A stretch of 64,000 nt of DNA. Origin: Eutypella sp. D-1. Taxonomy: Eukaryota; Ascomycota; Sordariomycetes; Xylariales; Diatrypaceae. Below the pieces are notes generated by a model that was given only the letters and a program-made list of their open reading frames with translations, was not told where the DNA came from and made no database searches. The translations under genes and the position numbers were made by a program. The stretch is from positions 1,178,001 to 1,242,000 of the forward strand of contig JAJTTP010000004.1 of assembly GCA_023313575.1 (NCBI GenBank), given 5' to 3'. Positions 1-64,000 of the stretch are shown in pieces. Numbering within the stretch: position 1 is the first letter of the stretch; the number at the start of each line of letters is the position of its first letter.

Positions 1-1582
1 GCGTAGGTTCGATGCCACGTTACGCACCGATTATGTCATGTTTCGGTATGCTATGCTTGGCTTGGCCTTTTGGGCCTCCTCGATGCCAATCGGACCTAAT
101 CGAGTTTGATTTAAACCGAATTGTCAACTCCATTCCCTTTCGATCCCCTGTCCTGATAGGGGAGAAACACCCCTAATCTGAGATCATGTCGCGGCCACGA
201 GTTTCGGTGTGCTCTGTGACACCTCGCACAAGAACGCGACGGACCGGACGCGCGCGAGAGGGTGCGTCTGTACGAGGCAAACAAGATACGTTTCAAGCCC
301 CCCAAGATATATATGTATCTATCTGGTGACTATCCACAGAATATATGGCCCGAAAGAGCGCGGCACCTCGCAGCATTAGCCCGATATGCGGGGAGACGGA
401 CAGGGCTGGCATGGAGCAGTTGACAGCTTCCCGCCTACACACACCTCTCTAGGTGCCCGATTCCGACACGCTCGCATAGAGATCCCGCATCATTGCCCCC
501 TTTATCCACCCGCCTCGTATCTTTGTGCGCCCGTGGTACATACATACTGACATGCGCGGATGCGCTCTGTATGGAGGAATCGAGGGAGAGGGAGGCAAGG
601 GGGCAAGGGGGCAAGTAGGAAGGCTTCCAGGCGCGCTTCCCTTACTCGCCTAATTAAACTTACCAAGGAGACCCCGGGTCGGACGGTAGGTTAGGTAACA
701 GCACACGCCGATCTGTCGGTCACCCGGCCGGGTAATATAGGCAGTCAGGACACAAACTTCAGCACCTCGTCAGGCGGCCAAGCCAAACAATCAAGCAAGC
801 AAGGGTGTGGGGTCCATATCAACCCCCCGAATGCAACCCCGAGGTGGTGTTGAGGTGACGAGGGGTTGGAAGCGGGGATGAATACGAAGGGACCAGGACC
901 CGGCTGCCGATCCCGTCGACGAGAAGACGTCATATGTCTCCCTTACCCCCCGATACGCTTCGTGACGGTAGGCACTGGGCAACCGAGCTTCAAAAAATTG
1001 GTGACGCTGGGAAACGGAGAGCCCGATCGATGTCGACTGAATTGCAAGCGTGGAATGGACGCACGCACGTGTGAATGATAGACGGATGATGGGCGCCCGG
1101 CGTGTGTGTCTCGGGTGCACGCGGCTATGTGTGTGCCCGTCCCATCGAATGTCCCCGGAAGAGACACAGACAAGCGAGAAGGGGAAAGTGACGGACAGCC
1201 CTGTCTATGTGCCCATGATCCCCAATGCAAACGGGATGGGATTCTGGAATACGAAACGGCAGGCAAGTAGGCACCGTTACACGTGCAGTATCGAGATCCC
1301 GGGCACGTGCCCGAGACCGTCGTGTATATAAGAAGAAAGGACGTTCGCGGGAGTGTGGCGTGTATTGTGCTCATCATCCGTCGAAGTTTGGCCCAGCATA
1401 GAAGACACATCCACTTAGCTTGGCTTCGGAGAAGGCTTACCATACACATACCTGCACACACATATATATCAACCCACACTAACCAAGATTTCACACCTCA
1501 ACCACTTTCTCAAACCAAACCAACGTCCAAACCAACTCCTCCCCCTAACAAAACACACACCTAATCCTCATCATACGAAAAC
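1..1582. other. Intergenic region and upstream region of the secreted-protein gene
   Basis: I find no convincing gene here. Open frames on both strands are short, overlap each other and lack recognisable domains. An 8-bp direct repeat (GGCAAGGG, nearly three copies) lies at about 594-617. A TATA-like run lies near 1323-1331. The last 130 bp before the ATG at 1583 are rich in C and A with almost no G on the + strand, which is typical of fungal 5' leaders. Confidence 0.5.
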
Positions 1583-2104
1583 ATGCATATCGCCGCGCTA
1601 GCCAGTACGCTGTTGTTTGCGACAGGGGCGCTAGGGTTGCGGACGGTATCGAAGGCATCGCAGGACTCCGAGGTGTGGACGATCGAGGGGCTGTCGCGGC
1701 AATGCAGCGACGACGAGAGCGAGTGCGTGTGGCGGTTCTCCGTGTTCCGGACGGTGGCAGCCAGTAGCAGCCGAACGGCGTGCGAGCACGCTTTGGAGGC
1801 GCTGCCGGACGGGACGCCGGCGTCGCGGATCCGCGGCAGCGGCGCCACGCTGTGCGTCGCGCCGCCCTCGGACGGTGAGGAGGAAGGGGAAGGGCCTGGC
1901 CCGTTTAATTACACGGTTACGAGCGGCTGGAGCGACGAGTTCGGCGATAGTCCCGATAAGGCCTTCACGACCCTCAGCCTTATCGATTACGACGAAGGCC
2001 TCATTTCCTACCCCTCCTATACCGACGCCCAGGTCCGCGACGGCAAGCCCGTCGAGCCGGACAGCAGTTTCCCCGTGCGCCCTATCCCCAGCAACGTCGA
2101 GTAA
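1583..2104 (+). CDS. Small secreted cysteine-containing protein
   Basis: An intronless 173-residue protein. It starts with a clear signal peptide: residues 1-18 are hydrophobic and end ALG before LRT. The mature part has four cysteines in the spacing C-x6-C, then single cysteines in TACEHAL and TLCVAPP, which could form two disulfides. The segment W-T-I-E-G-L-S-R-x-C followed by C-V-W-R-F-S resembles a pattern I know from many small fungal secreted proteins of unknown function. There is one N-glycosylation sequon (NYT), an acidic middle and a proline-rich C-terminus. The ATG is preceded by a C/A-rich leader. A role outside the cell (cell wall or host interaction) is inference only; no enzyme motif is visible. 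Confidence 0.72.
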   Translation: MHIAALASTLLFATGALGLRTVSKASQDSEVWTIEGLSRQCSDDESECVWRFSVFRTVAASSSRTACEHALEALPDGTPASRIRGSGATLCVAPPSDGEEEGEGPGPFNYTVTSGWSDEFGDSPDKAFTTLSLIDYDEGLISYPSYTDAQVRDGKPVEPDSSFPVRPIPSNVE

Positions 2105-2967
2105 TTCGGGGTCTGTTTCTCTCCGTCGGTAGTTGGCCGGCCTAGCTAATGGGGGTTCTCGGAAGACGGAATAGGAAGGGGTGAATGGGACTTTTCTATC
2201 CCCGCGACGGTTGTTGCTTGGAGGTAGAAGGGGGCGTCCAAGGGAGGCTACCATCACGCGGCCACTTAGTTAACTTTCTAGTTAGCTTCTCGCGGCAATC
2301 AATCTATCCAGTTTCGGGTTTACGTCGAGTAATACATGTATTGTCTGGATTTATGTCCAAAGTACTCCATATATAGGAGTCTGGTCGCCTGAAGAAAGAA
2401 GATGACTACGCCCCACCATGCTGATATGTGACATCGTGAGCATCTTGCCGTAGGCCGCCGCATCACCGACATATTCAAGGGCCTGAAAAAATAAAGCGAA
2501 GTGGGCGCAAAGAGAGAAAAGAAAAATCCAATTTCGTGTGCGCGGTAAGATATGCGCCGCCTACTAATATATCTATATCAAACGACGTAGATCTAGGACT
2601 GATTCCCATACATATACGAGAAGAATAAGATAGATTCGCCCATAGTGAAGCTCTTTGGGCCTCATGAACGCCATTGCCAATGCCCCTGCCTCCCTTACCC
2701 TATCGAATGGGGGCCCTCTACCGGAGAGCCCCTTACCCAAAGAAAGCAAAAGCCCCCGCACGTAGGGCGAGTTCGATCCGAACAAGATACGTATACGGGC
2801 TTGCGAGACATATGTATATGTATACTCGAAAGGGAATAAAAATAATAAAAGAGAAACATAAGAGAGACCATCATTTACGTACGAGAAAAATGCGCCGGAC
2901 GCTTAAAAGAAGATGGAGCAACAGGCTTGAAAGGAAGAAGGAAAAAATACCAATGCTAGCACAGGGA
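2105..2967. other. Intergenic region between convergent genes
   Basis: This stretch lies between two convergent genes and probably holds both 3' UTRs. It is AT-rich with purine-rich runs (about 2480-2530 and 2820-2950). I see no supported coding region or RNA gene. Confidence 0.45.
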
Positions 2968-4767
2968 TCACACGACGATACGTCTGCTGGCCCAGCCGTC
3001 CCTACCCTTCCAGGCCCACAGCACCATCAGCGCGCCCACCCAGGCGGAGATGGTCATGGCCCAGAAGGTGGAGGAATAGCACTGCTTTCCGTAGCAGAAA
3101 ACGTCATCGTCGGCGGTGTCCCGCGACGAGGGGTCCACGACGCCGGCGGCGGCTCCGGCCTGGTAGACGGCAGAGTAGATGGCGCCCCACATGACGGCGC
3201 CGAGGGCGGGGGTGAGGGCGACGATGCCGAAGTTGGTGCCGAAGTTCTCGACACCCCAGATCATGGTGATGATGATGGGCGTGAGGCTGAAGACGGCGCC
3301 GTAGCCGGCGCCCACGCCGCCCGATACGATCCAGAAGCGCTCGCCGTGCTCCTGGATGGCGCCCGAGGCTAGGGCCGCCGTGGCCGCCGAGTTCACAATG
3401 GCGGCGGCCACGAACAGCGTGACGCGTGATACCGAGAGCTTGCGCTTCAGCAGCGGTATCGCCGACGTCGAAGCACCGGTCTGCACGTACTGGCTGTGGG
3501 GGCTCGGTGATAGTAGGTCGCTAAGCGAGGCGGCAAGCAGACGCGCGACGGTGCTCACGCCGGCCATGATGGAAACGTGGGTCGCGGCGGTGGTCTCGTG
3601 GGATCTAGTGGCCGGGGTATGGAGGGTGCCGATGACGGTGCCCATATTATTGATGAAAGCCTCGCCGGGACCGATGATAAGCCAGAAGCCGAGAGCGAAG
3701 AACCACATGGTGTGATCCGACAGGAACCCCCTCGTCTCAGCGTTCAAGAGCCAGGTCTTCTTGAGCTTCGCATTATCGTCATCCTCCTCTTCATCATCCT
3801 CCGCAGCGCAGTCCTCGATCGTGTTCTCGTCGGTCGCGCCGTAGCCGCGCTCGGCGCGCCGCCGGAAGACCGCGCTACCCTCTAGCAAGCCGCTCCTCTC
3901 GAGCTCCTCGACGGCCCCGTCGATGAGGTCCTGCTCGTCAACAATGCGCAGGGTGAAAGTGCCTATCAGGCCCACAACGGCCAGCACGATGGAAAGGAAT
4001 AGGAAGAAGTGGAATACATTCACGTCGCCTCTAGATCCATCGGGTCGCAACTCGTAGAGCAAGCGGCTGCCGACCTGGCTCAGCACCATGCCACTCAGGC
4101 CGAAGGAAGCGATGGGGGCAACCATAGCCAAGCCGCGATATTTGCTCTTGCCGAAGTTCTTGGCGCAGGTGGTGATGGCGCTTAGGTATATGGAGGCGGT
4201 GCCGATGCCGATGGCGACGAAGGCGAGAACCATGGCCGGGTAAGTGGAGCCGCTCGCTCTGCCGCCGGCGCCGACCTCGGCGACACCCTTCTCGTAAAGA
4301 CCGGCGGCGAGACCGTAGCCGCCGCCTAGTAGTATAGCGGAAGCAAAGGCTAGCGGACCGGGACCGACGCGGTCGCACATGTATCCGATGATGGGGACGG
4401 GGATATACAAGGATAAGCTCATGGCGCTGGCGATGCCGTTGACGTGGAACTGGCTGTAGTGCAGACGCGACTGAAATAAGTGACCGTAGAGCGAGAAAGC
4501 AGTGACGGAACCACCGGCGAGAGCACCTAGGACGGAGGTGAGGAAGGCGGCGACGCGCAGGGCCTGATTCTTTCGGCGCAGGCGTCGGTTCGCAGATGAC
4601 GAGCGAAATGAGGATCGTGATTCATCGTCGCTGATGGAGCTTCGTATACTCGGGGATCCGAGGGTGGAAGAGGAAGATGAGGATCGTAGTAACGGCGTCA
4701 GGGTACTGTCTGTCGAGGATGGCGCCGGCATGTCGGTCTCCGGATGTGGTAGCCTTAATTCCGCCAT
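2968..4767 (-). CDS. mch1: MFS transporter, MCH1-like (monocarboxylate-transporter homologue)
   Basis: A single-exon 599-residue polytopic membrane protein. Residues 1-65 are a Ser-rich cytosolic tail. The first half has six hydrophobic segments, beginning around residue 72 (AAFLTSVLGALAGG), with the loop SQFHVNGIASA followed by PVPIIGYMCDRVGP, an MFS loop with the conserved D-R-x-G. A long acidic linker (DDEEEDDD, near residue 330) separates it from the second half, which opens with RGFLSDHTMWFF and GPGEAFINNMGT. These features match fungal MCH1, a member of the NFD4/nodulin-like branch of the major facilitator superfamily. Yeast Mch1 is a vacuolar-membrane relative of monocarboxylate permeases with no proven substrate, so the substrate here is unknown. 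The length fits the family. The start is the first ATG and gives the full N-terminal tail. Confidence 0.85.
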   Translation of the reverse strand: MAELRLPHPETDMPAPSSTDSTLTPLLRSSSSSSTLGSPSIRSSISDDESRSSFRSSSANRRLRRKNQALRVAAFLTSVLGALAGGSVTAFSLYGHLFQSRLHYSQFHVNGIASAMSLSLYIPVPIIGYMCDRVGPGPLAFASAILLGGGYGLAAGLYEKGVAEVGAGGRASGSTYPAMVLAFVAIGIGTASIYLSAITTCAKNFGKSKYRGLAMVAPIASFGLSGMVLSQVGSRLLYELRPDGSRGDVNVFHFFLFLSIVLAVVGLIGTFTLRIVDEQDLIDGAVEELERSGLLEGSAVFRRRAERGYGATDENTIEDCAAEDDEEEDDDNAKLKKTWLLNAETRGFLSDHTMWFFALGFWLIIGPGEAFINNMGTVIGTLHTPATRSHETTAATHVSIMAGVSTVARLLAASLSDLLSPSPHSQYVQTGASTSAIPLLKRKLSVSRVTLFVAAAIVNSAATAALASGAIQEHGERFWIVSGGVGAGYGAVFSLTPIIITMIWGVENFGTNFGIVALTPALGAVMWGAIYSAVYQAGAAAGVVDPSSRDTADDDVFCYGKQCYSSTFWAMTISAWVGALMVLWAWKGRDGWASRRIVV

Positions 4768-5963
4768 CTTCTAAAGGGCTTCTAAAGAGAAGGAGAGGAA
4801 GAGGTTGAAGGTTGGAGGTTGGAGTCAGGATGACTACTTAAGTCAGTTGACATTCCCCCGATCGATGAATTATGGTGGTAGTGAGTACCTGGTCAATAGA
4901 GGAAGAAAAGAAGGAAGAAGAAAACAAAAAATCGGAAGACACGGGTTACCTAACTACCCCTGGAAAAATGATGTGATTAAAACATGGATGACGAAGGATA
5001 ATACCTACTTAGGTAGGTAATGATAATGATAATAATGATAATAATGATGCTTTGGACGTTTTAGAGTTGTTGTCTCAGTGTTCGTACACAGTTAACGTAC
5101 ATACACGCATACATACGCATGCATACTGATAGTATACATACAGAGCCCGAGTAGTATGTATGCATCACGAAGCGCTAGGTACTACAGGTGACCACCTCTG
5201 ACGGTAGTAGGGCTAGTTAATGTATAGAAATGACCGTTGTCGGAACTAAATCGCTCCAGTTACCCCGTACCTAGGTAAATAATTGACAAGATGCGGAGCT
5301 ACTCCAGCTTCTTGATTAGGTACCTAGTACAGACTAGCCAGTATATTCTACCCCATGGCCTAATGTGCAGATACTTATGACATAAAGCACTTTCTGCACC
5401 GGACTACCCACCTGGCAGCTACTGAACCCGGCGCAAGTTTAACTTTAGGCATTCCTCGTACGGAGTACGTAAAGCCACAAATCCCATGAGGAAGGCCACA
5501 GGGAATTTCCACCAAATTGGCCTAGGTCCCTTATGAGTTGTGGCGCCCCGTCCCGTCCCGTGCCCCAATGTATGGCCACTACTTCTACATAACTACCTAC
5601 TAGTTAGTAGCTAAATGTGGCAGTGTATTAAATAGGGGTGAGGCGAGAGAAAGGACAACGTCGAATTCCCACATGGCGCGTGACTTGGTCCTAACGAGAG
5701 AGTACCTAGGTATTCTCCTATCTTGACCTCTCTACGCCACCCGCCCTCTCTCTTCTAACCGAACTGGACGGGCGATGCGAATTGGAAGCACTACTCTCAC
5801 TGGCTTGAGAAATCCGGTGAGATACTGATAACCTAGCAGATATCATGATACTACTTATACTAGCTCGACACTACGTGAAGCTTCTTCTAATCCACCTGCA
5901 CATTTGTGCTTCCATAACTCTCAGCCTGTCTCTCGCCCCCTTCGAAGTACCACAAACCCATAT
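4768..5963. other. Intergenic region with microsatellite and TACCTAGGTA-type palindromes
   Basis: No gene is visible. The region holds an imperfect ATAATGATA microsatellite (about 5019-5049). Several short palindromes built on TACCTAGGTA or close variants occur near 5004, 5268, 5320 and 5702. It includes the promoter side of the MCH1-like gene and the 3' flank of the disrupted gene. Confidence 0.45.
5019..5049. repeat. ATAATG microsatellite
   Basis: Imperfect tandem units of ATAATG/ATAATGATA, seen directly in the sequence, in the upstream region of the MCH1-like gene. Confidence 0.7.
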
Positions 5964-6862
5964 CTAGTTAATAGTGGGAGTGCCATACGCCACCAGCTGC
6001 GTGCGGCCGCCCACGACAAGCTTCGTGGTATCGATATTGGTCAGCGAGACGGTGATCTTCTTGTCGTCGCGGACGGGGATGTCGATGGGCTGGATCGTAT
6101 AGACGGGGATGACGAGGGGCGCGAGGACCTCACGGATCTGGGGCCGGATCAGCTGGTCGAACAGGAAGCTCTCGAGCGAGCTGAGCAACGGCTTCAGGAA
6201 CGCCGATACGAAGGTCGGGATCGGGCCCCACTGCAGCGAAAGGCTGAACTGCTCGAGCTCCATGTGCGAGAGCTGCACCACGTTGTCGGCCACGCGCGGC
6301 TTCGCCGACACCCCGATCGTGCCCGTCGCCACCGGCCCGAACGAGAAGTTCGGCAGTGGCCACGGCGTGTGCACCGTGATGTTCGCCGCGGCGCGCGCGC
6401 TGATGCTGGCGGACTATCGGGGCGGTGTAAGACGTTAGCATCGCGGGGGCTTTCTCCGTTTGCAAGGGATAGGTATTGTGCATAAGGGAGAGCATTTGGG
6501 ACTTACGATGCTTCCGTCGTCCGAGACATCAACGTCATCGAGCTGGTTGAGACTCAGTCCCAGGTCGCCCGTGAAAGGCCCTTCGTTGAATCCAACGTGA
6601 GGCAGGTCACTTGCTGCCCCAGCAACAGCCTTATTAGCCACAACCGCGATCAAGGACGTGTCGACAGCAATGAACACGCCGTCGCTTGGCCAGCTCACGG
6701 CCTCCGTAGGGAAAGCGGGAGGGACGAGCCCGAGGGCGGTGTAGGCAAGGAGGTAGTTGTTGACGATCTGCACCACTGAAGTATGTCAAAGAGCCAGCGT
6801 TAGCCACCTTCCCTATACCATGATACATACGTAGAGGGCGGGGGTCTACTTACCAGGCACAG
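5964..6862 (-). pseudogene. 3' half of a host gene split by the retrotransposon island (TULIP/LEA-like, unassigned)
   Basis: This fragment holds the last 4 nt of exon 2 (6854-6857, next to the TSD copy 6858-6862), an intron 6776-6853 (GTAAGT...CTTCAG), exon 3 (6507-6775), an intron 6414-6506 (GTAAGT, branch GCTAAC, GATAG) and exon 4 (5964-6413, ending at the stop). Joined with the 5' half at 34160-34910, the exons sum to 1395 nt, exactly 465 codons. The two fragments are therefore one gene, not two paralogues. The sequence is rich in amphipathic strand-like segments. The C-terminal part (LSSLESFLFDQLI followed by TIQPIDIPV) faintly resembles lipid-binding TULIP/BPI-like folds, but I cannot assign a family. 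There is no transmembrane segment. The frame here is intact, so the loss is recent or this strain differs from relatives. Confidence 0.8.
6858..6862. repeat. Target-site duplication CACAG (left copy)
   Basis: CACAG directly precedes the TGTTGG start of the Copia LTR and recurs at 34160-34164 directly after the CCAACA end of the right LTR. It marks the original integration site in exon 2 of the split gene, only 4 nt from the GTAAGT splice donor. Confidence 0.9.
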
Positions 6863-6938
6863 TGTTGGTTGTTAGTGGTCACTGGTATGGACCCATATAC
6901 CAGTAGGAAGTACCTATGTACTTATCTCCCGTTTATAT

Positions 6939-6965
6939 AAGGATACGGGCTTTGCCCGTATCCTT
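6939..6965 (+). promoter_or_regulatory. TATA box plus 12-bp hairpin in the Copia LTR
   Basis: The arm AAGGATACGGGC (6939-6950), a TTT loop and its exact complement (6954-6965) directly follow TTTATATAA. The same stem-loop occurs in the right LTR at 34032-34054 with a TTC loop. Its position just downstream of a TATA box suggests the 5' end of the element RNA (start of R), but that is inference. Confidence 0.6.
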
Positions 6966-7046
6966 TTTAAATAAATAGATAAACTTTAAACCCGAATATT
7001 ATATTAGTTTTATTACTTTTTATTATTATTAATTTTTTTTCCTTTA

Positions 7047-7460
7047 TATAACGGCTGGTCTATTCCTAACTATTAGTCTAGTCGAAGGGTCTATGTTAAC
7101 AGGAGTATTAAAGGTTTTAAGCAATAAGTAATCACGTTTGGTAATAGCAAAAAAAAAGGTGTTTTAAGTAATTAAGTTATATTATAAATTAATAAGCTTA
7201 AAAATTATTTAAAAAAAAGGTAATAAACGTAGTTATATATTATTTATATTTTTTATTCCTAACATTAAAATATGTGGTTATATTAAATCCTTAGATCGTA
7301 ACGGATCTAATTAATACCTTTAAATCCATGGATCATAACAGGTCCATATATAGCTTTTTTTATAGCTTATTAAACGTGGCTGGCTTACGTTTTTATTCTT
7401 TCGGTAATACCGTTAACGAATAGGGTTGCCTGCCCCACTTGGCCTAATCAGGCCATAACA
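7047..7460 (-). mobile_element. Solo LTR of a Gypsy family inside the Copia 5' LTR
   Basis: A 414-bp segment is flanked by CTTTA at 7042-7046 and 7461-7465. Its left 220 bp match the shared end of the Gypsy A/B/C LTRs (complement of ...CCAGCCGTCACA). Its right end reads GGCCATAACA, the complement of the TGTTATGGCC start. There is no internal region, so the element probably collapsed by LTR-LTR recombination. Its U3 half differs from those of the three Gypsy elements in this island, so it is a separate subfamily. Confidence 0.85.
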
Positions 7461-7483
7461 CTTTACGTACGTATTTATTAACA

Positions 7484-8854
7484 TTAATTAATGTTATTAA
7501 ATAAATATAGTAATATAAATTAATAAAGTTAAAAAAGTTATTATTGTAATAACTTAAAGATTTTTATTATTATTTTTTCCCGTCTGTTTTTATAACGGAT
7601 AATAATAAACTTTTTTTTATTTTTATTATTATAAGAATTAACTTTATTATTTAATATATCGGACGATTAATAATAGGCCGAATTTTTAAAAGCCGTTAAA
7701 AAAGTAACTTTATACCGGAGCTTTTTAGTAAATATTAACGTAAAAAGAAATAAAAAAAGTTAAAAATATATTATTTTATTTATTTTATTTTTTAACCTTA
7801 TAATTATAATTTAAATAAAATTCGATTTAATATAAGTTATTAATTATCGATAATTTTAAAGAAATTAATAATAAGCCGGGAATTAGCCGGATAATTAAGG
7901 AGATTTTTAAATAATATTAAAACTATTTTTAAAGATTTATAAAGGCAGATTTTAAAATTATATTAAAAACGTTTCGGTTTATATTAAAAACCGTATTAAT
8001 ATAAAGGGGCGTATATATTAAAAAATATAATGCTAATTTTATAATAATATTAGTTAATTTTATTATATAATTTAAATTTCTAATATAAGATTTTAAAAAA
8101 TTTAAATTAATAAAAAGCCGATGGTTTAACGTTTTAATATAAAAGGTTTTAATTTATAATACGGAATAAGGATTAGTTTATTTATAAATTTATAAATTAT
8201 TTATTTATTTTAATTTATAGCTTAAAATATTTATAAAGCCGCCCGGTAAATTTTAATAATAATTAAAAACTTTAACGGTATAAATTATATTATAAAAAAT
8301 AATAATTTTTATTAGCCCGTTTTTTATAACTGCGCGCCAGTTTTTTCCCCTTAATTTAAATTAATTACTTTTTTTTTTTTAATAAATAATTTTATTAAAC
8401 CTTAGCCCGGTTTTAAAACGTTTAAATTTCCGTAAAATATTAAACGTTTTTTCGGTACTTAATACCTTTTTTCCTTTTAAACGGACCTAATTTTAACCTA
8501 TTCCGTTTACGTAATAACCCTTTTTTATATAATTTATATAACCTTTTTTTACGTAATCTATATAACTTTTTCCTTTATAACTTATTTAATTTCTTTTTTC
8601 CGGGAATATTAATTTAAAATATTTGTATTAATATTTATACCTTTTAAAATATTTTTAACCAGGATACCCTTAGCCTGGATACTTTTAGCTTAAATATTTT
8701 TACGGCTATTTAATTTATCTGTTTTACCCGGGCTATCTTTTTTAGCCAATAGGAAATAATTAATAGCTTTTTAAATAACTATATTTAATAATAAAAAGGG
8801 ATAACCGGACCGTTCTTTTTTTTTTAAATTTAAATTAATTTATATATTACAGGA
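7484..8854 (+). other. Copia internal region, 5' segment (degenerate)
   Basis: This AT-rich sequence lies between the Copia 5' LTR and the Gypsy B insertion. By position it should hold the leader and gag, but RIP has removed any readable frame and I recognise no domain. The segment continues at 22650-23285 beyond Gypsy B. Confidence 0.6.
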
Positions 8855-9293
8855 TGTGACGGCTGGTCTATTCCTAACTATTAATCCAGTCGAGGGGTTT
8901 ATGTTAACAGAAATGCTAAGGGTTTTAAGTAATAAGTAGTTACGTTTGGTAATAATAAAAAAAAAGGTGTTTTAAATAATTAAATTATATTATAAACTAA
9001 TAAGTTTAAAAATTATTTAAGAAAAAGGTAATAAACGTGGTTATATATTATTTATATTTTTTATTCCTGATATTAAAATATATAGTTATTATTAAATCGT
9101 TAGGATAGCTAATTATCCCAGTTATCCTGGATTATTAAAATAGCTGGTTATTTTAGCTATCTTTTTTATTACGTGATTTGGACGTGGTTAACCCATTATG
9201 GTTAGGTTTTTCTGAAAACCTCGTTTTTTCGGATAAGATCGTGATTTATTATTAGCCTTATTTGGCCTTTTATAACCTGATCAGGTTATAACA
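8855..9293 (-). repeat. Gypsy B LTR (3' LTR in element orientation)
   Basis: It aligns with 22211-22649. The outer (left) edge keeps GC-rich sequence (GACGGCTGGTC) where the other copy has A/T. The inner end carries a perfect 22-bp palindrome at 9270-9291 (arm TTATAACCTGA). Confidence 0.88.
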
Positions 9294-11820
9294 TAATTTC
9301 TCCCTTTTTAAGGTTTTTATCTTTAAAACCAATTTTCCCGTTTTTATTATTATAAGTATTTTTTTTTCCTTTTTTATTTTATTTTATCTTTTATTATATC
9401 CGGTTATATTAATAAATCGGTTTTTTAACGCGTAAAACCTTTATTTTAGCGTAAAATTTTTTAACGCGATTTTTTTTTTACGGCGGTTTTATCGTTTAAC
9501 CCGATTAATATGGCTTTTTATTTTTATTATAAACGCCGTTAGTTTAAATATAAAGTTTTTAATTCGGATTTTTTTTGTTATTTATTATATATTCGTTATA
9601 ACCGAAATTAATATAACGTATTTAGGCTTAGTCCGAAGCAATTATAAAAGGTTATATCTTAATATCGAAAATTAAAGTTAAAATTTAAAGCTGTTAAAAA
9701 AGAAATTAATATGGTTAATGCAAGATTTCGTTATTTTCGTTATTAAAAGCGTATATGGTATAAAAAGATAATAAAAGCAGTTTTTTATAATATCGATAAT
9801 TTAAAAAAGTTGGAAAAGTTAAAGGAAAAGGAGTATCGGGCGGAAAATACGCGTTTTACGGGGTTTATTAAAACGTTAATAAATTTTAAAGTTATTCCGG
9901 ATTTTAATTAATTTAAGATAAATATATCGGGTAATTTTGATTAGGATATTATTTTTATTAGCGTTTCCGTCGACGTTAATAAAAATTTTTTAAAAAGCAT
10001 TAAATGTTTATTAAGTAATTAACGGGTTTTTATATATTTTCGGAGTTATTATATCTTTTTTATTTAACTTTATATTTTATTTATTCATTTTTTATTTACA
10101 CGTTTAATATTTTCTTTGCTTCGTATTTATTTATTTTTATTTCGACGTCGTTTCGTTTTATTTTTATAGCGTTTATATCTGTTATGTTTTCGAGTAAGGA
10201 AATATGAAAAATTAAATAAATCTTAACTTTTAATGGTAAGTTTAATTCGTAATTATTTTTTAATATTTTTTTAATAACTAGGTACGGTCCGATATATTTA
10301 TAATCAAGTTTTTTATTAAGTCGTTTTATCGTAATATTTTTTATAATTAAATAAATTATATTTTCCTCCGAAAAGGTTAATCCTTTTAACTTTTTTTAGT
10401 TATAATATCTGTTTATTCGTTAACGTACGAGTTCGAGTTTTTTTTTTATTTTTTTATGTAATTATTTAAGTTATTTTAATATTAATATGGCTTTAATATT
10501 ATCTGGTCCTTTTTTATAAACATCTCGATAAACGTTTAAAGTAAATCCGAAATTAACGTTAATAAATATCGTTCGTATATTTTTATAATAAGTTATATTA
10601 TAAGTTAATTATATAATAAATAATTACTTAATTTAATTATTTTGCTTATAATTAATATATTATTAAAAGTAAGTTTTTAATATTTAGTTAATTCGTTCTG
10701 TTTATTTATTTACTTAAAGTTTAAAAGTTATTATAAGTTTAGGGTTTAGTTTTAATCTTATTATAAAACTTTACCAAAATTTCGATACGAATATCGTTCC
10801 TTTATCGGAAATGATTTCGAATATAAAATTATATATTGTTATAATATGTTATAAAAAAATATATGCTATTTATTTTGCGTCGGTATTTTCGTTATATAAA
10901 ATGAAATAAGAAAATTTTATAAATCGGTTAATAATTATAAATATGTTATTATAACCGTTACGTGTTATTAAATTTTTTAATATCGGTAATTTAGTAATAA
11001 AATCGAATATGATAAATTTTTATAATTGTTTATTAATTAATAATGGTTATAATTCTCCGTAAGGTTTATATCGTTTTATTTTAGTTTTTTCATATATGTT
11101 ATATCGTTATCGTACTTATTATATTACTGATTTTATTTTATCGAATATATAAATCCGTTATAATCGTTTAAGGATTTTATAGTCTTTTAAGTATCCGTAT
11201 AAAAGATGTTTATAAATCTTTTATATTAATTATTCCTACAGTTTTCGTAATACTTATAATTTCTTTATTTATTTTTTTATTAATAATTTATTATTATATT
11301 ATTCGATTTACTTATGTAAATTATTTTAAATAATCCTAATAATAAAAATTTATCGTTATTCTAAGTATTTTTTTAGCATTTATCGGAATATTACGTATTT
11401 AATTGGTATATATTTGTTTTTTATAATAAGCTGTTTATTAATAACGTTTATTTATCCGTTTTTTAATCCTTTTTTATAAATAATGATATAATCGAATTCT
11501 GTAAAATATTCGGCATATCGTAACTGTTTTCCGTTAAAGGTTTAAATAATAAAAAAGTATGTAATATTTTTATGGTTAGTATAAACCTTAATTTAGTGCA
11601 TATTTTTTATAAGGTAATATTTAAATTTTTTAAATGCGTTAACGATAGTAAAAAATTTTTTATCGTAAATTAAATAATTAAGTTCGGTTTTGGTAAGTTT
11701 ATAAAAGTAAAATACGAAAAGGTATAATTTTCCTTTTTTATTTTATTATCTAATTTATGTTCCGAAAATATAATTTAAGGCGTTAGTTTTTAATTTAACA
11801 GGTTTTTTAAAATCGTATAT
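9294..11820 (-). pseudogene. Gypsy B pol, 3' part (integrase and chromodomain remains)
   Basis: Read on the minus strand, this is the decayed end of a Gypsy polyprotein. The segment near 10000-10070 is the counterpart of the chromodomain tail recognisable in Gypsy A (about 17475-17580). Upstream, up to 11820, lies integrase-like sequence cut by the Gypsy A insertion. Stop codons are dense and no protein can be made. Confidence 0.7.
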
Positions 11821-12248
11821 TGTTATGACCTGGCTAGGTCATTGGGCCCAAATAGGATTGGCACAAACAATCCCTGACCATGGCACTGGAAAGGACAGAT
11901 ACGATAAGATAAACCATACTTGGGTCACGTAATAAAAAGGATAGCTTAAATAACCCAATTATCCTAATAATCCTAAATAACCTGGATAACTTAATTATCC
12001 TAATGATCTAACATTTAACATCATATTTTAATGTTAAGGATAAAGGATATAAATAATATATAATTACGTTTATTACCTCTTTTTTAAATAATCTTTAAGC
12101 TTATTAGCTTATAATATAACTTAATTACTTAAAGCACCTTTTTTTTTGCTATCACTAAACGTGATTACTTATTGCTTAAAACCTTAATACTTTTATTAAT
12201 ATAAACCCCTCGATTGGATTAATAATTAGGAATAAACCAGCCGTTATA
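11821..12248 (+). repeat. Gypsy A 5' LTR
   Basis: Its first 120 bp (11821-11940) are almost unmutated and keep GGGCCC and ACCATGGC. The same part of the 3' LTR (18278-18397) is changed at many G and C positions. The U3 part differs from Gypsy B/C, while the distal part is shared with them. Confidence 0.9.
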
Positions 12249-12449
12249 CGTTATAAGCTTTTATTTAATAATATTATTAGCTTTAAGCAATATCCGATAT
12301 TATATTTTTTTTAGGTTAAAACTTTTAATAAGTTATTTAATAATTACTTAAACGAATTAAATAAATCGAATAAACGGTAATTATATTTACGAACTAAAAG
12401 GTTATACCCGTTAAATTTAAACCTAAAAAACCTGGACTTTATAATAACA

Positions 12450-15400
12450 TTACCCCCGTACGACTTTTTCTTACTGCAGCCGTAACTTACCTATATTAAT
12501 AACGTTATATATATATTACGGAAACTGATAAAATTCTTAACATTATATCATATTTTACCGGGGGGATAGCTTAATAGTTTAAACCTATTTTAAATACCTT
12601 CGTAAAGGTAAAAAAGAAAAAAAAATCCACGGAAATTAAACGCTTTTTCGAAAAATATAAAAACTTCGAAAAAAAAATAAAAGCTAATTACGGAAATCCG
12701 AATAAAGCCTAAGCCGTTACGTAATAACTTTTAACCTTTAAATAAAAAAAAACAGCCTATATATACGCCGCATAATTTAAATAACTTATTACTAAAATAG
12801 ATTAAGTTAATAACAAATCCTTTATCGATACGTTTTATTAAGGACTTAAGGACTTGGTTAAAAATGAAATCATTACATAAAATAAACCAGGTGCTTTCGA
12901 TAAATTCGTTACTTTAATAATTAAAATCGATAATAAATAATTTAAACAACGCCAGGAGAAAAAAGGATATTATATACTTAAAAAATTTAAAAAATACTAA
13001 AATAACAAAAATCAAAATTAAAAGCTTACCGACATATTTTACGGGACGGCATTAGGATTTATATTATTCGATATGATACGAAAAAATAAATAACAAATTA
13101 AATGCTATAATTATAACAAAATAAAATATTTTAAAAAAAAATATAAAAAACTTAAACGAAATATAAATTAAAAACTTATACCCGAAAAAAAGCAACCTTT
13201 TATTAATAAAAAAACGTTCGGAATAATCCGCCGCGTATACTCGGATAGTAATATCCGTTAATAAAGATTATAAAAAGCCAAATAATTAACTTAAGCCGCC
13301 GCAAAACGATAACGCTAATAATAATAAAACGAATACCTTGATAGCGATAAAAAAAAAGCTTTCGCGGAAACTTATTACGTAAAAAAAAAAAAGATAAAAT
13401 AATTAATTAATTAACTTAAAAAATAACAAAACTATAAATTAAAAAAAATATACGGCATTTACGTTAAACGATCCTAATAACGCCTTAAAAAGTAACGATT
13501 TAAAATTTACTTATAATAATTTCGTAACTAAAATAAATTTATTAATTAAAAAATTTAAACTCGGACATTATATTTTTTAAAATACCCCGTTAATTATCGA
13601 AAATATAAATGCTATTAACATAAGGAACGAAAAATCGGTATTATTAACCGAATTAAATAAATAATTAAAAAAGGATTCGATTTTTTATAATAAAAAAAAA
13701 ACAAAACCGATCGATAATGGTATAAAAAAATTCGGCGCTATTATAACCGCGTACCGTATAAATGGAAATGGCCAGAAAAAATATCCTGCCCCGGAAGATA
13801 TTAGGCATGTTATTATAACAAATATACCTATTAAACGTTAAAAGCCATAAAGATCCGGAACGAAATCGAATAATAAAAACATAAAATCCGATATTAGAAA
13901 AATAAGTTATTAAACGCCGACCTATATACGTTTAAAAATTTATTAAAAAGAATAACCTTTAGTAAAATTAGCCTTAAATATCTTTATAAAAATTTAAAAA
14001 CAGAAAAATAACCATATACATAAAAAAAATCCAGCAAAAAAAAACTTTATAATAACCCGTATAACGCCGTATAAATTTACGGCAAAGATTTAAAAAAATA
14101 AAACCGCCTGTATTAAAACTATAAAGCGGTATTATAAAGCTTAAAAACGTAATATAATATTTATAAGCTATTTTAAAAGCCTAAAAATAATATAAACATA
14201 TCATAATACGAATAAAAGTTAAAAATAACTAATACACCGTTATAATAAATAACGGAACCGACGGTAATTATATAACCTTAAAATTATATAATAAATTATA
14301 GCTATTATAAAAAAAAAAACAACACCTTTATAACATAACAGGAGCCGAAAATTATGCTTTTAAATACGATAAAAAAAAAGTATTATAAAAAACCGATTAA
14401 CTTAACGTATATATCGAAAAATAGAAATAAAACGTTATTTTCGATATTATGCCTTTAAAAAAATACGACATAATCTTTAAATAACCATGGCTATATTAAT
14501 ATAATCCATCGATTAATTAAAAAATTAGCCAAATAATATTTCCTTATTTTTTAAAAACCGACGATAACTTAAAAAAAAGATCTTAATATTTAACGGATAA
14601 CAAATACGGACATAAAAACACGACAAAAACCTTATTAAAAAAAACATAACGAATTAAAAAAAAAAAACACGAAAAAAGGACTAAATAAATTATCGCATTT
14701 ATCCGATAACGATTCCGCCTTTTTAATAACATCCTAAAAAAAGAAAATACGATAATATTATAAATACGTAACGTATTACTATAATATTATTAATACGATA
14801 AAATGTTTCGCGAAAAATTTAAAAAAGGACTATTATAACATAATAAATAAAATTACGAAATTATTTTAATAAAAAAAAAAACGTTACGATTTTATAAAAT
14901 CTATAACCTTAACGAAATTAAACTTAAAAAATTACGAAAATACCTCGAAAATAAGTTAATAAAAAAATATATTTAACAATTAAAATTATTAACAAAATAC
15001 CTTATTATATTTATGCCTAAAAAAAACGGCAAACTATAACTAATAATCGATTACTAATAATTAAATAAAATTACTATTAAAAACCGAACACCGTTACCAT
15101 TTATCATTAAAATAAAAAACCGCTTACACGGAGCCAAATAATTTATTACTTTAAATTTTAAAAATAGGTATTATTATATTAAAATTAAACCCGGAAACGA
15201 ATAAAAAATAGCTTTTAAAATAAAATACGGCTTATTTAAATATTTAATTATGTTTTTCGGATTAATTAACGCATTAACATTATTTTAACGCATAATTAAC
15301 CACGTTTTACGAAAATATTTTAATGTTTTTATTATTTATTATTTCGATAATATCTTTATTTACTCGGAATTAAAGGAATAGCATAAAAAGTATATATATA

Positions 15401-17600
15401 AAATATTATAAACATTATAAAACGCTAACTTATTAATAAAACCCGAAAAAAATATATTTTATATATAAAAAATGGAATTCCTCGGACATATTATTACCCC
15501 CGAATATATTAAAATAAACCTTAAAAAAATCGTAATTATTAAAGATTAAAAAATGCTTATTAATATAAAAAAAATATAAACCTTTTTCGGTTTAACAAAT
15601 TATTATCGGAAGTTTATATAACGATTTAAACATATTATAACACCCTTTACGGAATTAATAAAAAAAAATAAACAGTTTATATAAATTAATAAAATAAATA
15701 AATCTTTTAAAAAATTAAAAAACGTTATTATTAACGAATTAATACTTATTATATACGATTTTAAAAAACCCGTTAAGCTAAAAACCGACGCCTCGGATTA
15801 CGCCTTCGGAGCATAAATTAAATAACGAAAAAAAAAAAAAAAATTATACCCTATCGTATTTTACTCTTATAAACTTATTAAAACCGAACTTAATTATTTA
15901 ATTTATAACAAAAAATTTCTTACTATCGTTAACGTATTTAAAAAATTTAAACATTACTTTATAAAAAACATGCATTAAATTAAGGTTTATACCGACCATA
16001 AAAACATTATACACTTTTTTACCACTTAAACCCTTAACGGAAAACAGTTACGATACGTTAAATATTTTACGGAATTCGATTACATTATTATCCATAAAAA
16101 AAGATTAAAAAACGGATAAATAAATATTATTAACAAACAGCCTGCTATAAAAAAAAAATATATATTAATTAAACACGCGGTATTCCGATAAACGCTAAAA
16201 AGATACTTAAAATAATAATAAATAGCTGTTATTAAAATTACTTAAAATAATTTACATAAATAAATCGAATAACATAATAATAAATTACTAATAAAAAAAC
16301 AAATAAAAAAGCTATAAATACCATAAAAATTATAGGAACAGTTAATATAAAAGATTCACGAATATCCTTTATACGGATACCCGGGAAACCATAAACTTTT
16401 TAAACGACTATAACGGACCTATATATTCGATAAAATAAAATTAATAATATAATAAATACGATAACGATATAACATATATAAAAAAACTAAAATAAAATAA
16501 TATAAACTTTATAAAAAACTATAATTATTACTAGTTAATAAATAATTATAAAAATCCATTACATTCGATTTTATTATTAAATTACTAATATCAGAAAATC
16601 TAATAATATGTAACGGTTATAATAGCATATTTGTAATTATTAACCGATTTATAAAATTTTCTTATTTCATTTTATATAATAAAAACACCGACGTAAAACA
16701 AATGGTATACATCTTTTTACGACATATTATAATAATACACGGCTTTATATTTAAAATTATCTCCGATAAAGGAATAACATTCGTATCGAAATTTTAATAA
16801 AATCTTATAATAAAATTAAAACTAAACCCTAAATTTACGATAATTTTTAAACCTTAAGTAAACGGATAAATAAAACAAATTAATTAAATATTAAAAACTT
16901 ACTTTCGATAGTATATTAATTATAAATAGAATAATTAAATTAAGTAATTACTTATTATATAATTAGTTTATAACATAACTTATTATAAAAATATACGGAT
17001 AATACTTATTAACGCTAATTTCGGATTTACCCCGGACGTTTACCGAAATGCTTATAAAAAAAAACCAAATAATATTAAAGCCATATTAATATCGGAATAA
17101 CTTAAATAATTACATAAAAAAATAAAGGCAAAACTCGAACTCGTACGTTAATAAATAAACAAATATTATAACCAAAAAAGGTTAAAAAAATTAACTTTTT
17201 TAAAAGGAAATATAGTTTATTTAGCCATAAAAAACATCAGGACAAAACGACCCAGTAAAAAATTTAATTATAAATATATCGGACCGTACCTAATTATTAA
17301 AAAAATATTAAAAAATAATTACGAACTGGATTTATTATTAAAAATTAAAATTTATTTAATCTTTTATATTTCCTTACTTAAAAACGTAACAGATATAAAC
17401 GTTATAAAAATAAAATAAAACGATATCGAAATAAAAACAAATAAATACGAAATAAAGAAAATTTTAAACATATAAATAAAAAATGGACGAATAAAATATA
17501 AAGTTAAATAAAAAGGATATAATAATTCCGAAAATATATAAAAACCCGCTAACCACTTAATAAACGTTTAACGCTTTTTAAAAAATTTTCATTAACGCTA
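12450..17600 (+). pseudogene. Gypsy A gag-pol polyprotein remains (RIP-inactivated)
   Basis: The decayed frame contains a Gag with a broken zinc knuckle near 13100-13150, where cysteines became tyrosine (CYNYNK), as expected from G-to-A changes in TGC. Reverse-transcriptase motifs follow (about 15150-15600: IKIKPGNE, then YGLFKYLIMFFGLINA, then FLGHIITPE). The RNase H start reads LKTDASDYAFGA (about 15780). The integrase core is at about 16600-16800 (ISDKG near 16763). A chromodomain-like tail lies at 17475-17580 (KGYNNSEN, tryptophans lost). Many in-frame stops, mostly former TGG, CAG or CAA codons, make it non-functional. Confidence 0.85.
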
Positions 17601-18277
17601 ATAAAAACGTTAATAAAAATAACATCCTAATTAAAATCACCCGATATATCTATCCTAAACTAATTAAAATCCGGAATAACCTTAAGATTTATTAACGCTT
17701 TAATAAACCCCGTAAAACGCGTATTTTCCGCCCGACGTTTTTCTTCCTCTAACTCCTTTAAATTATCGATACCATAAAAAACCGCCTTTATTATCTTCTC
17801 GTACCACATACGCTTTTAACGACGTAAACGGCAAAATTTTATGTTTATTTTAAAAATCACCTTCTCGGCCTTTTCCTCCGTAACCTTAAGTTCCAATTTT
17901 AGTTTTCGATATTAAAATATAACTTTTTACAGTTACTCCGGACTAAACCTAAACATATCGCATTAACTCCGGTTATAACGAATATATAACAAATAATAAA
18001 AAAAATCCAAATCAAAAACTTTACATTTTAATTAATAACGTTCGTAATAAAAACAAAAAGCTATATTAACCGGATCGGATAATAAAATTGCCGCAAAAAA
18101 AAAATTACGTTAAACAGTTTTACGCTAAAATAAAAAAATCGCACGCTTAAAAATTAATTTATTAACACGATTAAACATAATAAAAAAAATATAAAATAAA
18201 AAAAAAAAATACTTACAGTAAAAAAAAAACAAAAATAATAAATTTTAAAAATAAAAACCTTAAAAAAGGAAAGATCG

Positions 18278-18705
18278 TATTATAACCTGGCTAAATTATT
18301 AAGCCTAAATAGGATTAACATAAATAATCCCTAACCATAGCATTAAAAAAGATAAACATAATAAAATAAGCCATATTTAAATCACGTGATAAAAAGGATA
18401 ACCTAAATAACCTAACTATTTTAATAATTTTAAATAACCTAAATAGCTTAGTTATCTTAATAATCCAACATTTAACATTATATTTTAATATTAGGGATAA
18501 AGGATATAAATAATATATAGTTACGTTTATTACCTTTTTCCTAAATAATTTTTAAGCTTACCAGCTTATAATACAACTTAATTACTTAAAGCACCCTTTT
18601 TTTTATTATCACCAAACGTGACTACTTATTACTCAGAACCCCAGCACTTCTGCTAACATAGACCCCTCGACTGGACTAATAGTTAGGAATAAACCAGCCG
18701 TCATA
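18278..18705 (+). repeat. Gypsy A 3' LTR
   Basis: It aligns with 11821-12248. The start is strongly RIP-changed, while the last 115 bp (about 18590-18705) keep GC-rich sequence such as CCCCTCGACTGGAC. This is the mirror image of the pattern in the 5' LTR. Confidence 0.9.
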
Positions 18706-18710
18706 TATAT

Positions 18711-21700
18711 AATAAATACTAATTCGTTAATAATAACGTTTTTTAACTTTTTAAAAGATTTATTTATTTTATTAATTTATATAAACCGTTTATCTTTTTT
18801 TATTAATTCCGTAAAGGGTGTTATAATATATTTAAATCGTCGTATAAACTTCCGATAATAATTTATTAAGCCGAAAAAGGCCTGTATTTCTTTTATATTA
18901 ATAGGTATTTTTTAATTTTTAATAATCGTAATTTTCTTAAGGTTTATTTTAATATGTTCGGGGGTGATAATATATCCGAGGAATTCCATTTCCTGTATAT
19001 AAAATATATTTTTTTTAAGTTTTATTAATAAGTTAACGTTTTATAATGTTTATAATATTTTATATACATATTTTTTATGCTGTTTTTTTAAATTTAAATA
19101 AATAAAGATATTATTAAAATAATAAATAATAAAAATATTAAGATATTTTTATAATACGTGGTTAATTATGCGTTAAAACGATGTTAATACGTTAATTAAT
19201 CCGAAAAGCATAATTAAATATTCGAATAAGTTATATTTCGTTTTAAAGGCTGTTTTTTATTCGTTTTCGGGTTTGATTTTAATATGGTAATATCCGTCCT
19301 TAAGGTTTAAAGTAATAAATTATTTAATTCCGTATAAGCGGTCCTTTATTTTAATAATAAGTAATAACGGTGTTCGGTTTTTAACGGTAATTTTATTTAA
19401 TTATCGATAATCGATTATTAGTTATAATTTGCCGTTTTTTTTAAGTATAAACATAATAAGGTATCTTGTTAATAATTTTAATTATCGAATATATTTTTTT
19501 ATTAATTTATTTTCGAAATATTTTCGTAATTCTTTAAGTTCGATTTTGTTAAGGTTATAGATTTTATAAAATCGTAACGTTTTTCCTTTTATAAAGACAA
19601 TTTTATAATCCCATTTATTACGGTTTAGTAATCCTTTTTTAAATTTTTTACGAAACACTTTATCGTATTAATAATATTATGGTAATACGTTACGTATTTA
19701 TAATATCGTCGTATTTTCTTTTTTTAAGATGTTATTAAAAAGGCGGAATCGTTATCGGATAAACGTAATAATTTATTTAATTTTTTTTTCGTATCCTTTT
19801 TTTTTAATTCGTTATGTTCTTTTTAATAAGGTTTTTATTATATCTTTATATCCGTATTTACTATCCGTTAAGTATTAAAATTTTTTTTCTAAGTTATTAT
19901 CGGTTTTTAAAAGATAAGGAAATATTATTTAGCCAGTTTTTTAATTAATCGATGGATTATATTAATATAATTATAATTACTTAAGGATTATGTTATATCT
20001 TTTTAAAAGCATAATGTCGAAAATAACGTTTTATTTCTGTTTTTCGATATATACGTCGAGTTAATCGGTTTTTCGTAATACTTTTTTTTCGTTATATTAA
20101 AAAGCATAACCTTCGGCTTTTAATATATTATAAAGGTATTATTTTTTTTTTATAATAACTGTAACTTATTATATAATTTCGGGGTTATATAATTACTTTC
20201 GGCTCCGTTATTTATTATAACGGTATATTAATTATTTTTAACTTTTATTCGTATTATAATATATCCGTATCGTTTTTAAGTTTTTAAAATGGTTTATAAA
20301 TATCGTATTACGTTTTTAAACCTTATAATACCGTTTTATAGCCTTAATATAAACCGTTTTATTTTTTTAAATCTTTACCGTAAATTTATACGGCGTTATA
20401 TAAGTTATTATAAAATTTTTTTTTATTAAATTCCTTTTATACGTATAGTTATTTTTTTATTTTTAAATCCTTATAAAAATATTTAAGGTTAATCTTATTA
20501 AAGGTTATTCTTTTTAATAAATCTTTAAACGTATATAGGTTAATATTTAATAACTTATTTTTTTAGCATCGGATTTCGTATTTTTATTATTCGATCTCGT
20601 TCCGGATTTTTATAACTTTTAACGTCTGATATATATATTCGTTATAATAATATACCTAATATCCTCCGGGGCAGGATATTTTTTTTAATTACTCCTATTC
20701 GTACGGTACGCAGTTATAATAATGCCGAATTTCTTTATATTATCGTCGATCGGTTTCGTTTTTTTTTTATTATAAAAAATCGAATCCTTTTTTAGCTATT
20801 TATTTAATTCGGTTAATAATACCGATTTTTCGTTCCTTATGTTAGTAATATTCGTATTTTCGATAATTAATAAAATGCTTTAAAAAATACGGCGTCCGAA
20901 TTTAAATTTTTTAATTAATAAATTTGTCTTAATTATAAAGCTATTATAAGTAAATTTTAAACCGTTATTTTTTAAAACGTTATTAAAATCGTTTAACGTA
21001 AATACTGTACATCTTTTTTAATTTATAATTTTATCGTTTTTTAAGCTAATTAATTAATCGTTTTATCTTTTTTTTTTTTACGAAATAGATTTCTGTAAAA
21101 GTTTTTTTTTTTATCGTTATTGAGGTACTTATTTTATTATTATTAACGTTATCGTTTTACGGCGGCTTAAGTTAATCGTTTAGCTTTTTATAATCTTTAT
21201 TAATAAATGTTATTATCCGAATATACGCGGCGGATTATTCCGAACGTTTTTTTACCGGTAAAAAGTTACTTTTTTTCGGGTATAGGTTTTTAATTTATAT
21301 TTCGTTTAAATCTTTTATATTCTTTTTTAAAATGTTTTATTTTATTATAATTATAACATTTAATTTATTACTTATTTTTTCGTATTATATCGAGTAATAT
21401 TAATCCTAATGCCGTCCTGTAAAATATATCGGTAAGTTTTTAATTTTAATTTTTATTATTTTAATATTTTTTAAATCCTTTAAGTATATAATGTCCTTTT
21501 TTTTTTAACGTTATTTAAATTATTTATTATCGATTTTAATTATTAAGGTAATAAATTTATCGAAAGTACCTGGTTTATTTTACGTAATGATTTTATTTTT
21601 AACCGAATCTTTAAATTTTTAATAAAACGTATTAATAAAAAACTTATCGTCGACTTAATTTATTTTAACGGTAAGTTATTTAAATTATACGGCGTATATA

Positions 21701-22210
21701 TAAGTTGCCCTTTTTTATTTAAAGGTTAGGAGTTATTACGTAACGGTTTAAACTTTATCCGGATTTCCGTAATTAGCTTTTACTTTTTCCTCGAAATTTT
21801 TATATTTTTCGAAAAAGTATTTAATTTCCGTAAATCTTTTTTTTTTTTTACCCTTACGAAGGCATTTAAAATGGGTTTAAACTATTAAGTTATCCCTTCG
21901 GTAAAACATAAAACGATATCGAAAATTTTATCCGTTTCCGTAATATGCATATAACGTTATTAATATAGGTAAGTTACGGTTATAATAAGAAAAAGTTATA
22001 TAAAAATAATGCCATTATAAGGTTTAAGTTTTTTAAACTTAAATTTAATAAGTATAACCTTTTAGTTTATAAATATAGTTACCGTTTATTTAATTTATTC
22101 GATTCGTTCGAGCAATTATTAAATAATTTATTAAAAATTTTAGCTTAAAAAAGACATAATATCGGATATTGCTTAAAGCTGATAATATTATTAAATAAAA
22201 GTTTATAACG
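18711..22210 (-). pseudogene. Gypsy B gag-pol, 5' part (gag, protease, RT, RNase H remains)
   Basis: Read on the minus strand, the segment near 18960-19000 decodes to the same FLGYIITPE-type motif seen in Gypsy A. Reverse-transcriptase sequence extends to about 19450. Gag-like sequence lies near 21000-22100. The segment ends at the Gypsy A insertion point and continues at 11820. RIP-type stops are frequent. Confidence 0.72.
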
Positions 22211-22649
22211 TATAACGGTTAATTTATTTTTAATTATTAATCCAATTAAAAGGTTTATATTAATAAAAGTGTTAAAAATTTTAAGTAATAAGTAATTACG
22301 TTTAGTGATAATAAAAAAAAAGGTGCTTTAAATAATTAAATTATATTATAAGCTAATAAGTTTAAAAATTATTTAAGAAAAAGGTAATAAACGTAGCTAT
22401 ATATTATTTATATCTTTTATTCTTAATATTAAAATATATAATTATTGTTAAATCGTTAGGATAGCTGGTTATCCCAGCTATCCTGGATCATTAAGATAGC
22501 TGGCTATTTTAGCTATCCTTCTTATTACGTGATTCGGACGTGGCTAACCCATTATGGCTGGGTTTTTTTAAAAACCTTATTCTTTCGGATGGGATCGTGA
22601 TTCGTTATTGGCCTTACTTGGCCTTTTATGACCTGACCAGGTTATAACA
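22211..22649 (-). repeat. Gypsy B LTR (5' LTR in element orientation)
   Basis: It aligns with 8855-9293. The outer (right) edge, about 22500-22649, is well preserved and the inner (left) part is strongly AT-shifted. It ends at TAACA before the TAGGA TSD copy. Confidence 0.88.
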
Positions 22650-23285
22650 TAGGATTTAAATAGTTTTTATATTAACTTTCGGCGTTACCCCCTTTTTAAG
22701 TAATTATTTTAAATAAAGGACCGGGGCCCGTAAAAACTTTAAAAGGTTACGATTTTTTTTTTTAAACGGTACTTAAATTTATCCCGGGATTTAACCTATT
22801 ATTAAAACGGATATTTATATTTATTAATAATTAATAAAAGCAGATTTATTATATTATCGCGCCGATTAATGTTTTAAATAAATTATATTTATCGATTATT
22901 ATAAAATAATTTAAAAAAGTTTAAAATAAAAAGAATAATTATACGGGAAAAGTTTATAATATTTTAAAAAATAAATTCCGTTTTTTTTTAATATATATTA
23001 TATTAACGGTATCCGGTAAATATAATTTTATGCTATATTTTTAATTATTTTATTAAAACGTATAACATTATATTTTTTTATAACCTTTTTTATTATTTAA
23101 TATTTACCGATATATATTTTATTATAAAACGTTATTTTAATACCGAATAAAATAAAATTTAATATTATTATAACTAAACTTTTACGATTTTTTTTAATAT
23201 TAAAGTTAAAAACGTAAATAAAAGCAATTTAAAAATATTTTAAATTATATTTAATAAACTTTTTTTATATTAAAAAGTATTAAAG
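22650..23285 (+). other. Copia internal region, middle segment (degenerate)
   Basis: This is a 636-bp piece of the outer Copia between the Gypsy B and Gypsy C insertions. It is AT-rich without a readable domain. It is identified by position and by the TSD copies at both ends (22650-22654 and 23281-23285). Confidence 0.6.
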
Positions 23286-23724
23286 TGTTATGACCTGGTC
23301 AGGTTATGAAAGGCCAAGTGGGGCCAATAACGAATCACGATCTTATTCGAAAGAACGAGGTTTTTAAGAAGACCTAGCCACAATGGGTTAACCACGTTCG
23401 AGTTACGTAATAAAAAGGATAGCCAGGATAGCTAGCTATCTTAATAATTTAAGATAGTTAAGATAACTAATTATCTTAACGATTTAACAGTAATTATATA
23501 TTTTAATGTTAAAAATAAAAGATATAAAATAATATATAGCTACGTTTATTACCTTTTTTTTAAATAATCCTTAAATTTACTAACTTATAATATAATTTAG
23601 TTATTTAAAGTATCTTTTTTATTATTATTATTAAACGTGATTATTTATTATTTAAAACTTTAACATTTTTATTAATATAAACCTTTCGATTAAATTAATA
23701 ATTAGGAATAAACCAGCCGTTATA
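23286..23724 (+). repeat. Gypsy C 5' LTR
   Basis: The first 120 bp or so keep GC content (GGCCAAGTGGGGCC) while the matching part of the 3' LTR is AT-shifted. It aligns with 29710-30147 and with the Gypsy B LTRs over its whole length. Confidence 0.9.
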
Positions 23725-23929
23725 CGTTATAAACTTTTATTTAATAATATTATTAACTTTAAGCAATATCCGATAAAATGTTTTTTTTAAGTTAAAAACT
23801 TTAATAAATTATTAAATTATTACTTAAACGAATTGAATAAATCGAATAAACGGCGATTATAGCCGTAACTTAAAAAATTACACTTATTAAATTTAAACTT
23901 AAAAGATTTAAACCTTATAATGGTATTAC

Positions 23930-26900
23930 CCCCGTATAACCTTTTTTTATTATAACCGCAATTTATTTATATTAATAACGCCATATATTAACCGAAAAAA
24001 CCGATAAGATTTTCGATATTATTTTATATTTTACCGGAGAAATAACTTAATGGTTTAAACCTATTTTAAATATTTTCGTAAAAATAAAAAAAAAAAATTA
24101 CGGAAATTAAACGTTTTTTTAAAAAATATAAAAACTTTATAAAAAAAATAAAAGCTAATTACGGAAACCCGGATAAAGCCCGAGCCGTTATATAATAACT
24201 TTTAAACTTTAAATAAAAAGGAATAATTTATATTTATGCCGCGTAATTTAAATAATTTGTAATAAAAACTGATTAAAAAAATAATAAATCCTTTATCGAT
24301 ACGTTTTATTAAAGATTTAAAAATACGGTTAAAAATAAGATTATTTTATATAATAAATTAGGTATTATTAATAAATTTATTACTTTAATAATTAAAATCG
24401 ATAATAGATAATTTAAACGACGTTAAGAAAAAAAAGGATATTATATATTTAAAAGATTTAAAAGATATTAAAATAATAAGAATTAAAATTAAAAACTTAT
24501 CGATACATTTTACGGGACGGCATTAAAACCTATATTATTCGATATGATACGAAAAGATAAACGGTAAATTAAATGTTATAATTATAATAAGATAAGATAT
24601 TTTAAAAAAAAATGTAAAAGATTTAAACGAGATAAAAATGAAAAACCTATACCCGAAAAAAAATAACCTTTTACCGGTAAAAAAACGTTTGGAATAATTT
24701 ACCGCGTATATTCGGATAATAATATTTATTAATAAAAATTATAAAAAGTTAAATAATTAATTTAAGCCGTAATAAAATAATAACGTTAATAATAATAAAA
24801 TAAATACTTCGATAACGATAAAAAAAAAGCTTTTACGGAAGCTTATTTTATAAAAAAAGAAAACGGAATAATTAATTAACTGGTTTAAGGAATAATAAGA
24901 TTATAAACTATAAAAAATGTACGGCATTTACGTTAAACGATTTTAATAACGTTTTAAAAAATAACGATTTAAAATTTATTTATAATAATTTCGTAATTAA
25001 AATAAATTTATTAATTAAAAAATTTAAACTCGGACGCCGTATTTTTTAAAATTCCCCGTTAATTGCCGAAAATACGAATATTACTAATATAAGGAACGAA
25101 AAATCGGTATTATTAACCAAATTAAATAAATAATTAAAGAAGGATTCGATTTTTTATAATAAAAAAGAAACGAAACCGATTAACGATAGTATAAAAAAAT
25201 TATACGTTATATTAACCGCGTACCGTATGGTTAAAAATGGTTAAAAAGGATATCCTACCCCGGAAGATATTAAGCATGCCATTATAATAAATATATATAT
25301 TAAACGTTAAAAGTTATAAAAATCCGGAATAAAATCGAATAATAAAAATATAAAATCCGATATAAAAAAAATAAATTATTAAACGCCGACTTATACGTTT
25401 ATAAGGATTTATTAAAAAAAATAACTTTTAATAAAATTAGTTTTAAATATTTTTATACAAATTTAATAATAAAAAAATAACCGTATATATAAAAAGAATT
25501 TAATAAGGAAAAATTTTATAACAACTTATATAATACCGTATAAATTTATAATAAGGATTTAAAAAAATAAAGCCGTTTATATTAAGGCTATAAAGCGGTA
25601 TTATAAGGCTTAAAAATGTAATATAATATTTATAAACTATTTTAAAAACTTAAAAACGATACGGATATATTATAATACGAATAAAGGTTAAAAATAATTA
25701 ATATACCGTTATAATAAATAACGGAGCTGATAATAATTATATAATTTTAAAACTATATAATAAGTTATAATTATTATAAAAGGAAAAATAATATTTTTAT
25801 AATATAACGGGAACCGAAAGTTATGCTTTTAAATATAATAAAAGAAAAGTATTACGGGAAACCGATTAATTCGATATATATATCGAAAAATAAAAATAAA
25901 ACGTTATTTTCGATATTATGCTTTTAAAAGGATACGATATAATTTTCAAATAATTATGGCTATATTAATATAATTTATCGATTAATTAAAAAACTGGTTA
26001 AATAATATTTCTTTATTTTTTAAAAACCGACGATAATTTAAAAAAAAGATTTTAATACTTAACGGATAATAAATACGGATATAAAAATATGATAAAAACC
26101 TTATTTAAAGGAATATAACGAATTAAAGAAAAAGGATATAAAAAAAGGATTAAATAAATTATCGCATTTATCTGATAACGATTCCGCTTTTTTAATAATA
26201 TCCTAAAAAAGGAAAATAAAACGATATTACAAATGCGTAACGTATTATTATAATATTATTAATACGATAAAATGTTTTACGAAAAATTTAAAAAAGGATT
26301 ATTAAACCGTAATAAATAAGATTATAAGATTATTTTTATAAAAAGAAAAGACGTTACGATTTTATAAAATTTATAATTTTAATAAAATCGAATTTAAGGA
26401 ATTATAAAAGTATTTCGAAAATAAATTAATAAAAGGATATATTTAACGATTAAAATTATTAATAAAATATTTTATTATGTTTATACTTAAAAAAAACGGT
26501 AAATTACGATTAATAATCGATTATTAATAATTAAATAAAATTACTGTTAAAAACTAAATATTATTATTATTTATTATTAAAATAAAGGACCGTTTATACG
26601 GAGCTAAATAGTTTACCACTTTAAATTTTAAGGACGGATATTACCATATTAAAATTAAACCCGGAGATAAATAAAAAATAGTTTTTAAAACGAAATACGG
26701 CTTATTCGAATATTTAGTTATGTTTTTCAGATTAATTAACGTATTAACATTATTTTAACGCATAATTAATTACGTATTACGAAAATATTTTAATATTTTT
26801 GTTATTTATTATTTTAACGATATTTTTATTTATTTAAAATTAAAGGAATAACATAAAGAATATATATATAAAGTATTACAGATATTATAAAATGTTAATT

Positions 26901-29000
26901 TATTAATAAAACCCGAAAAAAATGTATTTTATATATAAGAAATGGAATTTTTCGGATATATTATTACCCCCGAATATATTAAAATAAACCTTAAAAAAAT
27001 TGCAATTATTAAAAATTAAAAAGTATTTATTAATATAAAAGAAATATAGGCTTTTCTTAATTTAATAAATTATTATCGGAAGTTTATACGACGATTTGGA
27101 CATATTATAACATTTTTTACGGAATTAATAAAAAAGGATAAACGGTTTATATAGATTAATAAAATAAACAAATTTTTTAAAAAATTAAAAAATATTATTA
27201 TTAACGAATTAATATTTATTATATACGATTTTAAAAAACCTGTTAAATTAAAAACCGACGTTTCGGATTACGTTTTCGGAGTATAAATTAGATAATAAGA
27301 TAAAAAAGGAAAATTATATTTTATTATATTTTATTTTTATAAACTTATTAAAACCGAATTTAATTATTTAATTTATAATAAAAAATTTCTTATTATCGTT
27401 AATGTATTTAAAGAATTTAGATATTACTTTATAAAAAATATGCATTAAATTAAAGTTTATACCGATTATAAAAATATTACATATTTTTTTACCATTTAAA
27501 CCTTTAACGGAAAATAGTTACGATATGCTAAATATTTTACGGAATTCGATTATATTATTATTTATAGAAAAAGATTAAAGAACGGATAAATAAATGTTAT
27601 TAATAAATAATTTATTATAAAAAAAAAGTATATATTAATTAAATACGCGGTATTCCGATAAATGTTAAAAAAATATTTAAAATAACGATAAATTAGTGCT
27701 ATTAAGATTATTTAAAATGATTTATATAAATAAATCGAATAACATAATAACGAATTATTAATAAAAAAGTAAATAAAAAAATTATAAATATTATAAGAAT
27801 TATAAAAATAATTAATATAAAAGATTTACGAATATCCTTTATACGAATATTTAAAAGATTATAAAATTTTTAAACGATTATAATAAACCTATGTATTCGA
27901 TAAAATAAAATTAATAATATAACGAATACGATGATAATATAATATATACGGAAAAATTAAAATAAAACGATATAAATTTTACGGAGAATTATAACTATTA
28001 TTAATTAATAAATAATTATAGGAATTTATTATATTCGATTTTATTATTAAATTACCGATATTAAAAAATCCAATAATATATAACGGTTATAATAGCATAT
28101 TTATAATCGTTAACCGATTTATAAAATTTTTTTATTTTATCTTATATAATAAAAATATTAATATAAAATAAATGGCATATATTCGAAATTATCTCCGATA
28201 AAGGAATAATATTCGTATTAAAACTTTAATAAAATTTTATAATAAGATTAAGATTAAACCTTAAACTTACGACAGCTTTTAAATTTTAAATAAACGGATA
28301 AACGGAACGAATTAATTAAATATTAAAAACTTATTTTCGATAATATATTAATTATAAATAAAATAATTAAGTAAAATAGTTATTTATTACATAATTAGCT
28401 TATAATATAATTTATTATAAAAGTATACGGATAATATTTATTAACGCCAATTTCGGATTTACCCCGGACGTTTACCGAAATGTTTATAAAAAAGGACCAG
28501 ATAATATTAAAATTATATTAATATCGGAATAATTTAAATAATTACATAAAAAAATAAAAGCAAAACTTAAATTTATACGTTAACGAATAAATAAATATTA
28601 TAACTAAAAAAGGTTAAAAAGATTAATTTTTTCAGAAAGAGATATAGTTTATTTAGTTATAAAAAATATTACGATAAAACGATTTAATAAAAAACTCGAT
28701 TTTAAATATATCGGACCGTACCTAATTATTAAAAAAATATTAGAAAATAATTATAAATTGGACCTATTATTAAAAGTTAAGATTTATTTAATTTTTTATA
28801 TTTCCTTATTTAAAAACGTAATAAATATAAACGCTATAAAAATAAGACGAAACAATGTCGAAATAAAAATAAATAAATACGAAATAAAAAAAATTTTAAA
28901 CGTATAAATAAAGGATAAACGAATAAAATATAAGGTTAAATAAAAAGGATATAATAATTCCGAAAATATATAAAAACCTGTTAATTACTTAATAAATGCT
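23930..29000 (+). pseudogene. Gypsy C gag-pol polyprotein remains (RIP-inactivated)
   Basis: It is the counterpart of the Gypsy A coding region. A gag-like region begins near 23930, reverse transcriptase lies around 26600-27100, RNase H starts near 27250, integrase lies near 28080-28500 and the chromodomain-like tail near 28910-29000. An internal deletion near 28170 removes part of the integrase relative to Gypsy A. The sequence is full of in-frame stops. Confidence 0.82.
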
Positions 29001-29709
29001 TAACGTTTTTTAAAAATTTTTTATTAACGTTAACGGAAACGTTAATAAAAATAATATTTTAATTAAAATTACCCGATATATTTATTTTAAATTAATTAAA
29101 ATCTGGAATAACTTTAAAATTTATTAACATTTTAATAAACCCCGTAAAACGCGTATTTTCCGCTTAACGTTTTTCCGTTTTTAACTTTTTTAATTCCTTT
29201 AAATTATCGATATTATAAAAAACCGCCTTTATTATTTTTTTATATTATATACGCTTTTAATAACGAAAGCGACGGAGTTTTATATTAACCGTATTAATTT
29301 TTTTTTTCGTAACCTTAAGTTTTAACTTTAATTTTTAATATTAAAATATAACCTTTTATAATTATTTCGGATTAAGCTTAAATATATCGTATTAACTCCG
29401 GTTATAATAAATATACGATAAATAACGAAAAAAGTCCGAGTTAAAAACTTTATATTTAAGTTAACGGCGTTTATAATAAAAATAAAAAGCTATATTAATC
29501 GGATTAAATAATAAAACCGCCGTAAGAAAAAAATTGCGTTAAAAAATTTTGCGTTAAAATAAAGGTTTTACGCGTTAAAAAACCGATTTATTAATACGAC
29601 CGGATATAATAAAAAATAAAATAAAATAAAAAAAGAAAAAAAGATATTTATAATAATAAAAACGGGAGAATTAGTTTTAAGGATAAAAACTTTAAAAGAG
29701 GAAAGATCG

Positions 29710-30147
29710 TGTTATAACCTAATTAGGTTATAAAAAGCTAAATAAGGCTAATAATAAATCACGATTTTATTCGAAAAAATAAGGTTTTTAAAAAAATTTA
29801 GTTATAATAAGTTAATTACGTTCGAGTCACGTAATAAGAAAATAGCCAAGATAACTAGCTATCTTAATAATTTAAAATAATTAAGATAGCTAATTATTTT
29901 AACGATTTAATAATAATTATATATTCCAGAGTTAAAAATAAAGGATATAAAATAATATATAATTACGTTTATTACCTTTTTTTTAAATAGTCTTTAAGTT
30001 TACCAGTTTATAATATAATTTAATTATTTAAAGCACTTTTTTCTTTGTTATTATTAAACGTGATTATTTATTGCTTAAAACTTTAGCATTCCTGTTAACA
30101 TAAACCCCTCGATTGGACTAATAGTTAGGAATAGACCAGCCGTCACA
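29710..30147 (+). repeat. Gypsy C 3' LTR
   Basis: It aligns with 23286-23724. Its outer end (about 30085-30147) retains CCCCTCGATTGGACTA and the terminal CCGTCACA, while the inner part is mutated. Confidence 0.9.
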
Positions 30148-33100
30148 TAAAGCCCGATTTCCGAAAAAAATAATAATTAATCGCCGTTATATATTAAGTT
30201 TACCGTATAATCTTTTAATTTTAACATATTTTTTTCGAACTTATTATTTATTTTAAAAATTTAATAAATAAATTTCGCGCTTTTATCGGCATTTATAAAA
30301 TTATAAAAAAAGTTAATTAATATATGGTTAATAAAGATAATAATAACGATAATAACGATAACGAAAATGGTGCCTTTTATATTAATTATAAATATTATCA
30401 AAATAATAAAAGCGGGAAATATTATTAAAAATAAAACAAATTCGACCGATAATAAAAGCGTAAATACTAAGTACGTAAAAAAAAAGATATTAATTTATTA
30501 AATATTTAAAACAGGAACGTAAAAAAGCGAAAATTTAATAAAAAGTTAAAAAGGTATCCCGCCGTAATAATTATATTGCTTTTTTTATTAAGTATAAAGG
30601 AAATAAACCCGTTTTAAAATATAAAAAAAAAGGATATCGCGGAATATTTTAATTATTTAAATAATGGTTAATATTTTACGGTTATTTACTTATTTAATTA
30701 AGCCTTTTAATATCGAATCGATTTTTGTTTACCGGTTATAAAAAATAATACCTTTAATATTATATTTATTTTAAATAAATATATTAAAAACATGTTTTAA
30801 AAAATTATGCCGGATATAAGTACGGTTAAAATATTTATTACCGGGAAAGAATAATATTTTATTTTAATAAAAAATACCTTAATTAATAATTAAAAATAGA
30901 TAAAAATCGTATAAAAAAAGTTAATATTTGTTTCGGAAATAAACCCCGTATTAAATTATTCGGTATAATTTTAGTTAATACTTTTTTCGGTTCAATTAAT
31001 TTTTACGTAATAAAAATAAATATTTTATTTTTAATATCGATTAAAAATATAAATCGATTTGGTATATATTTTAATAACGTTATTAATTAATTAATCGGGA
31101 AAAACGGCGTAATAATTAATATTATTTAAAAATAAGGATATTTATAATTTAAATTTAACGATATTATTTATTTTATAAAAGTAAAATTACGTAAGATTTA
31201 TATACGTTTCGGATATTTATTTATTAATAAGTTATACGATTTTTTAAATAAGGTAAAATACGATATCGAAATTAACGTTTTTAAAGAAATTAATAAGTTT
31301 TGTTATTATTATTAAATTAAAAGTAAAGCATTTTAAAGGTTTAAATTTAATTTAAAAGATTTAAAAGTAAATATTAACTTTAAGGTAATTATTAATATAA
31401 TATATTTAAATAAAAAGCTTATTTTTTACGTTATCGATATAATTATAAGGTTTTAAATAATATATTTTATAAAAAATATATTAATTAAAAAAATATAAAA
31501 TATATTTAAAAAATATTAAATCGATATATATTTAAAACCCCCGGATATTATTATTTATAACGCCGGTACAAATTTTAATAATACCGAGTTCCGTAATAAA
31601 ACACGTTTTATCGGGATTATTTATTATTAAGTATTAATAAAGGCATATTAATTTATCGGTAAAATGGAAAAATATTATGGTTTTATCCGTAAAGTTTATA
31701 AAATTATTATTAAAAGATTTAAAAATATTAAATTAAAATTATTACGTTTATAAATGGTAATAAAAACAGTTAATAATATAATTAATTTTAACGGCTTTAT
31801 CTTTATTTTATTAATTTTTAAAGCTTATTTTCGAATTAATATAGATTTATTTTTTACATTTATATAAATTTAAAAAGTTTAAATAATATAAAAGGTTATA
31901 ACGGAAGTTAAAAAAATTAAAGCATAAAAATCGATTTAAAATGCGTTAAATATTAAAAATAGCCTAAATATGTATAAAATACTTTTAAAATTATTCCTTT
32001 TAAATAATAAGGTATTTATATATAAAAAAAAAAGATAAAAAAGTTTATTTAAAATTATTACGGTAATTAATAAAAATATAACGGTGGATTTAAAAATAAT
32101 AAAAAGTATAATAACTTTCCGGAGCTTATATATTAAATTTTATATTTAATTAAAAAAAGCCTTTATTTAAAAAAAGCCAATAATTATCCCCGGCGAAAAA
32201 ATTAAAATAATATAAATAAATTTTTAATACGTTAATATTAAAGAAAAAAACGATAAGGTATTAACTTTTAAATTAAAAATAAATAAAATGATTATAACGT
32301 TTAAAAAGTTATTTAAAGCTTTTAATTTTAAAAAATTAAACGCTTTATTTAAAAAAAGCATTTTATAACTTAAAATATATAACGTTATTATATATTAAAA
32401 CATAACAGTTTTTAAGTTAAAAATAGTTCGTAAAATAAAAAGTAAAAATATTTTATCGTTATATAAGAAATTACGATTAATCGTATAAAGTTATAAAAAC
32501 CCCGATAAGATTTTTATTATAATTTATATACTTATTATTTAATAAATTAATTAACGCTTTATTTTAATAATAGCCTTTATTTTACGGCTTAAAAAAATAA
32601 AAATTATAATATAAAATATTATTATAGCTTATATTTAATTTAAAATATTAATATAACGGATTATTTTTATATAATTACTTACCGAATTAAAAAATAAATA
32701 CCTTAAAAGGATATTATTACATGTTATTAAATTATTATACGGATTTATAAAATTAAGCATTTATTAATTTAAGATTTATTTATAACATTATTAATAAAAA
32801 TTATATATAAAATTATTAGTTTTTAATTTTTATTTATTAATATCGGATTTAAAATTATTTAAAATTACGGGATTTTAAATAAATAACATATTTAATATTG
32901 GCATTACGGATTTTTTAATTTTAAAAAATAAGGCATTTACCGAAATAAAAATTAAAACATATTTATAAAAAATATTAAAAAACGGATCGACCGAAAATTT
33001 TAATAATTTATAAATTATTATATGCAAATATAAAGTAATTATTATATAAAAAGGATAAATTAAAAAGTTAAAACTTTTAAATATAAAAGCACCTTTTTAA

Positions 33101-33953
33101 AAATTAATAAAAAAGTATGTTAAATAATAAATACGTAAAGTTTATATCGTTTTTATTTATTAATTAAAAGCTATTTTCGATTATTCCACGGTAACATAAT
33201 ATATTAAACCCGGTTTTAAAAAAGTTAAAATATTAAACGTTAAAATTAAATGGTAAATAGATAATAAAAACCGTGGATTTAATTATATCGAATTAAATTT
33301 TATAAAACTAAAGTTATACGTATTTATGAACGGTTTATTTATTAATAATAAAAATATAAGTTTATAAATCGGTTATATTATCGTTTTAAGTAATAAAAGA
33401 TTAAAGGATTATAATAATAAATTTAATATTAAAAATAATATTATTTATTAATCGTTTATTAAATATAAACGTGTTATACGTAATATTTTAACTAATAAGA
33501 TATATGGCATAATTTAAGGATTTAATATAGGCTATATTATTTATTATACGTTAAATATTATTTTAACCCGGTTATTATTTTTTTACGTTTTATTAATTTT
33601 ATATACCGATTTTTTTTTATATTAATATTTAATATAAATAAATAATATTAATAAAAAAAGGTTAATAATCGATTTAATAACGTTACGGCAATTTTATAAA
33701 AATAAAGAAATTAACGATATTTAATAAATTTATAACATTTATAATCCTGTTAATACCATAATAAAAGCCACTTTTAATAAAATTATAAAAACGTTTATCG
33801 AAAATAACCAGATTATTTTAAAACTAAAGGGATAAATAAAATAGGAATAATATTATTAACGTTTATTACTTAATTATTTATTTATTTATTCGTTTATTTT
33901 TTATTTTAATAACATTTCGTAATTAGTTAATTACGAAAAGAAAATAAAATAAA
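30148..33953 (+). pseudogene. Copia pol remains (integrase, RT, RNase H)
   Basis: This is the decayed 3' coding part of the outer Copia. Around 31555-31760 the + strand translates to an integrase-like sequence (AGTNFNNTEFRN, then IGKMEKYY), close to the C-terminal core of fungal Copia integrases. Around 33310-33500 it translates to RNase H of the Copia type (FINNKN, IGYIIVLSNK, IKYKRVTR). I did not resolve reverse transcriptase motifs between them. Stops are frequent and the gene is dead. Confidence 0.75.
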
Positions 33954-34159
33954 TATTAATTATTAATGGTTATTAGTATAGACCCATATATTAGTAGGAA
34001 GTACCTATGTACCTATCTCCCGTTTATATAAGGATACGGGCTTCGCCCGTATCCCTCTCAGATAGATAAATAAACCTTAGACCCGAATACCACACCAGTC
34101 TCACCACCTTTCATTATTGTTATTGTTATCTCTTTCCTTTACGTACGTACCTACCAACA
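33954..34159 (+). repeat. 3' LTR of the Copia element
   Basis: It aligns with the 5' LTR (6863-7046 plus 7466-7483). It starts with the RIP form TATTAATTA where the left copy has TGTTGGTTG. The last 130 bp are GC-normal and end CCAACA. It carries the same TATA box and stem-loop (34032-34054). Confidence 0.9.
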
Positions 34160-34910
34160 CACAGACATTTGAAATCCGTCAAACCCGAGAATGGGAACCG
34201 CCATGGGCTTGAGGATGTCCTGTCGGGGCTTTAGGTTAGCAATGGGGATCTGCACAAACTACTCCGGCAGAGGAGGCCCACCTACGTTGTTAAGCTGGGT
34301 CCGGAGATAGGGCACGATGGCGCTATTGAGGATATCGTCGAGGTCGGGCTTGTCGGTGCTGATGGTGCCGCTCTCAGCCTGGAATCGGATGCTCGGGGAG
34401 GCGCCGGCGTCAATGGACGCCAGCGTGGTCAGCACCAGCTTCGCCGTCATCGCGAGCGGCTTCTCGCCGGGGTCGCTGTAGTTGAGTTGCAGCTGGATGC
34501 CCGGGACCACGATGTCGAAGTTGATGTTCGACACGGCGGCCAGCGTGCTCGTCACGATGGCGTTCCGCTCGTTCGCGTCTAGGTCCGCGAAGCCCGGGGC
34601 ATTCTTCACCCCCTCGGTCACCGTGCTGAGGACATGGTCGGGAACGCCCAAGGGCTGGACCACATTTTGTCAGCGGTTCCGCAAAGGTGTAGGTTCAGTA
34701 GCATCAAGGTCAGTGGCAGTGGGAAGCACGCACGGTAAAATCCACCGTCGGAGACTGTGCGATGTCGACGTGGACACTCGCGAAGCCTACTGCGCCGATG
34801 TCAATGTCGAAGGTGAAGAGACCTGCCGCGCTGAGGGCTTTGAAGAGCTGGGGCAGGAGGGCATTCACGGTGTCCTGCCCAGCACCGAAAGCAGCATCGA
34901 ATGGAGCCAT
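34160..34910 (-). pseudogene. 5' half of the host gene split by the retrotransposon island
   Basis: Exon 1 is 34734-34910 (ATG at 34910, 59 codons). The intron is 34655-34733 (GTGCGT, branch GCTGAC, CAG). Exon 2 is 34160-34654 and runs into the Copia. The reading frame continues correctly into the fragment at 5964-6862 once the 27-kb insert and one TSD copy are removed, giving a 464-residue product with one internal stop. That stop (34259-34261, codon 191) reads TAG where the context expects CAG. This is a C-to-T change in CpA context, the RIP preference, and lies about 100 bp from the element. The N-terminal part (MAPFDAAFGAGQDTV) has no signal peptide. The family is unassigned, possibly a lipid-binding TULIP-like fold. 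Confidence 0.82.
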
Positions 34911-35986
34911 AGCTTGATTGACGTGACTGTGTAGTATGAAATAATTTCCGTTTCTGGTTTATTTTCAACGGTGATCAGTAGCTCTCAACCGCTTCATCTT
35001 CGTCTGCGATCCCGTCCATTTATACACTAGGGCAGCCTGTCCATCCATGTTCGCATGCGAGCCCCGTGGCCAGTTATGAGTACACGCAACGTACTACACA
35101 TAATTAGACATATCATTTCTTGACGCTCCAAAACCCCATCCCCCCAAAGGACTATGGGTAGATCTCTCGATAGAGCGGGGTTACCTGATGGTCTAGATTT
35201 GGCTCTTGTCCCAGCTGAGAGACACATTCCCACGGGTTCTTTGTCTTTGTTACAGTTGGCGAGCAAGCCACAACTGACAGCTGGGGTATGAAGCACCACA
35301 CTGAGGTGTCTATTTCTCGATAACAGTCACGATCAGAGACCCCGTCGCCGAGAATATTTCATCTTAGCCATAAGGCGGCTCTGTGAGCTGTTATCTCGTC
35401 AGTCTGTCTTGACACTGCGCCATTTCAGGAGAACCACCCGAGGTGGGATCTTACCTATCCCAACTGTATTCTTCGGCAGCTACACTGAGTGACAGCATAC
35501 ACAAGGACCATATCAAGGACGAAACTGATGAGTCAATTTGGGCGGCATAAGTGTCTCGTAGCCTTGGGACTAATGGCATTCAGCGAACCCGGCATCGGAA
35601 CTCAGGCGTAACAACGCTGGCATGCCCTCCGCCCTTTTGATGCCATCTACGGTCCTTGCTTAGATTTCGCTTCACGAACAAACGTCACTATGTTGCTTCC
35701 TGTGCGGTAGAAAGCAGGCCGGAGATACGCATGAGCCTTATCTGATGGCTGATGCATCAGCTCGTTGTATCCAAGAAATACATACTATAGGCGTATCGTA
35801 GTAGTCAAGCGGCAGTGTTTGAACAGGAGGCCCAGTTGTATTAAAGAAAGCTAAACGAGTGTGACTTTATAATCCCACGAAGGGAAGAAAAAGGAAAAGC
35901 CGACAAAGCAGACACAGCAAGGAAAAGGAAAAGAGGAAAAAATCACCACCCTCACACCGCTCCACAAACCGCCATGATATTGGCCA
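34911..35986. other. Intergenic region
   Basis: This stretch holds the upstream region of the split gene and the 3' flank of the unassigned gene at 35987-37023. Base composition is normal and RIP damage does not extend here. No supported gene or RNA is visible. Confidence 0.45.
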
Positions 35987-37023
35987 TTAATACGTGTTGC
36001 CCACAGGGTCCCCTAGAATCCAGCCCAGTACAGTGCATAATTCCTCCCAGTGTGGTTTGATTATATCCGTTTCATCAAAGAAATCGATGATCGGGCTCGT
36101 CCGGACGTTGGTGACGCGCTGCGCCCCGTCAACATATGCTTGCACGATGCGGAGCTTGAATCCCGAACCCGTAATCAACGTGATCTATGTGTATCGTGAT
36201 CAGCACGGTTTTCTTGACTAAACAAGTGGTAGTATTTGGGTGTCTCCTAAGAAACTGGATGCAACTTACAGGAATGATCCGGTGTTGTTTATATTTCTCT
36301 TCTTGATACTGGAACCTGATGAGGTCATACAAGGTTTTCATCTCTCTCACATTAAGGGCATCGTCTCGGATGCCGTCAATATGGCATAGGTAGGCGATCA
36401 GATGAGGCTGTGATGGATCGTCCCTGACCCAGATAGTCCCAATCCACCAGATCATTCCACTTAGGCTCGTTTCAAGCAGGTTGATCCGTTTAGTATACCT
36501 GTGAGGACTTTTGTTTTAGCGAACAACTCATGGGCCTTGTAAATATCGGGGCTTAACTCGGACTGGCCACGTACGGTGACAGTTCCAGCCGCTTCCATTG
36601 ATGGTTATCTTTCAGACAACGTGGCAAGCCATCTTTGGGGGGGCGGTCACCTTGTGACATCGACATACAATCCCATAAAACTCTATGTAATTGATACGCT
36701 TCCTCCCATCGACAATCTAGTTCCGTTCCATCCAGCTTGATCATCTCAGGCCAATAAATACGGAGCTTCGTATCAATGGCATTTGCTGGGACAGGGTGGA
36801 TAAATGTGTCTGGTTCATTCTCAGGTTCATCCCAAGAGAATTGTAGCGGTCTGTCCGTATGCCACTGGATGTTGATGTCAGATAGTTCATCGGGTTTAAT
36901 GAATAACTGACAATCGAACTCCTTTTCGAACTCCTTCTGCATCTCTTCTATAAACTCGAGAGTCTGCTTAACGTGCTCCGGCGTTGCCAGGCCATCTTCA
37001 TATTGGTTCTGCTTCTGTTTCAT
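35987..37023 (-). CDS. Unrecognised three-exon protein (291 aa)
   Basis: Exons are 36575-37023, 36270-36498 and 35987-36184. They use donors GTACGT and GTAAGT and acceptors CACAG and CATAG, and sum to 876 nt (292 codons including stop). Frame agreement across both junctions supports the model. Residues 1-50 look helical and charged (EHVKQTLEFIEEMQKEFEKEF). The middle is Trp- and Asp-rich (WHTDRPLQFSWDEPENEPD), and the C-terminus ends WEELCTVLGWILGDPVGNTY. There is no signal peptide, membrane segment or catalytic motif I can name. It is probably a soluble intracellular protein restricted to filamentous ascomycetes; the function is unknown. Confidence 0.72.
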
Positions 37024-39801
37024 GGCAGTGTTCGAACGTGAAGGAAGTGCCTAATATCAATTAAATTAAACTGTCAACCAAAGATGGACTTTCCCATTGC
37101 ACGTTCATTTTGAGTTTTGTTAGCAGGCTAGTGTTGTCTGCCGTCCACCTTATAGCAATCCCATGGCCCGCCAAAACTACTACCTAGTTACGGCAGTATG
37201 CACATAAACTACCAACTGCCTTACTCTTACCCAATGGGTGAGAGGGAGACAGAAGAGTGGATTGTTTTAAAATATGTGATAGGGCCTAATAAGAACGACG
37301 TGTGGGGTGCCGCTTGCGTCAAATTTCTATCGGGCTCAACCCCGCAGAGAGCCGCCTGGAAAAATCTTAACTGCTTCCCAAGTACGCCATGTTGCCGGTC
37401 TAATCATCCTACGGATCCTGGTAACTTTCACATTCATCATATGCCTATTGCCACGGGTAGCCTTGCGGTTTAGGCTTTGTTTGAAGCCGCTGCCCATATC
37501 AGCCACCTGCCTACCTGTTACAAACCACTCATTCCAGAATAGACCTACCCACTGATAACAGAAATCACGTGGCGACCCATCTCTTCTGGTGGTGACCCTT
37601 CAGATATAAAAGGGAATGGGAATCACTTTTATCTAGATAGTCTCTCCTTTAGCTAGCCAGCGATCAATCTAAGTATTCATCCCTTCTACATCTTCTGTTA
37701 TCTAAAATCAAGACCCGTGGTGACGGCTTCGTTACACTACCCTATCACTCGAACGCCTATACCCCCCCCCCCCCTGTACGTTCCGCCGCAAAGGAGTTAC
37801 TCGTTTTATTTGAGCATATATTACGGAGAACAGCATCATGTAGTAACAGCCTTCTGGTGGAGGTGTCCGGTCTCTTTTCGTCTTGTACTCTGGCACGCTC
37901 ATTGGTAATGCATCGCTAATACAACATGTGTATGACTAGAGGCGGCGAAGGCCTATGAAGCTGAATACTCCACGATCCACGACGAGAGAGAAGTGGAAAC
38001 CGAGGCATACAATTAGGTAGGAGTGGCTTCTCTCGCTTCGAGTTCTTTGCAAATGTGACAGAAGACCAAGGGAAATGCTTTGTAACACATGGCTGGTCTT
38101 TCAAACATGGTTGCAAACCTCTAAGGCTGATTTGATATGCATGAGCAATTAGTAATATACCGTGACGCCGCCATATGCAGTCACATTTAATATATTGGTG
38201 TAGAGCTGATATAGGGCGTCCCAAAGCCATTATCTTAGTCGGTTAATAACTCTTAACACTCATGGGGCGTTTTGCAAACCAACGAAAGGCAGATCGTGAA
38301 AATAGATGTAGTGACGAGTGATCGACTAGTTAGTTACGCCAAAGCTATCAACTTAAATACCAAGAGAACAAGATAGCCTCTCGATATTGCTACGTAGTAT
38401 GTCACTTGGAAACTCCTTCACTGCGGCAGACCTTGACGAATATGGGCGAGACTGAGATGGCGATGAAGCGGTTGTCTTCTAATGTCCTTAAGCAAATGTA
38501 AAAGACCTGTTGTCGCGGTCCAAAAATGGGCTGGCTCTCCCCTGATCGGTGCGCCCCATGTGGCGTACGGTATGGCTCATTTGTATCGCCCACAGTCTAT
38601 AAATAGGGCTTACAGCCATATAATAGGGCAGTCATTCTTCTTCCTTTTCCGTCCCCAGAAGGCAGCCACAGATCGCACAGAATGGGCATTTTTGGACGTG
38701 GCACCTACATATGACACTACGACATGTTGGGCGTGTTCTTCAGGAACATAATACTGGAAACATCGCTGGGCTTCGCGGCATTAAGCCGCTCCTGAGAGAA
38801 GGGAATAGTATGGGAATAACCGGAAAAGTGTACTAAAATAGGGAGAAGCCCAGGCGACCGCGTGGATAATAATATTCCCAGTAATCAATCATCTCATTAC
38901 GTTACTACGCCAAACGAGTTATCGTTTCTCGGTTGGCAGGATAACAAAGATCGTCAATTGAAATCTGATACGGTGTCGAAACCACCAACCTATGCTCTTT
39001 CGATTATTTGATTGTCTTAAAAGTTAATGAATAGACAAGCTATTCGGCAATACAGGACTATTGAATGACAGCCATTTGAGGGAAGGTATAGTTATAAAAG
39101 CAACGACAGTGAAACTTAATTAGTCTAAGCGCCACTATATACTTCCTTTGAGTGGCTTGATAGGTAATACTTGCCATTATTCTTTGTTTCCTGCTTGGTA
39201 ATACGACCCTGATAATCCTTATACGATGACCAGTGGGTTATTAGAAGGTCCGAATACCCGCATAGCAAGGTCTATTGGCAGACGACGTATCCCAGCGCCA
39301 TGGAGTTGAAGTCGGCTTGCATCGATCGCCAAGCAGTTCTATATATCGACCTGGGTACTGTTTTGCGACAGCTACGATGAGCTTACGGGAAGAGGTATAG
39401 CATCAGTAGACGAGAACAGATTCACATGCATCCAAAAGAAGCAAGTCAAAGTTATTTACCCCGCGATCTGAACGGTTCGCCGACGGCTGGGCTAGATTAG
39501 GGTTAATGACGCTAGGGGTGGTTACCCGTCAGGGGTTAGGGCCGGGACCTAACAAGGGGAAATTCGTGGGGTGTCCAACGGTGTCTGGTGCGGGGATCAA
39601 GCGCTGTCAATATAAGTCAATAGATCGTGGCGGACGGGAAGCTTGAATGAGACAAACCTGTCTGATTGGTTTGAACCCCAACGACATTTGACGCGTGATG
39701 ACGATCGATAGGAACCTGATTTACACTTGGCTACTAATTTCTGCATATCATCTTACCGCTCCCGGATAATCCATTCCAGAAGCTGGGCAGTAGAAACTCC
39801 A

Positions 39802-39827
39802 GCCCGAGCCCGAGCCCGAGCCTGAGC
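39802..39827. repeat. GAGCCC hexamer repeat
   Basis: About four tandem copies of GAGCCC, the last with one change, in the region upstream of the esterase gene. Confidence 0.7.
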
Positions 39828-40385
39828 TCACCTCGTAAAGACTTATGCCGGTTTTCTGGTACAATTCAGTATACGTTCTCCCCATCGATTTTGCCCTGTA
39901 TCACTACATTAAGAGTGGCATTTGCCTTTCCTAAATGGAGAGACATTGAGATGTGTCGATGGGCCAGGAAATCTCCCCCGAGGGGCCACAGCGTGGAAGC
40001 CCTCATGCTTGACACAAGAATTGGTAAGTATTGGTAAGTATTTGTCTGGATTAGGGCTGCTTTCAGCTGCCCAAACGCCTGAGACAATTGATCGATAATC
40101 TAAGCCATGTTTACGGTCTGCCGGGACCTCTACTCCACGGACTTTATAAACGGACCTGGGGTAGACCCACAACACCCGGAGCATGGTACGAATATAGAAA
40201 ACTAAACCTTCGAAATCGAAGGCGGCGGGCTTGGCTATAGGTCTTCTCCCAGTCACACAATACCGTAAAAGGTAGTTTGCGCCAAATCAAGACCGGCAAC
40301 CTAGGCGCCCTCCAGTCAACGCAGCAGCAGGTCAAGCCAAAGGATATGAGGTTGATTTGCAATCAAGAAAAGTGATAGAATCGCA

Positions 40386-40395
40386 GATATAAAGA
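40386..40395 (+). promoter_or_regulatory. TATA-like element of the esterase gene
   Basis: GATATAAAGA lies about 110 bp before the ATG at 40504, followed by a C/T-rich stretch (CCTGCCTCAGCCCTCTTCC), the usual layout of a strongly expressed fungal promoter. Assignment is by position only. Confidence 0.45.
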
Positions 40396-40503
40396 GGCTC
40401 GCTGTCCCGCTCGACGGGAAAATCTGGGTCATCACTCCTTGCCTGCCTCAGCCCTCTTCCACTCCTCCGCAAATGTGTAGTCAGTGAAGCTCCAACCTGT
40501 ACC

Positions 40504-42216
40504 ATGAAGGCCACTCTCGCAATTCTCCTCTCCGCCCCCGGGCTATACGGGCTGGTTAGGGCAGCCCCCGCACCTGCGCATACACTAGAGGATAGAGCGG
40601 TGAAAACCTCCGTGGCCACACCGCAAGGAACGATCGTTGGCTCCTCACTGCTGGGAGTTGACTCATTCGGGGGTATCCCCTTCGCGGAGCCCCCTGTGGG
40701 ACCCCTGCGACTCAAGCCGCCGAAGAGGCTGAATACCTCTCTCGAAAGCTTTGATGCCACCGGCCTGGGCCCGTCCTGCCCGCAGATGTTCTTTTCGACA
40801 CGTGGAGAGCCTCTCAGTTCCGTGCTTGGCAACCTTCTCAACACGCCGCTCTTCCAGACCGTCACGGACCAGACGGAGGACTGCCTGACGGTACGGGTGC
40901 AGCGCCCCGCCGGCACCGCCCCGGACGCCGGTCTGCCCGTGCTGTTTTGGATCTTTGGCGGCGCGTTCGAGCTTGGTAGTGCGCAGATGTACGACGGAAC
41001 GCCCCTCGTCTTGAACGGTATAGCCCAGAATAAGCCGTTCGTCTTCGTTGCTGTCAACTACCGTGTCGGCGGTTTTGGGTTCCTGCCCGGGAAGGAGATC
41101 CTCGCGGACGGCGCGGCAAATCTGGGGCTTTTGGATCAGAGGATGGGCCTCGAATGGGTCGCCGACAACATCGCCGCGTTTGGGGGTGATCCTGAAAAGG
41201 TCACCATATGGGGCGAGTCGGCCGGTGCCATTTCCGTGTTTGACCAGATGGCCCTCTACGGCGGCGATAATACCTACAAAGGCAAGCCCCTCTTCCGTGG
41301 TGCTATCATGAACAGCGGTAGCATAGTGCCGGCCGACCCTGTAGACTGTCCGAAATCTCAGGTTGTCTACGACGACGTCGTGAAGGCGGCCGGCTGCTCC
41401 TCTGCAACTGATACCCTGAAGTGTCTTCGGGAGGCCGATTACAATACGTTCCTAGGGGCAGCCAATAGTGTTCCGGGAGTCCTGAGCTACAACTCTGTCG
41501 CACTGTCCTATCTTCCGCGACCTGATGGCACTGCACTACCCGATAGCCCGGATCTTCTTGCGAGTTCGGGACGATACGCCGCGGTACCTATGATCATTGG
41601 TGACGTAGAAGATGAGGGGACTTTGTTTAGCCTCTTTCAGCCTAACATCACTACCCGCGACCGAATTGTCGACTACCTCTCTTCCCTGTTCTTCAACAGT
41701 GCATCGAAGGAGGAGCTCAAAGAGCTCGTCGACACGTACGACCCAGCCATTTCCGCCGGCAGCCCCTTCAGGACCAGCATCCTAAACAACGTGTACCCGC
41801 AGTTCAAGAGACTGGCGGCGATCCTAGGGGACCTAGTGTTCACGCTGACGCGACGTATATTTCTAAACACAACGCACGCGGCAAATCCGGATGTACCCGT
41901 CTGGTCGTATCTCGCTTCCTATAACTACGGTACCCCTGTGCTCGGAACGTTTCACGGCTCGGATATCCTTCAGGTATTCTATGGTGTGCTCCCAAATTTC
42001 GCGAGCGCCGCCTTTCAGAGCTACTACCTTTCCTTCCTCTACAACCTGGACCCCAATAAGGGCACCAATCGCAACAAGTTTCCCATCTGGCCGCAGTGGG
42101 CCGATAAGAACGAGCTCATGTGGATTCACAATAATCGCGGTGAGCTCTTGGAGGATGATTTTAGGGCCGAGAGCTACAATTGGATCGCAGGTCACGCGGA
42201 CGTCTTGCGTATTTGA
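40504..42216 (+). CDS. Secreted type-B carboxylesterase/lipase
   Basis: A single-exon 570-residue protein of the alpha/beta-hydrolase type-B carboxylesterase family (Candida rugosa lipase/cholinesterase-like). The signal peptide is residues 1-20, with likely cleavage before APAPA. Family landmarks are [14 protein letters not shown] (57-70), TEDCLTV (124-130), the oxyanion-hole stretch FWIFGGAF (148-155), [10 protein letters not shown] (185-194) and the nucleophile elbow WGESAG with Ser239. The acid is Glu371 (DVEDEGT) and the histidine His484 (GTFHGSD), so the triad is complete. Cys92-Cys127 and Cys282-Cys298/307 fit the conserved disulfides. There are three or more N-glycosylation sequons (NTS, NIT, NTT). 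It should hydrolyse carboxylic esters or triglycerides outside the cell; the exact substrate is not visible. Confidence 0.93.
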
Positions 42217-42435
42217 ATCACTAGGTTAGGGTCCAGGGGCTGGAAAGGCCTAGTTATAATTGTTCTACCTGCGGGCGTCATGACGTGCGGCTGTATTCGG
42301 GCCCTGTTGACGGTTCAATGACTATAGCGCGGCGTGCTTAGGCTTTTATTATTGTTGTTATCGTAACAACAAGGTGCGCTCCGCTTCGTGCTAAGGCACG
42401 AAAGTGATTTTATGATTTTATAAGGGCAAAGGCTG

Positions 42436-42470
42436 CGGTGGCTGCCTATCGCTGCCTAGGATAGCCACCG
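42436..42470. repeat. Inverted repeat (hairpin)
   Basis: Arms CGGTGGCT (42436-42443) and AGCCACCG (42463-42470) pair perfectly around a 19-nt spacer. It lies about 220 bp after the esterase stop codon, so a role in 3' end formation or as a transposon remnant is possible. Confidence 0.5.
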
Positions 42471-42481
42471 GGATAGATAGG

Positions 42482-42546
42482 ATCTATCGAATCTATCGAA
42501 TCTATCGAATCTATCGAATCCCATCTATTCTATCCCATCTATTCTA
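42482..42546. repeat. Tandem repeats: 9-bp unit (x4) and 14-bp unit (x2)
   Basis: Four exact ATCTATCGA copies (42482-42517) are followed by two copies of CCCATCTATTCTAT (42519-42546). Both share the CTAT core, which suggests slippage from one ancestral unit. Confidence 0.75.
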
Positions 42547-43910
42547 TCGAAGGCACCGAGGCCACCGAAGCCACGATTAAACCTATTCGGGCGTGGTCTA
42601 TCCAAAAGTACGCTAAACGGTGCCGTTAAACCCATTACAGCCTGCCGGTTTATAAAAGGGCACGGGACTCCCAAACCACTCGGGAACAATTGTTTGCACA
42701 CTTTAAAATATATAAATTTTTTGATAATTGGTGTCAAAATATAGAAGACTTTTTACTCTTTTAATCGGCGTTTTTTGCATGCGAATGCGACCGATAGGTG
42801 TCGAGCGACGAAGTAAAATATCCAAAAGTCTGGGGTAAAAGCAGACGATTTGATTGGTTAAAGGAAAGTCCGTGCCCCTAATGAAATAAAGAAGAGTAGA
42901 TTCCAAAGAGTGAAGAAGCTTTATTTGTGGATCACTGCCAGGCGGCATTCCTCTAGTGACCTGTGTCCGTCGGAAGTCATCGACGTCGCTCGGTGGAGAT
43001 CTGCATCACAGCAATACGGTATACTCGCAGCGACTACTTGCAGTTGTGGACCTGAGAGAAAGGGGAGCGAGTTGTTCGGTCAAAATGACTGTGCTGCCGT
43101 TTAAAATTTGAGCGCTCTTGAATTATGGCACGAGAGGTCAAGAATTGAAAATAAAACAAACTGGAAGTTTTATGCTCTTTCTGGTGTGTAGAAATCTCTG
43201 ATGCCTACTTTTACAAGGACAACATCGTGGCTAAATGCACCACCCTGGCGAGCTTCTAATAGGAGACGTTAGGAGCCTCACAGAATGCGCACAGTCCCGT
43301 CTCATCAGTCGCCATACTAAAATTAAGCTAGTAATTTCCGATGGTGCGTTGGCCAGAAAGGGAAGGCATCCGGTCCGTAATTCCCCACGGCTTACCTCGC
43401 CCCTCGTGGCAACCCTAACCCTAACGAGAGCTAGGAAGATGGCCTCGTTCAGCCGCTTCTAAAAGTGCAATTTCTTAAAGGGTTTCTTCTAAGGTTATTG
43501 CTGCGCCACGAATTAAGCTTCTCGGGGTATTTCCTCTCCACGCTCGCTATGCTATGACTCTTCGCCTCTTTGCCTCCTCGCCGGCGGATCTAGTATCTTG
43601 GTCCTGGTCCAGACTTTAAAGGTATAGCTAGATCAGGTACCTACTAGGCTGAAAGAATACTACCTAAGTATACTATGAACTCATATCAAGACCACCGAAT
43701 CATTAATTGACAATCAAGCTAATGTTCCATCACGGCGACCCCAAGCAAATGTAAGCGCTACAAGCAAAAGCGTGATAGAACGCCTTGGCACAAACATGTA
43801 TATATTGAATGGTGTAGAACGCCTCTGGACGCGATGTCCATTTCGCCCCAGACGATAAATTTCCCAGCGCTGTCCCTAGTTACGCCCACTCTTAGATGTA
43901 TTCTGTCACG

Positions 43911-45497
43911 ATGAAGGCCATCAACCTGGCTGGACTTCCGAGTCTTCTATTACTCGCAGTATTGGCCCGTTCGGAAGATGCCAGCCGCGGACGGTTCTTG
44001 GCGCTGCCAATGAGGAAAGAGAGAATGGCGAGCCCTAGAGGCATTGCAAAGAGAGAAGTAGAGGTAACCTCTCATGTAGGATACGACAACTCGTCGTACC
44101 TAGTCACTGGTAGGATACGTCGTCTCCCCAAGCAGTCTTCGCACAAGGATGAACACGCGCTCACGATAACGCAGTGGATATCGGCACACCGAAGCAGACC
44201 ATGGGACTCAGAGTGGATGTTAGTACTCATAAAACCTGGGTTATAAGCGGCTGTGAGGACCTCTTCTTCCACGAGGACGAATGTCAGAAGGCCGGGACAT
44301 ACAACGATTCATTATCCGAGTCGAGCACCTACATCTCCACACCGTACGAGGAAAGGGATGTGGACAATGACGACGGGAGTTCGTACGCACTAGTCTATTA
44401 CGCGGACGATTTCACGATTCAAGGAAGTGGTAGGTAGGCCCCAAGGCGTTCCTGGGCTACATATATCCATCACCACTAACGTGAGGTGTCAGATACCCTA
44501 AAGAACGTCACGTTCGGTGTCAATTCCTATCCGAGCACCGAACAGTATGGCGTTCTTGGTCTCGGCTTCGGCAAGGGCGTCAACTCGAAGAACTCTAGCA
44601 TAATCGACGAGCTCGTCGACCAGAATATCATCGAGTCAAAGGCATTCAGCCTCGCCCCGGGCCCATACGGCTCGAAAGAAGGCTCGCTGATCTTGGGCGG
44701 TATCGACACTAAGAAATTCTCCGGATCGCTAGAGCGACGTCCAGTCGTCGACGCCCCGGAGTTCACGTTCCAATTCAACCAGACTCAGTAAGTCCAATCT
44801 TCGTTATGGGCCCCAAACTTCTCTTCGCGGGTGCAGCTAACAAGAAATGTTAAGGTACTGGATCGAGATAGATGAGGTGACGACGAACGGGGTAGACGGG
44901 GCGTCAGAGACGTTCCCCGGCCTCAAGGTGATGCAGCATAGTGATATTGAGACTAGCTGGTTGCCGGCAGACCTAGTAGATGCCATTGTTCCCAGCTTTA
45001 ACATCTCGGTCGAAGACAACTATGATTGGTATCTCGTGCACTGCGACTACAAGCAGATCGAAGGGTCGCTAGACCTCAAGTTCGGGGGTCTTACCCTCAG
45101 CATACCGTATGGAGACCTCATTCTCCAGGGCGACGTTACGGACAGCCGAGTTAGCGAATGCTACTTCTCCATTATGCCTCGCAATGTTACAGAGGATGGC
45201 GAGATCTTTTGGCTTGGCCAGAATATCCTGGGGCACCTCTACACGGTATACGACCAGGAGAGCAGAGCCGTGTGGCTAGCCGGGTACGAAGACTGCGGTA
45301 GCGAGATCGTGGGCATCACCCAGGATGAGAATTCCATTGCAGATGTTAAGGGGAAATGTGATAGTTCTGGTAAAGCTCATGCGAGCGACGATAAGGCGCA
45401 GAAGGAAGACGGTGACGAAAGTTTCGGCGCTCATCTCAGCACGCCGTCTCTGCTTACCCTTGCAGGCATCACTATCTCGGTGCTCTTGGGACTATAG
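43911..45497 (+). CDS. GPI-anchored aspartyl-protease-like protein (A1 family, probably inactive)
   Basis: Exons are 43911-44109, 44175-44429, 44493-44787 and 44855-45497. All junctions are GT...AG and the sum is 464 codons. I chose ATG 43911 over 43896 because it starts the signal peptide directly (MKAINLAGLPSLLLLAVLA). The fold is that of pepsin/yapsin A1 peptidases: DIGTPKQ (68-74), TWVISGC (87-93), YGVLGLGFG (170-178), GGIDTKKFSGSL (220-231) and WLPADLVDAI (285-294). The C-terminus ends in a hydrophobic GPI-type signal (PSLLTLAGITISVLLGL). The first active-site motif reads D81-V-S instead of D-T/S-G, and the second reads H278-S-D where D-T/S-G is expected. With one catalytic Asp and both motif glycines gone, proteolysis is unlikely. 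It may be a wall-located pseudoenzyme. Confidence 0.87.
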
Positions 45498-45674
45498 GAG
45501 GCATGGAAGGGATAGTGACAGGCCCTTTCATTAATGCAATGATGCAAACGTAACGCTCTTATAATCTTAGCCTCATTTACGTCATAACCCATAGCGAATC
45601 ATTATATACGTAGCTCGATGGCTGGTATCTCTATATACAGTAAACATGCATGTACGCTTGCTCAGCAAAGAGGT

Positions 45675-48455
45675 TCACACGGCTGATGCAGCATCTGGTT
45701 GCCGCGGTCCTGCAAACGAGATCTTGCGGAATCTCGTGCTTCTCCCAAACGCGTCTGCATCCGAGTCATAGTTCTTCTCATCTTTCCCTACTTCATTGCT
45801 CTGGCTTGAGGCGAAGCTTCGGCCTATGTATCCTGAATCCTGACGCGGCGGATGGGCCTCGCGACTCTCGATGCTCAGGGCATTCTTGCGGGCCTCCTTC
45901 GCCCGGCTGCCACTGTTACCACCTGCGGCGGCGACGGTATCACCTAGTATTGTCCTATTCGCCGTGGACAGGGCGCCACTACGCTTGAACACACTGAAGA
46001 AGTCCTGCAGGAAAGTGGTCTCAAGGTCGCGCGGCTTCCCATCCGTCGTCCAGTACCGCTCGTTACTGAGCTCCATACTGAGGTGTCGTCGGAAGTACCG
46101 GTCTTGATTCACCCACCAGGCGCGCCACAATGACACGATAAAAAGTGTCAGTGGGATTGTGAATGTCCAATAAATCCAGAAGCTATTGGAGAGGCTTTGG
46201 GTTAGCACATACATAGTCCCAACTTGAAATGAGATAATACAAGTATCCGTATTTATGGCATGTGTGGGGACATCATGGCCGATAGGGACTATGGATATAA
46301 TTCTTAGGATTAAGAGGATATGAAGGGTAAAATAGAAAGGTTCCTGGGTGCTCACCTAGGCATAACAACCGGGCGCGGCCATGGATCGTATGCATCCTCC
46401 GACATTGAGGGATCCCCTGCCGTCCCTTGTTGCCAATTAAACATCTCCACACCAAAAAGTGTGCCGATGTATTCACCTGGTAGGAATATCGCTGTAATGA
46501 CGGCGAGTGCTTTCATGGATGAGCTGTCCCTTGTCGAGGCGACGGCCATGCGTGCGTTGAGATTATTGTCTTCCTGAGCCATTTTCGAGTAGATCTATTA
46601 CGGGAATAAGGAGTCAGTACAGAAAAGAGGGATCTTACGGTGACGGACAAGGGTTTGCGACAACTTACGATATCGATTTGGGCACGGCAGCGCAACTCAG
46701 ACATGCGCCTATCCGTCTCGAGCGAAGTGCAGAGACGCCAAATACAGTCCACGTACTGCCGCATCTCATGCCAATGCAACGTCATAGTATCGTATTCCTC
46801 GTCGTCAAGCTCGTCTACATTACCGTCCCCGGCTGCCTCACGTCGCATCTCCTTCAAGCGGGCATCAATGTCATCGCCAGCTTGCATGATGAGCTTCAGG
46901 GCTCGCTCCATCCAGCGCAGGGTGTCTAGGAGCTTGATCGCGCCCTTCAAGACGTCGTGGGCCTCTTTCATAAGATGTATCGTCTGGGGTGGAACGTTAT
47001 CCGGATCCAGAGACATGGTATCATCCACTTGCGAATATTCTGCCGTACTTTGATTCCGGCCGCCGCCATTGATTTTCTCCCCGACCTTTCCCTTCAGCGT
47101 GGATAGCCGCTTGAGCGGTCCCGGAGGGCGCGTCATTTTATTCAGCATCCTCCGCCTGTACGCTTCGGCATTGGCCTGCCCCGTGGTCCCTGTTACCGCA
47201 TCGACGTGAGCCTCAAGGGAGAGGACCTCGCCGTTGTTGGCGAACACTTGCTCTTCCGTGCGGTACAACTGCACTTGCAGAAGCACTATTGGCAGTACTA
47301 GAGGATGTTCCCATCGATCCCGGCAAGAGTCCAGGCGACGCTCATACTCATCTAGGGCGTCTTCCTCGTGCCATCGCGTGTCAAATGAGCGGCGGACGAG
47401 AGCGGTAGCTGTCTTCCGTCGCAAGTCATACCTCATAGAAAGAAAATCATATGGCGGTTGTGGGCTAGGCGAGAAGCTCAGTATGAGGTCTTCGGGGCCA
47501 TCCAGTTAGCGTCCAACTACATCCCACTGTTATAATCCTTAGCGCCTAGGGTAATGCTTACGAACTGAATCCCTCCTGGAGTTCCAGAAAGACGACTCGA
47601 CAGTGACCCGCTGCAAGGATGATAGAGTTGCCGGATGTAAGTAAAGAGAATTATAGTCTTCGATGGTCAGTTCCAAACCATCTGCTACACCCTTCTGAAA
47701 CTCGAGTTCGTCAATTGGCTTCTGACACGGCCTACGATATGCGATACTTGATTGGGGTTAGTTGACGGGAAACAGCTAGGACATTTGACGGTGAATTTTT
47801 GAAAGGGACCTGAATTGTGATAAAGCTTCACCTACATTTGTCGGACTCGGCCCCTCAGTTGAGACGCTCCTTGTGGATTTGCCGTGAAATCGCCCTATCA
47901 TGAAACGTGCGTGTCAATTATAATTCAATTCAAGGTCGATCTCATGTCTGTGATGGCGTCCCGATAAGTACGGCTTGGCGTCGTTTGGACTCAGCCGTAA
48001 ATGAGTTGACAGCTTGCGGAGCTCACCTCGTTATCCAGTCCATGACCACTTCTCATGGCTCGGCGAACCATGCGCAAGGCTTCCTCGCCCTCCGCCATAA
48101 TGCTTGGCGTGCGTTTCTCGCCGTTCGGCTCCTGAGCAGGCGGGGAGAAGACGGCGTACTCATGGTATGCAACCCGGCTTTCGCCAGTGGAAATCAGCAT
48201 ATCCTTGACGAGCTCCCGCAGGTCAAAATGAAAAAGATTCAGCTTATGCGTGTGCGCGCGACGTGGCAGGCCGCCGCAGTTCCGGGCGCTCACTGACGCA
48301 GTGGGTACCAGGCTTCCACGCCGTGTGCCGGGGTTTGTGCGCGATGCGCCGCTCTCCCGTGGGGGTCCCGCAACAGCGGCATTCTGGTGCCGGGCCTCGC
48401 TCAAGGCCTCGTCTAACTCGGCGAGGTTATATTCAAGGTCTGCCGGTCTATCCAT
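45675..48455 (-). CDS. CorA-like two-TM membrane protein (Mg2+ transporter CorA-like)
   Basis: Exons are 48027-48455, 47836-47894, 47562-47731, 46669-47489, 46356-46594 and 45675-46182. They sum to 742 codons (741 aa) with matching phases at every junction; the third intron (47490-47561) is the least certain. The start is MDRPADLEY at 48455. The N-terminal 490 residues are soluble, with acidic and coiled-coil-like helices (AHDVLKGAIKLLDTLRWMERALKL), as in the cytosolic funnel of CorA. TM1 is about residues 520-540 (ALAVITAIFLPGEYIGTLFG) and TM2 about 573-593 (SFWIYWTFTIPLTLFIVSLW). The CorA signature GMN after TM1 is absent (GVEMFNW instead), as in the large fungal CorA-like group. Metal transport is therefore unproven. 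The Ser/Arg-rich tail is probably cytosolic. Confidence 0.82.
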
Positions 48456-49552
48456 GGCTGTTTCGTGACACGGAAAAGACGGCAGAAAATTGCATGCATC
48501 TGAGGCCAAGCAAGCGTTTGATAAAAGACATAAGAGCAAACACTAAACTAGAAATAAGAAAAACTCATAAGCACGATGATGAAACGGGCGGATTCACTGA
48601 CCGCCCACACGGAAAGAGAGGCTGGGGGTACCCATATTTAAACACGTTCTTTTCCTTTTCCCGCCGAAGCTGAACTGCCGTCAATCTCACTTGCCAGCGA
48701 AGAGAAAACGACACCGAATGGAAAAAGTCGGGGGCTGTGTGGCCGTGGCCAAGGGTACGGAGCCCGATAGAAGGAAACAAGGATTCTATACCCCAGTTTT
48801 CATTTATCGAGGCGACGGCTGAGTGGCGGGCCTGCCCAGCTACGATCGCCAAGACATCGCCTCAGTCGGGCCTGAACTGCGCGGAGCTGGCACCTGACGG
48901 GGCTATGGCTGTTCATGTGAGAGGTTGATCAGGGGCTTAAATGTAAGCTTGCCTCGGTTACGCTACTTGTCTTGCTCATAAAGGCATGTCGATACCTACC
49001 TGCTTACCTGAACCTCGCTGCCCAATAACCCGTGTGCGCAAGAGGAAGATGGTTATGTGCCGCGGATTTCGCTCTATGATGCACCCAATAACGAAGATAC
49101 ATTACACGATGGACACTACCCATTACACAATGCATACCGCTTCTTTACATAATGCAGGGGAAACCGAAATGGGTCATGGGTCAAGTGCCAAGACACGCCA
49201 CGTTTATCGCACTTAGTTATCGGAGATATCTCAGCATGATGGCTCATTATTTACTTCGCAAGTTCGTATAACGTGGTGCAATTTGTGCGGTCTAGGTGAA
49301 CGAGAGCAGCTGCATGTTTACATCAATCACGAACTCGACAGTGACTTGTCTTTAGACCGCTCTTCGGATCACAACCTCGATAGCTAGTCTGGCGCATGGA
49401 TCGCATGAGGGTCCGGGAATCGCGATGTCGTGCATTGCAGGCACATACATATAATGGAGTTTCTGATTTGATGTCCTGTTAAATCATCTGCTAACTGCAC
49501 GACCGATCCCCAAACCAAGGAAGAGGCTGGAATGGTACTCGGCCGCTCGAAA
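48456..49552. other. Intergenic region
   Basis: This region lies upstream of the CorA-like gene and downstream of the sugar-porter gene. It contains ATTACA-type imperfect direct repeats near 49100-49135 (TACACGATGGACACTACC-like units). No gene or RNA is supported. Confidence 0.45.
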
Positions 49553-51317
49553 TTACACATTGCGGGTTGTACTGTCGATGACATAACCCTTGAATTGCCT
49601 CGCTGGGACCTTTCTATCGAACATCAAATCCAGCTCTTCAAAGGTCCGATTCTTGGTCTCTGGGACGCGGAAGTACGACCAAATCAAACACAATGCACCA
49701 AGACCGCCAAAGAAGTAACCCAACTTCCCTTGCATGTTGGCCTGGTCCGGGTTGATCATGTACGGTATAGCAACCGTCATTCCAATGCCGAGGATGGCCT
49801 GTGCGGCTGTCGCTACCGCGATTGTCTTGGATCGGACGCGGGTAGCCGAGCATTCTCCGAGGATAACAAACACGACCGGACCAACAGACAAGTCGTACAC
49901 GCCGTTCCATATCAGCATGAGACTAGACTCGGCCCACTATAATACTCAGAGTCAGCGACCTCTATTTAGTGACGGTGGGGATAAGCCGATATGATATTAC
50001 TTACTGCAACTCCAGACGGCCTCCCAGGGATAGTATCAAGAATCGCGATTATGAACATGAGGATCATCAATGCGCACAAGCCGACGTTAAATATCCGTCT
50101 CCTACCGAAGTGCGCGATAAGGAGCCAGGAGAAGACCGTACAGGCCCAACCCACGGCTAGAGGGCATCGTGTCAGTTGAAAACTTGTGAAGGCCTAAACA
50201 AGTGGTGCGTGACTCACCCAAGAATCCAACACCCATGGAAAAGGCGTCCTGAGTTGCGAGTCCGGCTTGTTGAAAGAAGTATGTTCCGTAGTTGATCAAG
50301 TATATGCCGCTTAGGACTTGGATGATGTACACGCCAGACGAAATTTCCGTCCGTCGGAGGTTCACGCCCTTGATTGTATCCAGATAGGTGCTGCCGATCT
50401 CGATCTCCAATTCGAGCTTGTCGGTCTCGGTGATCAGGGTCAACATAGCATCAACGTTGACTTTCTTAGACGACAGCTTGCGCAGCGCCTCTCTCGCATC
50501 TTCCGACCGACCCTTACGGACCAACCACCAAGGGCTCTCGGGGATGAAAAATACGCCAGGAATTATGATGACGACCCAAAACCACTGCAGGGCAAACGGG
50601 ATGCTGTAAGCCCAGTGGGTGTCCAGGGGCGAAGTTGCAGCCGTGACCCCATTCCCAAGCAGCTGGCCGGTGACGAAACAAAGGTTTGTGAAGCTCGTGA
50701 GATAGCCGCGTAGTGCCATAGGGCAGACCTCGGACGCATACGTAGGGCCAATGACCACGAAGCAACCCAGCACAAGACCGCCGAGCAGCTCGCCCACCAA
50801 CAGGACCTCGAGCGACCGCGCAAAGAACTGAATGAACACCAGGCCCGCCGTCAGCACGACACACCCGAAGAATGTCCACTTGCGGCCGAACGCCTCCATC
50901 GGATAGGCCGAGACTAACGCGCCGAGGAGCTGGCCGACGGGACTCCCCATCGACAGGCCCGACTGCCAGCGCGCAGGTATTACCCACTATGTGATCGGTG
51001 AAAAGTATTAAATATCAGTTCTAGGCTGCTTCTGGAACAGTGGGAATCTGACAGGGCACTTATACCTCTCCATCTCTGCTCTCGTGGCCGAAATCTTTCT
51101 GAAACTGAGGCATTGCATACATGGATCCTACAATCTGGGGATCGAATGCCAGCATGATGACGCCTAGAGAGACAAAAAGCGACCAGCCTACCGCGGTAGG
51201 ATACAGCCTGATGGCTTCGCGAAACCCTAGTGCGTGCTCCTGGTCAACCGCTTCTGCCATCGCCACGTCCGCGACGTGCGACTTTGTATCCGCCGACATC
51301 CTGGATTTAGTGTCCAT
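49553..51317 (-). CDS. MFS sugar porter, alpha-glucoside (maltose) permease type
   Basis: Exons are 51066-51317, 50218-50986, 50005-50156 and 49553-49936. Donors are GTATAA, GTGAGT and GTAAGT, with TAG acceptors, giving 518 aa. An in-frame ATG at 51458 would add 47 low-complexity residues; the later ATG gives a usual N-terminus. Sugar-porter signatures include the TM2-3 loop MEAFGRKWTFF, GELLGGLVLGCFVVIGPTYASEVCP in TM4, then ALRGYLTSFTNLCF and PESPWWLVRKGR at the end of TM6. Others are YLINYGTYFFQQAGL in TM7, HFGRRRIF between TM8 and 9, and PETKNRTFEELDLMFD after TM12. These motifs place it with fungal H+-coupled alpha-glucoside permeases at the plasma membrane. The exact sugar is not determinable. 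It neighbours a monooxygenase, a Zn2Cys6 regulator and a GH76 mannanase. Confidence 0.9.
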
Positions 51318-52107
51318 GTTAGTGGCGGTGGCGGTAGTCGACTGGGAGGGGCCGGATTGATGATTGCTGTTGCCTCCGCGACACTGAGGAATGAGGTTGC
51401 CGACACTTGAACTTGTAGGAACGGAGTCCACATGGCCAGATGGTCGAATGCCATCCATGGGGGTATTTATTCACTCTTGGCAAGCCCTTACATGTTATCA
51501 ACCCAACACCCGGCCTAATCGTCCAATGGTGAGAGAGCAATCTGGTTCCCGTTCTCTATCGGCGTGGTACGAATCCTGCAGTGTGCACCGGCTCGCACCG
51601 CTTTGTCGGAACCCCAAACTCCAATACCCAGGGGTAGAAGCAGGGTTTGAGGGGGGGGACCCTGTGCGCAATTGTCCAGTCAGAGTTGCGTGTTTCTGTC
51701 GATAACGATCACGCGACGGCTACGCTAAGCGAGGTGGGCTGGGGAAGTGCCAGGGGATGCCTGGGAGATAGCCAAATAGCGTTGGAGCTAGACGTAAGGA
51801 AGACAGCGATCGCTAGAGGACATTGGAGGAGTAGGAGATAACCACTACACTACTAGCTATCTATCTGAGGGGGGTTTTAGTTACTTGCGGTAAGGGGTAA
51901 TTATCTACAAGTATCAGTGGTGCTACGTATGATTTTGGTATTTGGTCAGATAACTCTCTCAATCGGTCCTCGCTACGCACACGCATATACCCATGAAATT
52001 GTTCAGAGAACCTGGAAGCAACTAATTAATGTAATACAGCAGACAGAGTCCTTCCCGAGCTCACACGTTACATAGGCTCATGTCTAAATCTGCGCTCTGT
52101 CATTGGA
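51318..52107. other. Intergenic region between the sugar porter and the monooxygenase
   Basis: Both flanking genes are on the minus strand, so this stretch holds the promoter of the porter and the 3' flank of the monooxygenase. There is a G7 run (51653-51659) and GGGG-rich sequence around 51870. No gene is seen. Confidence 0.45.
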
Positions 52108-53704
52108 TTAAATTAGCTGTACTTCGGCTTCCCTAGCCAGCTTCCAGGAATTGTAGTCGAAGCCCAAATCTTCGAGCGTCCTCACCTCGTGCCGCCGCTC
52201 TCCCAAAGCCCGCGACGCTATCTTGATTGAAGGGAACCTCTCCCGTGCCCAAGCCTTATCGTCGCCCCAGTACGGTGGGATCTTGCCGACACCACCATTC
52301 TCAAGTGCTTCAACTTTCTTGGCCGCCATGCTCACCTCGTAAAGATGGTTGATGTACTCGACATCTTTAGGAAACGCCAGCACGTGCAGATTCTTTCCCT
52401 CGCCCTTTTCCTTTAATGCACTCGCTTCCCACTCCAGCATTTCAGTGCGCGACGGGAGCGGTAGCCTGCCGGCCCAGATTCTCGCCGCGAAAGCAGCCTG
52501 CGCCTCGGAAATGGGGAACGGCACTACGCGCTGCGGGATACCTAGAAACGCCAGAGTTGGTTCTTCGATATAGAGGAGATGCTTATACAGGTGTCTCGCG
52601 CGCGAGCCGTCAGTGATGATGGGCGGCGATATGTTCTGCAGGAATGGATAGGAGTAGAAATATCCGGTGCAGAACACTACAGCATCTATGTCGGTCTCGA
52701 TGTCCCCGTTCGCAAACCTGACGGCGCGCTGTTCCGGTAGAAACTCGGAGATCTCCGGTACCAGCTTAGCCCACGGTCGCTCTTCAACTTTTGTCGCCGC
52801 CGGGTTCTCCTTTTCAGACACAATGATAGGTTCGTTGCAAACGCTTGATATCTGTGCGCTCAAGTCGATTCCCGACGCCGAATTCCCAACAATGATGACT
52901 TTCTATGAAAAGTTAGCCTTCGGAACACTTCCGACCACGCAGCATACTTTCATCATCCACCTTACCTTGCCGGTGTATTGATCTGGTCGACGATAGAATT
53001 TCGAATGTGACACACATCCGGGATGCACTCGGTTGAATTCGGCGAGCCCTCTAATTTCTGGAATGAAGGGATCGTTATAGTGGCCGCTACAAATCATAAC
53101 TGCATCGAATTCTTCCGACCGTCGCTGGCTGGTTCTCAGATCCAAGACTTCAACCTCCCAGCGTATTTTCTTCTCACGTTGAACCTTCCTGACACCCAAT
53201 ACTTGCGTGGCTAGTGAGAGTATGGGCCTGATTTCATCTGCATATGCCTCCAGATAATCCTTAACCACCCTATGAGGTGGAAACAGCGGGGCGGTCTCGG
53301 GGAATTTCTGGTCAGAGTAATTCATTAGACTATGGGGGATGTTGGTCTCAAGGAAATCGTAGACCGGCGAGACAAACTGTGCGTCAGTACTGTCGCCGGT
53401 CCGAATAACTGTGTCAGGAAGCTTGGTTGGCTGCGTCCGAGGTATGGTGAACTCCTTATCGAGGACGTTTAGAGACGTGTAATTCCAGAGACCCCCTACC
53501 GAGGATCGTTGCTCGAAGACCTCGATTTTTGAGAACTTCCTTTCTGCCTTTAGATACCTGATTCTCATTAGCTGATATTCCCGTAACTTGCAGCGTAGTT
53601 TGAGCATAGGTTCCGTACTTCGCCGCAGCAAGTCCACATGGTCCTGCACCGATTACGGCTACCCGGCCGACTCTCAGGCTGGTATCAGATAGTAACGGTG
53701 ACAT
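52108..53704 (-). CDS. Flavin-containing (FAD/NADPH) monooxygenase
   Basis: Exons are 53619-53704, 52966-53557 and 52108-52902. The introns use donors GTACGG and GTAAGG. The model gives 490 aa. The start is MSPLLSDTS at 53704, just before the FAD-binding motif VIGAGPCGLAAAKY (GxGxxG at residues 19-24), which the first intron splits. GGLWNY follows the first Rossmann strand. The FMO identifying region reads HPGCVSHSKFY (about 207-217). The NADPH site is VIIVGNSASGIDLS (229-242), and FCTGYFYSYPFL is the late ATG-type motif. The family transfers one oxygen from O2 to nucleophilic N or S atoms of small molecules. The substrate here is unknown. It is divergent from the Zn2Cys6 regulator across about 725 bp, which suggests shared control. 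Confidence 0.9.
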
Positions 53705-54429
53705 GGTGGTTATATTTCTACAAAAACGAGAACGGGCCCCACCAAATAATATACGTATATAGCTCTCAACTTTCATATGTTCTAGAAAGGTTATACGAAA
53801 AAGTTTCAAATTCCCAGTCCGACTATAGAGAACTTCAAATCAGTCGAACAACCTCCCCCCTTTTAAACCTACTGTGCAATGCGTCGGCGGCCCCCGCGGG
53901 TTTGAGTTCACGCACATTGCGCGCATGGCTAGGGTACGCCTATCCCCTAGAACGGAAATTCTTGTCGCTAGTGCCCCGACTAGTTACCAACTGGGCATTC
54001 CCAAGGTCGTCATTGGTGTCAATAGACTTCCCAGTCGGCGAGTCTCTCCGACCCCACACAGAACGCCGCTTCGAAGACGTGATCGTGAAGACGTGATCGC
54101 CTCGCCCGCCTCTTGACTCGCGCCTTTGTCAGCACGTAATTGACAATCAGCGCTAAGCTATGGCAGGATCATAAGATAACATTCGAGGATGTCCCATCTA
54201 AATGTATGTTATTAAAATAAAACAAAACATATAGTCACGGTATGCGACGTTTAAAGCGGTCTTCTCCCCGACAATACTTCCTAATGTGCTCAGTTCTCCA
54301 CCTAACTACGATTTCAAGACCTAGTCTCTAGCACATGTTGAGTTGAGCCCTAACGGAGTCAGCCCACGAACCGCAACGGGTGGTTACAGCCCTATTTGGT
54401 TTGGTGTGAGAACTACCAGTCTGCATCTT
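53705..54429. promoter_or_regulatory. Bidirectional promoter between the monooxygenase and the Zn2Cys6 regulator
   Basis: This 725-bp divergent intergenic region contains two inverted CGG/CCG pairs: CGG-N6-CCG at 53885-53896 and CGG-N9-CCG at 54036-54050. Inverted CGG triplets are the classical sites of Zn2Cys6 dimers. Binding by the adjacent regulator is inference. Confidence 0.4.
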
Positions 54430-56616
54430 ATGCCACAAGGGATGGAAACATCTCTTCATCGATTCCGTATCAGCCGTATCTCAAATAATGACCAGCCAAC
54501 GACGCCGAGCAACCCCGCATTACCCGAGTGGCGTCGTTCTGGTTCCCCCGACGCCGGGAGGAATAAGCCAGCCCCTGGCCCGGCGCATAGTGATAAGGCC
54601 GAGCCGAAGGCCAAGGCTATACCTGCCTGCGATAGGTGCCGGAGCTTCAAGAAGAAGTGCAGTCGGACCTTTCCTGTGTGTTCGCTATGCGCTCATGCCG
54701 GACAAAAATGCTCCTACTCGACGCCGCAATCATCCAGCACGGCTCAGCTGCATCTCCTACGATCTAGAGTTCAATGGCTCTCGTCGCACATAAATAGGCT
54801 TTTACCCTCCGGCGTCAACGTCGAAAGGATTGAAACTGGAACGGATCTAAGGCCTTTCCTCAGCAACAGCTCCTTTGAAACTTCCGATACCCATCAAGAA
54901 CAAACTTCTCCCATATCTATGGCAACGAGCAGCCAAGATGCTCGCGTAGGAGCCGACTTTAAGACACCCGATGGGAGTTATGAAGGCAACCCCACTGCCC
55001 AACAGAGTCACCCCCTGTCGAGCACTCAGATAACCAGCGCCGGGGATTTATCTGGGTCGACTGCCTTGGAAAAGCAGCGGATGCAATCAGCGCTACCCCC
55101 AGATGCCATGGCCCGACAATTTGTAGATGCGTATTTCCGCAATGTCAACCGGGCCTATCCTTTTGTCAACCGCACTAAGATCCTCACGGACCTGGAATTC
55201 TTCGGTGGCTTCGTACAACATCGTCGAAACACGGACTCGACCTTACTGTACCTCATCATGGCGATCGGGTGCACAACGTTACAGCGCGCTGGTGTCATAC
55301 CCGCGGACACCGCGGCATCGAGTTTCGAAATTCCCTACTCTGATATCATACAAGAGTGTCTGTCCAGGGAAGACATCGAGTCAGTGCAGATTCTCGTGCT
55401 GCTCGCACTTTATTCTCTCTTTGATCCCAAGGGCACATCAACATGGTCTATCGTCGGTATAGTCTCTCGCCAGGCAATGCTTCTAGGACTAACGCGGAGA
55501 GATCTCGACGAGAAAGGGCTTTCCGCCATTGATATTGAGCTGCGACGCAGGCTTTTTTGGAGTATCTACGTTCTCGACAGAATGATGGCTTCGTCCCTTG
55601 GCATGACTCCGGCCCTCACGGACGACAACACAGATGTACCTCTCCCGGGTCTCACGCTGGAGGAGTTCGCCTCTACCGACCGCACATACTACACCATGAT
55701 TTTACAGACTAGTCGTCACGTTATACAGCTGCGGCAGCTCGAAGATCGCATTCTACAGCGTGTACACCTTGGGAAACAGTCGGACACCAATTCTTCTCAC
55801 GCCCGCCAAACACTACTGAAGGACATTCGGGCAGATATAGAAAATTGGTATAGTCACGGCTGTCTTATTTCGCCGATGGAGCCGGACAATGTGCCGATAC
55901 ACAACTCTATAACTTGGCTAGGCGCCCGATACTATTTCCTGCTTATCCTTCTCTACTACCCCTCACATTTCAGCTCCTTCGAGCCTGTAATATCCCAGTC
56001 CGAGTTGCTTCGCTTCACCCAGAAGCACCTGCAGCTCACGTCCGCGCTGTTCCAGCAGAGTCAGTTGCCACTGAACAAGGTTACACTCTGTCGCCTCTTC
56101 CCGGTCGGTGTCGTTATTCTCTACAGCCTCACAAATTGCGGAGGAGAGGTTGCTTCCTTCCCAATGCGCGAGGAGGTAGCAACGCTGGTCACGATACTAG
56201 ATGCGTTTGCGGAAGAGTGGAAACACGCCCATCAAGCCGCAGATCTATTTCGCCAGCTCCTCGATGTCATCGATATGGCAGCCTCGAACCTCGTCGCTCT
56301 GCGCTTCCCTCAATCATTCATCAACAATCCGGTCGAGGGGGCGCGAGACACCCAAAACGCCATCCGCCCCCTACTCACTATTTTGTTGACACTCATGCAG
56401 GATGCTTCGGGCAAATCGAGCTGCTACCGTGTCCCGGATCTAGCAGAGGGCATGGTGTCGAGCCTGGAGATGTCATTTGCACGGCAGGAGCCCCTATTTA
56501 ACCCGATTATGCCTAACAGCTTTCCGGCTACTGAGGCAGCTAGTACTAGTACCGATGAAGCTGACGATGCGATGCTGGGCTGTGAGTTCGGACCACTAGA
56601 GCTGGATTTCCTATAA
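54430..56616 (+). CDS. Zn2Cys6 fungal transcription factor
   Basis: A single-exon protein of 728 aa from ATG 54430; the frame is open further upstream but has no ATG there. The binuclear zinc cluster is C67-x2-C70-x6-C77-x6-C84-x2-C87-x6-C94 (CDRCRSFKKKC, then CSLCAHAGQKC), a textbook Gal4-type spacing, preceded by a basic/proline stretch. A short coiled-coil-like linker follows (LHLLRSRVQWLSSHI). The fungal-specific regulator domain starts near residue 226 (FVDAYFRNVNRAYPFVNR) and includes RRRLFWSIYVLDRMMASSLG. The C-terminus is acidic (STDEADDAMLGCEFGPLELDFL), a plausible activation region. It is nuclear. Its targets are unknown, but its head-to-head position with the monooxygenase gene makes that gene a candidate. 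Confidence 0.9.
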   Translation: MPQGMETSLHRFRISRISNNDQPTTPSNPALPEWRRSGSPDAGRNKPAPGPAHSDKAEPKAKAIPACDRCRSFKKKCSRTFPVCSLCAHAGQKCSYSTPQSSSTAQLHLLRSRVQWLSSHINRLLPSGVNVERIETGTDLRPFLSNSSFETSDTHQEQTSPISMATSSQDARVGADFKTPDGSYEGNPTAQQSHPLSSTQITSAGDLSGSTALEKQRMQSALPPDAMARQFVDAYFRNVNRAYPFVNRTKILTDLEFFGGFVQHRRNTDSTLLYLIMAIGCTTLQRAGVIPADTAASSFEIPYSDIIQECLSREDIESVQILVLLALYSLFDPKGTSTWSIVGIVSRQAMLLGLTRRDLDEKGLSAIDIELRRRLFWSIYVLDRMMASSLGMTPALTDDNTDVPLPGLTLEEFASTDRTYYTMILQTSRHVIQLRQLEDRILQRVHLGKQSDTNSSHARQTLLKDIRADIENWYSHGCLISPMEPDNVPIHNSITWLGARYYFLLILLYYPSHFSSFEPVISQSELLRFTQKHLQLTSALFQQSQLPLNKVTLCRLFPVGVVILYSLTNCGGEVASFPMREEVATLVTILDAFAEEWKHAHQAADLFRQLLDVIDMAASNLVALRFPQSFINNPVEGARDTQNAIRPLLTILLTLMQDASGKSSCYRVPDLAEGMVSSLEMSFARQEPLFNPIMPNSFPATEAASTSTDEADDAMLGCEFGPLELDFL

Positions 56617-56996
56617 TACATTTGAAGGACGCCTGAACAGCGCTGCCCGATGATGAAGACGGGAAGCTGAATCTCAAGGATGTAGGCTCTATCGCTGGCT
56701 GTCGCGTACGGAATAGTTCCTGTGAGGTCGGTCTGATGCCATGCTGCAAATTCGATGAAACGCTGACGTCCGATAGGTTAGGTCCATGGAAATGCCTAGG
56801 ACTAATGGCGAGTGCTGTGTTTCTCGAGGTCGAGCCGCACTGCTTCCAACGTAAGCGGGCATCGCGGCACATAGTCGTCGCGATATAACATGCACAGCTT
56901 CCCACAGGGCAGGGTTAATGGGGTTTCTGGAGATTCCTTGATTTCTTTCTGTGTATTACCAACTCGTGTGTAAAAATGGGCGTGTCGCCGGCCCGA
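56617..56996. other. Short region between convergent genes
   Basis: It holds the 3' flanks of the Zn2Cys6 regulator (+) and the GH76 gene (-). No other feature is seen. Confidence 0.5.
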
Positions 56997-58777
56997 TTAC
57001 TCCCAGACCATCCACCAGATTGCAGCAGAGTGTCCGATTATGATCAAGGCCGTGAGGATCCCAGCCCCGGCCTTGTCGGCCGTCGTGATGGGAGCATATT
57101 CGCGCAACTCTGATGTTCTTTCTGCTCCTGCGTTCTCATCTCCTGCGCTCGTGCCACCCGTCGTGTTTGTGACGGGACCTCTCGCATCCTGGACAAGGAG
57201 GGAGGAGAGGGCGGCGAGGACACTCATTTGGTTTCCAGCTGCTGTCTGGCCGTCAAAGGTCCCGCTCGACCAGTGGAAGCCACACATCCGGCCGTTGTCT
57301 CCTCCAGTACACTGATCCACTGCGGCCTGGGCCGACTTCTTGAGCACTGGGAACACCTTCTCGCGCAAGAAGGGCGCCATCTGCGTCGCTGCAGCCAGCC
57401 ACCGGTGCGTGAATCCTTTGAAGGTGATCGCATCGAAATCGCAGGCGCCCCGCTCACATTGTGGCTCGAACGCGACGTCATCGGGAAAGAAGAACTTAAT
57501 TGTCCTGTCCACAAGATTGTTGAGTCGGTCTTTCCATATATCATCCTCGGTCTAGAGGCAAAAAAAGCGCAAGGGTTAGCAAACAGCGGTACATGATCAC
57601 CGTTCTGTCATTTTTGATGTATCCCCGGAAAGACTTACATGGTTATACATGTATGATGCCCCCTGAATCAGAACGGCAGCGTTGTAAGAGAACTGCTGCG
57701 TGTTGACTTTTTGGCACTGATCCTCGACGTGGGCACCATCATGAACATTCCAATCTTTGTCGATGAGCCCTATTTTGGTCAACCAGTCCCACGTGTCGAC
57801 GGACCACTTGGCATACTTTTCGTCGCTTGTGTACCGTAATAGTCGCGCCCCGATGTTGAAGAAACAGCCGTTGGAAATCGCTGTTCACCTTAAAGTCAGC
57901 CCATGCATCGCATCTTCGGTTACCATCTTCTAGTGAGGGATGCGAACGACTGTTACACCGTCGTCACCCTCGATATTTCCCTAGTTCAGCGCACGTACTG
58001 TTCTTATAATTGTAGCCGGTGTTGATGCTGTAGATCTGCCACCTTAGTCCTCCGCCACACTCTTCATCCCGCCTATCATCCCTTGTCTGCTCATTCCAGA
58101 CAGCCTGCGCAAGTGCAAGCCATTGCGCCTCATCTTGCGGCGGGTCGCGGAAGCCGACCTCGGCAGCGAGCATAGCTGACATACCCCAAAATGCCTGGTC
58201 ATCATTGCCGAGCGAGGCTGTCCAGTTGTCGTGCATGAAGTCCTTAGTGGGTGCCGCTTGATGCAGTAGGGATGCGTAAACGTCGTCGTTCCATGTATCG
58301 TCTTCCGTCCAGTGCCAGTAGTCCAACATTGTGCCCCACAGCGCGCCGCCCTGCCACCAGTAGTAGTCACCATCCGGCGGAGGGCCGGGCAGAATCCCCA
58401 CCGTGTTCCCAGGCTCATCACCATGATAGAAATCCATCAGGTCTTGTGCAACAAGCTTCGCCGCCTTCTTTATAGATTCTAGCATCATGGTACCCCGTCA
58501 GTGAATACTCTAGATCGACAGCATAGTGATACGCAGGGTCCTACTTACCATCATCATCCAGGTTAACTTCGAGCGCCGCCGATACCTGAAGGACCAGTCA
58601 GTTTCATTATTTCAAGCTGGGATCTTCGCGGTCATAACGACTAGAAACTCGGATTTTTGAGCATCATGGGTGATTACGATGTCTTTGAATGTTGGAAAGG
58701 CAAACAGAGGGCCAGTAACATCTACTTACGAGTGCTGGGAGTATTAGGAGACTCTGAGCATAGGGTGTGAACTTCAT
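56997..58777 (-). CDS. GPI-anchored GH76 endo-alpha-1,6-mannosidase (DCW1/DFG5 type)
   Basis: Exons are 58730-58777, 58549-58585, 57999-58478, 57639-57880 and 56997-57551. All have GT...AG borders and the sum is 454 codons (453 aa). Exon 1 encodes the signal peptide (MKFTPYAQSLLILPAL). GH76 landmarks are YYWWQGGALWGTMLDYWHWT, the catalytic pair Asp121-Asp122 in GNDDQAFWG, CGGGLRWQI, then NGCFFNIGARLLRYT, the Cys-rich C-terminal part with CGFHWSSGTFDG, and GNQMSVLAAL. The tail (Ser/Thr/Gly-rich, then AGAGILTALIIIGHSAAIWW) is a GPI-attachment signal. Family members act at the plasma membrane or cell wall and are thought to cut GPI-mannan to link wall glycoproteins to glucan. The length matches DCW1-like proteins. 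A TATA-like CATTTATAGA lies about 75 bp upstream. Confidence 0.92.
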
Positions 58778-61700
58778 GGTGGGCGGCGAGAAAGGGGTTA
58801 AGCCACGAGAGGACGGCTCGAGCAACGCCACACACTCATATGTTTCCCAGTCTATAAATGAAAACCGTCTATACTTAGGATGGGGCTTCGAGACATCTAT
58901 AGGGATACAACAGGAATCATAGAAAGCCTAGTATAAGTCCCTCTACGACCGAGATATTATCCTTTTTTTGAAGATGCACGCAACAACGAAGCGAGGAGGA
59001 TCCGAGAAAACATTCAGAAGAGGTTTATTCGGTAGAAGGCGCTTACAAGTTCCCAGACTTAAACAATGCTAAATCCTGGCACCTGGGTCACTAATCAGGA
59101 AGCCTCGATGTCAGCTACGCCGATCAACACGAAACGATGCATAGCCACGCAAATGCCAAGCTTAACTGCCTAAAAATTCAGAAAGCCTTCCTTGCCGAAC
59201 CTGCCGACCCATTTGTTCCCGTCCCCGCCCGCCAAGACAACGGTACTCTGAGACGTCGAAGGATCTATTGAAAGCAGGGCCTCCCACATGGTCGGGTTAG
59301 AGGAGGAGGCTCGTCAGAAAAGGCGTACGGCAATCGTTGGGCCCTAGGAGCTGCACCGGTTTCAGCGAAGTTGTAAAAATAGTAGAAGACGCAGATGCCA
59401 TACAGTGACCGGTTGACTGGTGAGCTCTGGATGTGGGAGCAGTGGAAATGGAAAGGATGGCGTTTGGGGTTGAAATTTCGCTTCCTTTCGTCATTAGCTA
59501 TATCTATCTCCATATAAACTCTCCGGGACTTCCAATCACAAACGGGACATGCGGCATCATAAGCGAATCCTGCTAGTCTAATCCGTTGATCTTTTAGTTT
59601 GCTGGGTACGCCGGGGCAGATACTAACCATTTATGTACGTAATGATCACATCTCACCTTCTGTGGAATACTTAGTACTATGTATAGCTGGCCGCCCAATC
59701 GCCCATGCAAGCCATGTTATTGTGTATGTCGCACGAGCGCACTCGGGGATTTTCTTTCTGGGACCTGCCAAGTTTAGAACAGCCGATGCTGATCTCAGTA
59801 TGTCGAGACTGGGAGGCTACAGGGTATGCTCTCGTCAGACTGCCTACTCTCTATGCTACTCGTCCAGCCAATCGACCTTGCCCGTTGTAATTGCGATCGA
59901 TTCGCTCCTATTGTTTGCGACGCGCAACTGCTGGCGTACTTCGTACCTAACGGGAAACCAAAAGCCCCCAGTACGAGTGTTAGATGGGTCTCTCTAGCCA
60001 GATCAGAAATGCTGTTGTTCAATCGGCGAAACTTTAGGCTTGGCATACCTGATGTCCTTTATTTTCCTAATCGGATACTGTGTGGCCTCGATTCTTAAAT
60101 CCGGTACTCCCCCGCCTCGCGGCTCCGCATCGTGCCATCAGCACCGAAGAAGATCCCGTGCGCCGCGGTAGCAGCCGGGCTTCAAACTGCACTGACCCGC
60201 AATGCTTTCAAACGGTCAATTGTAGATTCCTATGTACTGCTAAATTTCGTGTACCCAGGCAAGCCAGGCTCGACATATGCATTGTACATCGTAAATATAT
60301 TTTAGTAGATTGTTTGCTTCTCAGATTCGTCCGCTGATTTCCCCGCAGAATTCGGGGAGAACCATTAGTTATCTAAACAACCAGAACGACCCACACGAAT
60401 ACCGACCTGAGCTTGCGCCTTATTTTGCACCTGGCGGGATGATCCGCTTCGGAGCGCGCCAAGACCATCACTAGCAGTGACGAAAATAATTGTCCGTGCT
60501 CGATCGACAACGTCCCGCCCAGATGGATCGACTAATCGAGCTGAATGCTGTTGCCTAATGGGTTAAATTAAAGCCCTACAGCTCAGCCACGACAGGAACA
60601 GTCCTGTAATATAATACAATTCGAACTTGACATGCGATAGCGAATTGAGTGAGGAGATGTCCAGGACTTACAAACTCTCATTCAACCATTCTCAGTGTGG
60701 AAGGTAGGTCATGAGATCTGCGAGACGATTTCCTAAAATCTGACTCCCAACCCCTTCTCTACTTACTGGGGTACATATTGGGTTGAATATCATCAGGATA
60801 TGGTCTCAGAAGTGAGAGGGTTTGGCACGGATTTTTTTTTTCTAGCTGTGCGTGCATGAGTCTATTGTTTACCATGGATCATATTCATCCAGGCTAAGGC
60901 AGTGCGACTGCGAGAAACGTCCAGCCTTCATGAGACCATAATCAGACTCCACGTTCGGCCCCGAACAGTCAACCTCGCTCGACGTTGCCCTATTGGTCTG
61001 ATCTCCATAAACGACTTAAGGCCAAACGTCCCCCACAAATAGCGAGGGAAAGAATAATAGGGGCAAAGACGCTACCTGCCTCTTATTGATCCTATATAAA
61101 AGTTAGGTGATATGGAGCTTTCTATCCCGAGAGGATGTTCTGTTCCTAGTCATTGTAGATGACAACGCCAACCTGCATTTTCATTATCAAGTCTATTGTT
61201 TCTATTTCTATATCTGTTGGCATCGTGCAGCCTACCTTGAACATGAGAAACCTAGATTTCGTGATCGTGATATAGGTTTCGTTTGTCGGCACTACCAATC
61301 AGAGCAGAGCGTTCGGTTTTGGTCCGAATTAGAAGACATCTTGCTTTCTAGAATACAGTGGTGTACTTATGATGGTGACGTTTGTTATATCTCTAGAGGC
61401 TGTTATCAATTCATATCAACAATTATATGTTATATACGTGACTGCAAAGTCACTTCTCCAGTATGTTTAATAGATAGTCTGTGCTCGATTAGCTAACGTG
61501 TGTGATGCATACTTAAGTGGTAAGGATTAATGATCTTACTCGTGGAGTTCAACATATACCGTGGTTCGTCTACATTTTCGTGCCATTTGCCCGAAATTTG
61601 TCACACGGAGGGACACTATGGACCGGAACCTTAGCAGCGATCCCTGTTGGTCACGTGAGGACGGATATATCAATTAGGCCTGTACGGGGTTAGGAAACTT

Positions 61701-63558
61701 CTCCTCTTTCCCTTCTTCTTCTTTTTCCCAAGGACCTTAGGACCATAACCGTTTATTATCAAATAAATAGAAGTATCAATGAATACAATATTCCAAGCCG
61801 GGATAGCCCTCCCACCTTGTGACAAAATTTCATCGTATTAACTTTCAAGCAATTATCAGGCGATAAAGTGCCCGGAGTGACAGATAGTCACGAGTAAGAA
61901 AGAGACTCGCTTCGAGGTATGTACATAGTATAGGGGTCCGATATATGGTTCATGAAGCCCTACTAGCCAGGATATAGGGGGCGAAGCCACCGATATAGGC
62001 CTAGATCTAAATAGGCACCCCAGGGAGGTAGGTGTACTATATACCTTGACGGCAATTCACTTGACGGATAGCTCATCGACAGAAAAGGTCTGTTGGCCTA
62101 GGTGACGAGTAGACTCGAGATAGACCAACCTAGTCCTCGATTCCCTGTCCCGTCTGCCGACCTGCCCGTTTGAGAGACGTGCAAGTCGCGCCCGTCGTCG
62201 GTACGACGTAGTGATCTTGAGATGACAACGTGGTTCAGAAAGTATGTCTCATGATACCACCAGACGGCCGAGCCCATTCAGCGTCGGAAGACGGCCCATG
62301 AACGACGGCCCAGTATACGACAACCGTCGACTACTCTGGCCATACTATCGACGTCCTGGCCGTTACAATGCCCCGGCCCTTTACCGGTACCGCGACGGAT
62401 ACGGCCATTATGACCGTGGCAGGCCCCGTAAAAAGACATCACGTCCTTAACGCCTGCTGCGACCACGACGCCTGCGGCGGGGGGGTCCGGACAACTCCAG
62501 AGTTACACCGCGTCGGCCAACCCAATTGGGTTGCAATACTCTGTAATATATTTATACGGTGTCTCCATTGAGCAGTGAGTTTATGCGTACCCAGGGAATG
62601 CTCATGCCAACTTCTTGAGCAATCGTTGCGCACACAAACAAGTGGTTGGGCGGCACGTTACATTTTGAAATTCTGAGATAACCTACTTGCCTACGGTACC
62701 TAAGTACTTAGGTTAAACGTATCATTCATCCCGGTCCACCTTGTTAGGCTCCGCCAGGCTGCACTGTCCTTTTTTATTAAGTACAATTTCGTAGTGGGGC
62801 CAGACAACCGTTTCTTTCGGAACGGAACCGCTCAGAATCCGGAGCAACTAGCCATGCTGTTCCGAACGATGCGGAGTCTCTCACACCCGACTCCGATTAT
62901 GCTTCCGTTTACCCTTCCCATGACTGAGTGGCTACCTACCTAGGTACACAGGTAGTGGCAGGTGCCGTCATATATCCCACCTACATATAGCTCCTTGCTA
63001 GGTACCTCGGTGGGTACTACATAGTATGTACTTAGGTGCCTAAGTGCCGTTATTTATTAAATACATACTTTTACTTTATAAGGTAACATGCTTATAAAGG
63101 GGACGTCATTTATAATAATAATGATTGATCAACCTTGAACTGACAATCAAATTGAAACACCGTGCACCACCACCACCCAGCATGTCACCACTCAGTTGTT
63201 TGCTTTATCGCTCAGGCCACATGGCAAGACTTCACCTCCCTTGAAGTTTTTTTCTTGCTCGGGAATGTCGGACACGCGCAGTACTTCTTAGGCCATCACT
63301 TTGAGGAATCACCAACTTTTATTCGACCTAGAGGGTTTCCGCCAAACTTTGATTAAACCTCAATTTTACACCACTACTCTGTTGCCGTTACGCCATATTC
63401 ATTACAATCACAGCGCAATCATTAACTTGTCCATCCTTCAGAAGCCTGAATAAAGGACACTCGAGCAACTAGGCTGTAGGGACATTTCACTAACGTAAAG
63501 CCCCGTATACCAGTTATAAGTAGGCGTATTATTCTGGCTTGCAATCTGCCAAACGACC
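58778..63558. other. Long region without a recognisable gene
   Basis: About 4.8 kb in which I find only short, domain-free open frames. It includes a T10 run (60830-60841), clustered TACCTAGGTA-like palindromes at 62690-63035 and TAATAATAATG at 63112-63123. GC is moderate and the sequence does not look RIP-mutated. A frame at 61107-61496 lacks an ATG start and any homology I can recognise. Confidence 0.4.
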
Positions 63559-64000
63559 ATGCCGGATGATTGCGAGAATACTGCCTTGCGGGGTGGCGCC
63601 CCGGCATCAGACAAGCCTTCCCTTAGCACAGGTTCATCGTGTCCCTCGGAATATGATGGCGAATCCGATTCTTCTAGCATAGTGTACGGCCACGAGCCAT
63701 TTACTACCTTCAAGGAGCGTGTTCGAACATTTACACAACGAAGCATCTGGCCTGACACCATTCCTAATCAGAAGATTGCTATAGAGCGATTGAAAGGCGG
63801 TGGATTCAATCGCATCATCGGCCTCAGTCTCGAAACCGACGAGCCCGATCAGATGACCACCATCCGGTATATTCTCCGCGTCCCACGATTTGATGCCGCA
63901 CAAGTAGACCGTGACGTAGCCGCCTTGGAATTCATCCGGCAACATACCCGCATCGCGGCTCCGCGAGTCTTGAAGTACGACGCGACGGAGCACAACGAGC
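63559..64000 (+). CDS. APH/choline-kinase-like phosphotransferase, N-terminal part (cut by window end)
   Basis: An open frame from ATG 63559 runs off the window end (147 codons visible). A Ser/Asp-rich N-terminus of about 45 residues (GESDSSSIVYGHEP) is followed by a kinase-like N-lobe. IERLKGGGFNRIIGLSL is the glycine-rich nucleotide loop of fungal aminoglycoside-phosphotransferase-like proteins. YILRVPRFDAAQVDRDVAALEFI contains the invariant residues of the beta-3/alpha-C region, and TRIAAPRVLKYD leads to the hinge. This large fungal family is mostly uncharacterised and phosphorylates unknown small molecules. The catalytic HxD loop would lie outside the window. ATG 63559 is the first in frame and gives a complete N-lobe. 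Confidence 0.78.
   Translation, partial: MPDDCENTALRGGAPASDKPSLSTGSSCPSEYDGESDSSSIVYGHEPFTTFKERVRTFTQRSIWPDTIPNQKIAIERLKGGGFNRIIGLSLETDEPDQMTTIRYILRVPRFDAAQVDRDVAALEFIRQHTRIAAPRVLKYDATEHNE

Follow-up and report, generated by a model that had tools for sequence, protein, structure and literature searches.

Introduction

The closest described counterpart of the insertion analysed here is crapaud of Podospora, one of the LTR elements of filamentous ascomycetes that have been shaped by RIP. In the excerpted text of the study describing it, the solo and fragment LTRs of crapaud mostly escape RIP, likely owing to their small size (PMC10787394). As for the interrupted gene, the nearest described proteins are those of the CETP/BPI/PLUNC family, which has homologues in ascomycetes according to excerpts of a review (PMC5507252), and the intracellular fungal TULIP proteins. 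At the locus described here, a single host gene lies in two halves on the minus strand, 34910-34160 and 6862-5964, which are now 27 kb apart. The window, i.e., the whole stretch of DNA analysed, is 64 kb long and comes from a fungal genome assembled in 72 contigs (48.5 Mb).

Results

The window contains an AT-rich block of 27.3 kb (14-25% G+C in 1-kb bins from 7001 to 34000) between DNA of 42-65% G+C. The two ends of this block repeat each other, with 145 identities in 182 aligned columns. Together with the terminal TGTTGGT and ACCAACA and a duplicated CACAG, these repeated ends have the structure of an inserted LTR element. The first-pass annotation, made from the sequence before this analysis, had placed the insertion 4 nt ahead of a GTAAGT donor and had claimed a target duplication; both statements were confirmed, CACAG being present at both borders. 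The features of the insertion are as follows, E1 to E3 having been resolved by self-comparison and by inspection of ends and duplications:

6863..34159, no strand: insertion of 27,297 bp, outer LTR element O plus nested elements, ends TGTTGGT...ACCAACA
6858..6862 and 34160..34164 (plus-strand bases): 5-bp target duplication CACAG, flanking both insertion borders
6863..7043, plus strand: left LTR of O, approximate at its inner border, shortened by adjoining sequence
33960..34159, plus strand: right LTR of O, approximate at its inner border, with many related copies in the genome
8855..22649, minus strand: E1, inside O and interrupted by E2; target duplication CAGGA/TAGGA (a C/T difference); RVT_1 at 18966-19448, minus strand, 8 stops
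11821..18705, plus strand: E2, inside E1; target duplication TATAT; RVT_1 at 15016-15495, 10 stops
23286..30147, plus strand: E3, inside O; target duplication TAAAG; RVT_1 at 26483-26965, 9 stops

Element O has the paired LTRs, TG..CA ends and short target duplication of an LTR retrotransposon. No RVT_1 or RVT_2 match was found in the parts of the island assigned to O, with 150 of the 152 RVT_1 candidates scored, although a match may be obscured by heavy RIP. E1, E2 and E3 belong to one family, and each has the LTR pair, target duplication and RVT_1 domain of an LTR retrotransposon. The nesting and the target duplications give the order of events: O entered the gene, E1 and E3 entered O, and E2 entered E1. 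The left LTR of O is adjoined by an incomplete E-family LTR of about 249 bp (~7044-7294). In the self-comparison, the ~1.5 kb beyond it, within 7044-8854, matched none of E1-E3, and the stretch 7044-8854 is possibly another nested or non-autonomous element. Genome-wide, 4 of 149 RVT_1 matches are free of stops by our own count. One of these, G000:C71:1700409-1700888, lies in an open frame of 549 aa and scores 139.4 bits, against at most 87.9 in the other 148.

The composite RIP index is positive in every island bin from 7001 to 34000. On the right flank it is negative in all nine bins from 34201 to 36000, and on the left flank it ranges between -0.80 and 0.08 across four bins (6001-6800). The five bins of the intergenic stretch 5001-6000 are positive (0.07-0.97), so that the left side is not negative throughout; this perhaps reflects base composition or the remains of an older repeat. 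In columns 5-165 of the alignment of the two outer LTRs, all 31 differences are transitions, by a count of our own that leaves out the gapped columns after 165, which hold transversions, and in 30 of them the island-facing LTR part carries the A or T. This bias makes the outer ends of both O LTRs look largely unmutated. These outer ends keep a high GC content and the island-facing ends are RIP-mutated. The island thus shows both marks of RIP, the transition bias and the positive composite index. The right LTR of O has at least 41 matches in the genome, with 40 of 200 candidates scored. Among 30 loci of this search that were inspected, the window copy included, 12 are AT-rich on one side and 18 are GC-rich on both sides within 1.5 kb; the latter are read as solo LTRs.

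Because differences caused by RIP provide no clock, transversions were counted as the measure of age. The LTR pairs of E2, E3 and E1 contain 0 in 426, 2 in 435 and 0 in 441 positions, respectively, counts that fit recent events. Between copies of the E family we counted 116 in 6810 (E2 versus E3), and 46 in 2936 and 40 in 3922 (the two parts of E1 versus E2). It is the LTR pair of O that dates the break of the gene, which was broken before E1-E3 arrived. This pair has 3 transversions in 175 positions, in an alignment with 7 gap columns whose gapped end holds the transversions. Taken at face value, the 1.7% of this short pair is not younger than the divergence of the E copies. The undamaged reading frame points to a recent break, and a recent date of the disruption is plausible.

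The first-pass annotation located both fragments correctly, in coordinates and in strand, and joined them into four exons of 465 codons after removal of the island and one copy of the duplication. Although its arithmetic is right (1395 nt, stop included), the frame is not open: an in-frame TAG at 34261-34259 falls within exon 2 as it was drawn, 100 nt from the LTR. This TAG sits in a 66-nt intron, 34285-34220, which had been missed, and the gene accordingly has five exons and 443 codons:

34734..34910, minus strand: exon 1, ATG start, 59 codons, 177 nt; 64% identical to residues 1-59 of the homologue P0007 (see below)
34655..34733, minus strand: intron 1, 79 nt, GTGCGT...CAG
34286..34654, minus strand: exon 2, 123 codons, 369 nt; 60% identical to P0007 residues 60-182; relatives P0005 and P0006
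34220..34285, minus strand: intron 2, 66 nt, containing the TAG; overlooked in the first pass
34160..34219, minus strand: exon 3, upstream part, 20 codons, 60 nt, cut by the insertion; 60% identical to P0007 199-218
6854..6857, minus strand: exon 3, last 4 nt beyond the duplication
6776..6853, minus strand: intron 3, 78 nt, GTAAGT...CAG
6507..6775, minus strand: exon 4, 269 nt; 66% identical to P0007 222-298
6414..6506, minus strand: intron 4, 93 nt, GTAAGT...TAG
5964..6413, minus strand: exon 5 including the stop codon, 450 nt; 53% identical to P0007 320-450

The five exons add up to 1329 nt (177 + 369 + 60 + 4 + 269 + 450), i.e., 443 codons with the stop. Intron 2 has a donor GTAGGT, a branch-like CTAAC 20 nt from its end and an acceptor CGACAG, and its length is a multiple of three, so the frame drawn in the first pass resumed downstream of it. 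The predicted proteins P0005 (95% identical) and P0006 (77%) retain exon 2 and stop 8 and 6 residues past the intron 2 boundary, as would an open frame reading into the intron. The contig of P0005 is 811 bp long, and this protein stops at the residue matching the TAG of the window. Where intron 2 lies, P0007 carries 16 residues, which leaves a small chance of a coding segment there. Open frames are in themselves weak evidence, since 2 to 17% of shuffles remained open when each of the four exons was tested. We consider the five-exon gene the better model; its sole lesion is the insertion, and the claim that the frame is otherwise undamaged holds in it.

P0007 is an intact hypothetical protein of 454 aa from Stachybotrys elegans. 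It matched a query made of the pieces of both fragments, with an X at the insertion, at an E-value of 2.6e-147 and 55% identity, and no other of the 7999 candidates scored reached E <= 0.01; the full-length test thus consists of one homologue. In BLASTP, all five exon pieces match P0007 in order with 53-66% identity (E-values of 2e-49 to 1e-5, as single comparisons). This colinearity bears out the earlier claim that one host gene is disrupted here. The refutation proposed with that claim, homologues covering one fragment only, did not materialize, as intact P0007 spans both. Searched against the genome of the window, P0007 gave four matches, all at this locus, so that the search revealed no intact copy; as far as these searches show, the gene is single in the assembly.

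As predicted from the model of the homologue, the C-terminal half of the protein is of the TULIP-like (tubular lipid-binding) fold class; the long-helix, rolled beta-sheet tubular fold is seen in this model, and exon 5 covers most of the TULIP-like region. The structure is weak, with a mean pLDDT of 48.6 and a pTM of 0.38, and the top 16 chains in Foldseek show rmsd values of 4.5-13.9 and target TM-scores of just 0.18-0.48. Most residues of the N-terminal half are below pLDDT 50, and there is no confident model of it. The first-pass suggestion of a possible TULIP-like protein was therefore upheld for the fold of the part encoded by the left-hand fragment, as judged on the homologue's model, while lipid binding is probable. 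By sequence, P0007 matched no Pfam family at E <= 10, with filters that drop most weak matches, and no PDB chain; the five window pieces and P0001-P0006 matched only Calycin_like in Pfam (0.015 and 0.013, below its cut-off), and no profile match to the CETP/BPI family was found. All this points to a gene from an uncharacterised group of fungal proteins with a TULIP-like domain that matches no Pfam entry. MAFFT initially placed the end of exon 2 on the C-terminal helix region of exon 5 (P0007 residues 160-180 and 398-415), which is a weak hint of an internal duplication and perhaps of a second TULIP-like half.

Discussion

The locus is very probably explained by insertion of the LTR element O into exon 3, followed by nesting and RIP, with a single host gene split and presumably deprived of its function. 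The reading that comes next to it keeps four exons and takes the TAG as a premature stop, for instance through RIP leaking past the LTR, which would make the gene a decayed pseudogene with two lesions. The proximity of the TAG to the LTR and the extra residues of P0007 speak for it, and a premature stop shared with P0005 would also explain the end of that protein. However, the 66-nt segment carries a canonical donor, CTAAC and acceptor, the more distant P0006 ends just past the same boundary at a different residue, and the RIP index is -0.80 in 34201-34400, so we regard this reading as unlikely.

Repeats are where assemblies fail, and the join could be an assembly error by which the island was misplaced into an intact gene. 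This is very unlikely, given that the target duplication and LTR termini are exact at both borders and that the nested elements have target duplications of their own. That the fragments are separate genes which happen to flank the island is likewise very unlikely: its sole point is their present distance of 27 kb, and against it stand the geometry of duplication and LTRs, the continuous reading phase across the junction and the colinear cover by P0007, which already contradicts it. Moreover, the longest contig given is 2505 bp for both P0002, which matches exon 5, and P0006, which matches exon 2, as would fit a single contig. Finally, the insertion point separates the N-terminal half of the protein from its TULIP-like half, and the frames are unbroken on either side. 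Gene fission by the transposon might have yielded a 204-residue N-terminal protein and, with expression driven from the other side, a TULIP protein, the two being expressed separately and both functional, which we consider very unlikely.

In the favoured reading, the LTR retrotransposon O entered the third exon of a gene for a protein of ~442 residues. E1 and E3 later entered O, and E2 then E1, and RIP made nearly the whole insert AT-rich, sparing both gene halves. Translation of the upstream part would enter the LTR for two codons and then stop, giving 204 residues (59+123+20+2). From its sequence, the disrupted gene is presumably a loss-of-function or null allele. An open frame for an MFS transporter of 599 aa (window 2968-4767) adjoins the broken gene.

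The event itself is clean but of an ordinary kind, an LTR element entering an exon. Its value lies in being a well-resolved break of a fungal gene by an LTR element, in which the nested target duplications reveal the succession of events, RIP halts within the LTR edges and the frame of the broken gene is left intact. Should the species still carry segregating uninterrupted alleles, this locus would be a natural knockout for the TULIP-like protein group.

As in crapaud, whose full copies are RIP-mutated and whose short solo and fragment LTRs mostly have a high GC content in the excerpted study (PMC10787394), the full insert here is RIP-mutated and the short solo or fragment LTRs mostly stay GC-rich. 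In contrast to crapaud-type insertions, O sits in an exon of a host gene. The CETP/BPI/PLUNC proteins are similar in length (over 450 aa in the excerpts of the review, PMC5507252) and share the fold class of the modelled C-terminal half of the homologue, whereas the protein described here has no Pfam or PDB sequence match, and the N-terminal half, where a second TULIP barrel would lie, has no confident model. With ~442-454 residues, it is shorter than the intracellular fungal TULIP proteins, for which these excerpts give 500-1200 (PMC5507252), and unlike them it has no Pfam match above the cut-off. However, like these proteins, e.g., SPAC32A11.02c of S. pombe, it has one TULIP-like region near the C-terminus, as far as the excerpted review describes them (PMC5507252).
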